DNA of 64,000 nucleotides, taken from IMG/VR virus record IMGVR_UViG_3300029955_000008, positions 1-64,000 of that record; one strand, 5' to 3'. This document shows positions 1 through 64,000 of this stretch, in pieces. A model generated the notes under the pieces. That model searched no databases, was not told where the DNA came from, and worked only from the letters and a program-made list of their open reading frames with translations. The position numbers and the translations under genes were made by a program. Origin of the DNA: a virus. How positions within the stretch are numbered: the first letter of the stretch is position 1; each line of letters starts with the position of its first letter.

Positions 1-25
1 CTTCGGGTAAGGTTGCAAAGTCCAT
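1..25 (-). CDS. 5' end of a leftward gene cut by the window edge
   Basis: Only eight codons are visible on the minus strand, reading MDFATLPE. The ATG at 25-23 has a G-rich stretch (GGGGG) just upstream and an exact copy of the proposed late promoter motif (31-43) about 8 bases before it. The spacing resembles the other late-motif genes here. No function can be given, and the reading rests mainly on the promoter-like context. Confidence 0.35.
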
Positions 26-30
26 ACCCC

Positions 31-43
31 CTATATATCATAA
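31..43 (-). promoter_or_regulatory. Proposed late promoter, leftward
   Basis: The minus strand reads TTATGATATATAG, identical over 13 bases to the copy upstream of the tail gene at 37153-38202. It points left, out of the window, at the partial gene at 1-25. There is no -35-like sequence. Confidence 0.45.
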
Positions 44-56
44 ATGAAAATAGTGC

Positions 57-84
57 TTGACAATTGCCAAAAATCAGGTATTGT
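57..84 (+). promoter_or_regulatory. Sigma70-type promoter, short leader
   Basis: TTGACA (57-62), a 16-base spacer and TATTGT (79-84). The expected transcription start is near 91, immediately before the Shine-Dalgarno AAGAGGA (92-98), giving a leader of about 13 bases to the ATG at 104. This matches the geometry of the other TTGAC promoters in the window. Confidence 0.55.
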
Positions 85-103
85 GGGCTATAAGAGGAAT
101 AGT

Positions 104-571
104 ATGGGCGATTACACACTTTGCAACCTACATTTTACCTTAAAAGAGGAAACCCCCGAGGAAGTACTGGATTTTGTTAGTAGAAAACTTACGCATAAAC
201 CAGGCCTGCCATCTGATCCCACCTTTCTTGATAATTTTTATCCCTGCTCTTCTGCCTATCACCACATAGAATCTTTTGTGGAGCAAAAAGATATGTGCAG
301 TGAATTTTATGGAGACTATGAAGGAACAAAATTTAACACCATTTTTCAAGCTAAGTATGGCCGAGGTATTAGCGAATTTGAGGCCTATATTGGTCCATGG
401 GTTATTGTAAATGAATGGAATCGCGGGTGCATTGGTTGGATTTTAAGTGAATATTGTAATGTTCCAACTTATTTGTTTGTTAAATCCCAAGAAGAAGATC
501 CCAAAGATAAGTACATACATGAATTAGAAAGTAAATGTCAGGAATTGGTAGAAAAATTGAAAATTAAATGA
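104..571 (+). CDS. Hypothetical protein
   Basis: A 155-residue soluble protein that I do not recognise. It has an aromatic-rich centre (several Tyr, Phe and Trp) and a charged helical C-terminus (about residues 133-155). An upstream in-frame ATG at 44 would add 20 residues but lacks a ribosome-binding site. The ATG at 104 has AAGAGGA 5 bases upstream and a promoter placed to start transcription at about 91, so I prefer 104. The stop overlaps the ATG of the helicase gene by 4 bases (ATGA), suggesting translational coupling. Confidence 0.6.
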   Translation: MGDYTLCNLHFTLKEETPEEVLDFVSRKLTHKPGLPSDPTFLDNFYPCSSAYHHIESFVEQKDMCSEFYGDYEGTKFNTIFQAKYGRGISEFEAYIGPWVIVNEWNRGCIGWILSEYCNVPTYLFVKSQEEDPKDKYIHELESKCQELVEKLKIK

Positions 572-2073
572 AACTTAGAATCCTATCCCCCACACGCGCC
601 TACATTGCCGACCATACCGAGTTGGAGATGGAAAGCCTTGTAAAACAGATGAGTTATGTAGATCTTACTGCGAAACATGAACTTAAGAGAGTTTCTAAGA
701 ATCATTGGTTTAAAACACAAAATCCCGTAAAATGGCAGTTGACGTGTGATCTGCTCAAAGAACAAATCAATCAATGTTTGATATTTACCGACAAGACCGG
801 ATTCAAATACATTCGTCCCGGCTCCATACCCTATCTTGAGGGCCTCTCACTGGAAATCGAAGATTTTCTAGTATATCCCACACCCAAGAGGATTCCATGG
901 GTAAAACCGATTCCCTACACTTTGTACGATTATCAAACCCTATCCGTTACTAAACTAATAGAAGCAAAACACGGGAATGTTTCCATAACCACAGGCGGTG
1001 GTAAATCCAATATCATTCTATCCATCTGCCGTGAAACCGGATTTAGATGTGCCATCGTTGCCCCCTCCAAGGCCATTTTCAACGAATTGGTCGAGAAATT
1101 CGAATACCATCTCGGCAAGGGCAATATTGGCAAGTTTGGCGCCGGTAAGAAAAAACTCGGCAAAAGAATTACGATCTGTATCGGAGATAGTCTTTGTAAC
1201 GTGGCAAAGGGCAGCGAGGAGTGGAAGTTCTTTTCTGGTCTGGAAATGCTCGTTATTGATGAAAGCCACACCTGGGGATCTGAAACCCTGGAAGAAGTAT
1301 GCCATGGAATTTTCTCCGAGGTTCCCTATAGATTCTTCCTTTCCGCCACCCAGACTCGTGGCGATGGCGGTGTAAAGCTCTTACAATCTATTATCGGCAA
1401 AACCGTACACACCCTAACTACACGGGAAGCTGTCGAAGGTGGCTATATCATTCCCCACGATTACCGCATCGTACAGATCGATGGCAGCGATCTCAGCCAG
1501 TTGGGCACCGATCCTCTGATGATTAAAAGAGAGCTATTCCTTAGAAATCCAAAGATTGCTAGGTTTTATGCAAAATTAGCTAGCGCTCTCGCAAGTAGAG
1601 GAGAGCAGACTCTTATTCTAGTAGAGGAATTGGGTCAAATCGCCATGCTAACCAAGCTATTGACGGCCTCCTTTGGGTACGCACACTCAGAGTCCAATAA
1701 GGAGCGTCTGGCTTCTTTGGGATTAGAAAAAGTTGATGTAGCCGAGCAAATTGATCGGTTTAATAAAAATGAGTTTAAAATACTTATTGTAACTTCTTGC
1801 GGGCACGTAGGCGTTAATATCTATCCCATGACCAATACCCTTAACTGGGTGGGCGGAGCTTCAGAAATTAAGACCAGGCAGGCCGCCATTGGCCGCTCGA
1901 TTAGGCTACCGCAAGCCAACCCTTACAAGAGTAAGTGCGGAAATAAGAGCAAATGTACGATCTGGGATTTCGATATAACCGGAAATTATGTCCTTGAGCG
2001 CCATTTGGAATCTCGTATTCGATGCTATGCAGATTCTGGACCAAATCTCATCAAGTATATACGCTTGAAATAG
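568..2073 (+). CDS. UvsW-like superfamily II DNA helicase
   Basis: A 501-residue SF2 helicase, probably remodelling recombination intermediates, R-loops and stalled forks as T4 UvsW does. Visible motifs in order are a Q-motif-like YDYQ (near 120), Walker A TTGGGKS (140-146), the Walker B box DESH (231-234), motif III SAT (about 258-260) and motif VI QAAIGRSIR (about 437-445). About 110 residues before the helicase core match the UvsW layout of an N-terminal substrate-binding domain, and the length is close to T4 UvsW (about 500). It is coupled by ATGA to the preceding gene. A different SF2 DNA helicase of the RadD/SSL2 type is possible, but the recombination genes nearby favour UvsW. Confidence 0.85.
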   Translation: MKLRILSPTRAYIADHTELEMESLVKQMSYVDLTAKHELKRVSKNHWFKTQNPVKWQLTCDLLKEQINQCLIFTDKTGFKYIRPGSIPYLEGLSLEIEDFLVYPTPKRIPWVKPIPYTLYDYQTLSVTKLIEAKHGNVSITTGGGKSNIILSICRETGFRCAIVAPSKAIFNELVEKFEYHLGKGNIGKFGAGKKKLGKRITICIGDSLCNVAKGSEEWKFFSGLEMLVIDESHTWGSETLEEVCHGIFSEVPYRFFLSATQTRGDGGVKLLQSIIGKTVHTLTTREAVEGGYIIPHDYRIVQIDGSDLSQLGTDPLMIKRELFLRNPKIARFYAKLASALASRGEQTLILVEELGQIAMLTKLLTASFGYAHSESNKERLASLGLEKVDVAEQIDRFNKNEFKILIVTSCGHVGVNIYPMTNTLNWVGGASEIKTRQAAIGRSIRLPQANPYKSKCGNKSKCTIWDFDITGNYVLERHLESRIRCYADSGPNLIKYIRLK

Positions 2074-2087
2074 TTATGATATATAAG
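2074..2087 (+). promoter_or_regulatory. Proposed late promoter, rightward
   Basis: TTATGATATATAAG lies in the 21-base gap between the UvsW-like gene and the sigma-like gene. The TTATGATATA core ends 11 bases before the ATG at 2095, the same distance as at the minus-strand tail gene starting at 38202. No -35 element is visible. Confidence 0.5.
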
Positions 2088-2094
2088 AGTTGTA

Positions 2095-3150
2095 ATGGCA
2101 AAAACAACTCCGAAAAAGAAATTCGAAACCTTCAGCAATGACTTTTATTGGCTGGCTACGGCTATCTCCCATATATTGGCTAAGAATAAGGAAGACGATA
2201 CCAGTCAAAAAGAACAGGTAGAAGAGCTGATTTTAAGTGAACACCTCTTTAAAGAAGAAATTCTCAAGTATAAGTATTCCAGTCAGGTTTACAAGAAATT
2301 CATCCAAAAGATCCGCGTTACCGATCACAATATCCTATACGCCAAAGTCTATTTCCGTGAGTCCTCTGACGTTTTCTCTCAAAAGATCACCCCCTGTCTA
2401 AAAAGCGATGATACCGAGGGTCTAAAGAAGTTCAATATTAACTACAATTTGATCCAATTCATTAAAAAAAATTGGAGGGGGCCTCTAGGCGCTAGAGCTG
2501 AAAAACTCTATCTCAGAGTCGAAAGAGCCCGTCGTGTCCTCCAGGAAAACAACCTCCCCTTAGTTATCAACGCCGCCAAGCTCTTCTATCGAAAAGTCCC
2601 TAAAAGCTCCATCACCCTCCTAGACATGATCAACGTAAGCGCTATGGGTTTGAGTTCCGCTATAGACAAATATATTGGTGACAAAAATGGTAATTATTCC
2701 GAGGTCTTCAGAAGTGTTATCCTGGGTAGAGCCACCGGTAATCTGATTAAACTCTACTCCGAAACCAGCCTTCATTTCTACCCCAGCGACCGCAGGATCC
2801 TATATAAAGCCAACTCGATTCGTAGTAGGAAGGGAATCAGCGATGTCCAAGAATTGGCTGAAGCCATCAATGAAAGTTTTGTCGCCGACGCCGCTGAAGG
2901 CCTTAACGTTCCAAAGAACAAGATCAAGGCTGCGGAATTACAGGAACTTTTAAACGCAGCTTCCATTGTTTCTGTGGAACAGACCATTAACGAAGAAAAC
3001 TTCAGCGCCTACGATCTCACTCCCGATAACAGTGCCAATGCCGAAGAAGCCATGCTTCACAAAGAAATGAACGCAAACGTCAAAAACTTAATCGATCAGC
3101 TCCCTCCTTTACATCAAAAAGTACTAAAACTCAGAGGCGTCACTTTTTAG
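2095..3150 (+). CDS. Divergent sigma-70-like factor, candidate late sigma
   Basis: A 351-residue protein with sigma-70 features. Residues about 153-163 (NNLPLVINAAK) resemble region 2.1. Residues 177-193 (DMINVSAMGLSSAIDKY) match the core-binding helix of region 2.2, whose usual form is DLIQEGNIGLMKAVDKF. A region-3-like stretch follows near 245-260 (DVQELAEAINESF). The last 20 residues (LIDQLPPLHQKVLKLRG...) match the start of region 4, but the protein stops before the helix-turn-helix that reads -35 elements. The in-frame sequence past the stop does not restore it. Late sigma factors such as T4 gp55 also lack -35 recognition, so I infer a late-transcription role. The start has AAGAG 5 bases upstream and a late-motif copy just before it. 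Confidence 0.65.
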   Translation: MAKTTPKKKFETFSNDFYWLATAISHILAKNKEDDTSQKEQVEELILSEHLFKEEILKYKYSSQVYKKFIQKIRVTDHNILYAKVYFRESSDVFSQKITPCLKSDDTEGLKKFNINYNLIQFIKKNWRGPLGARAEKLYLRVERARRVLQENNLPLVINAAKLFYRKVPKSSITLLDMINVSAMGLSSAIDKYIGDKNGNYSEVFRSVILGRATGNLIKLYSETSLHFYPSDRRILYKANSIRSRKGISDVQELAEAINESFVADAAEGLNVPKNKIKAAELQELLNAASIVSVEQTINEENFSAYDLTPDNSANAEEAMLHKEMNANVKNLIDQLPPLHQKVLKLRGVTF

Positions 3151-3179
3151 TTGACAAAGGCGCAGCGGCCTGGTAGAGT
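3151..3179 (+). promoter_or_regulatory. Sigma70-type promoter, short leader
   Basis: TTGACA (3151-3156), a 17-base spacer and TAGAGT (3174-3179). Transcription would start near 3186, one base before the AGGAG (3187-3191) of the gene at 3198. The promoter follows directly on the stop of the sigma-like gene. Confidence 0.65.
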
Positions 3180-3197
3180 ATCTGACAGGAGATCTAT

Positions 3198-3377
3198 ATG
3201 AGCAAAGAAAAACTAATCAGTGCCACTAAATACGTGGAATCACTTAAGAATAAGCTTGCCGATGGCGTTCCCGCCAAACATCGAACTCGTGCTGCCCAAT
3301 ACAAAGCTTTTTTGGAAAAGGAATTGAAGGCCGCTAGTACGAAGATTGAAAATCTTAAGATAACCGTTACCAAATAG
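3198..3377 (+). CDS. Small basic hypothetical protein
   Basis: A 59-residue Lys-rich, all-helical-looking protein starting MSKEKLISATKY and ending at TAG 3375-3377. The ATG has AGGAG 6 bases upstream and its own sigma70-type promoter. The next gene follows after 7 bases with its own AGGAG, so it probably heads an operon running through 3385, 3705 and 3896. Small lysine-rich helical proteins made from strong early promoters are often host-takeover factors, but nothing here shows a function. Confidence 0.65.
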   Translation: MSKEKLISATKYVESLKNKLADGVPAKHRTRAAQYKAFLEKELKAASTKIENLKITVTK

Positions 3378-3384
3378 GAGAGCT

Positions 3385-3708
3385 ATGCTAGACAAACCCA
3401 CTTCTTTTAATGGTAAACTCGTATTAGAGGTTTATGTCCACACAGAAGTTCGTAGCAATACGACCAAGGGTTGGACTGGCGTTGTTCAAAAGAATAACTT
3501 AAAAGGGCTCAAAGTCTTGGTTGACGCCAATCTCCCAAATGGAAGTTCGGTTTCCGCTGGCTCTGTGGCTTGGATTAAAGAAGATCTTTTGCACTCATCT
3601 CCTTGGGCCAAAGATGTGCGTAAATGCGATTTCATCCCTGGTGAATTCATTTTGGTTAACATGAACGAAGTGGAATTTGTGAGTCCTCCCGAAGGGACTG
3701 TTGCTTGA
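3385..3708 (+). CDS. Hypothetical small beta-rich protein
   Basis: A 107-residue protein predicted to be mostly beta strand. A region rich in Val, Leu and Gly is followed by a C-terminal stretch reading GEFILVNMNEVEFV. That pattern is faintly like the end of GroES-type co-chaperonins (T4 gp31 is one), but no mobile-loop signature can be recognised, so I do not assign it. The ATG has AGGAG 6 bases upstream. The stop overlaps the TTG start of the next gene (TTGA), indicating coupling. Confidence 0.65.
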   Translation: MLDKPTSFNGKLVLEVYVHTEVRSNTTKGWTGVVQKNNLKGLKVLVDANLPNGSSVSAGSVAWIKEDLLHSSPWAKDVRKCDFIPGEFILVNMNEVEFVSPPEGTVA

Positions 3709-3899
3709 GAGTTGGAAGATATTTCCGAATAGGGCGCCTTGCAATCGTAGTAGGACCTTATGCTGCTTGGGGTTCTATAGAAGGCTCCTGCGGTTGTAAG
3801 ATCTGGGGATTGGGGCGCTTCGAAATCACATGGTTTGACAAAACCTGTAAATGCCGAGCTTGTGGTAGCCATATATGCAAATGTAAGGATGCGGTATGA
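3705..3899 (+). CDS. Small cysteine-rich, possible zinc-binding protein
   Basis: A 64-residue protein with seven cysteines arranged CGC near the middle and CKCRAC then CKC at the C-terminus, a plausible zinc-binding cluster. The only usable start is TTG at 3705, which overlaps the upstream stop as TTGA. AAGGG lies about 8 bases before it. The 3' end overlaps the nuclease gene by 4 bases (ATGA). Coupling at both ends supports a real gene despite the rare start codon. Function unknown. Confidence 0.55.
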   Translation: MRVGRYFRIGRLAIVVGPYAAWGSIEGSCGCKIWGLGRFEITWFDKTCKCRACGSHICKCKDAV

Positions 3900-4867
3900 C
3901 GGTACTTTATTTGGGAGATCCTCACGTAACCGTTTCCAACCTAGCAGAATCCGAAAGACTTCTAGTTTATGTCGAATCTTTGGGGTCTTCTGACCTTACT
4001 TTGGTTATCTTAGGTGATCTTACGCATACTCATGCCAACGTGAGAGTTGAGGTCCTGGAATTTTGGAATCGATGGTTTGCAAAATTAAATGACCTATTTA
4101 AGAAAGTTATCGTATTAGTCGGGAATCATGATCAAATCGGCGATTATAAATCTAATTCCCATTCATTAAGTGTTTTTAATGGAATATACGAAAAAGTTTT
4201 GATAGTATCATCGCCAATAAATCTCGGCATTTTTGGTTATATTCCCTATATTCACGACAAAAAACTGTTTACAGTACAAGCTAACAAACTGTGCTCTAAT
4301 GGCGCTAAAGTAATTGTCGCCCACGCCGAACTGGATGGAGCTAAATACGAAAGTGGAATGCCCGTCGTAGACGGCGTTAAATATCAAGACATCAACGCTT
4401 CATTAATTATTTCGGGCCATTATCATTCCAGGCAACGTTTTGGAAATGTGATTTATCCCGGAACAGCCCGTTGGTTAACCGCAGCCGACAAAAACGAACC
4501 TAAGGCCCTTTGGTTCGTGAACTTTGACGATGAAGGCAAAATCCTCTCCGAACAATTCCTTGACACCTCCCATGTCTGCGTTCCCATCTATGCCTACCAA
4601 TACAAAGAAGGCGAAGCCGAACCCGCTATTCCGGAAGGTAGCCGCGCATCTGTAGAACTTGTTGGCTCTTCTATTTGGGTTTCTCAACAGAAAGCCAAAT
4701 TCAAAGGCAAAGCCTCGGTCAGTTCTAAGATCACAGATAAAGCCCGTCCCGAGAACCGCAAGACCGGGAATAGTCTCGCACATTTTGTTACCAATGTGTT
4801 CGAGGTTTCTGGCGGCCTAAAGAAAGAAAAGATGATCGACTTTATGAAGGAACTTGGAGTGTTATGA
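3896..4867 (+). CDS. SbcD/Mre11 (T4 gp47)-like nuclease subunit
   Basis: A 323-residue calcineurin-like metallophosphoesterase. The metal-ligand motifs are GDPH (residues 7-10), GDLTH (40-44), GNHD (76-79), AH (142-143) and GHYH (174-177), in the order used by Mre11, SbcD and T4 gp47. In the family this subunit pairs with an SMC-type ATPase to resect DNA ends before strand invasion, and an SbcC/gp46-like partner lies at 7196. The length is close to T4 gp47 (339). In T4 genes 47 and 46 are adjacent; here four genes, including a protease, lie between them. It overlaps its neighbours at both ends by 4 bases. Confidence 0.85.
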   Translation: MTVLYLGDPHVTVSNLAESERLLVYVESLGSSDLTLVILGDLTHTHANVRVEVLEFWNRWFAKLNDLFKKVIVLVGNHDQIGDYKSNSHSLSVFNGIYEKVLIVSSPINLGIFGYIPYIHDKKLFTVQANKLCSNGAKVIVAHAELDGAKYESGMPVVDGVKYQDINASLIISGHYHSRQRFGNVIYPGTARWLTAADKNEPKALWFVNFDDEGKILSEQFLDTSHVCVPIYAYQYKEGEAEPAIPEGSRASVELVGSSIWVSQQKAKFKGKASVSSKITDKARPENRKTGNSLAHFVTNVFEVSGGLKKEKMIDFMKELGVL

Positions 4868-5220
4868 GCGAAGATATTTTAAAGCAACTCAAAGATATGG
4901 CCCAGATGTCTGCTATTACCGGAAAAATCTCTACGGTTCAGGAACGCAATCTAAAAATGTACCCACTTGTATTTTTTGATGGTGTGGAGCGGGTTGAAAT
5001 CAACTACGATCTATCCCCCATCAGATCCTCCGAAAACGGCAGCGATTTGGTTGCAGCCAAGTCATTTGTGGCCTATGACATCAAAACCGATGGTAGAGAA
5101 GTTATGAATTTAAATAGACGATGTGCTGCCATTGACAGAGCCGTTGCTACCCTGCTTTGGTCTGGGATCCACGTAGAAGTATTCGTTGATGGTGTTCAAA
5201 AATATGGAGGCGCTAAATGA
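4864..5220 (+). CDS. Hypothetical protein
   Basis: A 118-residue soluble protein of mixed alpha/beta character with no recognisable motif. A beta-type stretch around residues 32-50 is followed by two Arg residues in NLNRRCAAIDRA and a hydrophobic strand near the C-terminus. It overlaps the gp47-like gene upstream and the gene at 5217 downstream by 4 bases each (ATGA), so it is made from the same operon. Function unknown. Confidence 0.6.
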   Translation: MSEDILKQLKDMAQMSAITGKISTVQERNLKMYPLVFFDGVERVEINYDLSPIRSSENGSDLVAAKSFVAYDIKTDGREVMNLNRRCAAIDRAVATLLWSGIHVEVFVDGVQKYGGAK

Positions 5221-5948
5221 GCTACGAAGGAACCCTGACCGTCCTCAAAGATGGCAAAACCACCGATCTCACTCCCAAAGAGCTTCAACAAATCGAAAAA
5301 TTTAAAGAAGCCGGTTTGCCAGGCATAACTACTGTTTCTGACGTTGGAATGACCAAAGCCTTGGATCTCTATTTAGGTGGTAAGACCTACCACGAAATCT
5401 CTAAAATTCTTAGCATGAAAAAAGACGCGCTTTTGTATTTCGCCCAAAAATTCAATTGGTATGGAACCAAGATGGAACAATTGGAGATCTTAGACGCCAA
5501 CCTTAAAGAACGCATTTTACACGCCAATCTCGTAAATCAAGACTTTGTATTACAAATCCAACAGTTCTTCTTACATAAAATCGGTAGGAAGATTAACCGC
5601 TACTTAGCTACTGGAGATGAAACAATTGCCGCAAAAATCGATTCTAAGGATATCGACAGATATCAAAAGGCTGTGGAATTATTAGATAAACTGACTACCG
5701 ACAAGAAACTGAATCCCCGAAATCCATCGGTAGGTTTTAACCTCGGAGAAGGCGGCGTTGACGTTAAACGCGTTGGTGAGAACGAAATCACCATTACCCC
5801 TAGGAATAAGACTGTTGGTGAAATGCTCAATGAATTAGCCAACACAAAACGCAAAGAAGAAGCTCCCAAAGATAGTTATGATATAGTAATGGAAGAGTCT
5901 AAAAACGAAGAAACAGAACAGAAAGAAGAGAAAGAAGATGAAGAATAA
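5217..5948 (+). CDS. Hypothetical protein with helix-turn-helix-like segment
   Basis: A 243-residue protein. Residues about 44-75 (KALDLYLGGKTYHEISKILSMKKDALLYF) read as a helix-turn-helix of the kind found in small terminase subunits and transcription regulators. A central helical region follows, then a strongly acidic tail of about 30 residues, mostly Glu, Lys and Asp. Its place in the recombination operon suggests a DNA-binding role. A small-terminase identity is possible, but no large terminase is in the window to support it. The gene start overlaps upstream by ATGA. Confidence 0.5.
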   Translation: MSYEGTLTVLKDGKTTDLTPKELQQIEKFKEAGLPGITTVSDVGMTKALDLYLGGKTYHEISKILSMKKDALLYFAQKFNWYGTKMEQLEILDANLKERILHANLVNQDFVLQIQQFFLHKIGRKINRYLATGDETIAAKIDSKDIDRYQKAVELLDKLTTDKKLNPRNPSVGFNLGEGGVDVKRVGENEITITPRNKTVGEMLNELANTKRKEEAPKDSYDIVMEESKNEETEQKEEKEDEE

Positions 5949-6915
5949 AATGACCAGGGCAATTGAAAGCCGCTTAGCACCTATTTTTAAGAAAATCGAG
6001 TCCAGTCTCGGGGTAAAATCCAAGATCGCCCTTGGTTTGACAGCCCTATTGGCTATTGCCATCGCAATTGGCTCTAATATGCAACCCAATGATGTGACGG
6101 CTAGCAGTGTTGCAATTACTAATATCGCTGAAAACAGCGGTGGAACTGGGATTGTGCTTAGTTCCAGCGAGACATCGAGCACGATTCTCACCAACTCCCA
6201 TGTCTGTCACGTCGTCGAACACGGCGGTAAAGTTACTGGCAAGAATGGTCAATTTCTGGTCGCAACCTATAAGCATTCCCAAGCCCACGATCTTTGCCTG
6301 ATCACTGTAGATGGCAACCTCAAAGCTTTCACTAAGATCTCCAATCGCGCCCCTGTGCCATTTTACGAACCCGCTACGGTCAGCGGACATCCAGCTCTCT
6401 ACCCCAACGTTATCACCAATGGTCATTTCAGTGGTCGCCGAACCATTGCTGTTATGAAGGGCATTAAGCCCTGCACCGAGGAGCAAGCCAACGGACCCGC
6501 AGCTCTGTTATGCGCTTTGGTGGGTGGGATTCCTCAAATCGTTCAATACGACGCCACTTTAGTAACTGCAACAATTATGCCAGGAAGTAGCGGTTCAGGA
6601 GTTTATAATGGAGACAAAGATCTCTCAGCTGTGGTTTTTGCTGGCAGCGGAGACATCGGCTACGGATGGACAGTTCCCTATGAATCAATGCGCAATTTCT
6701 TGGATCTCGAAGCTCGCACCCTAGAAGCGATTCGCCCAGACAATGCCGTTGATTTCTTGGGTCAGTTCGGTAAAAGGGACGCAGCCAATGAGAACAACTT
6801 GATTAAAAAACTTAAGGAAACCTGCGCTGGCGAAAATCGTGCCAAACTCCTTGAAACTTGTAATCTCGTTGATCAAGATCTTGTTGCCGACTCAAGCATG
6901 ATTTGGTTCAAATAA
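5938..6915 (+). CDS. Membrane-anchored trypsin-like serine protease
   Basis: A 325-residue chymotrypsin-fold protease of the HtrA/trypsin type. One hydrophobic segment at about residues 28-46, preceded by basic residues, looks like an uncleaved signal anchor that places the catalytic domain outside the cytoplasm. The triad is H88 (TNSHVC), D118 (HDLCLI) and S218 (PGSSGSGV). Cysteines at 90 and 120, and at 179 and 192, could form disulfides, fitting a periplasmic location. No PDZ domain follows. The gene overlaps the previous one by 11 bases. Such proteases are rare in phages; possible roles are envelope remodelling, inactivation of a host surface protein, or lysis. Confidence 0.8.
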   Translation: MKNKMTRAIESRLAPIFKKIESSLGVKSKIALGLTALLAIAIAIGSNMQPNDVTASSVAITNIAENSGGTGIVLSSSETSSTILTNSHVCHVVEHGGKVTGKNGQFLVATYKHSQAHDLCLITVDGNLKAFTKISNRAPVPFYEPATVSGHPALYPNVITNGHFSGRRTIAVMKGIKPCTEEQANGPAALLCALVGGIPQIVQYDATLVTATIMPGSSGSGVYNGDKDLSAVVFAGSGDIGYGWTVPYESMRNFLDLEARTLEAIRPDNAVDFLGQFGKRDAANENNLIKKLKETCAGENRAKLLETCNLVDQDLVADSSMIWFK

Positions 6916-7163
6916 TGCCCTTGTTCTTCTATCTCTGTTCTTGTGGTCTGTCTTCTTCCAAGTTCTTCCGGGTGGTGGCTTCGGCCCCACTCGGAATTAC
7001 TTGTAAGTGTGGACTGGAGATGAAGAAACAACTCAAGGGACCTAGCAACAATAGTGTAATTATTGTGGATAATGGAATTCAATCAAAAGCCACGGAAGTC
7101 GATCTCGCCGTAGTTGCCTCGAACGAGGAAAATAGTACCAAAGATTTTAGAGAAAAACCTTGA
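6915..7163 (+). CDS. Small protein with two CxC motifs
   Basis: An 82-residue protein starting at ATG 6915, which overlaps the protease stop as TAATG. Two CxC motifs (CSC near residue 8 and CKC near residue 31) are spaced like a zinc ribbon. The second half is polar and low in complexity. An upstream TTG at 6903 is in frame, but the TAATG overlap favours 6915. Its end overlaps the promoter of the gp46-like gene. Function unknown. Confidence 0.55.
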   Translation: MPLFFYLCSCGLSSSKFFRVVASAPLGITCKCGLEMKKQLKGPSNNSVIIVDNGIQSKATEVDLAVVASNEENSTKDFREKP

Positions 7164-7188
7164 CTTTTTAAAGTCCCTCTGATATCCT
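7160..7188 (+). promoter_or_regulatory. Sigma70-type promoter, leaderless
   Basis: TTGACT (7160-7165), a 17-base spacer and TATCCT (7183-7188). The expected transcription start is 7195, one base before the ATG at 7196. No Shine-Dalgarno precedes that ATG, so a leaderless mRNA is predicted. Confidence 0.65.
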
Positions 7189-7195
7189 GTAATCG

Positions 7196-9367
7196 ATGCT
7201 AAAACTCAAAAAACTTACATTTTCTAATATAGGCCGTTTCACAGACGAGCAAAACGTTGACTTCACTAAACTCGGCTCCCTCGTGCAAGTAGACGCACAA
7301 AACAATAATACCGGTGGCAGCTCAGGTTCTGGGAAAAGTACCATTTTTAATGGGCTAGATTGGCTTCTCGGTCTATCCGACATCAGCACTTCTACTTTAC
7401 AATCTCGTCTAACCAAAAGTCATATCTCGGTTTCCGGTGAGTTCGATTGGGATGGGAAATCCGTTACAATAACTAGAAATCGAAAACTATCTATCGTCAT
7501 AGATGGCAACGAAACGACAGGCTCTAGTAAGATCAGCGAAGAGAAGCTCGATGAGATCCTGGGAATGCCCAGGAACCTATTCCGGCCTCTCCTTCATAAG
7601 CGCCAGGGAGAAACTGGCTTCTTTTTGGGCCTAACCCCGGCTAAGATGAATGATTTCCTAGTTGATACCTTAGGTCTGTCCCAAATCCGCTCTAAAGTCG
7701 ACGTAATCGACGGCAAGACCAAAGAATTGGGTCTGGCAAAGATAGGTGCGCAAACCGGCCTTGCAGTCGCCCAGGCCAGTCTAGAGGCTAATAAACGGGC
7801 CTTAGAGGCAGTAGGAGACGAACCCGTGACTAGCGTACACCAGGACCTCGTAGAAGGCTGGAAGCTGCGCTGTGTAGCCGCTAATACCGACCTAATGACC
7901 GCCAAAGACCGGCAGGCCATTGAGAAGTCTCAATTGGAAACCAAAAAGCCAAAACTAGTCATTAATCCTTTTTCAGCAGCGGCTTTAGAAGCAAACCAAA
8001 TGCGAGAAAAAGAACTCAACAGATTGATTAACGAATCTCTCTATCAGGAAAGAGATCGTCAGACTCTTGTAAATAAGGAGATCTCCAAGCTAAAACTGGA
8101 CCTATCTACCCAGGTCGCGACCATCAATGCCAGGACTAGTAAAGAAGTCGCCATTCTTAACGCTAAACTGTCGGAGACCGCTATGGCCATCCGTCTTGGA
8201 GCGATGTCTAAAGAGGAGGCCATTAAAATTGCCTCTAAAATTAAGACCGTAAGAGCTGGAACCTGCTATACCTGTAATCAAGTATGGGTTTCTGCTTCAG
8301 AAGAAGAGAGGTTATTGGCTAGTCTCGGCGAGCACAAGGCTAAGATAATCTCCGCAAAAGATGCGGAGAATAATGCTATTGAACTCCGCACCGCAATTGC
8401 CTATATCCAGGATAGTTCCAGTAAAGATATCGAAGGCCTTAATAAGGATTATTCACTTAATATTCAGGGATTGACGGAACAAGCCAAACCACGAATTCCT
8501 GCCGAGATCCCCGGTCTAAGAGCTGATTTGGCCAACATCATTGATTTGATCCAGAAAGAAAAAGTCAAGGAAGCCGCTCATAACGAAGAACAGAACAAGA
8601 CCAACAATCAGACCATGTCTGCTTTCTTCGCCGACCAAAAAGTTTTGGCCGCTAGACATCAAGAAGAACTCCAAGTTGTTAATAAAGAACTTGAAGAAGC
8701 TCGAAGTCAGTGTGAACGGCTTAGCTCCGAACTCAGGAATCACGAAACCAATCTGGCCAAACATAAACAGGTTCTGAAGAGTCTGACGGATGCCCAAAAC
8801 GAACAGACCTCAAAAGTAGAACAAATGACCCTAAAAGTAGGTCAAGTCGAAGAGAAGCTAGTCATGGCCGAGGAAGTCAAGCGCTGTCTTAAATCCTATC
8901 TGAGTTGCAGTTTTGATGATGCCTTGGATAGTATCAGCGATTCCGCGACGGCCATCCTACGGGCGGTTCCAACTATGGCAAACGCAACTATCCGTTTGGA
9001 AGGAACAAAGGAAACCGGCGCAGGAGCCATCAAAGATCAAATCAATGCCTGTATTGATAACGATGGAGAAATTGGAATTCCTATCAAAAGTCTTTCCGGT
9101 GGCGAGCGCTCAGCCGTAGATCTGGCCATCGATCTCGCTGTAGGCAATTTGATTCAAGAAAAAGCCAATAAAGGAATCGATGTCATGATCCTAGATGAGC
9201 CCTTTAATGGATTTGACAGCATTGGTATCGAGCATTCCCTTGAAATGATTAGGACTTTTGCCGTCGACAAGAAGATCTTGATCGTCGAACACGATGGCGT
9301 CGCAAAAGAGTTTATTCAGGACCGCATTACCGTAGTCCGCGACGGAGAAATTAGTAGTGTAAAATAG
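7196..9367 (+). CDS. SbcC/Rad50 (T4 gp46)-like ATPase
   Basis: A 723-residue SMC-type ATPase, the expected partner of the nuclease at 3896 in DNA-end resection. Walker A is GSSGSGKST (41-49). Long charged helices follow on each side of a zinc hook CYTC (357-360). The ABC signature LSGGE is at 633-637 and Walker B with catalytic Glu (MILDEP) near 664-669. The length exceeds T4 gp46 (560) because the coiled coil is longer. The start is fixed by a promoter whose predicted start point falls one base before the ATG. There is no ribosome-binding site, so translation is probably leaderless. Confidence 0.9.
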   Translation: MLKLKKLTFSNIGRFTDEQNVDFTKLGSLVQVDAQNNNTGGSSGSGKSTIFNGLDWLLGLSDISTSTLQSRLTKSHISVSGEFDWDGKSVTITRNRKLSIVIDGNETTGSSKISEEKLDEILGMPRNLFRPLLHKRQGETGFFLGLTPAKMNDFLVDTLGLSQIRSKVDVIDGKTKELGLAKIGAQTGLAVAQASLEANKRALEAVGDEPVTSVHQDLVEGWKLRCVAANTDLMTAKDRQAIEKSQLETKKPKLVINPFSAAALEANQMREKELNRLINESLYQERDRQTLVNKEISKLKLDLSTQVATINARTSKEVAILNAKLSETAMAIRLGAMSKEEAIKIASKIKTVRAGTCYTCNQVWVSASEEERLLASLGEHKAKIISAKDAENNAIELRTAIAYIQDSSSKDIEGLNKDYSLNIQGLTEQAKPRIPAEIPGLRADLANIIDLIQKEKVKEAAHNEEQNKTNNQTMSAFFADQKVLAARHQEELQVVNKELEEARSQCERLSSELRNHETNLAKHKQVLKSLTDAQNEQTSKVEQMTLKVGQVEEKLVMAEEVKRCLKSYLSCSFDDALDSISDSATAILRAVPTMANATIRLEGTKETGAGAIKDQINACIDNDGEIGIPIKSLSGGERSAVDLAIDLAVGNLIQEKANKGIDVMILDEPFNGFDSIGIEHSLEMIRTFAVDKKILIVEHDGVAKEFIQDRITVVRDGEISSVK

Positions 9368-9370
9368 TTC

Positions 9371-9399
9371 TTGACTTTAGGGAGGGCTTGTTGTAGATT
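9371..9399 (+). promoter_or_regulatory. Sigma70-type promoter, short leader
   Basis: TTGACT (9371-9376), a 17-base spacer and TAGATT (9394-9399). Transcription would start near 9406, just before AGGAG (9407-9411), giving an 11-base leader to the ATG at 9417. Confidence 0.65.
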
Positions 9400-9416
9400 A
9401 GCTGGCAGGAGACGAT

Positions 9417-9623
9417 ATGGAACGACAATGTCAATGCTCATGCAATTGTAGTGTTTGGACGACAAATAGCAACAGTATTTGTGGTTATTGCGATGATTGT
9501 TATAAGAAAAACTCTCGAACTTTCTCAGAGCAAATGAAAGAAGCATCGCTGACAATGGAAGCCAGAATTGAAGGTCTAGAAGCCGCCGTAAAACGTCTTA
9601 ACCGAGAACTGGGGCTAAAATGA
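9417..9623 (+). CDS. Small zinc-finger-like protein with coiled coil
   Basis: A 68-residue protein. The first 30 residues carry two cysteine clusters (CQCSCNC and CGYCDDC), enough for one or two zinc sites. The remainder is an amphipathic helix with a leucine pattern typical of a short coiled coil. It has its own promoter and a good AGGAG. The stop overlaps the next ATG (ATGA). It may be a small regulatory or adaptor protein; nothing more specific can be said. Confidence 0.65.
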   Translation: MERQCQCSCNCSVWTTNSNSICGYCDDCYKKNSRTFSEQMKEASLTMEARIEGLEAAVKRLNRELGLK

Positions 9624-10027
9624 TTCTACTTGAACTTACAACTAAAGAAGCCGAATTCATTAGGGAAGTCATTGCTTTGGAGAAAAACTCTGTGACTAAT
9701 TCCAAATTGGAATGGGCAGAAAAGGAAAGAAAAACAGGTATTTGTAATTCTTTTTTAGCTAAAGTAGATCACGCTTCGGAGCCACAAAAAGATGTTATGA
9801 TTACCGCCAACGATCTCTTTCTCCTGATCTCCCAGGCCAAACGGGAATATCTGAGTTTAAATAGCGGATTGCATATTTCCGGCATAGAGGTTGACAAAAA
9901 AGACCTCCCACATATTAGTGTGACCAACGCCTTATTGTTGTTTTTGAATGGGGAAAACTTACTGAAAAAAATGGTAAGATTTGATATAACCGACCAAAGC
10001 GGTCAATACGAGGAGCTAGAAGAATAA
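9620..10027 (+). CDS. Hypothetical protein
   Basis: A 135-residue mostly helical protein without a recognised domain. It begins with a hydrophobic-acidic helix (LLELTTKEAEFIREVIAL) and ends with an acidic tail. It is translationally coupled to the zinc-finger-like gene by ATGA and belongs to the operon driven from 9371. Function unknown. Confidence 0.6.
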   Translation: MILLELTTKEAEFIREVIALEKNSVTNSKLEWAEKERKTGICNSFLAKVDHASEPQKDVMITANDLFLLISQAKREYLSLNSGLHISGIEVDKKDLPHISVTNALLLFLNGENLLKKMVRFDITDQSGQYEELEE

Positions 10028-10028
10028 T

Positions 10029-10241
10029 ATGTTTGATACACATAAACTGAATGAAGCCGGATTTGCAGCGGTCAAAACGCTAAAAACGAATATGGCCGCA
10101 GCTGTCCAAGAAGCACTTTCCCTTATGCCAGAAGGTCGAGAAAGGTCTATTTTTGTAACCAAGATCGAAGAAGCAATGTTTTTTGGAACCAAAGCCGTTG
10201 CTTCCGATCGCAACTTTCACACAGAAGTAGTTAAATATTAA
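10029..10241 (+). CDS. Small hypothetical protein
   Basis: A 70-residue, probably all-helical protein one base after the previous stop. It is Ala-rich with a regular pattern of charged residues and no cysteine or metal motif. Its position in a string of small genes is the main support. Function unknown. Confidence 0.55.
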   Translation: MFDTHKLNEAGFAAVKTLKTNMAAAVQEALSLMPEGRERSIFVTKIEEAMFFGTKAVASDRNFHTEVVKY

Positions 10242-10251
10242 GGAGAATAAT

Positions 10252-10452
10252 ATGGAAAGACAGAAAGAATTATTTTTAGTTTGGCAAGGTGGAGCAGACG
10301 AACAGTTTTATAATCAATACGAGTCATTGGTAGATGCTGTTAGCTCAGAAGAAGAAGGTACTGAAATTTTTGAAGCAAAACTCACTTCTCTTGGTAGTTA
10401 TAGGCTAGTGACTAAGATGATAAAAGAAAAGAAATCAAAGAAGGCAGAATAA
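10252..10452 (+). CDS. Small hypothetical protein
   Basis: A 66-residue protein with a strong AAGGAG upstream of the ATG. Aromatic residues cluster in the first half (LFLVWQGG, FYNQY), and a lysine-rich tail ends the protein. The composition suggests a small folded domain with a basic extension. Function unknown. Confidence 0.6.
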   Translation: MERQKELFLVWQGGADEQFYNQYESLVDAVSSEEEGTEIFEAKLTSLGSYRLVTKMIKEKKSKKAE

Positions 10453-10453
10453 C

Positions 10454-10756
10454 ATGGCAAAATTCAAAAAAGAACCCCTCACAGAACTACAGAAAATTGC
10501 AAAGAAAATCGGACCCGATGCCGAAGACGTTCTAGCCGAACTCGAAGCCATGGATGTGCCCGGTCTTAACAAACGCATTGCTCAGGCAAACCAGGCAATA
10601 TCTGATACAAAGGAAGAACTGGATAACAATCCCGCCTATCAGCAAGTTCTGGCCGATAAGAAACTGCTCGGCAGCGGTTTCAAAGAAGTGAAAGCGCGGC
10701 AGAACGCGATTATTGCTATCTCGGTTCAACTCAGGAAGGACAAGGGAGAAGCATGA
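10454..10756 (+). CDS. Coiled-coil hypothetical protein
   Basis: A 100-residue, highly charged helical protein with heptad-like leucine and isoleucine spacing over most of its length. It starts one base after the previous stop, with AAGG upstream, and overlaps the next gene by 4 bases (ATGA). The composition fits a small scaffold or regulatory coiled coil. Function unknown. Confidence 0.6.
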   Translation: MAKFKKEPLTELQKIAKKIGPDAEDVLAELEAMDVPGLNKRIAQANQAISDTKEELDNNPAYQQVLADKKLLGSGFKEVKARQNAIIAISVQLRKDKGEA

Positions 10757-11082
10757 AAACCGCAGTCGAATCTAATGCAGAGACATTGGTGAGTAGAGGA
10801 GAGCGATTTAGTCTAGAAACCCTTATGTCTATTATAGAAGATAGTGTATGTAGATCTGTAGACGATGGCGAATTTGAAACTACTGTTGGTACATATAATT
10901 TTATCGCTTCTGATGTAGCTCTGGCTCAAAAAATACTAAAGAATTTGGGATACGATGTTGGAGATGGTGGTGATTATCTAAGAATAAACTGGTCGAGCCG
11001 CACAGTTCCGAAATCCCAATCCTGTGGACCCAGCTTCTGTGAAGACTGTAATTGTGGTAAGAAAGAGCAAGTTGAATGCTGA
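10753..11082 (+). CDS. Hypothetical protein with C-terminal cysteine cluster
   Basis: A 109-residue protein with an acidic helical body and a C-terminal segment carrying six cysteines (SCGPSFCEDCNCG and a final C), a likely metal site. It is coupled to the preceding gene by ATGA, and the resolvase gene starts inside its last 11 bases. Function unknown. Confidence 0.55.
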   Translation: MKTAVESNAETLVSRGERFSLETLMSIIEDSVCRSVDDGEFETTVGTYNFIASDVALAQKILKNLGYDVGDGGDYLRINWSSRTVPKSQSCGPSFCEDCNCGKKEQVEC

Positions 11083-11737
11083 ACGCGTGCTAGCCCTAGA
11101 CGTCAGTACGAAAACGGGATGGGCGGCTGCGATCAGCTCCTCTCAGGGCATTGAGTTATTGGACTACGGAACCATTCCACAGATTCATAAACCCGATGGT
11201 GACTATCCTGGCGTCTACGTTGACTGGTCAATACTGTGTTTCAAAGAGATCAAAAAAATGATAGATAAGCTCAAACCCCAAGTTTTAGTGATAGAAGAGA
11301 CAAGTAAGGGTAGTAAGAACGCCATGAGCCAAAAGGTCCTTGAGTACATTCATTACAATTTGGCCTCCTATATTAAGGAATCTGGGATTAGGTCTGTCTA
11401 TGTCCTAACAGAACAGTGGCGCCGTGAACTTGGGTGCGTTATGAACGACGCCGAAAAAGCAAAAAATAAGCAGGTCAGAGATTACAAGAAAAAGAACAAA
11501 ACCAGCATATCTTATGATATAAACGGGAAACGTAATGGGTTGGTTGGCCGAAAACACGTGAATATTCGTAGGGTGAGCGAGATCTTTGCGGGACAACTAA
11601 AAGCTCCATTAAAACGCAAGGATGAAGATTTGGCTGATGGGCTCGGACTTTTAGCCTGTTACCACAACCGCAGACTTAAAACCAACGGGAATATCCCCGA
11701 AATGACAGTCGAAGAGATTATTAAGGACAACCAATGA
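11072..11737 (+). CDS. RuvC-like Holliday junction resolvase
   Basis: A 221-residue RNase H-fold protein with RuvC-type acidic motifs: D10 in LALDVSTKTGW, E75 and E76 in VLVIEETSKG, and D186 and D189 in DEDLADGLGL. These are the metal ligands that cut four-way junctions. An insertion of about 40 Lys- and Arg-rich residues (130-165) may contact DNA. Two longer starts exist in frame inside the upstream gene; I chose TTG 11072, which has GAG upstream and begins just before the first core strand. GTG 11087 is an alternative. In T4 this step is done by gp49, an unrelated fold. Confidence 0.75.
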   Translation: MNAERVLALDVSTKTGWAAAISSSQGIELLDYGTIPQIHKPDGDYPGVYVDWSILCFKEIKKMIDKLKPQVLVIEETSKGSKNAMSQKVLEYIHYNLASYIKESGIRSVYVLTEQWRRELGCVMNDAEKAKNKQVRDYKKKNKTSISYDINGKRNGLVGRKHVNIRRVSEIFAGQLKAPLKRKDEDLADGLGLLACYHNRRLKTNGNIPEMTVEEIIKDNQ

Positions 11738-11745
11738 TTTTTCCC

Positions 11746-11774
11746 TTGACAAGTTCCCAAAACAGTGTTATATT
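11746..11774 (+). promoter_or_regulatory. Sigma70-type promoter, short leader
   Basis: TTGACA (11746-11751), a 17-base spacer and TATATT (11769-11774), close to the -10 consensus. Transcription would start at about 11781, the first base of AGGAG (11781-11785), leaving a 13-base leader to the ATG at 11794. Confidence 0.75.
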
Positions 11775-11793
11775 TACCCCAGGAGCATAAACT

Positions 11794-12723
11794 ATGGCTA
11801 AAAATATTTGGGACGACGAACCCTTTCGTGATGGAGCGCCCACACTTCAAAACGGCGAGTGGCAGGATCAAGAAACCTACACCCCGGCTCCTGATAATGT
11901 AATCAGGGAAGCTCGCGCTATTCAGGCCAAAACTCAGGAAGAATACGATGTTGAAGAACTTACAGATCAAGTAGCCGAAGATGGCGAGAACGAAGACGAA
12001 GATTTCACAGAAATGCTATCCGATGCCAGACTTCGCCTAGAGCAGGGTAAGCTATACGAGATGATCATCAAGCACGATCTATTTAAGGATGTAGAAGCCG
12101 ATCCCCGTGCTGTTAAAATCGTTACCAAACAAATGCAGAAAATAGCCAAAGAACTCATGGAAACCATGCTTGGTATGCGTCAAACCGTTCAAGCCGCGCC
12201 TTCCATGATTAGTTCTCCCTTCAATAGCCTTGAAGTCGACATTCTAAAGAAACTAGCCAGTGCTGCCTCCAAAGGCGCCACAGAGACCGAAGAAGCCCAG
12301 GATGAGATGCCGGAACCCGCCGCATCTCCCAAGAGGAAGACACTTAATACCATTGGAAGCAGCCGACCTCAGCCTAAGCCCGCTCCTAGACCAATTGCTA
12401 AGAAACCCGAGCCCCTTAAGCGTCAGGCTAAGCCAAAGCTAGAATTACCACCTGAGTTTGAGCCCGATTATGTTCCCCTGGATAAGCCTATCCATAAGAT
12501 GAGCGCCCAGGAACTTGCAGAACGTGACAAACAAGCCTTGGATCGCCAAAGAGGTCGTAAATCCGCGCCTCCTCCTGACAAAGCCCCTATGCCGGATTAC
12601 CAAACCCAGGAAATGCTAGCAATGTCGCAGGCTTCTAGGGCAACTGGCGGAGTAGGTGGAATGACCGGCCTAAATGGAAAGTTGTCACAGCTAATTATAG
12701 CTGGCGCAATCAAGAAAGTATAA
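11794..12723 (+). CDS. Largely disordered hypothetical protein
   Basis: A 309-residue protein that is mostly low-complexity. It has an acidic N-terminal third, a short helical region (about residues 70-155), then a Pro-, Lys- and Ala-rich linker (about 165-265) and a Gly-rich end. No catalytic motif is visible. Such a layout fits a scaffold or interaction hub. It has a near-consensus promoter and AGGAG, so it is probably abundant. Function unknown. Confidence 0.65.
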   Translation: MAKNIWDDEPFRDGAPTLQNGEWQDQETYTPAPDNVIREARAIQAKTQEEYDVEELTDQVAEDGENEDEDFTEMLSDARLRLEQGKLYEMIIKHDLFKDVEADPRAVKIVTKQMQKIAKELMETMLGMRQTVQAAPSMISSPFNSLEVDILKKLASAASKGATETEEAQDEMPEPAASPKRKTLNTIGSSRPQPKPAPRPIAKKPEPLKRQAKPKLELPPEFEPDYVPLDKPIHKMSAQELAERDKQALDRQRGRKSAPPPDKAPMPDYQTQEMLAMSQASRATGGVGGMTGLNGKLSQLIIAGAIKKV

Positions 12724-12739
12724 AGTATAAAGTAGAAAT

Positions 12740-12973
12740 ATGGCTAAGAAAAAATTTAAAGTCAGTCCCGATGGTGTTCCACACAAACCCACTTGTGATT
12801 GTTTTCAATGTTTTCCCGAAGAATCAGAATTAGAAACAAAAACTAATAAAGCTCTTGAACTCGCTGAAGCCAATGCTAAGGCTATTCAAGAACTCGAAGT
12901 TAAAATTCAAAAAACTTTTTTAGAGTACAGTCACACGCTGGCAACTCTAAAAGACCGCAACCGTCTGCGATAA
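12740..12973 (+). CDS. Small coiled-coil protein with CxxC pair
   Basis: A 77-residue protein. A short N-terminal segment holds CDCFQC, a possible metal site, and is followed by a 45-residue helix with coiled-coil periodicity. It lies 16 bases after the preceding gene and has no obvious Shine-Dalgarno. The layout (cysteine cluster plus helix) resembles the 9417 protein but in a different arrangement. Function unknown. Confidence 0.55.
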   Translation: MAKKKFKVSPDGVPHKPTCDCFQCFPEESELETKTNKALELAEANAKAIQELEVKIQKTFLEYSHTLATLKDRNRLR

Positions 12974-12996
12974 TAACCACAAACAAGGAGAAACGA

Positions 12997-13656
12997 ATGT
13001 CTGAAGAAAATAAGAAAACCGCCACAGAACGACTGGAAGACCTGGAAGGAGCGATGTCCCAAGTAGGCCAAGCGCTTTCCTCACTGGATCCCCTAATTAG
13101 GGACCTCGGTGGAGTCAAGGAAGCTCTTAAGCTTCTCAATAATAAATTGGATGCAGTTGTCAAGGCGATCTCTGCTGGAAGTCCTTTGACCGATGAAACC
13201 CTAAACAAGCTCATGACAGCCGCAAATGCCGAAGAACTTGCTGCCAAAGTAGCAGCCATGGTTGCTCAGGGATTGCTCGTTGCTTCTGACACGGTAACCA
13301 ATGATAGCTTTGTGGTTATCAACGAAGCCGATGCCGCTGGCACTGTTGTAAACCCACGTATGCAGTTCTTGGTTTCCGCACTTCAGATCGAAGAAGTTCG
13401 CACCAAGCTCGGCGGCTCCAAGGTTGGTGACAACATTCCTGTAGGAGATAAAGGTGCTTCTATCAACGTGCTGGAATCGTATACGATCGCGATTCCAAAG
13501 GCTCCAGAAGCCGCTGCTCCTGGCGAAGACGCCAATGAAGCCGGTCCCGCCGCAACTCCAGCTGCTGAAGCCGTTCCTGCTCCCGCTGCAACGGACGCCG
13601 CACCAGCTACTACCGATGCAGCTCCAGCAACCGATTCAACAGCTGCAAGCGCTTAA
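12997..13656 (+). CDS. Hypothetical protein with Ala/Pro-rich tail
   Basis: A 219-residue protein. The first 100 residues are helical and coiled-coil-like, a compact alpha/beta region covers about 100-165, and the last 50 residues are almost entirely Ala, Pro, Thr and Asp (a flexible linker or tail). AAGGAG lies upstream of the ATG. The sequence resembles structural or assembly proteins in composition only; no domain is recognised. Confidence 0.6.
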   Translation: MSEENKKTATERLEDLEGAMSQVGQALSSLDPLIRDLGGVKEALKLLNNKLDAVVKAISAGSPLTDETLNKLMTAANAEELAAKVAAMVAQGLLVASDTVTNDSFVVINEADAAGTVVNPRMQFLVSALQIEEVRTKLGGSKVGDNIPVGDKGASINVLESYTIAIPKAPEAAAPGEDANEAGPAATPAAEAVPAPAATDAAPATTDAAPATDSTAASA

Positions 13657-13664
13657 GGAATACG

Positions 13665-15275
13665 ATGACGCGTAGAAGACATACCCTAGCTAGAGAAAAA
13701 AGAACCGAGTTGACCCCAACAGGTGTCGAAATTCTCAACGCGTATTTATCTATTATTGAAGATAGTGGTAAGTACCCTAGCAGACCAGAAATGAACCTGC
13801 TAGGGTACAACAGGGACGCCATAAGAGATAATTTTGGATCATTGGAGTCTTTAAAGGAATACGTAGTCAAAAACTATCCCGAAGTAGTTGAAAACATTAC
13901 CGAAGAAAAAATCAAGAATAGTAACAGTGCTCAGGATCTAGCCAAGCTTATCAAAAATCACAAGAGATTTGTAGTTACTACTGCCATTAATGGCGCACCT
14001 GTTCGTGAGGGCTTTTTAAAGAACTTAAGAGTTTACTGTAAAAAGATGAAGGCGTTGCTTTTGATCTTGCCCGCTGGGAACGAAGTAACGGATATGGACG
14101 CCGATCTCGCGGACGATGCCTGGGTTTTTGATAAAACCTATCTGAATTCAAATATCTATATCAGTGCTATCAAAGTTCCTCCCAGGAGCGTCAATCCCCT
14201 CACTTCCTTGGGTAGAATTGGACAAAGAAATGGCAGTACTATAATCGCCAGCCCAAAACAGTTCATGGAACCCGTTGCAGTTGGTGATAGCAAGATGCCA
14301 CACATTATGATGTCTACAGGCGCTATCACCGAGCCCCGCTATCAGAAGAAGGGCGTTTATGACAAAAACGGCCTAATCGCCCTACACGACCATGTTTTGG
14401 GCGCCGTTGTGGTAGAAATTGAAGACGATAAATTCTACCACTTTACTCAGATTCAAGCCGAAGAATCTGGGGCTTTTGTAGAACGATGTTTGTATGTCAA
14501 GAACGGCAAGATTGGCAAGCTCAACCCATCCCACATGGTTGTTGGAGACCGCCACGTAACGGAAACCGATCCAACCGCTGCCAAAGCCTGGGATGAGATC
14601 TCCGAATTCTGTGGTTATCCGACTTTGGTAGAACACGACTTCCTTTCTGGGGTTTTCGGCAACCATCACGAAGAACATAATCAAATCATTAGAGCGGCTT
14701 TGTCGGCCATGAATAAGTTGAACATGGAAGAAGAATTTAGAGCTTGCGGTAAGGAAATTGACAGGCTCACAGAAAAACAAGATATGATTATGGTGGCCTC
14801 AAACCATCACGATTTTGTCAACAAGTATATTACATATGGAACCTATCACAAGGATCCACAAAATCTGGATTTTGCTTCTAAGCTGATTTCTCCAATGATT
14901 CGAGGCGAAGACCCGGTTCGTTACGCCCTAGAAAAATTGATTGGACTTAAAAGACCGCATAGAGTAAAATGGCTAAAGAGAGATGAAAGCTACAATGTTG
15001 CTGGAATCGAACTAGGTGCCCACGGAGATAAGGGCGCCAATGGATCCAAGGGATCTCCAAATACCTTGGAAAAAGGGTACGGGAATTGTGTCGTCGGACA
15101 CAGCCACACACCCAAGATTATAAGAGGATTCTGGCAAGTGGGAACTAGTACTTATTTAAAGCTGCCCTATACTCAGGGAACTTCGAGTTGGTGTCATACC
15201 GTCTGTTTGGTATACGATAACGGGGCTAGGCAGCAAATTTTCTCAATCGGCGGACGCTGGAGACTTAATGGGTAA
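13665..15275 (+). CDS. A1-like metallophosphoesterase, putative DNase
   Basis: A 536-residue protein with a complete calcineurin-type metal site: GDRH (about 293-296), SNHHDF (about 379-384), GAHGD (about 451-455) and GHSH (about 479-482). The first 65 residues resemble the small DNA-binding repeat often attached to homing nucleases (pattern SRPEM...LGY...DNFGSLESLKEYV). From memory, length and motif layout recall the phage T5 A1 protein, which takes part in host DNA breakdown; this is by recall, not alignment. A role in host-DNA degradation is therefore plausible. AAGGA precedes the ATG. It is distinct from the gp47-like phosphoesterase at 3896. Confidence 0.65.
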   Translation: MTRRRHTLAREKRTELTPTGVEILNAYLSIIEDSGKYPSRPEMNLLGYNRDAIRDNFGSLESLKEYVVKNYPEVVENITEEKIKNSNSAQDLAKLIKNHKRFVVTTAINGAPVREGFLKNLRVYCKKMKALLLILPAGNEVTDMDADLADDAWVFDKTYLNSNIYISAIKVPPRSVNPLTSLGRIGQRNGSTIIASPKQFMEPVAVGDSKMPHIMMSTGAITEPRYQKKGVYDKNGLIALHDHVLGAVVVEIEDDKFYHFTQIQAEESGAFVERCLYVKNGKIGKLNPSHMVVGDRHVTETDPTAAKAWDEISEFCGYPTLVEHDFLSGVFGNHHEEHNQIIRAALSAMNKLNMEEEFRACGKEIDRLTEKQDMIMVASNHHDFVNKYITYGTYHKDPQNLDFASKLISPMIRGEDPVRYALEKLIGLKRPHRVKWLKRDESYNVAGIELGAHGDKGANGSKGSPNTLEKGYGNCVVGHSHTPKIIRGFWQVGTSTYLKLPYTQGTSSWCHTVCLVYDNGARQQIFSIGGRWRLNG

Positions 15276-15651
15276 AACCGAAGATCTTGCAAAGCTAGGT
15301 GTTGCAGCAAAAGATATCGAACAAAGAATGACATCCATTAAAGCTAATATGGATACTATTAAAAAAGAACTCGATTTTTTAACTACGGTAGAAGAACAGC
15401 TAGATAGCAATGTAAAGTATCTCAAAAAGGTAAAGATCGTCGCACTAGCCAGTGAATACAAAAAAGCCAGAGAAGACCTCAAAAAGACTAAGACTCGCTT
15501 GGGCCAGATCAAAGGCGACTTAGGCAATAATGAAAGAGCATATAAAGAGCTGGAAGCAATGCTCAAAAAGAACAAGGAGGTCTATGATAAACTCTCAAAA
15601 ACAAGTGATAACAACGTATTACAAGGGAAGTTTGGCCGACGCAATGGTTAA
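15268..15651 (+). CDS. Coiled-coil hypothetical protein
   Basis: A 127-residue, highly charged, almost wholly helical protein with heptad repeats through about residue 110. The ATG overlaps the end of the A1-like gene by 8 bases and has GGAG 5 bases upstream. The next gene starts inside its 3' end, an overlap of 68 bases. Function unknown; it could be a partner of the neighbouring phosphoesterase. Confidence 0.6.
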   Translation: MGKTEDLAKLGVAAKDIEQRMTSIKANMDTIKKELDFLTTVEEQLDSNVKYLKKVKIVALASEYKKAREDLKKTKTRLGQIKGDLGNNERAYKELEAMLKKNKEVYDKLSKTSDNNVLQGKFGRRNG

Positions 15652-15853
15652 AGAATTGATGATGAAAAGAGTTATGGAAGAACCCGACTTCGTTAAATGC
15701 TCGAAGTATGGGAATTCATTGGTTAAATATCTTTCCGGCAATAGCGGTGAGATCAAGGATAAGACCATTGCTAGATTACTAATGATCGCCGAAGACGACG
15801 TCGAAAGAATTTATCAAGAAGCTGTTGACATTTTAAGACGCGGTGTGGTATAG
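15584..15853 (+). CDS. Small hypothetical protein
   Basis: An 89-residue helical protein starting MINSQKQVITTYY. A longer reading from 15530 is open, but ATG 15584 has a near-perfect AAGGAGG a few bases upstream, so I choose it. The gene overlaps the coiled-coil gene by 68 bases, unusually long for this genome. The 3' end contains the promoter of the RNase H gene. Function unknown. Confidence 0.6.
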   Translation: MINSQKQVITTYYKGSLADAMVKELMMKRVMEEPDFVKCSKYGNSLVKYLSGNSGEIKDKTIARLLMIAEDDVERIYQEAVDILRRGVV

Positions 15854-15854
15854 T
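15825..15854 (+). promoter_or_regulatory. Sigma70-type promoter, leaderless
   Basis: TTGACA (15825-15830), an 18-base spacer and TATAGT (15849-15854), lying within the last codons of the upstream gene. The predicted start point is 15861, exactly the A of the RNase H start codon. Confidence 0.65.
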
Positions 15855-15860
15855 TGGCGT

Positions 15861-16508
15861 ATGAAGATCGAGATCTACGCAGATGGGTCGGGGCAGACTA
15901 GTAACACCGATGGCGGATACGGCTGGGTAATGGTTGTAGACGGAGTCGTTCATTCCGAGGGCTCTGGACATGTCTCAAATGCCACAAACAACGATATGGA
16001 GTTGGAAGGCGCAATACAGGGACTATCGGCTGTAGGTAGACTGGCTTGGCCTCCTCTAAAGATTCTGGGCAATTTTGAGGCTGTGGAAATTGTACCACCA
16101 GAAGTTACATTGATAAGCGACAGTCAAATCGTTCTCGGCTGGGCTTCTGGAGCCTACCAATTCAAACAGCTCAACAAGATAGATAAATATAATCAGCTGG
16201 TAACCTTAATGTCCAGGTTAGGAGCCAAAACCCGTTGGGTCCGTGGCCATAGCGGTGATATTCATAATTCCAGGTGTGATCAGCTCGCTAGTAACGCACG
16301 TAAAGGCGTAACTACGAATTGTCTTGACAAACTTACTCCAAAGATGGATACTCGTATCGGAACCAAAAAGGCTGGAACGGCCTCGGTTTGGCACAAGGAC
16401 GTGCTTTACGTTATGGACTTTGAAAACATGGTCATGGAGAAATACGATCGCGAAGCCCATGGAAAACGGGGCTCTATGATTGAGATACGCGAGGAGAAGA
16501 GTAGATGA
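15861..16508 (+). CDS. rnhA: Ribonuclease H (type I)
   Basis: A 215-residue RNase HI that cuts the RNA strand of RNA-DNA hybrids, probably removing Okazaki primers. The catalytic acids are D8 (ADGSG), E47 (DMELEGAI), D87 (ISDSQIV) and D140 (RCDQLA), with H130 before the last one. About 70 extra residues follow the core. The start at 15861 fits the start of the first RNase H strand (MKIEIYADG) and coincides with the predicted transcription start, so translation is probably leaderless. T4 RNase H is an unrelated FEN-type nuclease, so this is a bacterial-type replacement. It overlaps the next gene by ATGA. Confidence 0.9.
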   Translation: MKIEIYADGSGQTSNTDGGYGWVMVVDGVVHSEGSGHVSNATNNDMELEGAIQGLSAVGRLAWPPLKILGNFEAVEIVPPEVTLISDSQIVLGWASGAYQFKQLNKIDKYNQLVTLMSRLGAKTRWVRGHSGDIHNSRCDQLASNARKGVTTNCLDKLTPKMDTRIGTKKAGTASVWHKDVLYVMDFENMVMEKYDREAHGKRGSMIEIREEKSR

Positions 16509-16684
16509 AACACTTGGATGAAGAAGTTAACTTTGTAAAATGTGAACACAACAATCTCAGTACCAATTGTAATGTTTGTTTTGTGCCAGTTTTTGATTCT
16601 TTTATGGAATTCGCTCGGGATATGTATAAAGAACAGAACGAAGAACCACACATCCATTCCCTTGAATTTCTGAGGAATACATGA
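16505..16684 (+). CDS. Small Cys/His-containing protein
   Basis: A 59-residue protein starting MKHLDEEVNFVKCEHNN and containing a CEH...NCNVC pattern, which could bind zinc. Both ends overlap neighbours as ATGA (RNase H upstream, DnaQ-like exonuclease downstream). AGGAGAAGAG lies before the start. Coupling at both ends supports it as a real gene. Function unknown. Confidence 0.6.
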   Translation: MKHLDEEVNFVKCEHNNLSTNCNVCFVPVFDSFMEFARDMYKEQNEEPHIHSLEFLRNT

Positions 16685-17316
16685 GTAATTTTCTACTTGC
16701 TTTTGACACAGAAACCGGAGGACTATCCCCCAAAGCAGCCGACGTACTGACAGCCTACTTCGCTATCGTCGACGAAGATTTTAAGATCCTCGACGAACTA
16801 GACCTAAAGCTAAAGCCTGACAATGGTCGTTTACCCATCGCCGAGGATGGCGCGTTAAAAGTTAATAAGATCAATATCCACGCTCATCTCGAAGATCCCG
16901 AAACTATCACATACTCCGAAGCCAAAACCAAATTAGTAGCCATGATACGAAAATACTTGAAGAAGACAGGAAGGCACTCCAATATCCGCCCCCTTGGCTA
17001 CAACGTCCCCTTTGATATCGGTTTCATACAAGAATATGTCTTGTTCCCCGATGAATGGCAGTCTCTTATTAACTACAATACCGTGGATCCCAAGGTTGTC
17101 GTTAATTTTCTGAAAGACGCGGGTTGGTTTCCTGCGGACCTAGGAACTCTCATCAGCGTAGTTAAGCATTTTAATATTTCCATGGGTTTGGCTCATACCG
17201 CAAAAGCCGACGCGTTGGCTACTGTAGAAGTCTATAAGAAGTTATTGGAATTGATGGATTCCAAAAAAGATGGTGGCGGTGGATTGGACCTTTTGAGTCT
17301 TTTGGAGGCGGAATGA
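16681..17316 (+). CDS. DnaQ-like 3'-5' exonuclease (DEDDh)
   Basis: A 211-residue exonuclease of the DnaQ family with all five DEDDh residues: D9 and E11 (FDTETGG), D112 (NVPFDIGF), H172 and D177 (LAHTAKADALAT). It is the likely proofreading subunit for the polymerase III alpha-like protein at 18588. The size is close to bacterial epsilon (about 240). It is coupled by ATGA to neighbours on both sides. No clear clamp-binding motif is visible, but the last 20 residues (Gly-Gly and Leu-rich) could carry one. Confidence 0.85.
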   Translation: MSNFLLAFDTETGGLSPKAADVLTAYFAIVDEDFKILDELDLKLKPDNGRLPIAEDGALKVNKINIHAHLEDPETITYSEAKTKLVAMIRKYLKKTGRHSNIRPLGYNVPFDIGFIQEYVLFPDEWQSLINYNTVDPKVVVNFLKDAGWFPADLGTLISVVKHFNISMGLAHTAKADALATVEVYKKLLELMDSKKDGGGGLDLLSLLEAE

Positions 17317-17564
17317 GAAAGGTATTTTGTCGCCTTATTGTTGTAGATTTATGTTTGTCGTTCGCAAAATTAGATGGTGACAAACTGTCTCTGATTAGAA
17401 TACCACTAGTCGCAAATCAGATTTTGGGCGCTTTAGCGTTTTATGATGAGTTGATAGGCTTTGAAGAAATGCCTATAGTAGAATTTGTCGAACTTTGTAA
17501 AAAACAAGCAACAGAAGAAGAAGTTAAAAAATTCGAAAAATCATTTGGGGAAATTTATTCATGA
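17313..17564 (+). CDS. Small hypothetical protein
   Basis: An 83-residue protein with a hydrophobic N-terminal half and a charged helical C-terminus. It overlaps the exonuclease gene and the next gene by 4 bases each. Function unknown; its place between exonuclease and polymerase suggests a replisome accessory, but no motif supports that. Confidence 0.55.
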   Translation: MRKVFCRLIVVDLCLSFAKLDGDKLSLIRIPLVANQILGALAFYDELIGFEEMPIVEFVELCKKQATEEEVKKFEKSFGEIYS

Positions 17565-17830
17565 AAGCCTGGTTTGAATGGTGCCATATGTTTCCTGGCG
17601 ACTATCCGGTTAAATTCGGAATTGACTGGTATGTTCACGCCAAACCCGTAAAAATGTTTAAACCATGGCGGGGGCTTACGATTACTTTTTATTTATTCAA
17701 ACGCTTGGTTAATCTAAACATAGTCATGGACTACGAAGCCTACCAGGCTAGGATGAACTATAGACACGATCCCAACGCTGCAATTAAAAGATTACGAGAA
17801 AGAAAAGCTGCTAGGGAGAATAAGCAATGA
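17561..17830 (+). CDS. Small hypothetical protein
   Basis: An 89-residue protein rich in Trp, Tyr and Phe in its first 55 residues and ending in a very basic helix (RLRERKAARENK). The aromatic half could bind nucleic acid or sit at a membrane surface, but no confident membrane segment is seen. It is coupled by ATGA on both sides. Function unknown. Confidence 0.55.
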   Translation: MKAWFEWCHMFPGDYPVKFGIDWYVHAKPVKMFKPWRGLTITFYLFKRLVNLNIVMDYEAYQARMNYRHDPNAAIKRLRERKAARENKQ

Positions 17831-18591
17831 TGAAAAAGGGAACTATTTGTAAGAAGTACACTCAAGAGGAAAAGAATTTTATAATAGAAAATTATAAAAC
17901 CATGACGAGTCTCGACATATCCAAGATTATCGATAGAACCAAAGCTTCAGTTATCGTAATGGCTGGCAAATTGGGACTTGGAGAATCATCCAAAGATCTT
18001 ATATCAGGTCAAAAATTTAACAGACTTACGATTATAAAAAAAACAGATAAAAGAACAAAATGTAGAGCAATTATATATGAATGCTTATGCATTTGTGGAA
18101 ATATAACCTATGTACCAAGAAATACTATAACAAGTGGTCATACAAAAAGTTGTGGATGTTTACAAATCGAAAAAATTTCAGAATCTCTGCTTTTGTCTCC
18201 CGGAAAAGCTACAATAAATCAGCTATATTATTGCTGCAAAGGCGACGCTCAAAAAAGAGGTATCGATTTTTTGTTAACTATGGAACAACATGCAGAAATA
18301 GTTTCTCATGATTGCAATTATTGTGGAGAACCTCCTCGTAAAGCAAACTATCTTATCAAAAAAGACGGCAATCTAAAAAAAGTAAAACATATCGCAACAA
18401 AATCTTGCATTGACAATTCTTGGGCAGTCGCCAACACGGTTGACAGGATAGATAGCAATAAGGCATACACATTAGACAATTGCGTAGCGGCTTGCTGGCC
18501 CTGCAATCAAATGAAAATGATATCTTCTGTGAATGATTTTATATCTCAAACCTATAAAATTGTAGCTTTCCAAGAAAGTAAGAAAAAATGA
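17827..18591 (+). CDS. HNH homing-type endonuclease
   Basis: A 254-residue free-standing endonuclease. About residues 1-45 look like a helix-turn-helix. Residues about 60-118 form a Cys4 module (ECLCICG ... SCGCL) often found next to phage HNH domains. The HNH region is at about 158-235, with CNYC, TVDRIDSNKAYTLDNC and CWPCNQMK. By eye its DNA is more AT-rich than its neighbours, a sign of separate origin. It sits immediately upstream of the polymerase gene, overlapping it by ATGA. Such enzymes spread by cutting homologous loci in related phages. Confidence 0.8.
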   Translation: MMKKGTICKKYTQEEKNFIIENYKTMTSLDISKIIDRTKASVIVMAGKLGLGESSKDLISGQKFNRLTIIKKTDKRTKCRAIIYECLCICGNITYVPRNTITSGHTKSCGCLQIEKISESLLLSPGKATINQLYYCCKGDAQKRGIDFLLTMEQHAEIVSHDCNYCGEPPRKANYLIKKDGNLKKVKHIATKSCIDNSWAVANTVDRIDSNKAYTLDNCVAACWPCNQMKMISSVNDFISQTYKIVAFQESKKK

Positions 18592-21500
18592 CTTTCGTAT
18601 CCACTCATACACACACAGAGTCCTTCCTAACAGCCTCTAAGCTATCTTCGTTCATTTCTAGAGCAAAAGATTTGGGCCGTACTCATTTCGTACAAATAGA
18701 TCAGGGTAATCTATCGAACGCTCTCAAAGCTCACGGACAGGCTAAAAAAGCTGGGCTCAAATCAATTCTAGGAATTGAAGTGTTTTTTAAAGACTCTTCG
18801 TGCCCAGTAATTAGTGGAACAAAAACGGATAGATGTAGGTATTTTAATCTGTCTATATATGCGCTGGATCAGTCAGCGTATCAGGAAATAGTGCGATTGG
18901 TATCAAAATTTGACAGACCCGTTATCGACATTAGAGAAGAATCCCAATCTCTTTGGCAATGGTCGGATTTGGAACACATCAGTAAATTTAACGTAAACGT
19001 AGTTCTATCCGGAGTTCATTGTATTGTCGGCAAACCAGCATTAGATAATAGACCAGATTTGGCCGAAGGCGTATTTTTAAAGCTCAATACGCTATTTAAG
19101 AATAGGCTGTACGCGGCAATGCTTTGCACGGAATGGTCCAAGAAATACGCCCAAATAGTTCAAATAACGTATAGAGATGGAACCACGGATTGCTTAATGG
19201 ACACCGATTCTGTAGCCACAGATCGAGCCCGCCGCATTAAGGCTATAGAGTTAGTGGATAACAATCGGCACGCTGTGATCAAAAACAAGATCTCTGGCGG
19301 AATCTATTCAGAAGTAGAAAAAGAAATAGAAAAAGTGATACTAAAAAAGGGATTTCTTCCTCTTCCTGTAGACGCAGCTTTAGTCGTAAACAGAACGCTT
19401 AAGAGTCTTGCCGAGAAATATGGAATCCCTGTTCTCGCTACGGATCACGCATTTTATGCCGAAGCCTCAGACCGTATCGTTCAAGATCTAATTCTAGAGG
19501 GTAAGACTAGGATTAAGTCTAGTTTGCACATGAGATCCCAAGAAGAGGTTCTGGACTACCTAACAAAAATAATGGAGTTATCTCCATCAGATGCCAATAA
19601 AATTATAAACAATAGCGCCCAATGGGCATCACTATTTGATACATTTGATCTCAAGTATGATTGGCACTTAGCCTCTACTAACGGACAAGACCCTCTCAAG
19701 ATGTGTATGGCCGCGATCCAGAAAAATGGGCGTATGAAATGGGACGATAAGGCGTATACAGAAAGGCTAAAAGAAGAATGGGCGGTCCTTGTTAAGAATG
19801 GCAAAAAGAATATGCTCCCCTATTTTTTTCCAATCGAAGATATCGTAGAATTTTATAAAAACAGTGGATATTTAACCGGACCTGGTCGCGGATCTGCTGC
19901 AGGTTCCTTATTGGCGTACCTGCTATGTATTACGCACGTTAACCCTCTTAAGCACGGACTCTCGTTTTCCAGATTTTATTCTATGACTCGTATTGAAAAC
20001 AATCAGGTCGCGGACATAGATTTGGACCTTGGAGATCGCGTACCATTAGTTGGGGAAGACGGGAAGTCTGGGTACCTATACTCGCGCTGGGGGAACTGCG
20101 CTGCTCAGATTGGGACCAAAGCTATGATTCGTCTCAAGAGCGCGATAAAAGATGTTAATCGCTATCTGAACGGTTCGGTTGAACGATCTATCTTAACTCT
20201 AACCGAAGGATTACCAGCCGCTCCTCAAGGAGTATCGGACCACAATTTTATTTGGGGATACGAAGACGATGATGGCAACCATGTTCCGGGCTTGATAGAA
20301 CAATCAAAAGAACTCCGAGCATATATGAAAGAAAAGCCAAGGGAGTGGGAAATTGTCAGCAAGACAGTCGGCGTTACCAGGAGCTGGTCAAAACACGCCA
20401 GCGGATTTTGTATTTCAGATATTCCCATTAGAGATATGGTACCACTAAGAGATGGGGTTATTACTCAATATGAGGCAAAGCAGGTGGAGGAAAGTGGGGC
20501 GTTGAAATATGACTTCCTTGTAGTTCACAACATTAAAGATATTCAAGTCTGTTTAGAACTTATTAATAAAAAGAATAATGAAAAACATGAAACCGGATAC
20601 TTTACCCATAATGGAGTCAAGACATTTGTTTGGGATCTTACGGAAGATTTGGAAGCGTTTAAATCCGTTTGGAGCGGTGACACTAACACAATTTTTCAGC
20701 TCAACACAAAATCTATGACACCTTTTGTAAAAGATATTTTACCTCAATCTATTGAAGATCTTTCTACAATACTTAGCTTGGTCCGACCTGGCCCACTCGA
20801 TTTCGTTTCCGAAGATACCGGCAGAAACATGGCCGAAGAATTTGTTCACCGCAAAAACTGCGGTTCCTATAATGATATTGAAATCTTAAATAAACTAATT
20901 CCTGAAACATATTCAGTCCTTGTCTACCAAGAACAGGTAACGAAGATCGCAAAAGAGCTTGCCGGATTTTCTGGGACAGAAGCTGAGATCTTAAGAGAAA
21001 ATATCGGTAAAAAGAAAGCCGTAGAACTTGCTAAACAAAAACCTAAGTTTGTCGAAGGCGCTTCCAAGCATATTTCCAAAGAAGAGGCCGAACTTTTATG
21101 GGATCGAATCGAAACATTTGGCCGCTACTCCTTCAATAAAAGTCACGGAATTTCCTACAGTTATATCACTTATGCGTGCATGTTTTTGCGCCACAATTAC
21201 CGTCTTGAGTGGTACGCGGCGATTTTAAGCAATGCTAGCGAGCAAGAAATTACAGGCAAGTTATGGCCTACGGTAAAAAACCTAATCGCTCCTCCGGACA
21301 TCAATCTCTCAAATGAAATGATGGCCGTAGATTACGCGAATAAAAATATCCGATCTAAGCTTGGCATTATCCGTGGCATGGGCGACATTACCCTAGAGCC
21401 AATCATCGCGAACAGACCATACCGTGATATTCAAGACTTCGTCGACAAAGACGTCGCAGGACCCAGCTTAGCCCACAAACTCATCCACGTCGGCATTATG

Positions 21501-22142
21501 GACTCCTTATTCGAACCCGGAATGTCCTTGGTTGAAAAACTCAAAGCCTACGAAGACGCCGCTGAAATTAAGAAGTTTAGAGACAAAAAAGCAGAGGCTG
21601 ATAAGAAGTTCAAGAATATGAGAGCGTTACAGCCTAAAGAAGGTGTTGTTCCCTCCCAGTATCTCAATTTGTCGCCTCTCAAAGACATCGCTATGAAAAA
21701 AGCCGTACTCCCAACGCTCCCCGTAGATCTTCACGGACTGGGCTTAAAATATAGCCGCTGTTTGGATCCCTACACTACCAATAGCAAAGTCACCGATCCC
21801 GTCACCAATAAGTCGACGTTCTTGGTGGATGGCAACGTAATCAAGCGTATCGACGCTCTGGAGGGCTTCCAGGTCGAAAAAGACATATACGCCGCTGCTA
21901 CCTGCTATATCATCGATGCCAAGGAATTCAGCTATGCCAAGGGCGCTAAGACGGCTTTAAAGCTCACCTTTGACACCGGCGACGGCAACATCATGGAAAA
22001 AGTGCTATGGCCGGATTATAATACCGGGATTCTGGAATACCCAAAGGAAGTAAAACGGGGCAGTATATGTACGTTATTCATGAAGAAACGTCAGGACAAG
22101 AGCGGTGAGATGTCGGTGTTCTCAATTGTAGTAGAAGGCTAA
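18588..22142 (+). CDS. dnaE: DNA polymerase III alpha subunit (DnaE-like)
   Basis: A 1184-residue C-family replicative polymerase, about the same length as E. coli DnaE (1160). The N-terminus is a PHP domain (STHTHTES, H7 and H9). The palm is marked by GPGRGSAAGS (about 431-440) and the catalytic ADIDLDLGD (about 474-482). Further landmarks are RPGP (about 734-737), a YQEQ segment of the fingers near 780, and FNKSHGISYSY (about 848-858). The C-terminal 120 residues look like an OB-fold region. Most T4-like phages use a B-family polymerase, so this is a notable replacement. The DnaQ-like protein at 16681 probably supplies proofreading. No clamp or clamp loader is in the window. Confidence 0.92.
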   Translation: MTFVSTHTHTESFLTASKLSSFISRAKDLGRTHFVQIDQGNLSNALKAHGQAKKAGLKSILGIEVFFKDSSCPVISGTKTDRCRYFNLSIYALDQSAYQEIVRLVSKFDRPVIDIREESQSLWQWSDLEHISKFNVNVVLSGVHCIVGKPALDNRPDLAEGVFLKLNTLFKNRLYAAMLCTEWSKKYAQIVQITYRDGTTDCLMDTDSVATDRARRIKAIELVDNNRHAVIKNKISGGIYSEVEKEIEKVILKKGFLPLPVDAALVVNRTLKSLAEKYGIPVLATDHAFYAEASDRIVQDLILEGKTRIKSSLHMRSQEEVLDYLTKIMELSPSDANKIINNSAQWASLFDTFDLKYDWHLASTNGQDPLKMCMAAIQKNGRMKWDDKAYTERLKEEWAVLVKNGKKNMLPYFFPIEDIVEFYKNSGYLTGPGRGSAAGSLLAYLLCITHVNPLKHGLSFSRFYSMTRIENNQVADIDLDLGDRVPLVGEDGKSGYLYSRWGNCAAQIGTKAMIRLKSAIKDVNRYLNGSVERSILTLTEGLPAAPQGVSDHNFIWGYEDDDGNHVPGLIEQSKELRAYMKEKPREWEIVSKTVGVTRSWSKHASGFCISDIPIRDMVPLRDGVITQYEAKQVEESGALKYDFLVVHNIKDIQVCLELINKKNNEKHETGYFTHNGVKTFVWDLTEDLEAFKSVWSGDTNTIFQLNTKSMTPFVKDILPQSIEDLSTILSLVRPGPLDFVSEDTGRNMAEEFVHRKNCGSYNDIEILNKLIPETYSVLVYQEQVTKIAKELAGFSGTEAEILRENIGKKKAVELAKQKPKFVEGASKHISKEEAELLWDRIETFGRYSFNKSHGISYSYITYACMFLRHNYRLEWYAAILSNASEQEITGKLWPTVKNLIAPPDINLSNEMMAVDYANKNIRSKLGIIRGMGDITLEPIIANRPYRDIQDFVDKDVAGPSLAHKLIHVGIMDSLFEPGMSLVEKLKAYEDAAEIKKFRDKKAEADKKFKNMRALQPKEGVVPSQYLNLSPLKDIAMKKAVLPTLPVDLHGLGLKYSRCLDPYTTNSKVTDPVTNKSTFLVDGNVIKRIDALEGFQVEKDIYAAATCYIIDAKEFSYAKGAKTALKLTFDTGDGNIMEKVLWPDYNTGILEYPKEVKRGSICTLFMKKRQDKSGEMSVFSIVVEG

Positions 22143-22150
22143 CTTTTCTC

Positions 22151-22179
22151 TTGACATTTTTAAAACGATTTAGTATATT
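22151..22179 (+). promoter_or_regulatory. Sigma70-type promoter, leaderless
   Basis: TTGACA (22151-22156), a 17-base spacer and TATATT (22174-22179). The predicted start point is 22186, exactly the A of the subtilase start codon. No Shine-Dalgarno is present. Confidence 0.75.
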
Positions 22180-22185
22180 ACCGAT

Positions 22186-22905
22186 ATGAAGCGTTTGGTT
22201 TACCCCCTACTCGTATGGCTTTTGGTCTCAACCCTGGTATACGCCAGGACCCACCACAAGCCCGGTAAGACGCTTCGTATTGCCGTAATCGACACCGGAT
22301 TGGATCTCAACGATCCCCGCCTCAGCAACCATCTCTGCAGAACCGGTCACAAAGATTTCACCGGTGAAGGCCTGGTTGATTTGAACGGACACGGCACACA
22401 TATCGCCGGTCTTATAGAAAAATATGCGGGTGAGGGAAACTACTGTCTTGTGATATATAAGTACTTTGCAACCGGTGACAAAGCCAAATACAATGCCAGG
22501 CATGAAGTCGACGCTATAGCCGAAGCCGTTAAAAATCACGTCGACGTTGTTAATATTTCCAGCGGTGGACCGGAGTTTGTAAAAAGAGAGTATGATTTAA
22601 TCAGGTTTCATCCAAGAACCACCTTTGTTTTGGCAGCTGGAAACGAAGGACACGATCTAGACAGAGATTGTAACTACTATCCGGCTTGCTACCTGCTCGG
22701 TAACGAAAAAATTGTCGGAAATGTCACAGAAACCGGAGCCATGGTTACATCTTCTAATTACGGCAACGTGCTTTCAGCGGTAGAAGTTGGGGACAATGTT
22801 TTGTCAACAGCACCTAACGGTGGTATGACACACAGCACTGGAACCAGCCAAGCCACAGCAATTAGAACCGGCAAGCTTATAAAGGAAATGTTAGATGCAA
22901 AATAA
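22186..22905 (+). CDS. Exported subtilisin-like serine protease
   Basis: A 239-residue subtilase. Residues 1-20 form a signal peptide (Lys-Arg, a hydrophobic run, cleavage near VYA). The triad is D36 (VIDTG), H69 (NGHGTHIAG) and S221 (GTSQA), with the oxyanion Asn at 153 (AAGNEG). The protein lacks a pro-domain and is shorter than typical subtilisins (275 mature residues), so it is a minimal catalytic domain. It likely acts outside the cytoplasm. Four cysteines lie in the middle and could be paired. The promoter sets a leaderless start at ATG 22186. Subtilases are uncommon in phages; the target is unknown. Confidence 0.85.
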   Translation: MKRLVYPLLVWLLVSTLVYARTHHKPGKTLRIAVIDTGLDLNDPRLSNHLCRTGHKDFTGEGLVDLNGHGTHIAGLIEKYAGEGNYCLVIYKYFATGDKAKYNARHEVDAIAEAVKNHVDVVNISSGGPEFVKREYDLIRFHPRTTFVLAAGNEGHDLDRDCNYYPACYLLGNEKIVGNVTETGAMVTSSNYGNVLSAVEVGDNVLSTAPNGGMTHSTGTSQATAIRTGKLIKEMLDAK

Positions 22906-23137
22906 CGTCTTTCAAAACAGAGTGGTCAAAACCAAAAAATTAGGCAAGGATGCTTTAATGCAGGTTAGCATAAATGAAATCGCTAAGCGGATTTTTGTTG
23001 ACTTTTCATCCGTAGATGGTAGGATTAAGATTCAGAAGAGTTTTCAAGACACTTTTGAGGGTAAGAAACTAGCTAAGGAATTTGAAAAAAGATTTAAAAA
23101 TCTAAATGAAATTAAGGGTTATTTAGGTATTAAATGA
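22895..23137 (+). CDS. Small basic hypothetical protein
   Basis: An 80-residue Lys-rich protein with a beta-like central segment and helical ends. The ATG lies 11 bases inside the subtilase gene, with AAGGA about 9 bases upstream, and the stop overlaps the next ATG (ATGA). The basic character would suit nucleic-acid binding. Function unknown. Confidence 0.6.
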   Translation: MQNNVFQNRVVKTKKLGKDALMQVSINEIAKRIFVDFSSVDGRIKIQKSFQDTFEGKKLAKEFEKRFKNLNEIKGYLGIK

Positions 23138-23496
23138 AGAAGATTAAAACCAAACCCAGAGAAGTAGAGGTTTATCTGGATGGTACTGATTGGCGGTATG
23201 AAATCGGTCATGCCGCTGATGGTAATCGTGTCTATCCCAGCGTCGATTGTCTTAAAGAAGAAAATAAGTGCTGGGATGAGTGTGGGATAGTTAAATGTAA
23301 GCTGGTTTTTATGGAAACCGTGATTCCGGAAGTCGATCCTAAAGATTGGAAAAACACCACTCCTATGGTGGAATGCGATGTAGATAGGGACCGCTTAGCA
23401 GCCGCAGAAAGACACTTAGGATATCTCGAAGAAAAAGTGATGAAACAGCTGAATAAGGTTATTCAGTTAAAAGCAAATATAAAGGGGAAGAAATAA
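23134..23496 (+). CDS. Hypothetical protein
   Basis: A 120-residue protein. The first 80 residues look like a small beta-rich domain with four cysteines (CLKEENKCWDEC and a later C), and the last 35 form a basic helix. It is coupled upstream by ATGA; the next gene starts at its stop (TAATG). Function unknown. Confidence 0.6.
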   Translation: MKKIKTKPREVEVYLDGTDWRYEIGHAADGNRVYPSVDCLKEENKCWDECGIVKCKLVFMETVIPEVDPKDWKNTTPMVECDVDRDRLAAAERHLGYLEEKVMKQLNKVIQLKANIKGKK

Positions 23497-24275
23497 TGTC
23501 GTTATCAAGTATTCTAGAACAAATCAAGACGGTTAAACCAATTGCAGAGATGGATATCCTCGTAGGACCCAGAGAAACGTATGCGGGACGAGAAGGTATG
23601 CAACGCAATGCCAAAGAAGAATTTAAGACGCTAAAAGAACAGTATACCAACGAACTCCGCCAAACCGCAGCCTTCATCCTGATATCGGGCTCCGGCAAGG
23701 AAACCTTTCAAACCCTAGCTACTACTGAGTTCAACTGCTTTTCAGCGGACAGCGAGGGCTTCTATAAGGCATTGGCTGATCGCATCCCCGCCGAACTCTA
23801 CGCTAATAAGACGCCAGCGGGCAATCTGTTCGATGTCATGGGGCGACACCTTGAAGACATGGCCAATGATCTCGGGATTATCGGATATCCTCAACTGATC
23901 TTTAAACAACAATATCAACGCGCTATCGATGGAAAAGCTGACTTTGTGAAGCTGATTAAGCAAGCCATTAATGAACAAGTGGGTTCGGAAATCGTGGGTA
24001 TCTATACTGCTAAAGTTTTGACCGATGAAGCCATTTCTAAAAACCATGGTCTTTCTATTACTCCAGTTGTCATGACTACCGATGACGAAGCCTTGGCTTT
24101 AGATCTCAACGAAACACTATATCGCGCTGGTTCCCGAGCTTTCTTGGTGGCTGCTGGGAAGGGCGCCAAGAGCATTCGAGCCGTGGAAGGTGCATTTGCT
24201 ATCAAAGAAGTCGATGCCGATAGTGTAAAAAATGTCTTGACAAATATAAGCAAGATGTGTAAGAATATACGATGA
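23496..24275 (+). CDS. Hypothetical protein
   Basis: A 259-residue alpha/beta protein with no motif that I recognise. A helical N-terminal half is followed by a region (about 150-250) with alternating strands and helices. It lies directly upstream of the SSB gene and overlaps it by ATGA. The promoter at 24237 lies inside its 3' end. The neighbourhood suggests a DNA-replication or recombination role, but this is position only. Confidence 0.6.
   Translation: MSLSSILEQIKTVKPIAEMDILVGPRETYAGREGMQRNAKEEFKTLKEQYTNELRQTAAFILISGSGKETFQTLATTEFNCFSADSEGFYKALADRIPAELYANKTPAGNLFDVMGRHLEDMANDLGIIGYPQLIFKQQYQRAIDGKADFVKLIKQAINEQVGSEIVGIYTAKVLTDEAISKNHGLSITPVVMTTDDEALALDLNETLYRAGSRAFLVAAGKGAKSIRAVEGAFAIKEVDADSVKNVLTNISKMCKNIR
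24237..24265 (+). promoter_or_regulatory. Sigma70-type promoter before the SSB gene
   Basis: TTGACA (24237-24242), a 17-base spacer and TAAGAA (24260-24265), a weaker -10 than the others because it lacks the final T. The predicted start is about 24272, the first ATG of the SSB reading frame. Confidence 0.45.
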
Positions 24276-25390
24276 GAGATGAAATAGAAAGAATTGCTAA
24301 AATTAAAAAGGAAAGAAATATGAAAATTAATAACGGACGAAATAGTGCAAGTAGTAATTTTACCCAAGCAAAAACGGTTAAGCTGAAGGACGGCGACCAA
24401 ATCTATCGCATTTTGCCAGCAATTGGCGATCTCGCAGATGCCAATATTTGGCACGTATTTTATGGCGTTCATTGGGGCTATAAGACTACGGATGGTAAAA
24501 AGAAGCCCTTCGCCAGTCCCGAGAAGAAGGACCATAAGGTCAAACCTGCGGTTGTTGTAATTCCTGATGCAGCCAAAGATCGTTTGAATATGCTCAAGGG
24601 CAAGCTCGAAGAAGCTAAGAAAAGCGGGAACCAAGCTATTATTAATAAGCTCCAACCGTTGGTTGGTTTTGGAAAAGACACTGTTTATAATCTGGATAGC
24701 AATCATCACATGAATGCCATCGATGCCAGCGGCAACATTGTGGTTCTTAAGATTAAACATAAATGCTTCGTTCAATTGGAAGCCTTAATCAAGAAGCTCG
24801 AAGCCAGCGGAACCTATCCCCTCAGTCTCGATGATGGCCGATACTTCGTGTTTACTCGTACCGGCATGGGTAACGATACCGGATTTGCGGTGAACGTGCT
24901 TCAAGAAGACGTCGAAGTCCAGGGTTATGGTAAGATGAAGCGCGACGTAAGTCATGTTGTTACTCACGAAATCATTAGCCGCTTAAGTAAAGAAGCTGGT
25001 AAGCTCGACCAACTGTTCGTAAAACCTACCGCTGACCAAGTCGCACGTATCGTGGAAACCTCGAATCTTGATACCGGCGTTTCTCCTTACATGGACGAAT
25101 TGTTCTCTAAGGCCGCTCCCGCAGCTGCCGACAACAGCGAAGGCAATGACGACGGAGACTATGTTCCCGAAAAAGCTCCTGTACCGGTTGCTGCGGCACC
25201 AGCACCAGCTCCGGTAATTACGCCGGTATCGGCTCCTGTGGCTGCCGCTCCCCAGGCTACTGTGAGCCCGATTAAACCGGCTCCAGCAGCAGTTAAACTA
25301 GGGGTTGTCTTACCAAAGACCAACAAGGTCTCTATTGAAGACATGAGCCAGGAAGATTTCTTGGCCGGACTTGAAAACGGAACTTTGTAA
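24272..25390 (+). CDS. gp32-like single-stranded DNA-binding protein
   Basis: A 372-residue protein resembling T4 gp32-type SSBs. A basic N-terminus precedes a DNA-binding core with the pattern LKDGDQIYRILPAIG and WHVFYGVHWGYK. A helical arm and further strands follow (LIKKLEASGTYPLSLDDGRY). The end is a long Pro/Ala linker (about 285-345) and an acidic tip (SIEDMSQEDFLAGLENGTL) of the kind that recruits partner proteins. ATG 24272 overlaps the upstream stop as ATGA and coincides with the predicted transcription start. ATG 24320 has AAGGAAAG upstream and is the alternative. Functional partners nearby are the UvsX-like and helicase genes. Confidence 0.7.
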   Translation: MRDEIERIAKIKKERNMKINNGRNSASSNFTQAKTVKLKDGDQIYRILPAIGDLADANIWHVFYGVHWGYKTTDGKKKPFASPEKKDHKVKPAVVVIPDAAKDRLNMLKGKLEEAKKSGNQAIINKLQPLVGFGKDTVYNLDSNHHMNAIDASGNIVVLKIKHKCFVQLEALIKKLEASGTYPLSLDDGRYFVFTRTGMGNDTGFAVNVLQEDVEVQGYGKMKRDVSHVVTHEIISRLSKEAGKLDQLFVKPTADQVARIVETSNLDTGVSPYMDELFSKAAPAAADNSEGNDDGDYVPEKAPVPVAAAPAPAPVITPVSAPVAAAPQATVSPIKPAPAAVKLGVVLPKTNKVSIEDMSQEDFLAGLENGTL

Positions 25391-25421
25391 TAGTTAATGG
25401 GGTCACGAGTAGGCAGTTTAA

Positions 25422-25538
25422 ATGGGGTTTTACCGTCCAGCGGGTAGTGAATTGTACAATAGCGAACCCGGTAGCCAATGGTGTCCCGGCCCACAATTTA
25501 AGGTAAAAAATGGTGTCCCGGCCCACAATTTAAGGTAA
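25422..25538 (+). CDS. Possible 38-residue leader peptide gene
   Basis: A short open frame starting MGFYRPAGSELYNSEPG lies in the 151-base gap between the SSB and UvsY-like genes, with AGG 8 bases upstream of the ATG. The 32-base tandem duplication at 25478-25541 changes its last codons. With only one repeat copy it would read on past the next start codon. It may be a real small protein, a leader peptide, or chance. Confidence 0.3.
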   Translation: MGFYRPAGSELYNSEPGSQWCPGPQFKVKNGVPAHNLR

Positions 25539-25541
25539 AAA
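25478..25541 (+). repeat. Tandem 32-base duplication with mini-ORFs
   Basis: Two exact copies of a 32-base unit (25478-25509 and 25510-25541) end directly at the ATG of the next gene. Each begins with ATG and encodes the seven-residue peptide MVSRPTI, then a stop. Each ends with TAAGG and an A-run that can serve as the ribosome-binding site of the next ATG. The result is three evenly spaced start sites. Confidence 0.9.
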
Positions 25542-26066
25542 ATGAGCGACTTAGTAACAAATGAACAAGCGATAGTGCTCCCAGCCTTTGGTAAAACACC
25601 CCAGCTGAGACTAGAGATGTCGGTTATAAGGGAAGCAGAACGACGGCTAATCGAAGCTAAAACAGTGTCTCCGGTGACTTACGCTGATTTGAGTCATACC
25701 TACAATGAAAGCTATCGCGTGCTTAAACAACACCTGTCCAGTTTAGGTTTCCATCTGATGGCGACTGATAAAGCCCTTGAGGAAGCCAAGGCCGAAGTAA
25801 TCCTGGGAAGCTATGCGGAATTTCTTGTAGATAAACCCAAGAGTACGGGTAGTGCGGATCTCAGGAATGCTTTTCTTATCAAGGATCCCGCCTATAATGC
25901 TGCTTTGGACCGTATCAATCAACTCAAGGCGTTGATCTCCAACTTTGAGGGCAAGGTTAAAGTCTTAGAAAACGTGGTTTCTTATATGAAACAAGAGATG
26001 TACTTGGTCAGCAGGTCGGGATTAAGTGGTAAAAATTTACATGTAACGAGTGGAGAAGGAAATTGA
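25542..26066 (+). CDS. Possible UvsY-like recombination mediator
   Basis: A 174-residue helical protein between the SSB and UvsX-like genes. Its second half (YAEFL ... DLRNAFLIKDPAYNAALDRI ... LISNFEGKVKVLENVV) follows, loosely, the order of charged and hydrophobic residues in the C-terminal half of T4 UvsY, which loads UvsX onto gp32-coated DNA. The gene order SSB, mediator, recombinase also fits. The similarity is weak and by eye; length exceeds T4 UvsY (137). The start follows the duplicated leader at 25478. Confidence 0.4.
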   Translation: MSDLVTNEQAIVLPAFGKTPQLRLEMSVIREAERRLIEAKTVSPVTYADLSHTYNESYRVLKQHLSSLGFHLMATDKALEEAKAEVILGSYAEFLVDKPKSTGSADLRNAFLIKDPAYNAALDRINQLKALISNFEGKVKVLENVVSYMKQEMYLVSRSGLSGKNLHVTSGEGN

Positions 26067-26067
26067 A

Positions 26068-27117
26068 ATGGCTAATAAATGGTTAAAAGAATTAAGGGCT
26101 TACGACGATACCGTAAAATACGACTACGACAGTTTTGCGCCAGAAAATTGTCTTTACACACCAAGTCCTTATTTCAATTGGATCTTCGCTAATAAAGCAA
26201 ACGGCGCACCAAAGAACAGCTCCATTCTTTTCTTCTCCGAACCCAAGGCTGGTAAGTCTCTATCGATTTACGCTATTATCAAAGAAATGCAGGCTCGTGA
26301 CCCCGAAGGCATTAGTATCTATTTCAATACCGAGTGTCGTGGTCAGCTTCAGTTCGAAGCAATTCCTGGAATCGATCAAGACCGTTCTATTATTTACGAC
26401 ACCAATCAAGCTACGGAGATCTTCGATCGTATAGAAAACGATATCAAAGCCATGGTACAGGACGGCATGCCACTCAGAATTATCGCCATCGATTCCTTGA
26501 ATGGTATTATGGGGACCAAGCGCGGCGATACAGACTCTGTAGCCAATCATTTGATGGGTGATCAAGCGCTTACGCTTAAGAATGGTCTAAGTAAGCTAAT
26601 CCCTTTCTGTAAGCGCAATGGTATTCTTCTTATTGGGACTGCGCAAATGGCTGCCAATCTAGATGCGGGCTCCTACGGACCCAAGGAAAAAATGAGCGCG
26701 TCGTGGTATACCAAACATGCTTTTGAGTACTATATTTCCTTGAAACGCGCAGGCGCCGCAGAAGATAAACAGGATATCGCCGGTAAGACTTTCGAAGAAG
26801 ACGAATTTAAAGATGCCCGTGGAAACAAACTTCTAAACGCCCACAAAGTATATGTCAAAATGGAGCAATCCTCGATCGGGCAAGCCGGTCGGGCAGGTGT
26901 TTTTACTTTGAGTTACGACCAGGGAATCATCAATCAAAACGAAGAAATTTTCTGGCTTGGCAAAAATCTAGGTATTATTACAACTCCAAATAACAGAACC
27001 TACACTTTCGCCGGACAATCATTCAATGGTAAAAAGGAATGCGCTAATGCTATCAAGGATGACCCCAAACTTGCTGCCGCTATCTTAGAAGAAGTTCGTA
27101 GGCTCGACAATAAGTGA
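26068..27117 (+). CDS. uvsX: UvsX/RecA-like recombinase
   Basis: A 349-residue RecA-fold ATPase, the strand-exchange protein. Walker A is SEPKAGKS (57-64), a variant of the RecA consensus; Walker B ends at D142 (IIAIDS). IGTAQMAAN-type motif III and the RecA-like core follow. The length is close to T4 UvsX (391). ATG 26068 has GAAGGAA upstream and follows the previous stop by one base; the in-frame GTG at 26050 lies inside the upstream gene. Its partners are probably the gp32-like SSB, the candidate UvsY, and the gp46/47 and UvsW-like proteins. Confidence 0.85.
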   Translation: MANKWLKELRAYDDTVKYDYDSFAPENCLYTPSPYFNWIFANKANGAPKNSSILFFSEPKAGKSLSIYAIIKEMQARDPEGISIYFNTECRGQLQFEAIPGIDQDRSIIYDTNQATEIFDRIENDIKAMVQDGMPLRIIAIDSLNGIMGTKRGDTDSVANHLMGDQALTLKNGLSKLIPFCKRNGILLIGTAQMAANLDAGSYGPKEKMSASWYTKHAFEYYISLKRAGAAEDKQDIAGKTFEEDEFKDARGNKLLNAHKVYVKMEQSSIGQAGRAGVFTLSYDQGIINQNEEIFWLGKNLGIITTPNNRTYTFAGQSFNGKKECANAIKDDPKLAAAILEEVRRLDNK

Positions 27118-27131
27118 TACCAAAGGCACAA

Positions 27132-28019
27132 ATGAAATTACCCGACATTCATAAGCGGATTTCGCATAAAAACGAGTTCGAACTCTGTTTTCTTAGACAT
27201 CAATACCTGCGTCGTATAAAGCATAACGCCACCAGAGAGGAAATGGAGCCATATCTTAAGATCGTCGATAACTTCGGGAAGAACACTTATTATACTTACA
27301 AAAATCTATTTCTTTTGGTTGGCATGGACTTCGAAGACGTACTCAACATTACCCAGGTATATCTCGCCACTTATATTGGATTATTCGCCTTAGAAAGAAA
27401 TCCGGATAAGCTCAGAGAATTTAAAGCGGCTTTCAAAAATCGAAACAGTATTCGTTGCTCAAAAGAAAATATTTTGGATAAGAATAAGGCAAACTTCACC
27501 TGCTTCCTTAAGCAACGCCTGCAAGACTTGGTCCGCGTCTGCCGTCAAAAAGCCAAGAATATTAAGGGGATTGTCGCCGAAGAATTTTTGGTCTTTACGG
27601 GAACCAAAGCCCCTCCAGTTGACATCGAAGAGCTGTTGGAAAGCCACGACAGGTACGGCTATCGCCCACTGGACACCAACGTGTTCAAAACCATTAAGAA
27701 GAAAATTATGGGCCAGGAAGGTCCGGTATACACATTTAATAAAAACTGGTATGTTTGTGTGCCAATTCGAAAAAAGGCCTTGACCTTAACCGACTTCGTG
27801 TGTAATAATTATGATCCAAGGGAGAACCTTTGCAACATGACACCCGAAGAGTACCTGGACGTAAAAGATGAAGCCGTGCGGTCTCGCGAATTCCAAGAGT
27901 CTTCCGCAGAAGATAAAGCCGAAGTCATCAGAACGTTTTTAGTTAAAAACGAAGAAAATCCAGAGTTTGAAGAAGAAGTTCGGATTGCTCAAAAGTTTCT
28001 CAAGAATTTAGGGGTTTAG
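27132..28019 (+). CDS. Hypothetical protein, possibly sigma-like
   Basis: A 295-residue protein. Its central part (about 50-145) has a pattern faintly like sigma-factor region 2 or T4 gp55: an acidic-hydrophobic helix (DFEDVLNITQVYLATYIGLF), a loop, then an aromatic and basic helix (FTCFLKQRLQDLVRVCRQKAK). The match is weak. ATG 27132 has AAAGG 5 bases upstream and is preferred over GTG 27114, which overlaps the UvsX-like stop. The C-terminus is strongly acidic. A replication accessory role is equally possible from position. Confidence 0.45.
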   Translation: MKLPDIHKRISHKNEFELCFLRHQYLRRIKHNATREEMEPYLKIVDNFGKNTYYTYKNLFLLVGMDFEDVLNITQVYLATYIGLFALERNPDKLREFKAAFKNRNSIRCSKENILDKNKANFTCFLKQRLQDLVRVCRQKAKNIKGIVAEEFLVFTGTKAPPVDIEELLESHDRYGYRPLDTNVFKTIKKKIMGQEGPVYTFNKNWYVCVPIRKKALTLTDFVCNNYDPRENLCNMTPEEYLDVKDEAVRSREFQESSAEDKAEVIRTFLVKNEENPEFEEEVRIAQKFLKNLGV

Positions 28020-28601
28020 ATGGAAGCCAATGTAAGTTTCGAAGAAGTCGTCCGTGCATGGCTACTTGAGTACGACGACCGCTTGCCAAATGACAAAAAA
28101 GATCGTATAGAAGCGTTTATAGTGCTTTTGGGCAACCTTGCCGAGTACGGTTTTAAAAAAGAAGACATCACTAATACCAGAAAAGAAAAGATCGTTCGCA
28201 GCTGTGTCAATCCCAATCACCATAAGAGCAAATTGAAGATATGGGTTTCCATGGTAGTCCAGGCTTTTGAAGCCGCAGTCCTTATTTACTACGGCACGGT
28301 TAAGATCAAAAAAGACGTCGTGACCCCAGAAATGGCAGCTAAGATCGACTCCATCGGTCAGAAAGCCGAAGAAGGTAGGGAACTTAGAAGCCCTTCAGCT
28401 AGTCACGACGACAACCACGACCCCGACGCTCCCTTAAACCTAGAAGGCGATCCTATTGACATCGACATAGCCGTAAGACAGGCTGTTAGGAATCCCGGAG
28501 ACGCGCCGGAATTTGAGATCACCGACGCCATGCTAGACGGGATGGACGGTCCTGAGATCGTCTGGGACGCTGATTTTAACAAGAAACTGGGCATCGAATG
28601 A
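28020..28601 (+). CDS. Hypothetical protein upstream of the helicase
   Basis: A 193-residue protein starting directly after the previous stop. Residues 1-95 are helical. The second half is acidic and rich in Asp and Pro, probably disordered. It overlaps the helicase gene by ATGA. A helicase-loader role (as T4 gp59 has) is suggested only by position; no gp59 motif is visible. Confidence 0.55.
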   Translation: MEANVSFEEVVRAWLLEYDDRLPNDKKDRIEAFIVLLGNLAEYGFKKEDITNTRKEKIVRSCVNPNHHKSKLKIWVSMVVQAFEAAVLIYYGTVKIKKDVVTPEMAAKIDSIGQKAEEGRELRSPSASHDDNHDPDAPLNLEGDPIDIDIAVRQAVRNPGDAPEFEITDAMLDGMDGPEIVWDADFNKKLGIE

Positions 28602-29752
28602 GCGAAGCCGTTAAAAAGTTCCAAGAAGCGCTGGAAAAAGATCAAGCGTATGAAAAGGAACTCAATAAAAAGAAAAAAGAAGTCCAAGAAAAGCGACTTC
28701 TGGTGGATGAGTTCAAGCTCACCAATGAATTGGAGCGCATTACTCAAAACAAATCCGACATGGCTAAAGCTAAGAATGTCAACGTCGGTATTATGAGTGA
28801 AGAAGAAATCGCTGACACGCAGGCCAAAAATAGAGCCTATTTAGAGGGCGCTAAAAACGGCATGTTATTTTTAAATGAAAGTTTTAGGAAGTACATCCCG
28901 CTATGGGCTGGTAATATCGTTTTAATCGGTGCCAGAACCGGTTCTGGTAAGAGTAGTGCGGCTGCTAATCTGATCCTAACAACTATGACGCAAAAGCATC
29001 CGGAAACCGGAGAGAATCGTAAAATATTAACTATTAGCTGTGAAGAAACCCCTCTACAAGTCTATAACCGTCTAACCTGTTTGGTTAAGGGCTACGACTA
29101 CAGCGATCAAGACACCTATACCGATCAGCAAAAACAGGATCTTGTGGATTTCAGTGGTAAATGGCCAAGGCTCGGTATCAGCGTCATCGGAGAGGATGGT
29201 AGAGGTCGTACCGACAGCGTGGAAGGTATTCGTAGTATTTTTGAAGCTCTGGTCTCTAGCGGAACCCAATACGATTTAATTATCATCGACTACATTCAGA
29301 AAATCATCAATAGTAAAAGCAATCCCAGCGCAAAACCTTACGATGTCCTTAAAGAAGTGATGAGCGTTCTTGACCATTACAAAAACATATATCCGGCTTG
29401 TATAGTTGTGATGAGTCAGCTGAGTTCTCAGAAATCCGGCGATCCCGAAAACGAACTAGATTTTCAAGACCGCCTGAGAGGATCCAGAGATATTATCACA
29501 CCGTGTACAGTGGCCATGGAAATGGTTCCCGACTTTCAAAAACTCAAGACTCGTTGGCATATCAGAAAAAACAGATATAAGGGTAGTGTTGTTGGCGGTT
29601 ACATTGATACCGCCTACGATAAAGGCCGTTTTAAGCCCCTAACCCCAGCATGGGAAAAGATGGTGGCTGAGAGAAATGAAGCCAAAGAACGTGCCGATAG
29701 TGTTGGTAAATACGAAAACAAAAAGGGAGATGAAAATGGACAGAAAAACTAG
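28598..29752 (+). CDS. Replicative DNA helicase (gp41/DnaB-like)
   Basis: A 384-residue RecA-fold hexameric helicase. After a charged N-terminal helical region come Walker A GARTGSGKS (111-119), a CEET segment near 149 carrying the catalytic Glu, Walker B IIIDYIQ (about 227-233), MSQLS (about 270) and RLRGSRD (about 292-298), the arginine-finger region. The N-terminal domain is shorter than in bacterial DnaB; the overall length is nearer T4 gp41 (475) than DnaB. It lies two genes upstream of the primase, as expected for a primosome. Confidence 0.88.
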   Translation: MSEAVKKFQEALEKDQAYEKELNKKKKEVQEKRLLVDEFKLTNELERITQNKSDMAKAKNVNVGIMSEEEIADTQAKNRAYLEGAKNGMLFLNESFRKYIPLWAGNIVLIGARTGSGKSSAAANLILTTMTQKHPETGENRKILTISCEETPLQVYNRLTCLVKGYDYSDQDTYTDQQKQDLVDFSGKWPRLGISVIGEDGRGRTDSVEGIRSIFEALVSSGTQYDLIIIDYIQKIINSKSNPSAKPYDVLKEVMSVLDHYKNIYPACIVVMSQLSSQKSGDPENELDFQDRLRGSRDIITPCTVAMEMVPDFQKLKTRWHIRKNRYKGSVVGGYIDTAYDKGRFKPLTPAWEKMVAERNEAKERADSVGKYENKKGDENGQKN

Positions 29753-30110
29753 GGAAGAATTGAGTCAGTTGTCAACGCAGGTATTTGGTAGCAGTTCGAA
29801 ATGGCAGAAATTTGTCGAAGACGGCGAAATGGTGCCAGTTATGGAAACCGTCAAAGTTTTAGACGGCGCCACCAAGGAAACCAAAGAAGAACAACGCCAG
29901 GTCATGCACATGGGCAAGAATGGTGCCGAAGTACCAAAATTTGAGATCAAACACTACACCGCTGAAACCATTCGAGAACGGATGATTACGATTAAGACCC
30001 AAAAAAAACAGGTCCAGGCTCTGATTGAGAAATTACAAAAAGAAGAAGCTGATAAGAAAGCCGCTATCGAAGCCGTAACCGCTCAATCCGGCAGTGCAAA
30101 TATCGCTTGA
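29736..30110 (+). CDS. Hypothetical protein
   Basis: A 124-residue charged, mostly helical protein with a coiled-coil-like C-terminal third. A longer reading from 29676 overlaps the helicase gene by 77 bases; ATG 29736 has AGGGAG 6 bases upstream, so I choose it. The stop overlaps the promoter of the primase gene. It lies between helicase and primase and might bridge them. Function unknown. Confidence 0.55.
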   Translation: MDRKTREELSQLSTQVFGSSSKWQKFVEDGEMVPVMETVKVLDGATKETKEEQRQVMHMGKNGAEVPKFEIKHYTAETIRERMITIKTQKKQVQALIEKLQKEEADKKAAIEAVTAQSGSANIA

Positions 30111-30135
30111 CTTTTACATACAGTGGGTTTAGGAT
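30107..30135 (+). promoter_or_regulatory. Sigma70-type promoter, leaderless
   Basis: TTGACT (30107-30112), a 17-base spacer and TAGGAT (30130-30135). The predicted start point is 30142, exactly the A of the primase start codon. The -35 overlaps the stop codon of the upstream gene. Confidence 0.65.
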
Positions 30136-30141
30136 GGGATT

Positions 30142-31002
30142 ATGAAGGATTTGAAATCCCTCCTAGTACTACTATTTAACGAAGGCGAAGAATGTTGTCC
30201 GGCTCCAGGACCTCAAGCGTACCATTCAATTACTTTGCCAACTATGTTGTCAGGCGAATTCACATTGGTTAGTAATAATCCCAATGTTCCCATAAAAATA
30301 GTTGGGTCTGAAACCCTTACTCACTTGGCCATCAACCCCGTCAAAGGACCTAGAAACGATGACAACGTAACCGCATACCGTACTTTTATGTGGGAAATCG
30401 ATGTCGGCAAACTCAGCGCTCAACTAGAATACTTTAAGAAAATAGGTATGCCCTATAGTGCTGCCATTTATAGTGGTGGCAAATCTATACATTTCTTAAC
30501 AGTTCTGGACCAAGACATAGATAAGAAGAGTTACCACTATTTTTACGCTTGGGCTCTTAAGGTGTTGACATTATGTGACGATAGCTGCAAGAATCCAACC
30601 AGGTGTGTTAGGATTCCCGGAGCCATCAGGCCGGATACGGGTAAGAAGCAGAGATTGGTAGAACTACATGGTAGGGTTAGATTTGAGGATTTCCAAACTT
30701 GGTTTGAAGCTCACGAGGATTCTAGACCCCAGATCCGTGAGAAAAGAAAAAGCTTGACAGGCGATGGGGACTATGATAAGTTATCAGGGTGGGCGAAAAA
30801 GCAGTTAAAAGATGGAATCGATTTTAGTAAAGGTAGGAATAGAACATGGTTCGCTCTGTTTGTAGATCTGGCTCAGAGCGGTTATACTGAGGAAGAAGCG
30901 GAAGGGATTTTGCGACCCTACTATCAGGAAGAACACGATTTTAAGGAACGCGAGTGGCTGGCCTGTATAAAGAGTGGTTTTAAATACGCGGAAGGAAAAT
31001 GA
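30142..31002 (+). CDS. Archaeo-eukaryotic-type primase
   Basis: A 286-residue protein with the layout of small AEP/prim-pol primases. Acidic motif I is WEID (84-87), motif II SGGKSIH (111-117), then a CVRIPGAIRPDTGKKQ segment (155-170) typical of the nucleotide-binding part of the fold. The C-terminal 80 residues resemble a PriCT-like helical domain. It would make RNA or DNA primers for the DnaE-like polymerase. T4 uses a TOPRIM primase (gp61), so this is a different type. The predicted transcript starts at the ATG, so translation is probably leaderless. Confidence 0.72.
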   Translation: MKDLKSLLVLLFNEGEECCPAPGPQAYHSITLPTMLSGEFTLVSNNPNVPIKIVGSETLTHLAINPVKGPRNDDNVTAYRTFMWEIDVGKLSAQLEYFKKIGMPYSAAIYSGGKSIHFLTVLDQDIDKKSYHYFYAWALKVLTLCDDSCKNPTRCVRIPGAIRPDTGKKQRLVELHGRVRFEDFQTWFEAHEDSRPQIREKRKSLTGDGDYDKLSGWAKKQLKDGIDFSKGRNRTWFALFVDLAQSGYTEEEAEGILRPYYQEEHDFKEREWLACIKSGFKYAEGK

Positions 31003-31542
31003 ATGATAAGGGATAAAGAACTCGAAAGACTAATAAGTTACGCCAAGGGCTTAGGTCTTAAGGTTACTTTTTCCAATAAAGACTATGGAGCTTCCGCCCT
31101 TTGGTCTCTGGATAATTCTGAAATTACAATTTGTAAAAATAAAAATAAATCAAAAATAGAGACAATTCTTAGCATAATCCACGAGTTAGGACATTCTTTA
31201 CACAATACCCATGAGCAGAATCGAAAAATTGACACAAAACTAGAAGAGGCCTTGAACCATATCGAGGACGCCGAAGAATTTAATATAGAGTCTAAAAAGA
31301 GACAGCGCAAGATCAGTTTGGATTGCGAAATCGCGGGAACCAAATACTGGCATGTGATTTACAAAGACACAAATATGAATTTCCCTATTTGGAGACTCGA
31401 AGCCGCTATGGAATTTGATCTCTACCAATATGAGTATTTTTACGAAAACGATCGCTGGCCCTCTTTTAAAGAAAAGTCTAAAAAGAAAAAAGAGATCAAA
31501 AAAAAACACAGAGGTAGGCTAGTCAGGGTAAAGAAGGATTAA
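31003..31542 (+). CDS. Zincin metallopeptidase-like protein
   Basis: A 179-residue protein with HELGH (60-64), the HExxH motif of zincins, and a later WRLEAAMEFD segment (130-139) supplying a candidate third ligand (E133 or E137). This pairing resembles the ImmA/IrrE group, members of which cleave phage repressors. The last 30 residues are almost all Lys and Arg and could bind DNA. No signal peptide, so it acts in the cytoplasm. The start follows the primase stop directly, with GAAGGA upstream. Confidence 0.65.
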   Translation: MIRDKELERLISYAKGLGLKVTFSNKDYGASALWSLDNSEITICKNKNKSKIETILSIIHELGHSLHNTHEQNRKIDTKLEEALNHIEDAEEFNIESKKRQRKISLDCEIAGTKYWHVIYKDTNMNFPIWRLEAAMEFDLYQYEYFYENDRWPSFKEKSKKKKEIKKKHRGRLVRVKKD

Positions 31543-31997
31543 TGGATTTATCAGCCTATACCTTAATGCCTGAGCCTAACAGCACGTACCTCTACAACAC
31601 CCATACCATACCGGTCCAGGAACCCCTGAGCGGCTCTACGATGGGCCTAATGATGCTTCTATCTAGTCTACAGTACCAAGCCCCCTATGTTCCGAGTCAA
31701 TACCAGCAGGCGGCTAGTCAGGCAGGGAAGGCGGCCTTTATAGACGTAGGGGGACAAGCAACTCAAGATCAAGCCAATGCGGCTATAGGCAAGATGGGTA
31801 AACAAGCTTCAGATACGGCTTTAGGGATCGTCCATTCGATAGGGATCACCGATACAGAGCTTGGAGCTAGCTATATGGTCTATAAAGTCTTAAACGATCG
31901 TAAAATCGATCTGAGTATGATTAAAATAGGTGGGGTACGATTTAACTTGACATTGGATCCACAAGATGTTAGCGTCGGTCTTAACTATGGCTGGTGA
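31542..31997 (+). CDS. Hypothetical protein
   Basis: A 151-residue protein with a Ser-, Gln- and Ala-rich middle (about 45-90) and a compact end. It starts at the stop of the zincin gene (TAATG). The composition is more like a structural or secreted protein than an enzyme. The 3' end contains the promoter for the CYTH-domain gene. Function unknown. Confidence 0.55.
   Translation: MDLSAYTLMPEPNSTYLYNTHTIPVQEPLSGSTMGLMMLLSSLQYQAPYVPSQYQQAASQAGKAAFIDVGGQATQDQANAAIGKMGKQASDTALGIVHSIGITDTELGASYMVYKVLNDRKIDLSMIKIGGVRFNLTLDPQDVSVGLNYGW
31947..31975 (+). promoter_or_regulatory. Sigma70-type promoter, near-leaderless
   Basis: TTGACA (31947-31952), a 17-base spacer and TAGCGT (31970-31975), inside the 3' end of the upstream gene. 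The predicted start is about 31982, five bases before ATG 31987. No Shine-Dalgarno fits in that leader. Confidence 0.55.
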
Positions 31998-32643
31998 AGA
32001 AAAGACTGACAGTATGGTAGTCGAAGAGAAAGCGGTGGCTGAAGAGCCTAAGATCGCTCGATTTACCGAGTTCGAAACTAAATATAGTTCGGACATCGCC
32101 ATGCTATCTGCTTTTAAGGCCATCGTGGAAGTTCTGCCTGGTCTATTAGAATTCACTTATGCTGAAGGTCCGGATACTTATTTGACAAAACCAGACGGAT
32201 CTTTTGGCCGGTATCGGGCTGCCAAATATCCCCACGGAACCCAATATGCGCAGTGGACGCTAAAATTCAAACCAGTGGGAGCCAAAAACAACATCTCTAG
32301 ATTAGAATACAACTGGCGTGTGGATGGAACTCCGGCCCAGGAGATCCTAGATGGCGCGGAGGCTATGGGGTTTTCGTTCAATTTTAAAATAAATAAGGGG
32401 TGCCACATCTACCGATTCCCAGAATGTACACTCGTTTTTTATTCTGTAAAAGAAGAAGGTAAGACCGAAGAAGACTATTTCATAGAGATCGAAATAACAG
32501 AACAGACTGTCCATGAGCTTACCGAAGAACAAGCCTGGGAAATCATTAGAAAATATGAGAAGATCTTAGAACCAGTTGGGGTTAATGCGCAGAAGCGAAT
32601 GCGTAGAAGTCTGTTCGAGATGTATAGGAAAGATCTCAAATGA
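31987..32643 (+). CDS. CYTH-domain (triphosphate tunnel) protein
   Basis: A 218-residue protein carrying the CYTH signature ExExK as EFETK (28-32). The rest of the tunnel pattern is in order: DTY (63-65), RYR (75-77), LKFK (92-95), RLEY (105-108), a Gly-Phe turn near 128-129, a Lys at 134 or 137, and FIEIE (165-169). CYTH enzymes bind triphosphates and include class IV adenylate cyclases, thiamine triphosphatase and RNA or polyphosphate phosphatases; which activity is present cannot be told. An upstream ATG at 31966 is in frame but lies within the promoter, so 31987 is chosen. Confidence 0.7.
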   Translation: MAGEEKTDSMVVEEKAVAEEPKIARFTEFETKYSSDIAMLSAFKAIVEVLPGLLEFTYAEGPDTYLTKPDGSFGRYRAAKYPHGTQYAQWTLKFKPVGAKNNISRLEYNWRVDGTPAQEILDGAEAMGFSFNFKINKGCHIYRFPECTLVFYSVKEEGKTEEDYFIEIEITEQTVHELTEEQAWEIIRKYEKILEPVGVNAQKRMRRSLFEMYRKDLK

Positions 32644-33179
32644 AAGAGATTCAACTAACACAGGGAAAAGTAGCGCTAGTAGACGATGAGGATTATGAAG
32701 AACTCTCCAAGATGAGTTGGCATGCTTGGTATAATAAAAATAATAATAGTTTTTACACTCATCATTCTGTCTACAACGGTAGCGGCAAAAATCCAAGTGT
32801 AATCAGAATGCATCGTCACATTTTAGGAATAAAAGATAATAAAGTACACGTAGACCACATAAATGGAAATACTTTAGACAATAGAAGATGCAATCTAAGG
32901 CCGGTAAATAGATCCCAAAATACTACAAATGCAACTAAAGTCAGAAGAGACAATAAATCTGGGTTTAGAGGTGTGGGGGAATATTTTTACACTGGTGTCA
33001 AAAAATGGACAGCTAAGTTAAAAAAAGATGGGAAGGTTATTAGATTGGGATACTTCGACTCCCCAGAAGAAGCTGCACGCGCTTTCGACAAAGCAGCAAA
33101 AGAGCTATATGGAGAATATTGCGGCAAACTTAATTTTGAAGAGGTTCATAAAAACTTGGAACATAAAAAGGAGACCTAA
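32640..33179 (+). CDS. HNH endonuclease with AP2 domain
   Basis: A 179-residue homing-type endonuclease. The HNH motif is VDHINGN (71-77) with N81 and N85; it follows a conserved MHRHILGI segment (57-64). The C-terminal AP2-like DNA-binding domain (about 105-165) has GFRGVGEY, WTAKL and LGYFDSPEEAARAFDKAA. This domain pair is a well-known phage mobile endonuclease. It overlaps the CYTH gene by ATGA. The gene after it uses an apparent ACG start, possibly a scar of this insertion. Confidence 0.88.
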   Translation: MKEIQLTQGKVALVDDEDYEELSKMSWHAWYNKNNNSFYTHHSVYNGSGKNPSVIRMHRHILGIKDNKVHVDHINGNTLDNRRCNLRPVNRSQNTTNATKVRRDNKSGFRGVGEYFYTGVKKWTAKLKKDGKVIRLGYFDSPEEAARAFDKAAKELYGEYCGKLNFEEVHKNLEHKKET

Positions 33180-33180
33180 T

Positions 33181-33447
33181 ACGCCATACATCAAAACCGA
33201 AGAAAGAAACAAGTGGAAAAATGGAATCGCAGAACTGGTAATGGCTATGCATGATCACGGAATCACGCCAGGCGACCTTAATTATATTTACACCAAACTT
33301 GCCCATCATTACATTCAGCGTAAGGGACTTAATTATACCCATTTGAACGACATCGTAGGTGTTTTTGAATCAGCGAAGGCTGAATTCCAACGACGTGTCG
33401 TGAATCCCTACGAAATTTCGAAGATTGAAGAAAATGGTGATTTGTGA
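33181..33447 (+). CDS. Conserved small phage protein with apparent ACG start
   Basis: An 88-residue protein. From memory, a widespread family begins MPYI, has GDLNYxxT in the middle and ends RRV...PYE..KI.ENGD. Here the matching residues are PYIKTEER, GDLNYIYTKL and RRVVNPYEISKIEENGDL. The codon before PYI is ACG, not ATG, yet AAGGAG (33168-33173) lies 7 bases upstream, the right spacing. The frame is also open far upstream through the HNH gene, but that part is not gene-like. Alternatives are a later ATG at 33241, which would lose the conserved N-terminus, or an inactive gene. Confidence 0.6.
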   Translation, partial: TPYIKTEERNKWKNGIAELVMAMHDHGITPGDLNYIYTKLAHHYIQRKGLNYTHLNDIVGVFESAKAEFQRRVVNPYEISKIEENGDL

Positions 33448-33722
33448 CCGATTCCCCAACCGATATCTATGCTATTAGTGCTAGAGTTATGAATGCCGCT
33501 AGGATGGCCGTTGGAGCCAACCTAACGCCTGCTGGGACAATGGTTTGCAACACTTTTTCTACAACGCTCAAAGAGTTTTATGATTTCGCCGAGAACCTAG
33601 AAGATGCTATGATTAGGAAGGATCTAAAAAATCTAATCAAAGCCCAAGAAGAAGCGCCAGCCAGACCTATAGTAGCTTTATGCGCTGGTATGAAAAAGAA
33701 ATCTAGTGAAGATTCCCAATAG
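33444..33722 (+). CDS. Small hypothetical protein
   Basis: A 92-residue helical protein starting with GTG that overlaps the previous stop (GTGA). No motif is recognised. Its 3' end overlaps a short minus-strand frame by about 20 bases, where plus- and minus-strand gene blocks meet. Function unknown. Confidence 0.6.
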   Translation: MTDSPTDIYAISARVMNAARMAVGANLTPAGTMVCNTFSTTLKEFYDFAENLEDAMIRKDLKNLIKAQEEAPARPIVALCAGMKKKSSEDSQ

Positions 33723-33813
33723 CCCTGGCTATGTCTAAGATTCCGATGCCTACGACATACATAACAAAAAGAAGCATCCCCACTAAAATAGCAGCGGTAA
33801 GGCTATTTTTCAT
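33703..33813 (-). CDS. 36-residue putative membrane protein
   Basis: A short frame starting MKNSLTAAILVGMLLFVMY and ending IARAIGNLH. Almost the whole protein is one hydrophobic segment of about 22 residues with a basic N-terminus, giving a single-pass topology. The ATG overlaps the upstream stop as TAATG with GGAAA before it. It is the last gene of the minus-strand tail block. A single-pass holin, spanin-like or lysis-control peptide is possible. A hairpin at 33785-33809 runs through it. Confidence 0.5.
   Translation of the reverse strand: MKNSLTAAILVGMLLFVMYVVGIGILDIARAIGNLH
33785..33810. terminator. Possible bidirectional terminator
   Basis: AAAATAGC (33785-33792) pairs with GCTATTTT (33802-33809) around a 9-base loop, flanked by A- and T-runs. 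It lies at the meeting point of converging transcripts. The stem is AT-rich and weak, and the 36-residue frame passes through it, so the call is uncertain. Confidence 0.4.
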
Positions 33814-34172
33814 TAATTTCCAATTCTTTCGAAACTCATGTAATTGTCAGAAGTAGAAGCTCCAGTAGTTTGCCCTACACCACTTATACTAAATGCCCCG
33901 ACGAAGTTCAAAGTATCCCCAGCATTACATTGGATGATTATAGATCCTCCCAATCGTACAGATACAGAGGAGCTGGAAACTCCTACATGAGTATCCAATT
34001 CAGTATCTACTCCTCCATTGCGGTACACAGAGAGGGTTGATTGAGAACCAGGTATATCTGTTACGTTGAATATGAAGTTAGCCGTTGCCCTATATTTACC
34101 GCTCACTGGAACAGTGTATAATCCCGTTGAAGTATTATATGCGTTGTGGGTATCAAACACTTTCGTAGGCAA
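33813..34172 (-). CDS. C1q-like tail-fibre domain protein
   Basis: About 119 residues forming one beta-jelly-roll of the C1q/TNF type: FDTHNAYNTSTGLYTVPVSG near the start, GDTLNF in the middle and a closing SFERIGN. The same domain occurs twice in the 816-residue fibre at 34660. No ATG is available; a TTG at 34172 gives the listed protein. The frame is open for 17 more codons upstream, where the expected first domain strand lies, and it is in the -1 frame relative to the upstream gene, which ends at 34202. The protein may thus use an unusual start, be a frameshift extension, or be a remnant. Confidence 0.55.
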   Translation of the reverse strand: MPTKVFDTHNAYNTSTGLYTVPVSGKYRATANFIFNVTDIPGSQSTLSVYRNGGVDTELDTHVGVSSSSVSVRLGGSIIIQCNAGDTLNFVGAFSISGVGQTTGASTSDNYMSFERIGN

Positions 34173-34201
34173 AATAACTGTTGATCCAGCTGGTGGAAAA
34201 G

Positions 34202-34450
34202 TTACTCCAGAAGCACTGGTAGATCAGGCATTCCTGGAGCCATAAGAGGGGCAGCTTCAGGATTTGGTGAGTTGGGCATTGCTACATTTGCGTTGTGGAT
34301 TTTTGGCATTGCAATTTTTGGCGCCCCGCCTGCTAAATTGTGGGGTACACTACCGGCAAGTTTCGGCGCAGTTACGTTAGAATCAAGGGTACGCGTAGCC
34401 ATTCGGCTTTTTAGGGCATTTAGGATATTGCCAAATTGATTATTTGCCAT
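34202..34450 (-). CDS. Small low-complexity tail-region protein
   Basis: An 82-residue protein with a helical start (NNQFGNILNALKSRM) and a long Pro-, Ala-, Asn- and Met-rich remainder with the near-repeat PKIxMPKIHNANVAMPNSPNPE. It lies between a small basic protein and the C1q-like frame. Its stop overlaps the open C1q frame in the -1 phase. Function unknown; a structural linker or chaperone is plausible. Confidence 0.5.
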   Translation of the reverse strand: MANNQFGNILNALKSRMATRTLDSNVTAPKLAGSVPHNLAGGAPKIAMPKIHNANVAMPNSPNPEAAPLMAPGMPDLPVLLE

Positions 34451-34451
34451 A

Positions 34452-34628
34452 TTATTTTTTCTTTTCCTTCAACCACTCTTTAACAGAAATCTTCTTTTTG
34501 GCTGCGCCCTGCATTGCTCGCTCTCCAAATTTATGACGACCTATGGCAGCCGCCGCAGCATTGGCCCCTTCTTTGCTATACCCACTCTTTTTTCTAATCG
34601 CTGCTGCTAATTTCTTAAATGCACTCAT
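34452..34628 (-). CDS. Small basic protein
   Basis: A 58-residue Lys/Ala-rich protein beginning MSAFKKLAAAIRKKSGYSK and containing a GRHKFGERAM segment. Small basic proteins with this KKSGYSKE...KFG pattern occur in many phages, from memory; no function is established that I know of. ATG 34628 has GGAG 5 bases upstream and is preferred over the longer frame to 34697, which overlaps the fibre gene. Confidence 0.6.
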   Translation of the reverse strand: MSAFKKLAAAIRKKSGYSKEGANAAAAAIGRHKFGERAMQGAAKKKISVKEWLKEKKK

Positions 34629-34659
34629 TAAATCTCCATTTTCTGTGGCGTAACGCCGC

Positions 34660-37110
34660 TTAATTTCCCACTCTGACAATACCGAAATATGTCGCACTTT
34701 GTCCGCCAGTGATGGAATGTCCTGTAGCCGTATTCAAATTAAGCCCAAAGGTAACGCTATCTCCAGCGTTTAAGGCTAAGAGACAATCAACCTGTCCAGA
34801 CACATTAGCCGTTCCAGCAGCAATTGTCCCGTCAGCATCCGAGGATTTTATAGGAGTGCCGTTTACGCGTACTTGTGTTTGAACGTCATAGGCGTTAGAA
34901 GCGCCGATAGAATAAGAAACACAGACGCTAACCGAGTATTTACCGCTTACGGGAGCAACATAGGCATTAGAGGCAAATGCGTTGTGGCTGTCAAACTCCT
35001 TTGTATCGAAACAAGTGATTTGCTGTGCTCCAGTTGAAATGCTTTGCCCAGCACTTGAGTAATAGGCAGCATTCACGCTTTCCGTTGCCGTAACAACAGC
35101 GGGACCGGAGAGACGCTCAATAATGAGCGTGCAAGTGCTCGAATTCGTGATAACGCCGCCGCCATATGTTTGGGCATTGTCGGTATAAAGTCCCAAAGTA
35201 TCTCCGGCAGAACACAATAGCGTGGTGGAACCAGAAGTCCCTATAGAAGTCCCAGGGAGTGCAGTTAGCGCTTTAAAGTTGGAACCGTTTTTGTAAATAT
35301 GAAGACTCGCTGTTCCGGTACTTGAAAATGAAATACCAGAAATACGGTAATATCCGCTTACAGGAACAGTGTATAAATTGGTGGATGTAGAAAAACCAGC
35401 ATGGGTATCATAATCCACAGTGTTGTATGGAATTACGCTGTTTGTTCCAACAGCAGTATTTGTTGATAAATGAGTACCCATGGCAACAACCCTAGTATCG
35501 GTGTCCGCACTAGCCGAGGTATTCGAAGACCAGCCGTTAATGGGAACACAATAGGTAAGGCTTACAAAAACGTTATTGAGGAGTGTTGCTCCGGTAGCGG
35601 AATTTAGGCCGCCAGAACCTGAAGCCTGAACGCCGATATCTAGGATTGTGGGGTTCGAAGTAGCATTGGGCGTAATTACATAGAAAGACGCCGCAGTACT
35701 TCCGCTCTGCGCCATAGTACCAACAATACTAGAAGCTGACGGAAACAATGAAGAATTTATTGAGACGTTTTGATTACCGCCGTTATACCCAATACTGACA
35801 GAAAGCGCTGAGGCTGTAGTAGTTCCTGCCTGAAAACTAACTTCTCCTAAAAGATAGGCCCCCTGTCTAGAAGAGGTTGCAACAAGATTGGATACCGTAC
35901 CAAAACCTGTAACAGTTGGGGTATACGCAACGGGGTCACTCATCGCAGGGGCCATGGGCGCGATTTGGGGACCTACGCTGAAGTCGTCCATATACAAACT
36001 GTAACCAGCGGTAGCGCTATTAAGGGTGACGATGGCCAACTGATATTGAGTGCTATTGCTTGTGGTTTGGAATGTTGCGGTTGATTTACCCACACCGCTG
36101 CTTTGATTGATGTTAAAAACACCAGCGGGTTGAATCCAAGCGGCATTAGTTACGTCGTAGACGTAAATAGCAAAAGTATTAGAACTGTTACCAGGAATAA
36201 TTGCAGGAGAACCTGTAACCAATTTATAATCAAAACTAATTTGCATTACTTTAGCTTGATCTGAGCTATCAATGTTAAAAACACTGCTAATTAACGTGTC
36301 CCCCTGAGATGCGGGTCCTGTAGAACTAAAATCAACAGAATAGTTTCCTGAGAGAGTCCCAGAAGACTCTAGGAAAATCTGAGCCAAAAATGGGGCTGTG
36401 CTTTTAGAAGATGTGAAAGCAATAGTGCTGCTCCCACTTCCAGTTGATTTGGTAAGAGTTCCGGAAGATGCTGGAGCCCCCGTACCAGTGGCTACCGCTA
36501 AAGTTGCGGTTGAGTTGCCCAGAAATGTGAAGGTGTGTCCATTATTGGTGTAAGTATCACCAGTTACTGCATTTCCACTTGTAATTACAAAGACGTATTC
36601 TACATTGGTAAAACCAACTCCGGGCGTCGTTACAGTTACGGGAATAGTTCCAGAAGTGGTGAGATTGATTGTTTCCCAGCCTGTAAGGGAACCCAATTCA
36701 AAGTTGCCGTTGCCGTTATTGGTACCATTTGAAGTGGTTATGGCAGAAAGATAATTTTTAGAACCCCCACCGCCAACTCCAGAACTACCTGCTTGAACCG
36801 CCCATGTGCCTGCGGACGTACCGTTTGCGACTAGCTTAATCGTTAAAGATCCGCCTGGGGAAACCGTGGGGTTTGGAAGGAAGGAAGCACCACCGTTGTA
36901 TTCAATCGTAAGAGCGCCGGTAGATCCGTTATAAATTTCAAACCACTGACCGTCTACCATCGTGGTTGCATCGGGAAGAACGATGGTTTGACCGGAGGAA
37001 CCCGTAAAGTATTGAATTTGTTTACTAGTATTGACAAGGGTTGTGGTGCCGCCCGCTGTGGCAGTACTAGCTTCTTGCATTACAACTTGGCCGAATTGAA
37101 ACAGTCCCAT
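34660..37110 (-). CDS. Tail-fibre protein with C1q-like domains
   Basis: An 816-residue fibre. Residues about 1-110 are a shaft-type beta domain ending in a Gly-rich linker. Residues about 125-390 include a carbohydrate-binding-like beta-sandwich (FELGSLTGW motif). Residues about 555-670 and 690-816 are two C1q-like jelly rolls, marked by YDTHAGFSTSTNLYTVPVSG and FDSHNAFASNAYVAPVSG. Such C-terminal domains usually bind host surface structures. AAGGAG precedes the ATG, and a late-motif copy lies about 20 bases upstream. The end overlaps nothing coding except the discarded N-terminal extension of the 34452 frame. Confidence 0.82.
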   Translation of the reverse strand: MGLFQFGQVVMQEASTATAGGTTTLVNTSKQIQYFTGSSGQTIVLPDATTMVDGQWFEIYNGSTGALTIEYNGGASFLPNPTVSPGGSLTIKLVANGTSAGTWAVQAGSSGVGGGGSKNYLSAITTSNGTNNGNGNFELGSLTGWETINLTTSGTIPVTVTTPGVGFTNVEYVFVITSGNAVTGDTYTNNGHTFTFLGNSTATLAVATGTGAPASSGTLTKSTGSGSSTIAFTSSKSTAPFLAQIFLESSGTLSGNYSVDFSSTGPASQGDTLISSVFNIDSSDQAKVMQISFDYKLVTGSPAIIPGNSSNTFAIYVYDVTNAAWIQPAGVFNINQSSGVGKSTATFQTTSNSTQYQLAIVTLNSATAGYSLYMDDFSVGPQIAPMAPAMSDPVAYTPTVTGFGTVSNLVATSSRQGAYLLGEVSFQAGTTTASALSVSIGYNGGNQNVSINSSLFPSASSIVGTMAQSGSTAASFYVITPNATSNPTILDIGVQASGSGGLNSATGATLLNNVFVSLTYCVPINGWSSNTSASADTDTRVVAMGTHLSTNTAVGTNSVIPYNTVDYDTHAGFSTSTNLYTVPVSGYYRISGISFSSTGTASLHIYKNGSNFKALTALPGTSIGTSGSTTLLCSAGDTLGLYTDNAQTYGGGVITNSSTCTLIIERLSGPAVVTATESVNAAYYSSAGQSISTGAQQITCFDTKEFDSHNAFASNAYVAPVSGKYSVSVCVSYSIGASNAYDVQTQVRVNGTPIKSSDADGTIAAGTANVSGQVDCLLALNAGDSVTFGLNLNTATGHSITGGQSATYFGIVRVGN

Positions 37111-37127
37111 TGAAACTCCTTTAAACT

Positions 37128-37140
37128 CTATCTATCATAA
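37128..37140 (-). promoter_or_regulatory. Proposed late promoter for the C1q fibre
   Basis: The minus strand reads TTATGATAGATAG, one base different from the copies at 31 and 38211. It ends about 18 bases before the fibre ATG, leaving room for AAGGAG in the leader. The 13-mer element at 37138-37150 overlaps its upstream edge. Confidence 0.5.
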
Positions 37141-37150
37141 AGATTGCGAT
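37138..37150 (-). promoter_or_regulatory. 13-mer regulatory element, exact copy
   Basis: TAAAGATTGCGAT, exactly repeated at 58348 and (inverted) at 44915. Here it sits immediately upstream of, and slightly overlaps, the late motif of the C1q fibre gene. Confidence 0.55.
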
Positions 37151-37152
37151 TT

Positions 37153-38202
37153 CTACTGGTAAGCCGCTAATTGCCATGCCAGCCTATAATTTGAGGATCC
37201 AGTTGGTACATTCCAGTTCACCGTAAAAGTCGATATAGTTTTTGCGGTGATTGTAACTGGTTGAAATTGTGGAGAAATATCTGTATAATTGGTAAGCTCT
37301 GCTATGACCACGTAATTTGTAGATAATAGCGCTAAGGGGAAGGTAATAGTGATCGATGTTTGACCCGATCCTACAATTGATTCCCCGGATTGTTCCGAAA
37401 GTCCTGGCGAAATCGCGTAGTCCAGGTAATAATTCCCGTCCGGAATAAGTTGATTCCATTCAAAAGTCGCGGTAGTCGTGGTTTTATTTGTAACAGTAAG
37501 TGGGAAAAATTCAGGATTGGGATCGGTTGAATTATAAATACCGCCCAAGATAACATAGGAACTACTACTTTGTGGACTCAAAAATGTAACTACTTGACTG
37601 GTTGTTCCCATAGTTAGTGGAACTTCCTGCGCGGTTCCTCCGCCGCTTCCCGAGCCCGAACCAGATCCATAAAACATGGTGATCGCGCTTTGAACAACGT
37701 TTTGGATGGTACCACCCATATTGTGAAGCGTGACATACCCAAAAGGTTGGGTTTGTGATTGTGGGGCTGGAACCAGAGCGTCGGCTAATACCGCATTTGG
37801 GGTACCGATAACTACGGCGATATCATTGCTTTCATCGATAGCTAATAGAATTTGAACGTAATCTCCGGAAGGTAAAGTGAGTGGGATTGATCCTCCCGTA
37901 GAGGTGACAATATTTCCACCAGATGAAGCGGGGAAGGTCACGGTTCCACCCGTAAAGACCGGAACTACGGTACCTAAAAAAGAAGCCGATTTATTTCTGC
38001 CTGAGACGGAATTTGCAACTAGAGAAGGACCGATATTGACTACAAGAGAGGGACTAGACGTGGCGTCAATTTTAAATGGAGGGGTTAGATCTTGATCAAT
38101 AGAAGATAGTAAAACGTCAAGAGTATTTCCTGAAACCCAAGGAAATAGTTCTTGTAAGATGCCACGATACTCGCTTTGTCTAGAATCTATGGGTTTATAC
38201 AT
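37153..38202 (-). CDS. Tail-fibre or adaptor protein with repeated beta domain
   Basis: A 349-residue virion protein. The first 200 residues include a baseplate-attachment-like N-terminus (SEYRGILQELFPWVSGNTLDV) and a Gly/Ser linker near 185. The rest is two copies of a domain of about 75 residues, each with a YVI/YVV strand, a [PF]xFFPLT or PQFQPVTIT strand and a final YYLDYA or YRLAW strand. A third copy ends the protein at 38224. The domain resembles H-type-lectin-like phage fibre tips. Late motif 11 bases upstream of the ATG. Confidence 0.7.
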   Translation of the reverse strand: MYKPIDSRQSEYRGILQELFPWVSGNTLDVLLSSIDQDLTPPFKIDATSSPSLVVNIGPSLVANSVSGRNKSASFLGTVVPVFTGGTVTFPASSGGNIVTSTGGSIPLTLPSGDYVQILLAIDESNDIAVVIGTPNAVLADALVPAPQSQTQPFGYVTLHNMGGTIQNVVQSAITMFYGSGSGSGSGGGTAQEVPLTMGTTSQVVTFLSPQSSSSYVILGGIYNSTDPNPEFFPLTVTNKTTTTATFEWNQLIPDGNYYLDYAISPGLSEQSGESIVGSGQTSITITFPLALLSTNYVVIAELTNYTDISPQFQPVTITAKTISTFTVNWNVPTGSSNYRLAWQLAAYQ

Positions 38203-38210
38203 ATCAATCT

Positions 38211-38223
38211 CTATATATCATAA
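38211..38223 (-). promoter_or_regulatory. Proposed late promoter, leftward
   Basis: The minus strand reads TTATGATATATAG directly after the stop of the 38224 gene. The TTATGATATA core ends 11 bases before the ATG at 38202, giving a very short leader. Confidence 0.55.
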
Positions 38224-38988
38224 CTAGTTGTTTGCAATAGCGTGCCAGACCAAAGAATAGTTTGCTGTTGCGGTCGGACTATTCCATTTAACCGTAAAGC
38301 CCGTGGTACTAAAAGCAGTAATTTCAATAGGTTGAAACTGAGTGTTGGTGTCAGTGGTGTTAATGAAATTACATGTGATGGCATAACTTGTATTAGCAAA
38401 AGCCGTGCTGTAAGTAACGGAAACCGTGGTAACACCGCTGCCAATGGCCTGTGTTCCCGATCTATAAGTAATAGCGGTTGCATTGGTTGCACTATATGCG
38501 GCATCCCATGCAGCTGCGGTATTAACTGACGTCGAGGTACAAGTAAATATACACTGAGTTCCAGCCGCCATCACTTGAACGCTAGCACTTGTAGAAGTCT
38601 GAACAGTTACTGAGCCCGTGGAACGATTCATTATCTGATAGGCTTGACCCACAACTAAAGTTGAGGTACTTGGCAAAGTAACGGTTTGTGTTGTGGTTCC
38701 TGTGAATTGCTGATAATATGTACTTGATACCGATAAAGTCGTAGTACTGGCAGCGGTAGCAGTAGTTGTAAAGCCCTCACTTATATTATTGATCTGTGTA
38801 TTAGCGTTGGTATCCCTAAACATTACCGTAGAAGCCGTAGGAGCTGCTACAAGACTTACCGCACTAGGTGTGGTGGAGCTGCCACTGATATTAGCTAAGA
38901 CCGTGGCAGTGGCGATCGACGGCAAATCCGTCAACGCCATCGCCGTGCCTCTTAGTGCTCCACTTACTGGTTTTGTAAAATTTGACAT
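38224..38988 (-). CDS. Tail-fibre protein sharing the 37153 beta domain
   Basis: A 254-residue virion protein. Residues about 1-60 may attach to the fibre or baseplate, 75-165 form a small beta domain found in many fibre shafts (TQTVTLPSTSTLVVGQAYQI), and 175-254 are one copy of the domain that is doubled in the 37153 protein (TQFQPIEITAF ... KWNSP ... YSLVW). Its final YSLVWHAI strand matches the end of that protein. Late motif 10 bases upstream of the ATG. Confidence 0.7.
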   Translation of the reverse strand: MSNFTKPVSGALRGTAMALTDLPSIATATVLANISGSSTTPSAVSLVAAPTASTVMFRDTNANTQINNISEGFTTTATAASTTTLSVSSTYYQQFTGTTTQTVTLPSTSTLVVGQAYQIMNRSTGSVTVQTSTSASVQVMAAGTQCIFTCTSTSVNTAAAWDAAYSATNATAITYRSGTQAIGSGVTTVSVTYSTAFANTSYAITCNFINTTDTNTQFQPIEITAFSTTGFTVKWNSPTATANYSLVWHAIANN

Positions 38989-38997
38989 CCTTACTTT

Positions 38998-39009
38998 CTA
39001 TATCATGAA
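38998..39009 (-). promoter_or_regulatory. Proposed late promoter, leftward
   Basis: The minus strand reads TTCATGATATAG, one mismatch from the core, 9-10 bases before the ATG at 38988. It overlaps nothing coding. Confidence 0.4.
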
Positions 39010-39013
39010 CCTA

Positions 39014-41386
39014 TTAGTTGACTCCGACTACTTGCGCGTCAACCCAGATATTGTTAGCATCTTTTACTTGACCCACTCTTACGATAGCCAGTCCCGAAGA
39101 CGATGGCGCCGTTGAAGTACAAGCACCGGAGCTACCTAAGTAAAGTGGCGCTCCCGTGGTGAATCCATGGCTTGGTACATTGATGATACCAAATTCGGTT
39201 ACGGTTACCGACTGACCTTGAGAAACACCGGAACCAGGATAGGCCAAACCGATAACGTAAAAATTGTCTGTTGTAGCAGCGTTGTTGTCGGCTTTCCACA
39301 TTCTGCCCACGGTCGAACCGCCATCGGTTGACAACGCGTATCTCAAAGCGTACAGCGTAGAAGCGGTAAGCGATTGATCCGAGGTTTCCGTCGTGGTTGT
39401 AGCAGTGCTAACTGTTGAGGGCGTCGCCCATGCCGCAGTGCCTCCGGAGACCGTCAATACCTGTCCCGTAGACCCAATTGCAAGATTGGTTGCGGAATTG
39501 CTGCCGTTGCCAACGATCAAATCGCCAGTCGCTGTGATTGGAGATAATGCGTTAAAAGCCGCTGATTTTGTTGTCTGACCGGTGCCGCCGTTTGCTATTG
39601 CAATTGTAGTTCCAGTCCATGTACCAGACGTAATAGTTCCAACCGAGGTCAGACTGGAACTTACTACCGTACTGTTCAGCGTGGTTCCAGAAAGCGTTCC
39701 GGCTGGAGCCACAACTGCGTTTCCGGTAATGGAAGTTACCAAACCTTTTGCATTAATAGTAACAGCTGGAATGCTGGTAGAAGAACCCGTGGTACCAGCG
39801 GTAGCAACTGTTGCCAATGTAAGAACGGATCCAGAAGTTGTGGCGTCGCCGCTTAGAGCAGCAGCTGCAGTAACCAACCCTTTTCCGTTTACAGTTACTG
39901 AAGCAAATGTTCCCGTATTAGAATTTACAGTTGCAAGAGTAAGAGCTGCAGAGCCCGGTCCGGAAGCCGTTGCGTCCCCGGTCAATGCTGTGATATAGTT
40001 TCCAGCGGCTTGTTTTCCGTTGAAAGTATTCCAGTCCGTTGAAGACAGATATCCGTTTGTAGAGGTATTTGACTGAGTAATGCTAACGGTGTTTCCAGAT
40101 AACGACAGGGGAGCGTTGAAAGTATAAGACGTAGGTCCTGCGAACTCCGTAAACATTGGAGTAGAAGAAGATCCGAATACATGATTTGCTACAAAAGCGC
40201 TGTCAGCGTATACGGTACCATTTAAAATTAACCACGCATCGCCTATTGCGGTAGGTAGTCCGTTTGAAGTCAGGACATAAGCGGTACCAATCCCACTTGC
40301 GGTGTATTCACCGCTTGTAGTTGCTACGGTTTGGTTTCCGAGAATAACTAAATCACCGTTCTGAACCGAATATCCGTCGATGGTAAGAGTTGCCCCACCA
40401 GTCAAAGGTACGTTGCTAGCAGCGTAGGCTTTAGCCGGACCTTGCCATGTTAATCCACTAATCGCGGCATCAACATATCCTTTTGTAGCCGCATCTGTTG
40501 AGGTGGAAGGAGCTGCAAGACCGTTAATCTGATTGCTTCCCATGTTCAGGGCTTGTGCTTGCGTACCCAACGAAGTCAGGGAAGATGCGGTAACCGTAGA
40601 ATTCAGAGTGGTTCCAGAAAGTGTGCCAGCAGGTGCTACAACCGCGTTACCAGTAACAGAGGTTACCAATCCCTTAACGTTGATGGTGATAGAAGGAATG
40701 CTAGTAGAAGAACCTGTGGTTCCAGCAGTTGCGACAGTTGCGAGTGTCAAAGCACCGGAACTTGCAATAGTTGCATCACCGGACATCGCAACAGCTGCGG
40801 GCTGATTTGAACCGTTTCCAACATAGATATCGTTAGTCGCCAAAGGTAACATTTGGGCGGCTGTAATCGTGCCAGACAACTGAGAGGTCGGAAGACTTAA
40901 TGCGGAAAGCGTGGTTAGCGTAGAATTAGAACTTGCTGTAATATTAGAGGCAGTTCCCGTAATGCTCCCGCTCGGGATTACATAATCGGTTCCAGCAACA
41001 GCGGCACTGATTGCGGTTCCATTACCCTTTAAAAGTCCGGTAATAGTTGTGGTTAGAGTTAGAGCAGGAGTAGATCCTCCAGAAGAAGTCCCCGCAAATC
41101 CGTTGGCAGTATTTACGGAAACCGATGTAACGCTACCAGAAGCAGAAGCGATCCAACTCAGATTACCGCTGCCATCATTTGCCAAAACGTAGTTTGATCC
41201 ACCGGCTTGCGCGGCAGGCCAAACAACGGAATACGTCGTGGTCGTGGAATGCGCGGCTTGTGTAAAAGATCCGCCGCCAGTTGCGGCATTGATCTGAAGA
41301 CCTTGTACGCTAAGAGTGTTAGTTGAAAGATCAACTGTTCTTGGTACGGCGGAGATAAGTTCTAAAATTTTGCTATAAGTTGCCAT
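39014..41386 (-). CDS. Long repetitive tail-fibre protein
   Basis: A 790-residue fibre. The N-terminal 100 residues are a globular region, followed by a long Thr/Ser/Gly/Ala-rich shaft. Two segments of about 55 residues are nearly identical (GTTGSSTSIPSITINVKGLV and GTTGSSTSIPAVTINAKGLV, with the following text). The C-terminal 130 residues are a beta domain resembling phage structural decoration proteins. The repeats probably form a trimeric beta-helical shaft. A Shine-Dalgarno AGGAG is present. This gene is followed closely by the 41400 adaptor gene. Confidence 0.72.
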   Translation of the reverse strand: MATYSKILELISAVPRTVDLSTNTLSVQGLQINAATGGGSFTQAAHSTTTTYSVVWPAAQAGGSNYVLANDGSGNLSWIASASGSVTSVSVNTANGFAGTSSGGSTPALTLTTTITGLLKGNGTAISAAVAGTDYVIPSGSITGTASNITASSNSTLTTLSALSLPTSQLSGTITAAQMLPLATNDIYVGNGSNQPAAVAMSGDATIASSGALTLATVATAGTTGSSTSIPSITINVKGLVTSVTGNAVVAPAGTLSGTTLNSTVTASSLTSLGTQAQALNMGSNQINGLAAPSTSTDAATKGYVDAAISGLTWQGPAKAYAASNVPLTGGATLTIDGYSVQNGDLVILGNQTVATTSGEYTASGIGTAYVLTSNGLPTAIGDAWLILNGTVYADSAFVANHVFGSSSTPMFTEFAGPTSYTFNAPLSLSGNTVSITQSNTSTNGYLSSTDWNTFNGKQAAGNYITALTGDATASGPGSAALTLATVNSNTGTFASVTVNGKGLVTAAAALSGDATTSGSVLTLATVATAGTTGSSTSIPAVTINAKGLVTSITGNAVVAPAGTLSGTTLNSTVVSSSLTSVGTITSGTWTGTTIAIANGGTGQTTKSAAFNALSPITATGDLIVGNGSNSATNLAIGSTGQVLTVSGGTAAWATPSTVSTATTTTETSDQSLTASTLYALRYALSTDGGSTVGRMWKADNNAATTDNFYVIGLAYPGSGVSQGQSVTVTEFGIINVPSHGFTTGAPLYLGSSGACTSTAPSSSGLAIVRVGQVKDANNIWVDAQVVGVN
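39641..39825 (-). repeat. Fibre shaft repeat, copy 1
   Basis: A stretch of about 185 bases that is highly similar to 40568-40752, encoding almost the same 55 residues of the fibre shaft. The base identity is lower than the protein identity, so the duplication is old or selected at the protein level. Confidence 0.7.
40568..40752 (-). repeat. Fibre shaft repeat, copy 2
   Basis: Partner of the copy at 39641-39825, about 900 bases away in the same gene and orientation. The two could recombine and shorten or lengthen the shaft by about 300 residues. Confidence 0.7.
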
Positions 41387-41399
41387 GATTTACTCCTAA

Positions 41400-41855
41400 T
41401 TAAAGTTGACCGATTAGTTGTGGAATTATTACCAAATCTTGCTGTAAACTGTTTGTTTCGTTTTGCACAATTATTCCCACGTAATAGACGAAGTCGCCGG
41501 GACCAAAACCTGTAACACCGTCATCAGGGCGCGTGTTCTGGATGGTACCACTCAGACCAATCCAAATAGCCTGTCCTATCGCAAATCCGTAGGTAAGAGA
41601 AAGATTTAAAAGTCTGCCGTTGCTGATCACTGGCCCGTTGGCATTACCGGGAATTCTGAACTGAGCAATGCCAACAAATGCGCTAACCGAAGCCTGCGAG
41701 GTGACATCGGTGGGCGCGATCATGTCTTGTGTGCCAGTAGAGCTGACAGGGGTTCCTTGAGGAATTGCGGTACCACTATTATTGGTATAGTTAGACACAA
41801 TTCCAGTGGAACTTGCGGTACTTTGCTGACTAAAGAAAAATGGACTATAAGTCAA
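41400..41855 (-). CDS. Small virion adaptor-like beta protein
   Basis: A 151-residue beta-rich protein. Its pattern (NYTNNSGTAIPQGTPVSSTG, later GFGPGDFVYYVGIIVQNE and QDLVIIPQLIGQL) recurs, from memory, in phage structural proteins that link fibres to the baseplate or decorate the capsid. It starts with TTG at 41855, which has GGGAG 6 bases upstream, and lies 15 bases after the collagen-like fibre gene. Confidence 0.6.
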   Translation of the reverse strand: MTYSPFFFSQQSTASSTGIVSNYTNNSGTAIPQGTPVSSTGTQDMIAPTDVTSQASVSAFVGIAQFRIPGNANGPVISNGRLLNLSLTYGFAIGQAIWIGLSGTIQNTRPDDGVTGFGPGDFVYYVGIIVQNETNSLQQDLVIIPQLIGQL

Positions 41856-41870
41856 AGTTAGCTCCCAAAG

Positions 41871-44843
41871 TTATAAAATATACCAAGCTGATCCCGAACT
41901 GACCACGGTTACGGTTTGCCATTGCGAAGACAATAGAAAAGTATTGCTGCCATCTATCAATTCCGACCCATTGGCCATAATCGTTAAAACATTTGCGCTG
42001 GAATCGATCTTCTTCATAAAAAAGATTCTTCCAACACCAGTGGCTGCGGTTGGAAGAGATAGTGTAAATGCTCCACCGGTGCAATCGCCTAAAATTACAA
42101 AGTCTGTAGACATTAGGGTATATGGACCGGTTTTCGTAGAAACTGATACCGCGTTTCCAAATGCGTTGGTTCCAGCAGGCCCTGCGGGACCAGTAGGACC
42201 AGTAGGACCTTCGGGTCCGATTTCGCCCAGACTCCCACCATTACCGGCAAAACGAAACTGAAGTTCGTCGCCAACAACTAATCCGCCACCGGGAAAACTA
42301 ACGATTTGAATTTCATTACTAGGAGCGCCAGAGGCCCCGACTTCAGCATAGGCTCCGCTTTCAACGTCTAAAAACTGACCATTAAGAAGAACTTGTAGTG
42401 TTCCTTTGCCCACGGTATAATATTGCGTTGCGTTGGCTTCTCTGCTATTATTTGGAAGATGAATGAAACCGCCATTGGCAACGGGTCCGTTTATAGAGAC
42501 CGGAGAATTTAAAGAAGGAGGATATGTTCCACCGGAAGCGACGACATCAACGGTCTCATCGTATGTTGGGGAATCCAATGAACTTAGAATGATTCCAACG
42601 TCTTCATCAAGTTTTTTAATACCCAATGTTAGATTATCGCCGTCTTGAATAGCAAAGTTTCCACTACCAGTTCCGGCCTGTGTGGCAGAAATTGCAAACG
42701 GAGCACCCACATTAACGTTAGCCGGTGAATTGGTAAGACCGGCGCTGTTATTGGTAACGGTAATAACATTACTAATTGCGGTTGCGGTGAAATCTTTTCT
42801 GCTTGTGGAATTGAGAAGAGTGGTCAACGTAGTTGCGGTTTGAGCAGCGGTTTGTCCAGTGGTTACAATCCATTCCAAAGAAATCGCATTTGCGATTGGC
42901 ATTGGATCCACGCCGGTTCCATCTTTGTTTACCCAAACATAGTACTGTATAAGACTAACGGAAGGAAAAATTTCAAAATACTGATTAGAAGCCATCGAAG
43001 CCGCGCTACCGGTTGTAATGCTAACGATCTGTGGAAGAACTAAAGGTCCTCCGCCTTCCCACATTTGATATGTAGAAACATAGGCTGGAGCGGTGGCGCT
43101 TTCAATTGGGCTACCGGTGTAGGTAAGTAGGTTTTGAATTTGAGGACCACTGACGTTTTCGCTGACGCCATATGATAAATCCATTCCTAACCAACGAATA
43201 TAAACTCTAGGTAAGGCGCCGCCGTCATCGTTTCTAGCTAGCAACCACCAAGTATTCGATGCAATCGGTACGCTTGCACGTGGTACGATTTGAATATCTC
43301 TGGAATTACCACTAACACCGGGTAATGTATATTCTCCCCAAGCATATTGAGAAGCCGCTCCGCTAGCCCCCGTAGAAGTTCCACCATAAGTAGAAGTCAA
43401 TGTGACTTGTGAAACAGAATTAACTGTCAAAATCTGATAATAGGCGGCATGACTTGCTGAAGCTATTTTGATCCAATCACCAGCAAGTACAGCGGACGTC
43501 CAGGCCACACTGCCTACGGAACTAACTACAGCAGAAGCATTGGTCCAAATAAGATCTGGGGAGATTGCGGCGTCGCGAGTAAGTTCTAAATAAGCGACTT
43601 CACCATCGGTCAGAGTTACTGTGCTACCCGTAGGATTTGCTTGGATCTGATATTCTAAATTAGAACCTATTACTTTAAAATTTAAAACGTTGGACCAATT
43701 AATTTGGCCCGGTTGCGTTGCCACAGGATTTGTAAATGAAACCGTGGTTCCAGTTACAGTATCTGAGGCTTCGTTGGACATGACAACCGTGGAACCACTA
43801 ATAGAAAGAACCGTGGTGCCAGCGATAAAAGCTTCGCCACTGATATACTGACCACTGGCTATTCCTGTTGTGGAAGCCAGACTGGTAATTTGGTTGCTGC
43901 CTAGGGTAACGTTACCGGTAGTCGTGAGAATTGGTGTGGTATCGGGAATCACACCGTGACTGATGTTACCATTACTGGTTAAGATGGTATTAACAGCGTC
44001 TTCTCTAAGTTGAGGTACACTGCCACCCGGACTTGGACCGGTCCCAAAAAACGAATACCAATAGGGTCCGCCGCCTAAATCTAGGAAGCCCGACATCACA
44101 GCGTTCATCCAATCCTTGAGATCGGTGATGGCTTTGTCTCCACCGTAAAACGGATTGCTGCCGTTTGTGGTAGTTACTGGTGGATTTTCTGAAGTCCCTT
44201 CCGGCCAACTATAGACATTGAACGGATTAGGATTGGCGCCGCCTGTTCCTAAGCGAAACAGTAGGGGCCTGGAATCTGTTATGGAAACCACGTTGTTGCC
44301 GCTATCGGTAAGAATTACGGCAATGGGAAGAATGTTGGAAGCCCAAACCGTAGATGTGATTACGAATTCGTAGTTTAGGATGATCGCTGCGGGATCAATT
44401 GTGGAATCTTGTTGGCTCGTTGAAGGATCCCAAAGCGCACGTTGTACGTCGGTTGTGGGATCTTGGAAGCGATAGTAATCGATGCCAACATAGTTATTGG
44501 TGCCTGGAACGAAGGCGCCGCTGACATTTGACACAATCGCAGCATTTAGGGTAACAGCGGGGGTTCCAGCTGGAACCAAATATATGGTACCTGATTGAGA
44601 CGCGGTGACGTGCATGAGGGCGCCAGCGCTAACGATTACCTGTAGGTTTGAGGCGGCGCCACCGATGGGGTTGGTGGCCATGTTTAACGCGAAGCCGTTG
44701 ATGATATAGGGGTTACCGGCTCCGGTCACGAATGCTTCAAAAGACGTGTCAAAGTCAGCACTTACAGCGGATTCAACAGCCTTTAGATCAGGCACGTCAA
44801 CTCTCATCTGACTTAAATAATTTTCGCGGCGCTGAATAGCCAT
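41871..44843 (-). CDS. Large tail protein with collagen-like segment
   Basis: A 990-residue virion protein. The start MAIQRRENYLSQMRVDVPDLK resembles baseplate-attached fibre adaptors. A long beta-rich body follows, and near residues 865-885 there is a Gly-X-Y collagen-like run (GPEGPTGPTGPAGPAG) before a C-terminal beta domain of about 100 residues that could trimerise. ATG 44843 has GAGGG upstream and is preferred over the longer frame to 44921, which would cross the promoter region. The leader holds a partial copy of the 13-mer element. Confidence 0.72.
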   Translation of the reverse strand: MAIQRRENYLSQMRVDVPDLKAVESAVSADFDTSFEAFVTGAGNPYIINGFALNMATNPIGGAASNLQVIVSAGALMHVTASQSGTIYLVPAGTPAVTLNAAIVSNVSGAFVPGTNNYVGIDYYRFQDPTTDVQRALWDPSTSQQDSTIDPAAIILNYEFVITSTVWASNILPIAVILTDSGNNVVSITDSRPLLFRLGTGGANPNPFNVYSWPEGTSENPPVTTTNGSNPFYGGDKAITDLKDWMNAVMSGFLDLGGGPYWYSFFGTGPSPGGSVPQLREDAVNTILTSNGNISHGVIPDTTPILTTTGNVTLGSNQITSLASTTGIASGQYISGEAFIAGTTVLSISGSTVVMSNEASDTVTGTTVSFTNPVATQPGQINWSNVLNFKVIGSNLEYQIQANPTGSTVTLTDGEVAYLELTRDAAISPDLIWTNASAVVSSVGSVAWTSAVLAGDWIKIASASHAAYYQILTVNSVSQVTLTSTYGGTSTGASGAASQYAWGEYTLPGVSGNSRDIQIVPRASVPIASNTWWLLARNDDGGALPRVYIRWLGMDLSYGVSENVSGPQIQNLLTYTGSPIESATAPAYVSTYQMWEGGGPLVLPQIVSITTGSAASMASNQYFEIFPSVSLIQYYVWVNKDGTGVDPMPIANAISLEWIVTTGQTAAQTATTLTTLLNSTSRKDFTATAISNVITVTNNSAGLTNSPANVNVGAPFAISATQAGTGSGNFAIQDGDNLTLGIKKLDEDVGIILSSLDSPTYDETVDVVASGGTYPPSLNSPVSINGPVANGGFIHLPNNSREANATQYYTVGKGTLQVLLNGQFLDVESGAYAEVGASGAPSNEIQIVSFPGGGLVVGDELQFRFAGNGGSLGEIGPEGPTGPTGPAGPAGTNAFGNAVSVSTKTGPYTLMSTDFVILGDCTGGAFTLSLPTAATGVGRIFFMKKIDSSANVLTIMANGSELIDGSNTFLLSSQWQTVTVVSSGSAWYIL

Positions 44844-44870
44844 TAAATGCCCTCTGGAATGGATCCTAGG

Positions 44871-44883
44871 TAAAGATTGTTGT
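44871..44883 (-). promoter_or_regulatory. 13-mer regulatory element, partial copy
   Basis: TAAAGATTGTTGT; the first nine bases match the exact copies. It lies in the leader of the 44843 gene, about 17 bases downstream of its late motif. Confidence 0.4.
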
Positions 44884-44896
44884 TTAACTGACACCC

Positions 44897-44910
44897 CTAT
44901 TATATCATAT
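44897..44910 (-). promoter_or_regulatory. Proposed late promoter for the collagen-like tail gene
   Basis: The minus strand reads ATATGATATAATAG. It lies about 54 bases before the ATG at 44843 and touches the plus-strand -35 at 44910, so the two promoters diverge from a shared region. Confidence 0.45.
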
Positions 44911-44939
44911 TGACATCGCAATCTTTACTGTGATATAGT
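44910..44939 (+). promoter_or_regulatory. Sigma70-type promoter with overlapping late motif
   Basis: TTGACA (44910-44915), an 18-base spacer and TATAGT (44934-44939), predicted start near 44946. The -10 region also reads TGTGATATAG (44929-44938), close to the late motif, so both holoenzymes might use it. Confidence 0.55.
44915..44927 (+). promoter_or_regulatory. 13-mer regulatory element, exact inverted copy
   Basis: ATCGCAATCTTTA, the exact reverse complement of TAAAGATTGCGAT. It fills the spacer of the sigma70-type promoter at 44910, so a bound protein would block or alter that promoter. Confidence 0.55.
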
Positions 44940-44962
44940 CTAAAGTGAAGAGGTGCGCTACA

Positions 44963-45346
44963 GTGGGAAAAAGTAAGCGAACAGATAGATCGTTCACTAG
45001 AGAGCAGCGATTATCTAAAGAAAACAGGCAGTTAAAGAAAGAGTTGGCTCACCTAAGAAAACAGATAGCCCGTCTGGATCTGGATCGGTTCGAGACTCTC
45101 AGACAAATGGTAGCCGACCATGAGGAAAGCAAGCGTTTTGAAGAAAGTGCTGTAGAAGCCAACTCAAATATAGAGGCTTTGAAGCGTGATTGGGCATGTC
45201 ATGAATGCGACAACGGTTTTTTAGAGATTGTTTTGTATTCAAAGATGGGGACTACGCAATACTACAGGAAATGCAATAACTGCACCAATCGTACCAAGGG
45301 TAAGCGTTACGAAGAAACTGTGAAGGGAATCCTAAAGAATGATTGA
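44963..45346 (+). CDS. Coiled-coil protein with zinc ribbon
   Basis: A 127-residue protein. A basic N-terminus is followed by a coiled coil (about 15-55) and a C-terminal zinc ribbon with CHEC and CNNC about 22 residues apart. The layout is that of small phage transcription or replication factors, but no family is recognised. GTG 44963 has GAAGAGG about 9 bases upstream; a GTG at 44945 is in frame and would be nearly leaderless. It is one of three plus-strand islands in the tail cluster and overlaps the next gene. Confidence 0.62.
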   Translation: MGKSKRTDRSFTREQRLSKENRQLKKELAHLRKQIARLDLDRFETLRQMVADHEESKRFEESAVEANSNIEALKRDWACHECDNGFLEIVLYSKMGTTQYYRKCNNCTNRTKGKRYEETVKGILKND

Positions 45347-45566
45347 AGGCGACGTTGTTATTTGTGCCACTTCTCAGGCCGGTAGTATTGTTCAAATCGA
45401 TGGCAAAAATGTTTGGGTATTGTTAAGAAATCACGATATTTGGACTGGCCTCTTAAGTCAAACCTACAAACCGCAATCCAAAGAACATCTGGATGCCTGT
45501 CCCATAGATGTCGCCAGGGTAGAGGCTAAACGCACAATCCGTGAAGACAGCGGATACGAAGACTAA
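45339..45566 (+). CDS. Small hypothetical protein
   Basis: A 75-residue protein beginning with a small beta-barrel-like stretch (EGDVVICATSQAGSIVQIDGKNVWVLL), similar in shape to KOW or SH3-like folds, with an acidic end. It overlaps the zinc-ribbon gene by 8 bases and the convergent minus-strand gene by 4. Function unknown. Confidence 0.6.
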   Translation: MIEGDVVICATSQAGSIVQIDGKNVWVLLRNHDIWTGLLSQTYKPQSKEHLDACPIDVARVEAKRTIREDSGYED

Positions 45567-46315
45567 TCCACCCACCACTTCGAATATGGGTTATTATTTA
45601 GCCCTTGCGGACTGTAATAAATCGAAGTCACAGACTTCATGGGATCCGCGCCATAGTATTTCTTCAATCTCCAAAACCAAACCTTACTTGCTAACCAACA
45701 CCATAGACTAGTCTTTTTTAGGTTATTTTGAATCGTCCAGGTAAGCTGTCTGGTATTGGTATCCATGACGTTTTCCGACATATTGGAAATCGCGATGGCT
45801 AGCGCGGAAAAAACGAACAATGGATGACACATCCAGCGAATCCAGCAATGCAAGGGATTGATTAGAGATGGAAATGCCGCCGAAATCATCGCGGTAAGAA
45901 GTGCGGGTTGTCTGATTAAAAAAGCCTGCCATTGCCACTTGCCGGGCTGCGGATTATAGAAAGAGCCTTTATATTTGATACAACCCCAAAGTAATTTACG
46001 GGGGATTTCCGTGTTTCCCAATTCAATGCATGCGCTTACTGTGCCATAATAGTCATCTGGGCCATTGAGTCCGTCATTTTGTCCAACAGGAACTCTATTG
46101 AGTAGGTTGGAACCAATACACTGATTGATTTTGGCGGCGTAGTCTATTTTGTCTTGATCGGTAAGTTGTCCGTTTTTGTTTAATAATATATAATAGATGG
46201 AAGTAAAAAGATTTCCATTGTCAGAGCCGCTTTGTCCGGGTTGCCACGTACCTGGATTTGGGGTGTTTAAATTGTTTCCATCAATGTACGTGGAAAAATC
46301 CTGTCTTATCGTCAT
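45563..46315 (-). CDS. Hypothetical protein of the tail region
   Basis: A 250-residue protein. The first 120 residues include GNLFTSIYYILL and NGLNGPDDYYG motifs that I recall from uncharacterised phage proteins. Residues about 135-185 are hydrophobic and Trp-rich, possibly a membrane-associated or buried helical hairpin. Many Trp residues (about 15) mark the protein. Its role is unknown; a virion-associated or lysis-related function would fit its location beside the transglycosylase. Element copy in its leader at 46321. Confidence 0.5.
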   Translation of the reverse strand: MTIRQDFSTYIDGNNLNTPNPGTWQPGQSGSDNGNLFTSIYYILLNKNGQLTDQDKIDYAAKINQCIGSNLLNRVPVGQNDGLNGPDDYYGTVSACIELGNTEIPRKLLWGCIKYKGSFYNPQPGKWQWQAFLIRQPALLTAMISAAFPSLINPLHCWIRWMCHPLFVFSALAIAISNMSENVMDTNTRQLTWTIQNNLKKTSLWCWLASKVWFWRLKKYYGADPMKSVTSIYYSPQGLNNNPYSKWWVD

Positions 46316-46320
46316 ATTAG

Positions 46321-46333
46321 TAAAGATTGTTTT
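46321..46333 (-). promoter_or_regulatory. 13-mer regulatory element, partial copy
   Basis: TAAAGATTGTTTT; nine bases match the exact copies. It lies immediately upstream of the ATG of the 45563-46315 gene in a divergent intergenic region. Confidence 0.4.
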
Positions 46334-46337
46334 TAGC

Positions 46338-46366
46338 TTGACTTCTGCCGCAATACCATATAGGGT
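46338..46366 (+). promoter_or_regulatory. Sigma70-type promoter, short leader
   Basis: TTGACT (46338-46343), a 17-base spacer and TAGGGT (46361-46366). The predicted start is about 46373, just before TGGAGGA; the leader to ATG 46385 is about 12 bases. Confidence 0.6.
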
Positions 46367-46369
46367 ATT
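46352..46369. promoter_or_regulatory. Palindrome over the -10, candidate operator
   Basis: AATACC (46352-46357) and GGTATT (46364-46369) form an inverted repeat with a 6-base centre, covering the -10 of the transglycosylase promoter. This is where a repressor would be expected to bind. Confidence 0.4.
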
Positions 46370-46384
46370 TGGTGGAGGATAGCT

Positions 46385-46816
46385 ATGACCTATCTACAAA
46401 TCATAACTGCTGCTGCCAAAGCAGCTAAGGTGAGCGCAATACTTCTGTATTCGATCTGTTCTCACGAGAGTCGCAATTTCGAACTCGACTATTCTCTATA
46501 TGACTCCGGATCTCCGAGTTATAGTGTTTGCCAAATAAAAGAAACCACAGCAATTCAGATGGGATGGCAAGGAAAAAATCCCATGGAACTTCGAGATCCC
46601 CATGTTGGCATTAAATTTGCAGCGCTTTATCTGAGATATCAGCAAGACCGCTATGGCTCGGGGGATTGGGTTAAGTTGGCAAGCGCTTACAATGCGGGAA
46701 GCTATTCCGAAGGTAGAGTTAGAGGATGTCCCAAAAATCTAGGCTATATTAAATTGGTAAAGGAAAAGCTGCCCAAGAACCTAAGATATAAACTTAGCTG
46801 CGGTCCAAGGCCATAA
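46385..46816 (+). CDS. Lytic transglycosylase (SLT type)
   Basis: A 143-residue single-domain peptidoglycan transglycosylase. The catalytic Glu is in CSHESRNF (E28), followed by SYSVCQIKETTA (about 45-57) and the SAYNAGS motif (about 100-106), the order typical of SLT domains. There is no signal peptide, so it needs a holin or other release, or acts in the virion. TGGAGGA precedes the ATG. The end overlaps the convergent tube-like gene by 23 bases. It probably serves as the endolysin, though the location inside the tail cluster also allows a virion role. Confidence 0.82.
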   Translation: MTYLQIITAAAKAAKVSAILLYSICSHESRNFELDYSLYDSGSPSYSVCQIKETTAIQMGWQGKNPMELRDPHVGIKFAALYLRYQQDRYGSGDWVKLASAYNAGSYSEGRVRGCPKNLGYIKLVKEKLPKNLRYKLSCGPRP

Positions 46817-47219
46817 GAGGAATCATTCCTTTAAAGGAAAAGTTCAGTTTATATGTGCCGGTAGCAGGGATGGAATGATTTTCACTAACTACTTTACACT
46901 GAGGAATAAAGAGAATATCTTCAGAAGTAGAGCGATCCGTAACTCTCAAACTCACATAAGGATTTGCAGAAACATCGGTGAATAGTGGACGCAAGTTTTT
47001 AGCCTGAAGTCCACCTGAGTTTTTGATGCGAAATCCGCTTACGTTTCCGCTCACCGTTACTTTTCCACCTGCGATTTCTTGGCTATAGGCGCTGTCAATT
47101 CCGAAAATCTCCTCTTCGCCGTAATCGATGCCAAAACTAACATCGGCAACTTCTTTATAAAGTTGATTATTCCAAAAAATCGTGATTTGCGCTCCGGTGA
47201 TTACAACTGGTAGTGACAT
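46794..47219 (-). CDS. Tail-tube-like structural protein
   Basis: A 141-residue beta-rich protein. The order of strands (IDYGEEEIFGIDSAYSQEIA, later VTVSGNVSGF and YKLNFSFKGM) resembles tail-tube or tube-initiator proteins of contractile tails. It lies next to the two baseplate-J-like genes, so it may be a tube-initiator or baseplate-tube adaptor. GGGAAC lies upstream of the ATG. The family is not certain. Confidence 0.5.
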   Translation of the reverse strand: MSLPVVITGAQITIFWNNQLYKEVADVSFGIDYGEEEIFGIDSAYSQEIAGGKVTVSGNVSGFRIKNSGGLQAKNLRPLFTDVSANPYVSLRVTDRSTSEDILFIPQCKVVSENHSIPATGTYKLNFSFKGMIPLMALDRS

Positions 47220-47220
47220 A

Positions 47221-49155
47221 TTAAGTTCCCGTCAAATCATTGGTTGGATATATTACCGTAGTGGGGTTTGGACCGTATACATAAGCGATCTCTGAATTAG
47301 GAGTTCCCGCTTTTCCCAATCCGATGTCGTTTGGATATAGGATTACGAAATTTATTGCGATTCCGGCTGCCACCACTTGTTCGATCAGGCTTTGACAATA
47401 AACTCGTCCACCAACGATATCTGTGATAAATCCTTGATAGTCGCTACCATTAGTAGCTGGAACTACCGGTGATTTAGTGGGTACTACGCGGATTTCCTGG
47501 CCAGCGGGATGATCATACTGCAAACTGTTAACCGGTGAAAGCAAAATGCTCGTACTAGAAGGAACTGCGATTATGTTTGCCAATTCCTGTGTGGGACCGC
47601 CGTAGTCAAAAACTACATAACCGGTTCCGTTTGGAAAACCCGCACTGTCTTCGACAAGTACTACATCTCCTGTTGAAGCATTCACGTCTTGCGTTAAAAT
47701 CGAATGCTCAGCTCCTACAGTGAAGGGTTGCGTGGTGTCGTAGCTGTATGGACCATATTGATTGGGCTCCAGCGAAATATTACTAGCTTGCATTAGATCA
47801 GGCACAATACTCGCAGAGCCAGTATAGGTCAAAACCAAGGTATTGGATAAACTGTTGTTGTAAATCAATACCACATTGTTGCTATTTATGATGGCTTGCA
47901 AACCAGCATTTAAAGCATTGATGGCATCAACCATGTTGGTAACGGTTTCTAGAATGGTTCCACCAATAACAAAATCGACTCCGGCTGTAAAATTGAGCGA
48001 CGTAGTGATTTGAAACGTATCGCCGGGATTGGGCTGAGCATTGAAAGTGTAGTTCCCACGCGGTGGATCATGAAGGAACATGGCTCCGATTCTGTTTCTA
48101 ACTATGACTTGTGTAGTGGCTGGAATAAAGATTTGTAACACATTGGTTCTGGTCTGATAGAGTGCGGCGTAATAGCCTTTGGTCTGAATGGTTTGCTTTG
48201 CGGGATAAAAGAATAGAACAGCGGTGTCCGAACCCTGCGTTACGATCCCCGTGGAACCAATGGGATTGTAGACATCGAAATATGAGCTGCCAACTAATCC
48301 ACCCACGGTATCTATGATAGTAAAGGTGCCGATATTTGTGGAGCTAGTAAAACCTCCGCCGTAGATATTAACGTAATCGCCGGGTGAAAGCTTACCAAGA
48401 TTTGGATTGGCTCCGCCCGACCATGTAAAACGAATTCTTCCATCACTCTGTACACTAAGCGTCCATTGAGTCGATGCGTTTCCACCGGCGCCCACGCTTT
48501 CGGGGAACAGTAGGACATTTTGTGCTCTGCCACCCATAACTGTAACTGATGACCGAGGACCTATAGTATTACTAACAAGTTCGACATAGTTTCCCAACCC
48601 ATTATTTTTAACCGCAGCCAGACCTGATAATCCCTGACTGTTGAGGTAGGCAACTACGGCATCTGCGATTTCAACTGCTAAGGCAGCGTGAATGTTGGTA
48701 AAATTTGCTGCTAGAAAAGGAATGGTTACTGGAGTGGCGCCGTCAAAACTTACAATCAAGGTGTCGCCATCTGCTAAATTATAAGGCTCTACCGCAGTTG
48801 CGGAATCCGTGGCTTTACAGAATTCGTCGCTAAAAATGATATCAAGCAAGTTGTTGATAAGATCCCTAACTTGTTTTCTGTTCTTGACTTCTAAACCGAT
48901 GGCGCGAAAGGCGCCATCACTGATTCCGATTTGTGCTGGCCTTGTGATGCCATAACTTGAAAGCAAAAGGTCAATGTATTGTGCAGAAGCTGTGGTAATG
49001 AACAAATTCTGATTGACGGCGTAAACCGAATTCACTAAGTATGAAGTCGCTGTCGCCAAGGAATACAAAACGGCGTCAACATTTTTCCCTTTGATAGTAG
49101 GATTGAGATAACCTCTTAGTCTTTTGTACTCGCTCTGCGTTGTCGCTATAGCCAT
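47221..49155 (-). CDS. Baseplate J-like protein
   Basis: A 644-residue protein with the early layout of J-like wedge proteins: a helical N-terminus and the segment SAQYIDLLLSSYGITRP, which matches the ..YLDxLGxxYGxxR.. pattern of that family. The middle has Ig-like beta domains. It starts directly after the giant J-like protein at 49157 and probably assembles with it in the baseplate wedge. GGAAG precedes the ATG. Confidence 0.65.
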   Translation of the reverse strand: MAIATTQSEYKRLRGYLNPTIKGKNVDAVLYSLATATSYLVNSVYAVNQNLFITTASAQYIDLLLSSYGITRPAQIGISDGAFRAIGLEVKNRKQVRDLINNLLDIIFSDEFCKATDSATAVEPYNLADGDTLIVSFDGATPVTIPFLAANFTNIHAALAVEIADAVVAYLNSQGLSGLAAVKNNGLGNYVELVSNTIGPRSSVTVMGGRAQNVLLFPESVGAGGNASTQWTLSVQSDGRIRFTWSGGANPNLGKLSPGDYVNIYGGGFTSSTNIGTFTIIDTVGGLVGSSYFDVYNPIGSTGIVTQGSDTAVLFFYPAKQTIQTKGYYAALYQTRTNVLQIFIPATTQVIVRNRIGAMFLHDPPRGNYTFNAQPNPGDTFQITTSLNFTAGVDFVIGGTILETVTNMVDAINALNAGLQAIINSNNVVLIYNNSLSNTLVLTYTGSASIVPDLMQASNISLEPNQYGPYSYDTTQPFTVGAEHSILTQDVNASTGDVVLVEDSAGFPNGTGYVVFDYGGPTQELANIIAVPSSTSILLSPVNSLQYDHPAGQEIRVVPTKSPVVPATNGSDYQGFITDIVGGRVYCQSLIEQVVAAGIAINFVILYPNDIGLGKAGTPNSEIAYVYGPNPTTVIYPTNDLTGT

Positions 49156-49156
49156 A

Positions 49157-52100
49157 TTAACTTCCGATCACCGAAACCGAAACATTTGATGGATCTAGGA
49201 TAAAGGTTTGTTCGGATTGCTGCACTGCGATCAGATCATCTGTAGGAGAATACAGAGGGCTCGAAATAACTACTGAAGTTACACCAGGTACGACCATACA
49301 AACCGCTACTATGGAGCCCAATGCTATGCTCTGTCCAACTTTATTGCTATTAACTAAAGCCGCTACATTACTCTGGATCTGCTGACTCACCGCACTAAAT
49401 GGAGCACCTGTTTGTAATCTGACTCCAATTGCCAAACTAACTACCAATGCCAAAGGCTCTCTAATAAAAATATCAGCGCCCGCCGCAGAAATTCCAGGAT
49501 ATTCACTCGAATCCGTAGGATCACCGTAGATCACACGATTTGCTTGTTGAATCAGTCCAGTATTATACTTGTAGCCATCTAGTCCTTGAGAAACCGATGT
49601 TCCAAAGTTAAGTTTGTTTAAAGCCGTAACTTCTACACCAGCGCTTTGATTGATCTTCTCATATTGTAAATACGTATCAAATAAGATCTGATTCAAGTTA
49701 GTGGTACCGGGTTGTAATGCTACCAAATAGACATGCTTGTATCCTGTATATGCGGTTCCTTCTTCGATGTAGAAAGACGACAGCAATCCGTTTAGATTGA
49801 TGCTATTGATTGTGTACGAGGAAAATGTAATCGTGGTATCGCCGGTGCCCGAGATCTTAGTAAGAGTTCCAGATGACAACGGATTGCTTGTGCCGGTAGC
49901 GAGTAATGTAGTTCCGCCAGAAATAGTCGATCCCACAGTAAAAACTCCACCATTGTTGGAGTACGTGGCTCCAACGGTAGCGTTGGCCGAACTTACCGAG
50001 AACACATAGGTAGTAGTCAATACTCCGGTTACTACTATTTCCGTGGGACTAGGAACTGAATAAACAGGATAGGTACCAGCATTTGTGGTTCCAAACGCAT
50101 TGCTGGAAATCACCAAATCATCACCGGGGATCGTGGCTTCGTATTCGTAAAACTTCAAACTACTGCCAGTCAATACTTGTTCTTCTTCTACGTAGTCGGT
50201 GTTCTTAATCCAAAAACTATCGTTGAATGTTCTAATAACCCTATAGGTTCCCTGATTTGGGGCACTAAATGGTGCTCCAACGATCACAGAATCGCCCTCC
50301 ATGACACCGGTTGTAGCGGTGAAAGTACCCGTAGTATACGTATCGCTGGCTTCAACAGCGGCATTAGGGTTGGTTACTTGCAATACACTAGAACTTACAC
50401 CAGAAACTACGAAAGTACCATTATTCGCACTATTCGTTAGACCCGATACAGTTACCAAATCTCCAATACTTAATCCACTAAAAGTTGCTGCACCGCTTGT
50501 AATAGTATATTGACCTATTCCCGTACTTGGAACCGCAACACTTAGATTTCCGCCACCGGATTCGTTAAAATTCACTGAGAACGTCAGATACTGTGGACTT
50601 CCCGTGCTGCCGACATAACTAAAACAAACCAAATCACCCTGCGCTTCGACTCTGAAAGTTAGTCCACTCAATCCACTTATAATTCTAGGTGCGCCGAAGA
50701 AACGCTCACTTAAGGTTTGACCAGTTAAACTCACCGTACTCAAACCTGCAGAAGGCTGATTTGGGGTAATGGTAACATCGGTGCCGGGTCCAAACTGTGT
50801 TTGTTTCTGTTGTGTGTTAGCTGCTTGTAGGTAAAACCATTGTCCGCTGATTACATTAGCAGATGCTATAGAAGACGCAGAAATCGCGCAATACGTGTTG
50901 TCAATGTCTAGTCCGGAATTTATGACTGGGAATGAATAACCGTTTGCCGCACCTCCTACGATTTCAACGTAACCCTGACTTCCATAGGTTTCCGACGACA
51001 CTTCGAGTTGCGAATCTCTATTTGCGGTATTAATCAAACTAGCCGTACTGATGCCACTTACTGCCAACGTGTTTATGAATAGGTTGACTTGATCAATGGT
51101 GGTTGGAACGAAAAGCAGGGTTTCTCCGTTATTAAAAGCGTAACCTACATCGGTTGGGAGTGCTAAGGCGTTCTTCAATACAAATTGTGGAGAGCCCGAT
51201 ACATTACTAGAGAGCAACCAGTTGATGCCATCCAGAAGTTGGGTGCTGGCATTGGCAGTAATAATCCCTGTTCCAGGAGTGCCGCCGCTGCCATCATTTA
51301 CAACGGTAGCGGATACGTAGGCGGATAGATTGGCGTTGACGTAAGCCGCAACCGCAGTTGCCGTTGTCGCAGGAGGAACGGTGATGGCGACATTAATCGT
51401 ATTAGTAATAGTAACACTATTATTAAGCGCAGGTGCGCTAGGCGAATATACATAGCTAACCACGATTTCCTGACCCGTGGCACCCCACGCCGTAGCTCTA
51501 TAAAGAATCGAGCTTTGCGGCGTCGTGCTGCTCAAAGTCTTTTTGGCTTGCATCAGTACTTTATAGTTGTTGAAAGCAAAATTAGCACCGAAAGAAGTTA
51601 CAAAACTTCCGGTAGGTGCGAGATCGGTGTCGTAGGCGTTAAAGTTATTAGAGTTGGGACTATAGCTGGTATTGGTAAGCGCGTGACGATAAAGCGGAAT
51701 CTGGAAGGTATTGTTTACGGGATTATTGTCAATAATAGCAACTAAACTATCTTTGTTACCAAAAGAAAGCGGGGCCGACGTGAAGAATCTATCATTGGTT
51801 CTGATACGTCTAACATCGGGATCTTTGGTGATTCCAACCGTGGTACCAGAAACCGTGGTTTCCTGCACGACTTCATTGACGGGTTGCTCGTCGTCGATAC
51901 CGCCATAAGGATTTAAGAAGGTAATGATCTCATCGTCATCCCTACCAGCGAGAGTGATGTCGGAAACAAAAGAAGTAAGAAAAGTATCTGGTGGCTCCGC
52001 ATAGGTGTCGCTGGCTACTTTGCTGTGAAAGAACGAAGGCAAGTAATTGCTAACGGTATCCTGATAGGCTATGATGGGATAGCTGCTTTCGCTACTTTGT

Positions 52101-54637
52101 CCCGCAGAAAAGTTGAGATCTTGTCCGATTGCGTCAAAAGTTACAACGGTAACGTATCCATTAGTATTGAGTGTCTTTGAGGTAATGGTGAGGTATTCTT
52201 CAACGATTACGCCAAAAATGAGAGAATCCGTCTGTGCTTGTAGAAATAATACCAAAGCATCCAGTGTTTGTAAACCCGTAGGTGTATTAAACTTCTGAGG
52301 TGCGTCTTTCATGTTAGCCACTACGAAGCCAGCTTTGTAGATGACATTGGCTTGTGGAACCACTGCGGCGGCTTCTGCAGAAGTAACTAAGATATTGAGC
52401 GTATCGTTGGTAAGCGTGGTCGTAGTTATGGAATGAACTCTGCCTTCTAATCTATTGGCGGCATTAAGTTCTGCGGACCAAATAATGACGTAATCGCCGG
52501 GTACGACATCGGAGAATGCGAACAACGTATTTGATTTGTAACTCACCAAACTGCCGCTAACCGAAACCGTCAAAAACGAACCAGCTGTGACCCCGGTATG
52601 TATAGTGGTTGCGGGTTCGTCGATGGCGATCCAAATATAACCTTCGGATGGAAATGTAATAGATGCGCCGCTGATGACGGCACTTGTTATGACCGCTCTT
52701 GTGCTTTCAATACCGGCTTCCAAATCTTCGCCTTCAACAAGCGGTGTTGCGAGTTCAAATTGGGCGGTATTTCTATCCAATGTATAACCAGCTGCAGCGC
52801 CTTGGGAAGTCAGACCTTCGCTTACGCTAAACATGCTCTTGGTAACCAAGGTTGAGCTTGGATTGATTACGATCTGCGCTCTAGGATTTGCTCCTAAATT
52901 GCTGGTAAGTTCGAGTTGAGAACCAGAAACCGTCGCAGTGATACCCGTTACTTTATTGTTAATTACAAGTGCCCAGGAAGCCAAAGAGTTGGTTGCATTT
53001 ACGGTGTTGTAAAGCCCGGTTGCGATAAAATCTGCGTTTAAGAATGTATATGTGTTTTGAGCGGTACCGTCGACGCCTATGATTAAAGTGTCGCCGTTGC
53101 TAATACTACTAGACCAACTACCTTGTTGTTCTGAAAATACTGAAGCCGTATTACCGTCTTCGAGGAGGAGTACTCCGTCTCTGTAAAGTCTGAGCGTTTC
53201 GTTTAGAGTAGTAGGGAAACCCATGTATAGATTGGCGTTGACAAGATTAGGCGAAGAAGGAACTGTGACTTGGATGCTTTCGTTGGCTTCTTTGATGGCT
53301 CTGATAACAACGTAGGTGCCGCCACCAGCGGTCGTGGCTTCGAAATTAACCAGGGTATCGGCGTTGATGCTAGCGCAGATTTCATAAGCGGTAGCGGCGC
53401 CTGGAGCTTGAAAATCCGAGGTCTGGAAAGCATGTTGAGTTGTAACTCCGCCTACGGTAACCGCTAATACGTAACCACCGTAAATAGCGAAGGGGCTGGC
53501 GTCTGTGGACTGCAAGAAGGCTTTTGCTACTGGAGCCTGGGTTCCACCGGTTGCGAGTTGAAAGAATTGTTCGCCGCCGATTGCGGAATCAATAATATGT
53601 TCGATCGCTACTCCGGCTGTCTTTGCCTCATACGGACGTCCTCCACCGGTTGAGATATAAACCGTGGAACTGCCGTCGAGATTGTTAACCAAGGAGTCCG
53701 AAGTAATTGTGCCGGCTTCCGTAGTAGAACTTACACCAATCAAGGAGTTCTTGATAGCTGTCGGAGTGCCCAATCCTATTGAACTAAAGAAATTTTGAAT
53801 CGCGGTACGGATTTCGTCGTCGGTCTCGGGATCGGTTCCACCGCTGGTGGGGACAGGATTTGAAACCGTGGCTCCAGAAAAGGGTGGGCTTGCGAATTGA
53901 CTAATAGCGGCTGCGGGAACATCTCCTGCGGAACCCGGAAGCTGAGCGGTTACAGGAATATTGGAAACTGAGGTAGCACCGTCTAGAATGATGCCTTGTT
54001 GGGTAACAGTGTATTGTTGAGCTGCTACCAATCCATTAGAAGGTGCGGTTACGACAGTATTGATTGGAACCGTGCGAACCCCGCCTTGACTAAGAATAAT
54101 GCTTTCATTCAGGTTGTGGAATTTGGTGGTGGGGCTTGTGAGATTGAACTGAAAGTAATTCCCAACAGCTACAATAGAAGAATAACCAATCGGCCCCTCG
54201 CTATTGTTCGTCCCACGACCGAGATAAACGGATCCCGAAGATGGAAAACCGGTGTTAGAACTAGCGTAAATAATTACGGAACCCGCATTTGTAGCAGCAG
54301 CCCCAGGATACACGCTGGTTGAAACCATGGTAAAACTGGTATCAGTAACTGTTACATAACCCGTGGAAACCTGTGATGGCGTTAATTCGATATTAAATTC
54401 AGCAGCCATGGCCTGCAAACTGCTCCCAGTAGCATATTGTAGGGAACTGTTAAGAATGGTTTGGAAAACATCACCAGAAGCGCGGGAAACCGCCAAAGCC
54501 ATGGTTTGAAAGAGGCTCAGACTAGCAGAACCTACGGACACGCTGGGGATCCCAGTAGCCGCTGCAAACTGATTAAGCATCGCCCCGAGGGTTTCTTGAT
54601 ATGACTGGGGTTGTGGAAGATTAGGTGTAGTCGCCAT
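49157..54637 (-). CDS. Giant baseplate J-like wedge protein
   Basis: An 1826-residue virion protein, by far the largest here. The first 330 residues are the recognisable J-like part: SLQAMAAEFNIELTP near 55-69, an LPGSAGDVPAAAI strand, and SGGTDPETDDEIRTAI (about 266-281), the GGxDxExDxxxR signature, followed by a GTPTAIKNSL helix. The remaining 1500 residues consist of many beta-sandwich insertions not found in P2 gpJ (302 residues), so the baseplate is probably large and decorated. The C-terminus (about 1690-1826) has a further J-like helical and strand region. Confidence 0.8.
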   Translation of the reverse strand: MATTPNLPQPQSYQETLGAMLNQFAAATGIPSVSVGSASLSLFQTMALAVSRASGDVFQTILNSSLQYATGSSLQAMAAEFNIELTPSQVSTGYVTVTDTSFTMVSTSVYPGAAATNAGSVIIYASSNTGFPSSGSVYLGRGTNNSEGPIGYSSIVAVGNYFQFNLTSPTTKFHNLNESIILSQGGVRTVPINTVVTAPSNGLVAAQQYTVTQQGIILDGATSVSNIPVTAQLPGSAGDVPAAAISQFASPPFSGATVSNPVPTSGGTDPETDDEIRTAIQNFFSSIGLGTPTAIKNSLIGVSSTTEAGTITSDSLVNNLDGSSTVYISTGGGRPYEAKTAGVAIEHIIDSAIGGEQFFQLATGGTQAPVAKAFLQSTDASPFAIYGGYVLAVTVGGVTTQHAFQTSDFQAPGAATAYEICASINADTLVNFEATTAGGGTYVVIRAIKEANESIQVTVPSSPNLVNANLYMGFPTTLNETLRLYRDGVLLLEDGNTASVFSEQQGSWSSSISNGDTLIIGVDGTAQNTYTFLNADFIATGLYNTVNATNSLASWALVINNKVTGITATVSGSQLELTSNLGANPRAQIVINPSSTLVTKSMFSVSEGLTSQGAAAGYTLDRNTAQFELATPLVEGEDLEAGIESTRAVITSAVISGASITFPSEGYIWIAIDEPATTIHTGVTAGSFLTVSVSGSLVSYKSNTLFAFSDVVPGDYVIIWSAELNAANRLEGRVHSITTTTLTNDTLNILVTSAEAAAVVPQANVIYKAGFVVANMKDAPQKFNTPTGLQTLDALVLFLQAQTDSLIFGVIVEEYLTITSKTLNTNGYVTVVTFDAIGQDLNFSAGQSSESSYPIIAYQDTVSNYLPSFFHSKVASDTYAEPPDTFLTSFVSDITLAGRDDDEIITFLNPYGGIDDEQPVNEVVQETTVSGTTVGITKDPDVRRIRTNDRFFTSAPLSFGNKDSLVAIIDNNPVNNTFQIPLYRHALTNTSYSPNSNNFNAYDTDLAPTGSFVTSFGANFAFNNYKVLMQAKKTLSSTTPQSSILYRATAWGATGQEIVVSYVYSPSAPALNNSVTITNTINVAITVPPATTATAVAAYVNANLSAYVSATVVNDGSGGTPGTGIITANASTQLLDGINWLLSSNVSGSPQFVLKNALALPTDVGYAFNNGETLLFVPTTIDQVNLFINTLAVSGISTASLINTANRDSQLEVSSETYGSQGYVEIVGGAANGYSFPVINSGLDIDNTYCAISASSIASANVISGQWFYLQAANTQQKQTQFGPGTDVTITPNQPSAGLSTVSLTGQTLSERFFGAPRIISGLSGLTFRVEAQGDLVCFSYVGSTGSPQYLTFSVNFNESGGGNLSVAVPSTGIGQYTITSGAATFSGLSIGDLVTVSGLTNSANNGTFVVSGVSSSVLQVTNPNAAVEASDTYTTGTFTATTGVMEGDSVIVGAPFSAPNQGTYRVIRTFNDSFWIKNTDYVEEEQVLTGSSLKFYEYEATIPGDDLVISSNAFGTTNAGTYPVYSVPSPTEIVVTGVLTTTYVFSVSSANATVGATYSNNGGVFTVGSTISGGTTLLATGTSNPLSSGTLTKISGTGDTTITFSSYTINSINLNGLLSSFYIEEGTAYTGYKHVYLVALQPGTTNLNQILFDTYLQYEKINQSAGVEVTALNKLNFGTSVSQGLDGYKYNTGLIQQANRVIYGDPTDSSEYPGISAAGADIFIREPLALVVSLAIGVRLQTGAPFSAVSQQIQSNVAALVNSNKVGQSIALGSIVAVCMVVPGVTSVVISSPLYSPTDDLIAVQQSEQTFILDPSNVSVSVIGS

Positions 54638-54638
54638 T

Positions 54639-55646
54639 TTATAGAATTCCCATTTCTTTTAGCTTTTTCTGATTCCAAAGTTCTGAATTGGGATACTCTG
54701 ACTTAAGCCAATCCCATTTGATCTGGGCATCGGGTCTCATCCAACCCTTAATTTCTACCCAAACGTTTAAATCGGACAAATACAGATCTGGTCGATAGGT
54801 CTTGCCATCGGGCATTTTAAAAGTCTTGGGTTGCCAGTCGAAGTTGATCTGGTTAGCATTGAGATAGTCTACGGTTTTAGCTTCATATGAGCCTACGCAA
54901 ACTAGCTCTTCATTGGTTTTCCAATGGAATTTGATGGAGGCTCTATTAGCGGACCTAGCAATTTTAAGCGCTATTCCTGGATCTTGAATGGCGTACTCGA
55001 AACCATATCTAAGTAATGAAGTCTGTCTGACTTTTTCCCTTACTTCCGGAGATTTGCTGGGATGGTCAACCCCACGATTCTTAAGATTCGTTTTCTTTTT
55101 CTTCTCTTTTACGGAATCTGCCTGAGAAAGATTTTTTACTCCGTATTTTTCTTCTATTGTTTTATTACGTTTAGTCTTAGCTTCGGCATTCTGAGAAGCG
55201 TGTTCTACTCCATATTTTTTTAAACTAATTCTTTTCTTCTTTTCTTCTTTATCACCGGGATGAGAATCACCTCTCACATAAACATGGTTCGGATAGGCAA
55301 AAAATTCTCCAATTCCCTTTTGAAAAAATCTACAGACTGTATGAGTATCCACGTAAGTACTTTCATCTACGGTCACTAAATTCCCATGAATGCGAACGAG
55401 TCTTTCTTTAAATTCTTCTAATGTAAGAGACTGTTCTTTCGCTCTTCTTTTGATTCCTACATCGGGATGGGTTTTTCCCTGAAACACAAAGGTGGGTTTA
55501 ACCCACCATTCTCTGTCGTAGTCCTTGTGAATAAATTTTGCCTTTATTTGACTTCCGCGATAGGTCTCCACACAAAGGGTAAGAGAATCCCCATGTAATT
55601 TTTTAATCTTATCTAACACCTCTTTTAATGTCATCTTCTTTGGCAT
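54639..55646 (-). CDS. Homing-type endonuclease, PD-(D/E)XK fold
   Basis: A 335-residue enzyme. Residues 1-130 contain two copies of a DNA-binding module of about 60 residues (HGDSLTL ... TYRGSQIKAKF ... and HGNLVTV ... STYVDTHTVCRF ...). Residues about 135-225 hold three or four KYG/RYG-type helical repeats (SLKKYGVEHASQ, EEKYGVKNLSQ, LKNRGVDHPSK, LLRYGFEYAIQ), often seen in phage mobile endonucleases. The C-terminal 100 residues hold the nuclease core: YRPDLYL then VEIKG, the PD...ExK signature. It lies between two baseplate genes and is the third, different type of mobile nuclease here. Confidence 0.78.
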   Translation of the reverse strand: MPKKMTLKEVLDKIKKLHGDSLTLCVETYRGSQIKAKFIHKDYDREWWVKPTFVFQGKTHPDVGIKRRAKEQSLTLEEFKERLVRIHGNLVTVDESTYVDTHTVCRFFQKGIGEFFAYPNHVYVRGDSHPGDKEEKKKRISLKKYGVEHASQNAEAKTKRNKTIEEKYGVKNLSQADSVKEKKKKTNLKNRGVDHPSKSPEVREKVRQTSLLRYGFEYAIQDPGIALKIARSANRASIKFHWKTNEELVCVGSYEAKTVDYLNANQINFDWQPKTFKMPDGKTYRPDLYLSDLNVWVEIKGWMRPDAQIKWDWLKSEYPNSELWNQKKLKEMGIL

Positions 55647-55650
55647 ATAT

Positions 55651-55665
55651 CCTTTTATATCACAT
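55651..55665 (-). promoter_or_regulatory. Proposed late promoter for the endonuclease gene
   Basis: The minus strand reads ATGTGATATAAAAGG, with the TGATATA core ending about 9 bases before the ATG at 55646; AAAGG may double as the Shine-Dalgarno. Confidence 0.4.
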
Positions 55666-55688
55666 CTTTAAAAATTTGTTAAGTAGAT

Positions 55689-58334
55689 TCATGAAGCTAG
55701 CTCAAAACTTAATGGTAAGGTGCCGCTATTCCCTGGTAACGCTACTGCCAAGTTTATTGACAACTTTGGTGGCGCCGCTGTAATTTGAAGACTTGTTACA
55801 CTTGCAAATCGTGGATCTTGAGTAACTTGTTGATTTATTTGCTGATAAAGCTGTTGAATATTCAAGTCTGCAATACTTGTACCAGGACTCACACCGCACC
55901 CGTAGTTGGGGTCCAATAGTGAGGTATTCAGAACAGTTGAAAACAGTATCCATAAGGCCTGGATAAGATTTGTTAATCCAAACGCGATCATACAATTTCC
56001 GTATTGGTCGAAGGCTAAATCGGAACCATTCAGCAAAATATCCACTCCCGACAATCCGGTCAACGGATCGTTCTGCGCGAGACCGGGAGGAATGATGTTT
56101 GCCTGTCCTGGGTAAGTCGGGGCTGGTAGATCGGAAGGAATAAATATCTTCTGTTGCGAATTTACCGTATTCGGTAAATATGCCTGTACGGTAGCATTAT
56201 CGCTTGTAATAAAATTACCAAGATTTGGTTCGCCATTTAAGGTCAAAAGATAGCTATTGGCATTAGGCAAGGTCGTGATATTTGTAATCTGTCTTGAGAC
56301 AGGTATTTGTGTAAGACTTACTAAAGTGACGGTTTGCCCAATGAACAAATTTTGATTGCTAGAAACTACTACCTGTCTTCCAATAGCGTTACTTAGCAAT
56401 GGTAATAAAAAGGGAGTGTTTGAAATGTATGGCTCTTCCAAATTATTCAAAGTTGCGATTTCAATCCACCTATTTGGATCTCCGAGGTATCGTGCGGCGA
56501 TTTGTTCGATGCTTGCGTTAAAAGGAACCGGTACGTAGACCTTGCTGTTGGGGATGTTAAACGGAATGCCCGATGCATTGGCTAGGCCCGCAACATAATT
56601 CATAGAGCTGACGACGTTGAGATCGGTTACCTGCGTGGAAGCCGTGAGATAGTTGATACCACTTACGAATTCGTATAGTGTCTCCAAAATATCGAACTCC
56701 GGAATTTGCATCGGTTGAATTCTAGAAGGAGGAGGTGTGAGATTAAACAAAGTGTTGTAAGTCGTATCTCCGGCGCCGAAATAATCTGCTAATTGAATGG
56801 CGAGATTTAAAATCATACTCTGGTTTTTTTTGAGCTGGGCTACGGTCAGCGTGGTATTTGACAATATACTGTTTAGCTTCGCCTGTTGTGCGGAATTCAG
56901 ACTTAACTGATTAGTGGGTACCTGATCTAAGAGATCGACATTTGCGTTGGGATTATTAAGAACCGCTGCGGCATTACTGGTCTGTTGTGCGTTTTGTGCG
57001 GCCACGCCTAATTGACCACCGGATACCGAAGTCTGGGTTAGCCCGTTATTCTTATTGTTGTTGGCGACCAATGCTGCGATTGCCGCCGCACCTGCTGCGG
57101 TTGTGACCGCTGCCGCTATTGCCGCAGAATTTATAGAAGCGTACTGCGCTATTGCGGAATTAAAATCCTGTGCTATGGCTTGTGGCATATCGGAAGCCGT
57201 GGTTCCAACGCCAAGCAGATCTTTTACAAATAACGCGGTTTGACTGAGCACGCTGAACACGCCGTTAACGTCTGAGGTCACCGCACCAATCAATGCAATA
57301 GCCGAACTGCAGGTAAGCCGGGCTTCGGTGATGCTGTTTAGAATCTTCTGTAAGATACCCGGCGTGATGGTATATGCTTGTGCTTGATTTACAGGTTGAG
57401 GAATTTCGCTGAGATCGATACGGCGCCAACCCTTGAACTGGAGTTGGTACATTATTTCCATCGGCTTGTTTACGCTTTGCTGCCAGGTAAACGCCAGCGG
57501 GGTTACAACGTAGGATTGGTTTTGTTTGGGTATGTCAAACACCAATCGCCAGCCCGCGTTTTTGGGGTTCTTCTTGGCTTCAGCGTATTGTTCCAAAAAT
57601 TGTTGCAAATAAAGAGCTTGATAATAGCCCGTAGTCTCTCCACCGGCTCCGCCTGGATCCGTGGGACCGATTGTGACGGGTTTGCTATTCGGGCTATTCG
57701 TGGTGAATGTTTTAACCGTAGCAGCTGCTTGGTTGATAAGGCTAGTCGCCGCCGATAGGGTTCCACCGAATACGGATTGAATTGTGGAAGGGCTCTGAGG
57801 TGGTTTGGTCACACTTCCTCGTTGAGGCCAAACGCCCATGGTGCCAGACGCGCTGATCATTTTAAACTTAACACCGTTGTGCTCTTCCAAAACACCTCTT
57901 AAAGTAGCCGAGGTATTGATAGCGTATTGGTCGACAATGCTAAGTTGTTGTGGAGTAATAGGTAGATTTAAAAGCCAACTATTGTTTACGGGTGTGAAAA
58001 TCAGTGTAGAAGAGCCCTGTTGTTGACCTGCTACAAGCTGAACAGAGAATTGGGAGGTCGCCGTCCCTACGATTGTGTTATTCTTTGAGGTGTCAACTAC
58101 AAGTAATCTATAGGGAAAAAGCTGATTCCAGCGTTCGGCTTGAATCGTTATAGGAGCATAAAATGGACTAACAGATGGGGTCTGACCATTGGCATTCCAC
58201 GGTAGAAGGCCTGGAGTTGCGGCATTGGCGGCGGTACCAGAAGATAGGCCAAAAGCTGCTAGAGCGGAGTTGCTCAGACTACTAATAGCGTCGCCTACGC
58301 CTAAATTGCCGGTGCCGTTGTCAAAAACTCCCAT
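55689..58334 (-). CDS. Baseplate protein: LysM domain fused to gp25-like wedge
   Basis: An 881-residue protein. Residues 60-310 resemble the N-terminal domain of LysM-containing tail proteins of contractile phages (PITPQQLSIV, GVLEEHNGVKFKMISASGTMG). An Ala/Gln-rich middle (about 330-510) follows. Residues 599-645 are LysM-like (VPVPFNASIEQIAARYLGDP ... EIATLNN). Residues about 772-881 match gp25/W-type wedge proteins (DLAFDQYGN ... LNTSLLDPNYGCGV ... DPRF). In T4 gp53 (LysM-like) and gp25 are separate; here they are one chain. AGGG precedes the ATG. Confidence 0.7.
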   Translation of the reverse strand: MGVFDNGTGNLGVGDAISSLSNSALAAFGLSSGTAANAATPGLLPWNANGQTPSVSPFYAPITIQAERWNQLFPYRLLVVDTSKNNTIVGTATSQFSVQLVAGQQQGSSTLIFTPVNNSWLLNLPITPQQLSIVDQYAINTSATLRGVLEEHNGVKFKMISASGTMGVWPQRGSVTKPPQSPSTIQSVFGGTLSAATSLINQAAATVKTFTTNSPNSKPVTIGPTDPGGAGGETTGYYQALYLQQFLEQYAEAKKNPKNAGWRLVFDIPKQNQSYVVTPLAFTWQQSVNKPMEIMYQLQFKGWRRIDLSEIPQPVNQAQAYTITPGILQKILNSITEARLTCSSAIALIGAVTSDVNGVFSVLSQTALFVKDLLGVGTTASDMPQAIAQDFNSAIAQYASINSAAIAAAVTTAAGAAAIAALVANNNKNNGLTQTSVSGGQLGVAAQNAQQTSNAAAVLNNPNANVDLLDQVPTNQLSLNSAQQAKLNSILSNTTLTVAQLKKNQSMILNLAIQLADYFGAGDTTYNTLFNLTPPPSRIQPMQIPEFDILETLYEFVSGINYLTASTQVTDLNVVSSMNYVAGLANASGIPFNIPNSKVYVPVPFNASIEQIAARYLGDPNRWIEIATLNNLEEPYISNTPFLLPLLSNAIGRQVVVSSNQNLFIGQTVTLVSLTQIPVSRQITNITTLPNANSYLLTLNGEPNLGNFITSDNATVQAYLPNTVNSQQKIFIPSDLPAPTYPGQANIIPPGLAQNDPLTGLSGVDILLNGSDLAFDQYGNCMIAFGLTNLIQALWILFSTVLNTSLLDPNYGCGVSPGTSIADLNIQQLYQQINQQVTQDPRFASVTSLQITAAPPKLSINLAVALPGNSGTLPLSFELAS

Positions 58335-58347
58335 TTAACCCTCAATG

Positions 58348-58360
58348 TAAAGATTGCGAT
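58348..58360 (-). promoter_or_regulatory. 13-mer regulatory element, exact copy
   Basis: TAAAGATTGCGAT in the leader of the LysM-gp25 gene, about 18 bases downstream of its late motif and 13 bases before its ATG. Confidence 0.55.
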
Positions 58361-58368
58361 TTTCGGTC

Positions 58369-58389
58369 TTATGATATACTATATCATAT
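58369..58389. promoter_or_regulatory. Overlapping divergent late promoters on a palindrome
   Basis: The plus strand reads TTATGATATA (58369-58378) and the minus strand ATATGATATAG (58389-58379). Together they form the near-perfect palindrome ATGATATACTATATCAT (58371-58387). One site thus serves the lipoprotein-like zincin to the right and the LysM-gp25 gene to the left. Confidence 0.5.
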
Positions 58390-58963
58390 GAGCCCTATTT
58401 TTAGAATGTTTGCCCTTGTTTTTGTTGCTGTTTTGGTTAATTTCAGTTGCCAAAGCTGTTCTTCTATTGGTATAAAACCATTCCCCGAGTATAAAGGCGT
58501 AGATCCTAGAGCTGAGAGCATTGTCAAAGAATATAAAGAATTGGCTAGAATTCAAGGAATCGTCTTTAAAAACGAGGTAACTGTTGGATTTAAAACGATA
58601 AATCGTGGAACAGTGATTGGCATTTGTACCAGAGCGCCGTTTTGGCATGAAGTGGATTTGGATCTTGATTTCTGGAATCAAGCCACACAAACATCGAGGC
58701 TGGCCCTGGTCTTGCATGAATTATCACATTGTTACTGCGAACGCGGACATGATTGGGGCAATGCACACGATTACCCCGAAACTTCCAGCGAAAGGCTCAA
58801 AGAGATCTTGGATTCGTTGGCGGAAGGCAAAGTACCTCCTGGACGGTACGATGACAACTGTCCTCAGAGTTTGATGTTTCCAGAAATTTTAACCGATGGT
58901 TGCGTTAAAGCTCACTATGGCGATTTTTCGAAAGAGCTATTCCAAAGATGTGTGCCATACTAA
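58388..58963 (+). CDS. Exported zincin metalloprotease-like protein
   Basis: A 191-residue protein with an N-terminal hydrophobic signal (about 7-18) ending near NFSCQSC, possibly a lipoprotein signal, though the box is not canonical. The active-site motif is HELSHCYCERGH (about 117-128), a HExxHxxxxxH pattern of the metzincin kind. Six further cysteines could pair, fitting export. The ATG lies 9 bases after a late motif, so it is probably made late. Host-surface, virion or lysis targets are possible. A peptidoglycan-linked role cannot be excluded. Confidence 0.7.
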   Translation: MSPIFRMFALVFVAVLVNFSCQSCSSIGIKPFPEYKGVDPRAESIVKEYKELARIQGIVFKNEVTVGFKTINRGTVIGICTRAPFWHEVDLDLDFWNQATQTSRLALVLHELSHCYCERGHDWGNAHDYPETSSERLKEILDSLAEGKVPPGRYDDNCPQSLMFPEILTDGCVKAHYGDFSKELFQRCVPY

Positions 58964-58964
58964 T

Positions 58965-59333
58965 ATGCTTGACAGCGCCCAAATAAAAAATATCACGTAT
59001 CTTTATACTAAGTTCATGGAAAGCGAAGAACTGGGCTGGAGTGATGTCGACGATTGTCTTGAATTGCTCCAATTTTTGGATGATTTTCAGCTTTGCAGAG
59101 AATGCGATGTTCTTTATTCGCACCACAAGTACAAAAACATGGGCTGCGAATTCGATCATAAACCTGGTTCGGTTTGTATTGTTAAAAATATTTTAGAAGC
59201 CGTGGATGCTATTTTGGAACTTTATAAAGAGACAAACAGCCTTCATGTTAAAAATCGTTACGTACTCTCGCACTATCTAGCATTAGCCCAAGTTGGTAAG
59301 ATTATAGAATTGCCAAGTTCTGAAGTTTATTGA
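58965..59333 (+). CDS. Hypothetical protein
   Basis: A 122-residue helical, acidic protein with a CRECDVLYSHH segment and two further Cys, possibly metal-binding. ATG 58965 follows the zincin stop after one base; the longer frame from 58896 lies inside that gene. The 3' end overlaps the convergent gene at 59327 by 7 bases. Function unknown. Confidence 0.58.
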   Translation: MLDSAQIKNITYLYTKFMESEELGWSDVDDCLELLQFLDDFQLCRECDVLYSHHKYKNMGCEFDHKPGSVCIVKNILEAVDAILELYKETNSLHVKNRYVLSHYLALAQVGKIIELPSSEVY

Positions 59334-59590
59334 ACCCTGAGTGGTAGAATTTGAAGACTAGATAGGCAATTCATGGCTGCGTTATATTGTTTTTCATTGC
59401 CTTCGTCTAGGGTGCGCAGGATATTGCTCATTAGAATGTCGTAGTACTTTTCAGCTTCCTGACGGGAGAAAGCAAAATCGCCGTCCTTCTGGTAAAAATC
59501 GCTGCCAATTTGTATAACGTAGGTATTAGCTTCGGCTCTGAAGATCTGTTCCTTGGTAATTCCTGCGAACGGTCTCTTCTTCTTGCTCAT
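59327..59590 (-). CDS. Small hypothetical protein
   Basis: An 87-residue protein with a basic start (MSKKKRPFAG) and a helical, acidic remainder. It overlaps the preceding minus-strand gene by 4 bases, which suggests co-expression with the CPBP-like membrane protein. Function unknown. Confidence 0.58.
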   Translation of the reverse strand: MSKKKRPFAGITKEQIFRAEANTYVIQIGSDFYQKDGDFAFSRQEAEKYYDILMSNILRTLDEGNEKQYNAAMNCLSSLQILPLRVQ

Positions 59591-60129
59591 AAATGTCCCA
59601 CAGCCGCCCTTACCGTCATGATGGTCGCGAAGTCATAGAGCATGTGTCCCAACATAAGAGTTGTAACACCATTCTTTTCAATGAACCTAACAGCGTAGGG
59701 GATATAAAAAGAAATCATAGCCGCAGCAAACACGCCTTGGTAAGTGTGTCCCGTGAAGAAGGAGAGCATAACAAAAGCTAATAATAGCATGTGGACAGGC
59801 CACATCCACTTACTGGTTCCCAGCATGCGTTTCAATAGAACTAAGGGAAAACTATAGCATAAGTCTTCCCACCCGACAAACGCGGTTCCACCAATCGGTA
59901 ACATGTAGGCGGTTTGCGCTTGTTCTAATCCGATTCCTTGCGAGAAAGCGGTTTTGATCATAAAATATCTAACTACTGACATGCAGGCCATGAACAAAAC
60001 CCATTTACCAAAAACTTTAGGTTTGAAAGATAGCAGATTTTTATATTCGGATTTCCAAACACAGTAAAAGGTAAAAACGCCTAAGCACCAATATGGAAGC
60101 ATACGAGTGGCAAATTCTAAAAAGCTCAT
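59587..60129 (-). CDS. CPBP-like intramembrane protease family protein
   Basis: A 180-residue membrane protein with about five hydrophobic segments. Three motifs match the CPBP/Rce1-type family in order: WEDL (near 87-90, where most members have EE), FFTGHTYQG (near 124-132) and LGHMLYDF (near 160-167), which would supply Glu and His metal ligands. Only one of the usual two Glu is present, so activity is uncertain. In bacteria the family includes bacteriocin-immunity and prenyl-protein proteases. It lies between spike genes and the zincin island. Confidence 0.6.
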   Translation of the reverse strand: MSFLEFATRMLPYWCLGVFTFYCVWKSEYKNLLSFKPKVFGKWVLFMACMSVVRYFMIKTAFSQGIGLEQAQTAYMLPIGGTAFVGWEDLCYSFPLVLLKRMLGTSKWMWPVHMLLLAFVMLSFFTGHTYQGVFAAAMISFYIPYAVRFIEKNGVTTLMLGHMLYDFATIMTVRAAVGHL

Positions 60130-60151
60130 AGTTACCTCAAGTTAAAGATTC

Positions 60152-60412
60152 TTACGAAATAGTTCCAGTTCCCACACCAGTGCCCGCGCTAGGAGTTCCT
60201 GGAGGTGACGTAACTGGGATAGTTACCACGTCTGCAGTAGTTACTAACGCGTTGCTTACAAAAAATGGAATAATGGCATTTGCGATTCCCAAAGATAGGG
60301 CCGGTATATAATTGGGAGTACTTACGGATCCACCGAATTGGGCTTCAATAGCTGCGGTGATCGCTGCGGTTAATGCACTTTGTAATACCGTTTCTTGTCC
60401 TGTTATTGGCAT
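60152..60412 (-). CDS. Small structural protein of the spike region
   Basis: An 86-residue protein, helical for 45 residues (ETVLQSALTAAITAAIEAQF) then a hydrophobic strand region and a Gly/Pro/Thr tail. It follows the spike gene and has GGAG before the ATG. The position suggests a small baseplate or spike-associated component. Function unknown. Confidence 0.58.
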   Translation of the reverse strand: MPITGQETVLQSALTAAITAAIEAQFGGSVSTPNYIPALSLGIANAIIPFFVSNALVTTADVVTIPVTSPPGTPSAGTGVGTGTIS

Positions 60413-60420
60413 AATATCTC

Positions 60421-61356
60421 CTATTTTGTAAATACGTGTGTGCTTAACGACGGATCCATTGGAACCAAGGGAGGGCCGGTTGGAACCGCGAGATCGCCGA
60501 TATGAGTGTGAGCATTGTACAATGTAGCAAAAGTATTTCCTTTGATTACGGCTTCAACCGCACCTACTCCTAAATCGATATTGCTTCCGTCTATAGTCGT
60601 GAGACCTTCGGCGATAATATCCGTGGTCCCCGTAGTTTGGATACTAGTATTTCCCTGATTTATAACATTAATATTTCCAGTCGCCGTTACCGTCACGTCT
60701 CCACTTTTAGCCATCGTAAACGTAGCCGTGCTGTGGGCAACACTAAAGCTTCCATCGGTTGAAATCTGGACAACTGTATTGCCTTGGCTGGGGTCAACCG
60801 GCGTTCCGTCACTATTTGTGGCGCCTTTAAAAGTTAAGGCCGTAGAACCGTCTGGGTTGACTGCGACATTGACACCGTTATACTCGCCCTGCAAACGAGG
60901 TTGAGTATCTACAAGAGTGGTCGATCGATCGGGATTAGGAAATCCTCCAATGATCATGGCTTTATTAGAAGTGCCATCCAAACAAAGAAGTAGAACAATA
61001 CTACCATTTTGTCCACTAAATCTAACCGCCTCACCTGTATAGGTCTGTTGGGTTTTGGCTCTAAAGTTCATTTCGAAAAAATCGGCGACGCCACCAAAGG
61101 AATCATTGGCCAAACATTTTTTATACCTAATAGTCGTGGCTCCGCGATCCTCATCCTGCTGGGTTGTGACTACATCGTACTCGGTCGACAATTTGGTTCT
61201 ATTTTCTGGATCACTTATTGGATAAGATGCAACCACAACTCCAGCCCTGAGTGCTGTGTCTTTATAGCTCTTATTGAATCCAGCCATTTGAGAACTGACG
61301 GAATCGCCCAACAAACCGGAAGGAAGTACGGCGCCATTTTCTAAGTAGTTGCTCAT
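60421..61356 (-). CDS. Baseplate spike protein (gp5/gpV-like)
   Basis: A 311-residue protein. Residues about 60-155 look like an OB-fold of the spike (GEAVRFSGQNGSIVLLLCLDG). About 160-260 is a Thr/Val/Ile-rich repeated-strand region likely to form a trimeric beta-helix. The C-terminus has NAHTHIGDLAVPTGPP, an HxH motif commonly seen at the end of such spikes. It is the membrane-piercing tip under the hub. Its start overlaps the hub stop, and the spike-hub gene pair is typical of contractile tails. Confidence 0.8.
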   Translation of the reverse strand: MSNYLENGAVLPSGLLGDSVSSQMAGFNKSYKDTALRAGVVVASYPISDPENRTKLSTEYDVVTTQQDEDRGATTIRYKKCLANDSFGGVADFFEMNFRAKTQQTYTGEAVRFSGQNGSIVLLLCLDGTSNKAMIIGGFPNPDRSTTLVDTQPRLQGEYNGVNVAVNPDGSTALTFKGATNSDGTPVDPSQGNTVVQISTDGSFSVAHSTATFTMAKSGDVTVTATGNINVINQGNTSIQTTGTTDIIAEGLTTIDGSNIDLGVGAVEAVIKGNTFATLYNAHTHIGDLAVPTGPPLVPMDPSLSTHVFTK

Positions 61357-63227
61357 GTGTTGGTATTCTCCCCGCCGCCAGTGCGTTGAGGGCTGTTAAT
61401 AGAAGTGCCTGTATTGGGTTGAGGAAATCCGGTTCCACCACCATGCGGGGTATCTGGATTAGAAGGAGCGCTTCTGTAAACCGTGTCTTGGCTTTCTGAT
61501 ACTCCGGGAAGAATTTGATTATGTTTGTAATCGTTTTGTCGCAAAGCGTAGGCATCGGAGAATGTCATTTCCGCGTATTTTAAGCCTTGTTTGCTGGAAC
61601 CAATGCTTATGCCGTGACTAACACTTAGTGTGGTTACAAATTTCTTCCTACCATCTGCGGGTGATATCGCACAGGTATGTGAGATCTGTTCTATGTGATA
61701 CACGACTCCGTTGAACTGTAGATTATCTCCTACTGCGATGGGATCTACGATGCCCACGCATTCTATGGTTCCGTTCATTTTTAACTGGCCGCCGATAAGA
61801 GCATCTCCCAATATCTTGGCCCAATAAACGCTTTTATAATCGGTCTTATTGGCATAATTAACGGGTTCGTCGAAAAGGGAAGTGACTACATAAGGTCGGA
61901 GCCCGCTTCTCTTGACATCATCGACGTCGTAAAGATAGTTCTTTTGTGCGGTTTCAGAAGAAAGATCGTAGCCTTCTGGACCCAATGTAGACCTACCGAA
62001 GTACTGAACAAAATTAATTCTAGCAGATTCGTCTCTACCTAGATCAAAATTATAAACTATGGCAGGATCTATCTTCCATCTTGGGATGTTCATAAATCTA
62101 GTAACTTGAAAACCACCTACGGCAAAATCATCATTCGTGAAAGGTATTTGTCTGAAAACCACGGTTGGCATGACATCACCATCTGGGGAGAGCCTAAAAC
62201 AGGTATATAGTTCGTTGATTGGAGCATTGGAGAATTGATTAAGGATTGACCAAACCTGAACCTGATTCCAATATTCTGGTTTGGTTACGGTTTCACCCTG
62301 GCATTTATTGCTGGTAACGAAAAATCTTCCATCGTCTTGCGAAATCGTTGGGTTGAGACCGCTGGCAGCGTCTTGACTAGCATTGGCGTTATAACTCTGT
62401 ATACCAAAAAGATAGTTGTACACGTCTTTAGCCGCAACGGCTTCCGGCACATTCAATAGTTTCCCCAAAAGACCGGGAATAAAAAATAGTGTGTTTGGAC
62501 TTTTAACTATGCCTTTTACAAATCTTCCATTGTCGCCTATCCCATTTCCAACTAGAACTTCTATCAAGAACTGCATTATGTCCTGAACGTTAGTAAGTCC
62601 TTTATTGGTTACCATGAGCGCCCAGGCAGAGGCTAGGTTGGTAAACCATAGATTGACGTTATTTTGTTCGGATTGATCGACGAGATTTTGATTAAAGTAA
62701 ATGGTATTATTGAATTCCGTGAAAGCAAAACCCGTAATTCTATATACCAGCGATTTAGTTCCTTTTTCCTGATCAATAATAGCCAATGATTCTCTGACCC
62801 CTTGTACTTTGAAAACACCCTTAAATCCGTCATTGGCTCCATTGATGGGTAAACTATTTCTGGCGTTGTCGGCAACACGTCGGGCTTCGGATTCCCAGTT
62901 CAACATATTTACTATTACGAAATCACCGGGCGCGATTTCGGTTTCATAATTTACGTCGGTCATAAGAAGAGTGGCCGACATAGAGGGAGTAAGAACGCCT
63001 TTATTAACATTGGCGGAAACCTGAATACAGTCGTTTTCAACTACTAACGGTTTAGGTCTCACCGTGGTATAGTTGACTCCATTGCTTGGAGTCGTCCTAA
63101 GCGTATCTCTTTGTTGCCAGCTTACGAAAGTTAGGACCCAGGTAGGACTGCTTTGATTTACAAAACCTTCTCCTTGGCCGTTACCATGTACGGTTAGGGG
63201 ATATGTGTAGGCGTTGGTATTCGCCAT
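61353..63227 (-). CDS. Baseplate hub protein (gp27/gpD-like)
   Basis: A 624-residue protein lying directly upstream of the spike gene, as in most contractile phages. Beta-rich regions (ILxxNDCIQVSANVN, GDFVIVNMLNW) match the hub-type tube domain loosely. Near the C-terminus, VDPIAVGDNLQFNGVVYHIEQ resembles the closing domain of gp27/gpD-type hubs. A disordered Pro/Gly-rich end follows. The assignment leans on gene order as much as on sequence. Confidence 0.65.
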   Translation of the reverse strand: MANTNAYTYPLTVHGNGQGEGFVNQSSPTWVLTFVSWQQRDTLRTTPSNGVNYTTVRPKPLVVENDCIQVSANVNKGVLTPSMSATLLMTDVNYETEIAPGDFVIVNMLNWESEARRVADNARNSLPINGANDGFKGVFKVQGVRESLAIIDQEKGTKSLVYRITGFAFTEFNNTIYFNQNLVDQSEQNNVNLWFTNLASAWALMVTNKGLTNVQDIMQFLIEVLVGNGIGDNGRFVKGIVKSPNTLFFIPGLLGKLLNVPEAVAAKDVYNYLFGIQSYNANASQDAASGLNPTISQDDGRFFVTSNKCQGETVTKPEYWNQVQVWSILNQFSNAPINELYTCFRLSPDGDVMPTVVFRQIPFTNDDFAVGGFQVTRFMNIPRWKIDPAIVYNFDLGRDESARINFVQYFGRSTLGPEGYDLSSETAQKNYLYDVDDVKRSGLRPYVVTSLFDEPVNYANKTDYKSVYWAKILGDALIGGQLKMNGTIECVGIVDPIAVGDNLQFNGVVYHIEQISHTCAISPADGRKKFVTTLSVSHGISIGSSKQGLKYAEMTFSDAYALRQNDYKHNQILPGVSESQDTVYRSAPSNPDTPHGGGTGFPQPNTGTSINSPQRTGGGENTNT

Positions 63228-64000
63228 TATCTACCGCCCTGAGGTTGTCTGCTTCTAGACGTGGGATGAAAAAAAGATCCCTCTTCTTTTTTGACCGGAG
63301 TTCTTCCAACTATATCTAGGTTTTCTTTTACAGCTTTATTGAACTTATCTAATCCATCAGCGGCTGGGACTATCACATCTTTCAGTCCTCTAAAACTTTC
63401 CAATATAGCTTTGGAATCCGCTGCCAAAGCTTTGACCATTTCGTCTTCCGCTCTTCCGGTTTCACCGGGACCTTCCAACTTTTTCTTTGCCATTTCTTCG
63501 AACATATCTGTTCGACCAGCTCCTGCGGGCTGAGTTGTGCCCTTAATAAAAGCTTCCATTTGTTTGCGATTTTTAGCCATTTCAGGGTATTCTATAGCAG
63601 TTACTTTAAACAATTCTTGTTCTTGCTGATTGATTTGGCCACCGACTTCTCCCATTCCTTTAGCACTTAGTGGTCCCATCATCTGCGCTCTTTTTGCGGC
63701 AAGACTCTTAGTTAGTACATCGCCTTGAGGCAAGCGATGAATTGCTCCAGCACCGGCTTTTTGTAATCTACCTACAAGATCTTCTGGAGATTTGCCATAT
63801 TTACGGGATAACTCTTGTACTATGGGATGATCGGCAGATAATTGATCGGCGGGAATCGTAGAAAGCGAAGCTCTGTCCATTGGGGACATACCTCCAATTA
63901 CGGAATCCTGAAGCATGCCAGCGGCACGCATGACGCCTTGAGGTCCGGTGTTGGCCGATGTTATCTGATTGAACGCCTGATAAGCACCTTGGGCGCCTTG
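63227..64000 (-). CDS. C-terminal part of a probable tape-measure protein (partial)
   Basis: The frame is open to the right edge of the window, so the gene continues beyond it; 257 residues are visible. They are polar, Ala/Gly/Lys/Gln-rich and helical, with a segment SADHPIVQELSRKYGKSPEDLV and a basic end. An ATG at 63931 is internal, because 23 codons before it are also open without a stop. A position just upstream of hub and spike genes, and the composition, suggest the end of the tape-measure protein. Confidence 0.55.
   Translation of the reverse strand, partial: QGAQGAYQAFNQITSANTGPQGVMRAAGMLQDSVIGGMSPMDRASLSTIPADQLSADHPIVQELSRKYGKSPEDLVGRLQKAGAGAIHRLPQGDVLTKSLAAKRAQMMGPLSAKGMGEVGGQINQQEQELFKVTAIEYPEMAKNRKQMEAFIKGTTQPAGAGRTDMFEEMAKKKLEGPGETGRAEDEMVKALAADSKAILESFRGLKDVIVPAADGLDKFNKAVKENLDIVGRTPVKKEEGSFFHPTSRSRQPQGGR

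Follow-up and report, generated by a model that had tools for sequence, protein, structure and literature searches.

The window analysed here is a stretch of 64,000 nucleotides from a virus record. Homologs of DNA polymerase III alpha, capsid protein, portal, TerL, sheath and sigma factor are common to the window phage and Mx1 (OR576727.2), reported as a Myxococcus phage (PMC10720576). Identity is 37% for the DNA polymerase, 54% for the capsid protein and 32% for the putative sigma factor, and replication genes are similarly ordered. By these homologs and gene order, the window phage belongs to the Mx1-like myovirus lineage. Mx1 is the one cultured member found of this little-studied phage family. 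Near-DNA relatives of window positions 5000-29000 were missing in the phage collection. A capsid gene 66% identical lies on a 16-kb contig, the sole one found by capsid alignment against genome contigs, in a Planctomycetaceae MAG. The contig is possibly mis-binned. Its MAG carries 2 pattern matches, of which one belongs to the phage contig, versus 8 in the control, and no leaderless-type promoters of its own; hence it does not identify the host, nor does it point to a host with leaderless genes.

The window has 22 sequences fitting TTGACW-N16-19-TANNNT where 5.3 are expected, and none of 100 shuffles reaches 22. Promoters with 16-18 intervening bases are denoted class E, and the gap is the number of bases between the -10 end and the start codon. 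An earlier, sequence-only reading had predicted leaderless or nearly leaderless mRNAs for six genes from such promoters. All six sites are located where it placed them (Table 1), and at ATGs 7196, 15861, 22186 and 30142 the -10 does end 6-7 bases from the start.

Table 1. Promoter-like sites and the putative sigma factor gene in the window (SD, Shine-Dalgarno)
Feature	Positions	Strand	Gap (bases)	-10 end	Start codon	Remarks
Class A, terminase large subunit gene	23..41	-	6		ATG 25	
Class A TGATATANN, ahead of phage sigma factor gene	2077..2097	+	9			no SD
Putative phage sigma factor gene	2095..3150	+				PHROG 351 'RNA polymerase sigma factor', E 1.9e-9
TTGACA..TAGAGT	3151..3200	+	18		ATG 3198	SD-led, AGGAG
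gp46/SbcC-like, TTGACT-17-TATCCT	7160..7198	+	7	7188	ATG 7196	gene 7196-9367
TTGACT..TAGATT	9371..9419	+	17		ATG 9417	SD-led, AGGAG
TTGACA..TATATT	11746..11796	+	19		ATG 11794	SD-led, AGGAG
RNase H, TTGACA-18-TATAGT	15825..15863	+	6	15854	ATG 15861	gene 15861-16508
Subtilase, TTGACA-17-TATATT	22151..22188	+	6	22179	ATG 22186	gene 22186-22905
SSB-like, TTGACA-17-TAAGAA	24237..24274	+	6	24265	ATG 24272	TTGACA 24237-24242, TAAGAA 24260-24265
Primase, TTGACT-17-TAGGAT	30107..30144	+	6	30135	ATG 30142	gene 30142-31002
CYTH-like, TTGACA-17-TAGCGT	31947..31989	+	11	31975	ATG 31987	
Class A	38200..38221	-	9		ATG 38202	
Class A	38986..39006	-	8		ATG 38988	
Composite: TTGACA, CAATCTT and TGATATAGT, overlapping	44910..44965	+			GTG 44963	
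Class B CAATCTT	46313..46329	-	8 (YAATCT)		ATG 46315	no SD
TTGACT..TAGGGT	46338..46387	+	18		ATG 46385	SD-led, GGAGG
Class A (TGTGATATA)	55644..55664	-	7		ATG 55646	
Class B motif	58332..58356	-	16		ATG 58334	SD-led, GAGG; baseplate protein
Class A	58371..58390	+	7		ATG 58388	

The six genes are not equally good candidates. Orthologs were compared by taking one match per record and dropping matches beginning after query residue 60. The subtilase gene, whose product has a signal-peptide-like N-terminus, is predicted to be the strongest case: a promoter at gap 6-7 is found in 6 of 11 relatives (G006, G004, G018, G002, G015, G010), and in 7 if one at an alternative start in G020 is counted. At many orthologs of the other genes the layout is not retained. 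The gp46 gene is a good prediction; of 13 relatives, G006 (46% identity, gap 7) and G004 (36% identity, gap 6) share its geometry and 11 do not, and the protein aligns from residue 1 or nearby. The primase gene is likewise a good prediction, with the caveat that AGGA lies inside its TAGGAT -10, 8-11 bases before the ATG, so that the absence of an SD claimed for all six genes depends, in this one, on transcription beginning at the ATG. A primase counterpart with TTGACA, a weak -10 and a gap of about 6-7 was seen in G006, and none of 6 relatives passed a stricter test. Leaderless use is plausible for RNase H, for which a comparable promoter was found only in G020 among 13 relatives (G014 offered no start to examine). 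The promoter overlaps the upstream ORF 15530-15853, the -35 being inside the ORF and the stop TAG within the -10.

The last two assignments are doubtful. The SSB site, with the weaker -10 attributed to it, is in place, and it is the gene start that is in question: the ATG overlaps the stop of the upstream gene (ATGA, 24272-24275), and among 15 orthologs 11 start 12-19 codons later and one 8 later, with G002, G015 and G025 aligning without offset. Similarly, the CYTH-like site and the 11-base gap from which a 5-base leader had been predicted are present, within ORF 31542-31997, and the start is questionable because the four closest of five orthologs (G010, G020, G006, G012) start 13-23 codons later and G014 starts 2 later. 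The CYTH label itself comes from the earlier reading; Pfam and PHROGs searches gave no match.

Promoters of the same kind are also found in the window at larger gaps, ahead of genes led by an SD (Table 1); one of their starts, ATG 9417, opens a 68-aa ORF absent from the gene calls. In the composite site, the start is most likely GTG 44963, which lies behind GAGGT and would be SD-led; for this reason GTG 44945, suspected to be a leaderless start, was dropped.

Leaderless placement had been described for TTGACW promoters, with stress on several replication genes. It is found beyond both. Two further motifs, class A (TGATATANN, of extended -10 type) and class B (YAATCTT), were first recognised in G001 upstream sequences and k-mers, the other genomes having no part in their definition, and in ten genomes both show the same two-position split as TTGACW promoters. 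The trait, as predicted, is thus wider than initially thought, and involves three promoter motifs. Class A gaps are spread across 5-9. The class A motif is at gap 6 in the sigma factor orthologs of G006, G003 and G020, and at gap 6 in the terminase gene of G006 too. The ORF opened by ATG 58388 is 191 aa long and of uncertain reality, and at the 55644..55664 site one version of the gene caller favours the in-frame ATG 55634 over 55646. In permutation controls AATCTT is found 23 times at gap 6, the next best of 60 orderings reaching 3, and TGATATA 13 times at gap 8, the next best of 140 reaching 4. YAATCTT probably serves late genes. In the head protease gene motif B is at gap 7 in G001, G020, G014 and Mx1, and at 20-32 bases with an SD in G004, G006, G010, G012 and G025; the layout hence switches between orthologs while the motif stays the same.

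Related records were scanned for the class E form with a start codon at gap 5-9, an ORF not being required: 75 sites were counted (a few overlap or repeat at contig ends) versus 3 for the reversed pattern, in 24 of 38 records, 18 of the 24 being positive. In a 162-kb sister contig the form is followed by ATG 3-14 bases on 12 times, and never in the reversed-pattern control. Distances to starts assigned by a simple gene caller, which prefers ATG, were then obtained for ten genomes. These had been picked with their class E matches known and classes A and B unseen, so that the class E numbers carry selection: of the 76 sites lying no further than 40 bases from a called start, 33 are at gap 6 or 7, where a uniform distribution predicts 3.7 (p 2e-23), none is at 10-13, and 39 are at gaps of at least 14, an SD being present in 35 of these. 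When alternative starts are allowed, 20 sites are at gap 6, 17 at gap 7, 3 at gaps 10-15 and 21 at gaps 16-22; in each of the last 21 an SD follows the -10. The SD contrast between gaps 5-9 and gaps of at least 14 is marked in all classes (E, p 2e-8; A, 1e-8; B, 2e-12; class E in G001 alone, 0.08). An SD match follows the -10 in 1 of 42 sites at gap 3-9, where the short gap leaves scant room, and SD-like 4-mers are found at -17 to -3, a stretch including the -10, in 10 of 37 class E genes at gap 5-9.

Genes at gap 5-9 differ from the bulk in two other respects. A pyrimidine is at -1 in 80% of 102 such genes versus 48% of the 1,909 remaining genes (p 8e-11), and in 55% of 194 genes having a class motif further out; such a bias would follow from transcription beginning at the A of the start codon. 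Upstream spacing is also wider, with a median of 44 (n=99) versus 13.5 bases (n=1,692).

Seven further genomes gave 9 class E sites at gap 6-9 and one at 10-17, and 14 class B sites at gap 6. By called starts, leaderless-type placement is seen for TTGACW in 12 of 18 genomes (absent in G009, G012, G014, G018, G020 and Mx1) and for YAATCTT in 13 of 18 (absent in G003, G006, G010, G016 and G018). For TANNNT alone, no -35 being required, gap 6 is enriched in G013, G025, G004 and G001 and not in G006, G010 and G012; in Mx1 the count is 7 against 2.9. Mx1 shares the YAATCT motif, at gap 7 in 5 genes. In contrast to the window phage, all its near-start TTGACW promoters are at SD-led distances: 23 of 23 are at gaps of at least 14 (range 18 to 34), with an SD at 21 of the 23 called starts. 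T4 (100 kb) and SPO1 (50 kb) have no class E site near starts, and P23-45, the intended positive control, has one in 50 kb, at gap 15. Since Mx1, T4 and SPO1 lack the class E peak at gap 6-7, a pipeline artefact was rejected; chance was rejected as well, given the results of the shuffles, the reversed-pattern controls and the permuted motifs.

Geometry, bimodal gaps, SD contrast, initiator bias and recurrence in relatives are best accounted for by promoters used in two layouts, leaderless at gap 6-7 and SD-led further out, to which we give a probability of about 0.84. In the first layout, where some 6-7 bases and no SD separate the -10 from the start codon, RNA polymerase would start on the A of the ATG; the product would be a leaderless mRNA, and ribosomes, presumably as 70S, would initiate on the 5'-terminal AUG. 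In the second a like promoter, more distant by about 10 bases or more, would yield a short leader carrying an SD. Both layouts would concern the first gene of a transcript. Sigma70-like TTGACW..TANNNT promoters may serve in this way subtilase, gp46, primase and perhaps RNase H, the extended -10 type sigma factor, TerL and portal genes, and YAATCTT probably late genes. The original leaderless reading thus stands as a prediction, well supported by bimodal gap, SD loss and initiator bias, for some of the six genes and not for all.

The point at which transcription starts can shift by a few bases, and transcripts might begin slightly off the predicted one, leaving leaders of 1-5 bases or starting inside the ATG, with mRNAs nearly leaderless or a later start codon used. 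The spread of class A gaps and the 5-base CYTH-like leader fit this idea; it is nevertheless unlikely, as the gap modes are 6 for E and A and 7 for E and B, a pyrimidine precedes the start codon in 67-93% of the genes in these groups, and gp46 and primase orthologs align from the predicted start or at most 2 residues off. Rather improbable is that the genes are expressed mainly by read-through from upstream promoters, SD-less starts being used by coupling or A/U-rich initiation and the promoter-like sites being secondary or fortuitous. The SSB and RNase H overlaps with upstream ORFs would agree with it, as would the lack of such promoters in most gp46, RNase H and primase orthologs; read-through predicts neither the sharp gap peak, the initiator bias and the wider upstream spacing, nor the surplus of class E sites over reversed-pattern ones (75 versus 3). 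That the motifs near ATGs, chiefly AATCTT, are ribosome-binding elements replacing the SD would fit their constant distance from SD-less ATGs and the lack of a clear -35 partner for AATCTT, and is very improbable because the same motif is also found 14-40 bases out, mostly before SD genes (90/112) and also between orthologs, YAATCT looks like a -10, and the mode of its gaps, 7, is near those of the other classes.

Leaderless use is less unusual than the sequence-only reading implied. Most middle and late mRNAs of the Thermus phage phiYS40 are reported as leaderless in a review (PMC3594737), which also mentions IF2 going up and IF3 down. There, as here, many genes of one phage would be on mRNAs without leaders; unlike phiYS40, as that review presents it, the window phage, of Mx1-like lineage, has the layout also before replication genes with sigma70-like promoters. 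In mycobacteriophages, sequence prediction similarly has +1 coincide with the start codon's first base, for three promoters in cluster O (the Corndog group; PMC4351075) and one, of gene 90, in Adephagia (PMC11373665), whereas 19 genes and three motifs are concerned here in one genome. Leaderless phage transcripts are already known from a handful of systems, and the present case is a variant. In Deinococcus-Thermus, too, -10 sequences are described a few bases before SD-less ORFs with leaderless mRNAs (PMC12340547, PMC3160421); that is a cellular trait, as reported, while the present one is found in phages (host known only for Mx1) and includes a TTGACW class with a -35. Leaderless transcripts of this phage family were described nowhere in the literature searched, many subscription papers being outside it.

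The putative sigma factor matches its family through PHROG 351; a Pfam search gave no sigma match, SigA chains are matched weakly (best E 0.002), and the Mx1 homolog hits Sigma70_r2 too weakly (E 9e-4) to pass the Pfam cut-off. This protein is a candidate reader of motif B. More tentatively, and with somewhat less than an even chance of being correct, a whole lineage of large phages may keep leaderless mRNAs as a standing second mode throughout infection, with three promoter classes, YAATCTT being read by the phage's own sigma factor, and genes switching layout by promoter shifts of about 10 or more bases. Chosen genes could, if so, escape control of SD-dependent initiation. One motif in two discrete positions, with or without SD and sometimes in orthologs of the same gene, makes the switch of initiation mode directly testable, and YAATCTT is a candidate late promoter motif for the family. 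The -10 placement also offers a rule by which annotated start codons of such phages can be corrected.

The results are best read as two layouts for the first gene of a transcript, served by the same kinds of promoter. In one, predicted to be leaderless, the gap between the last base of the -10 and the start codon is short; in the other the promoter lies further out and the leader carries a Shine-Dalgarno (SD) sequence. This reading has a probability of about 0.84, lowered slightly because the ten genomes used (G001, G003, G004, G006, G010, G012, G013, G020, G021 and G025; G-numbers denote phage records of the family) were picked after pattern counts in 24 records, and hence not blind to TTGACW promoters (class E).

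All six promoters proposed by the sequence-only reading are located as claimed. The window contains 22 matches to TTGACW-N16-19-TANNNT, where 5.3 would be expected. In the 24 records, the N16-18 form with an ATG 5-9 bases on gave 75 matches, some overlapping or duplicated at contig ends, versus 3 in the reversed-pattern control. Gene-level tests relied on a simple, purpose-written gene caller using codon usage and start-codon type, with no SD or promoter input. Gaps in the ten genomes are 6 (20 sites), 7 (17), 10-15 (3) and 16-22 (21, each with a leader SD). When the count is restricted to called starts, gaps of 6-7 account for 33 of 76 sites and gaps of 10-13 for none. Seven further genomes feature 9 sites at 6-9, 1 at 10-17, 13 at 18-30 and 1 at 0. 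Leaderless placement of class E, with called starts, was found in 12 of 18 genomes, and is missing in G009, G012, G014, G018, G020 and Mx1, a relative infecting Myxococcus.

The gap 6-7 peak is not a product of the pattern or pipeline, since such sites are missing in Mx1, T4 and SPO1. All 23 TTGACW promoters ahead of called Mx1 starts have gaps of at least 14, 21 of them with an SD; if alternative starts are permitted, 24 promoters have gaps of 18-34. No near-start TTGACW site was found in T4 (100 kb) or SPO1 (50 kb). Two observations count against this: by itself, TANNNT at gap 6 shows a modest rise in Mx1 too (7 vs 2.9 per position), and no rise in G006, G010 and G012.

Leaderless-type placement extends beyond TTGACW promoters to two further motifs, first spotted in G001 through upstream sequences and k-mers. 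Class A (TGATATANN), interpreted as an extended -10, has a gap mode of 6 (13/62), and class B, YAATCT(T), of 7 (23/162). SD presence contrasts by gap in both (p 1e-8 for A, 2e-12 for B), and at the mode distance each letter ordering outnumbers other permutations of its letters. Ten of 11 genomes, among them Mx1 (10 vs 0.8), have more CAATCTT ahead of genes than expected; in G013, the one that does not, TAATCTT takes its place (11 occurrences, 16.6-fold). Among 18 genomes, class B is in leaderless placement in 13, but not in G003, G006, G010, G016 and G018, and class A is mainly restricted to nearer relatives.

For one motif found at two distances in orthologs, a promoter is a better explanation than a ribosome-binding element. 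Ahead of the head protease gene, motif B has a gap of 7 in G001, G020, G014 and Mx1 and of 9 in G023; in G004, G006, G010, G012 and G025 the gap is 20-32 and an SD is present, and three other orthologs lack the motif at that place. For the sigma factor gene, the gap of motif A is 6 in G006, G003 and G020 and 9 in G001; among the remaining eight orthologs, one has the motif, at 32. For TerL, G001 and G006 share motif A with a gap of 6, G003 carries a TTGACW promoter with a gap of 8, and all three motifs are missing from the remaining 13 orthologs. Of 13 genomes, 12 have an SD ahead of the major capsid gene.

Bacterial transcripts tend to start on a purine that follows a pyrimidine at -1. A pyrimidine precedes the start codon in 80% of the 102 gap 5-9 genes of all classes in 11 genomes (Mx1 included; 19 are in G001), versus 48% of 1,909 other genes; where a class motif lies further out, the share is 55% (194 genes). 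Combined with the usual initiator preference, this bias supports +1 on the A of the ATG.

Among the six named genes, the subtilase is the best candidate for leaderless expression: a gap 6-7 promoter is found in 6 of 11 relatives (7 counting an alternative start), ahead of a hydrophobic, signal-peptide-like N-terminus. Conservation of the distance in relatives, raised by the sequence-only reading, extends to gp46 in 2 of 13; for RNase H, 1 of 13 has a comparable site (another had no start to inspect). The primase has a good promoter, with AGGA inside the -10; G006 has a weak counterpart, and none of six relatives passes a stricter test. The SSB start overlaps the upstream stop as ATGA, and 15 orthologs start 12-19 codons later (11), 8 later (1) or at zero offset (3). 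The CYTH start falls within the upstream ORF; orthologs start 13-23 codons later in four cases and 2 later in one.

Features of the window and of G001 (gap, bases from -10 to start codon; set, member of the gap 5-9 genes)
Feature	Position	Strand	Gap	Set	Remarks
Gene	25	minus		yes	
Sigma factor	2095-3150			yes	PHROG 351 match
gp46-like	7196		7	yes	
RNase H	15861		6	yes	promoter overlaps 3' part of ORF 15530-15853
Subtilisin-like protease	22186-22905		6	yes	between DNA polymerase and SSB; in 11 relatives
SSB	24272		6		
Repeat	25477-25544				two identical 36-base copies, 32-base offset, reaching ATG at 25542
Primase	30142		6	yes	
CYTH	31987		11		
Gene	38202	minus		yes	
Gene	38988	minus		yes	
Divergent region	44780-45120				plus: overlapping TTGACA promoter, CAATCTT, TGATATA; minus: motifs A and B also
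Gene	46315	minus		yes	
Second divergent promoter region	58332-58406				A-type palindrome ATGATATACTATATCATATGA
Gene	58388			yes	
GroEL-like	G001 22376-24142	minus			39% identical to Mx1 GroEL-like gene
TnpB/Cas12f-like	G001 138445-139530 (L012:18445-19530)	minus	6		Cas12f1-like_TNB, E 4.6e-16; own TTGACT..TAGGCT promoter

In the leaderless layout, RNA polymerase would initiate on the A of the ATG, and the 5'-terminal AUG would bring in 70S ribosomes. Motif B may be read by the phage sigma factor, as both occur in the same phages. 70S recruitment by a 5'-terminal AUG is known for leaderless mRNAs (PMC9031893); phiYS40 is reported to have leaderless middle and late mRNAs, along with IF2 and IF3 changes (PMC3594737); for cluster O mycobacteriophages (PMC4351075) and Adephagia (PMC11373665), predictions place the +1 of promoters at the start codon or give a leaderless transcript; the AR9 paper describes phage transcripts as "often leaderless" (PMC5312081); and among bacteria, Deinococcus-Thermus and Actinobacteria commonly have this layout (PMC3160421, PMC12340547). 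In the Mx1 genome paper (PMC10720576), a term search turned up neither "leaderless" nor "promoter".

The IMG/VR phage record containing the window spans 97,953 bases. G001 (IMGVR_UViG_3300029908_000007, 162,308 bases) is the same phage, 99.98% identical across 97,940 bases; its positions minus 61,326 give window positions. The first 100 bases of G001 are repeated further along the contig, and its last bases resemble these repeat units too. At its end, record G000 matches G001 at a second register, shifted 54 bases; assembly may have been limited by repeats. A scan with a DNA polymerase alignment gave 39 loci, the window phage among them; the pattern search covered 24 of the 38 relatives, and whole records were used for 16 besides G001. 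A Planctomycetaceae MAG containing a fragment of this family does not identify the host: the promoter pattern is not enriched in it (2 matches, one on the phage contig, vs 8 in the control). Mx1 is the nearest named phage found: replication gene order is alike, and DNA polymerase III alpha (pairwise alignment) and capsid protein are 37% and 54% identical, respectively.
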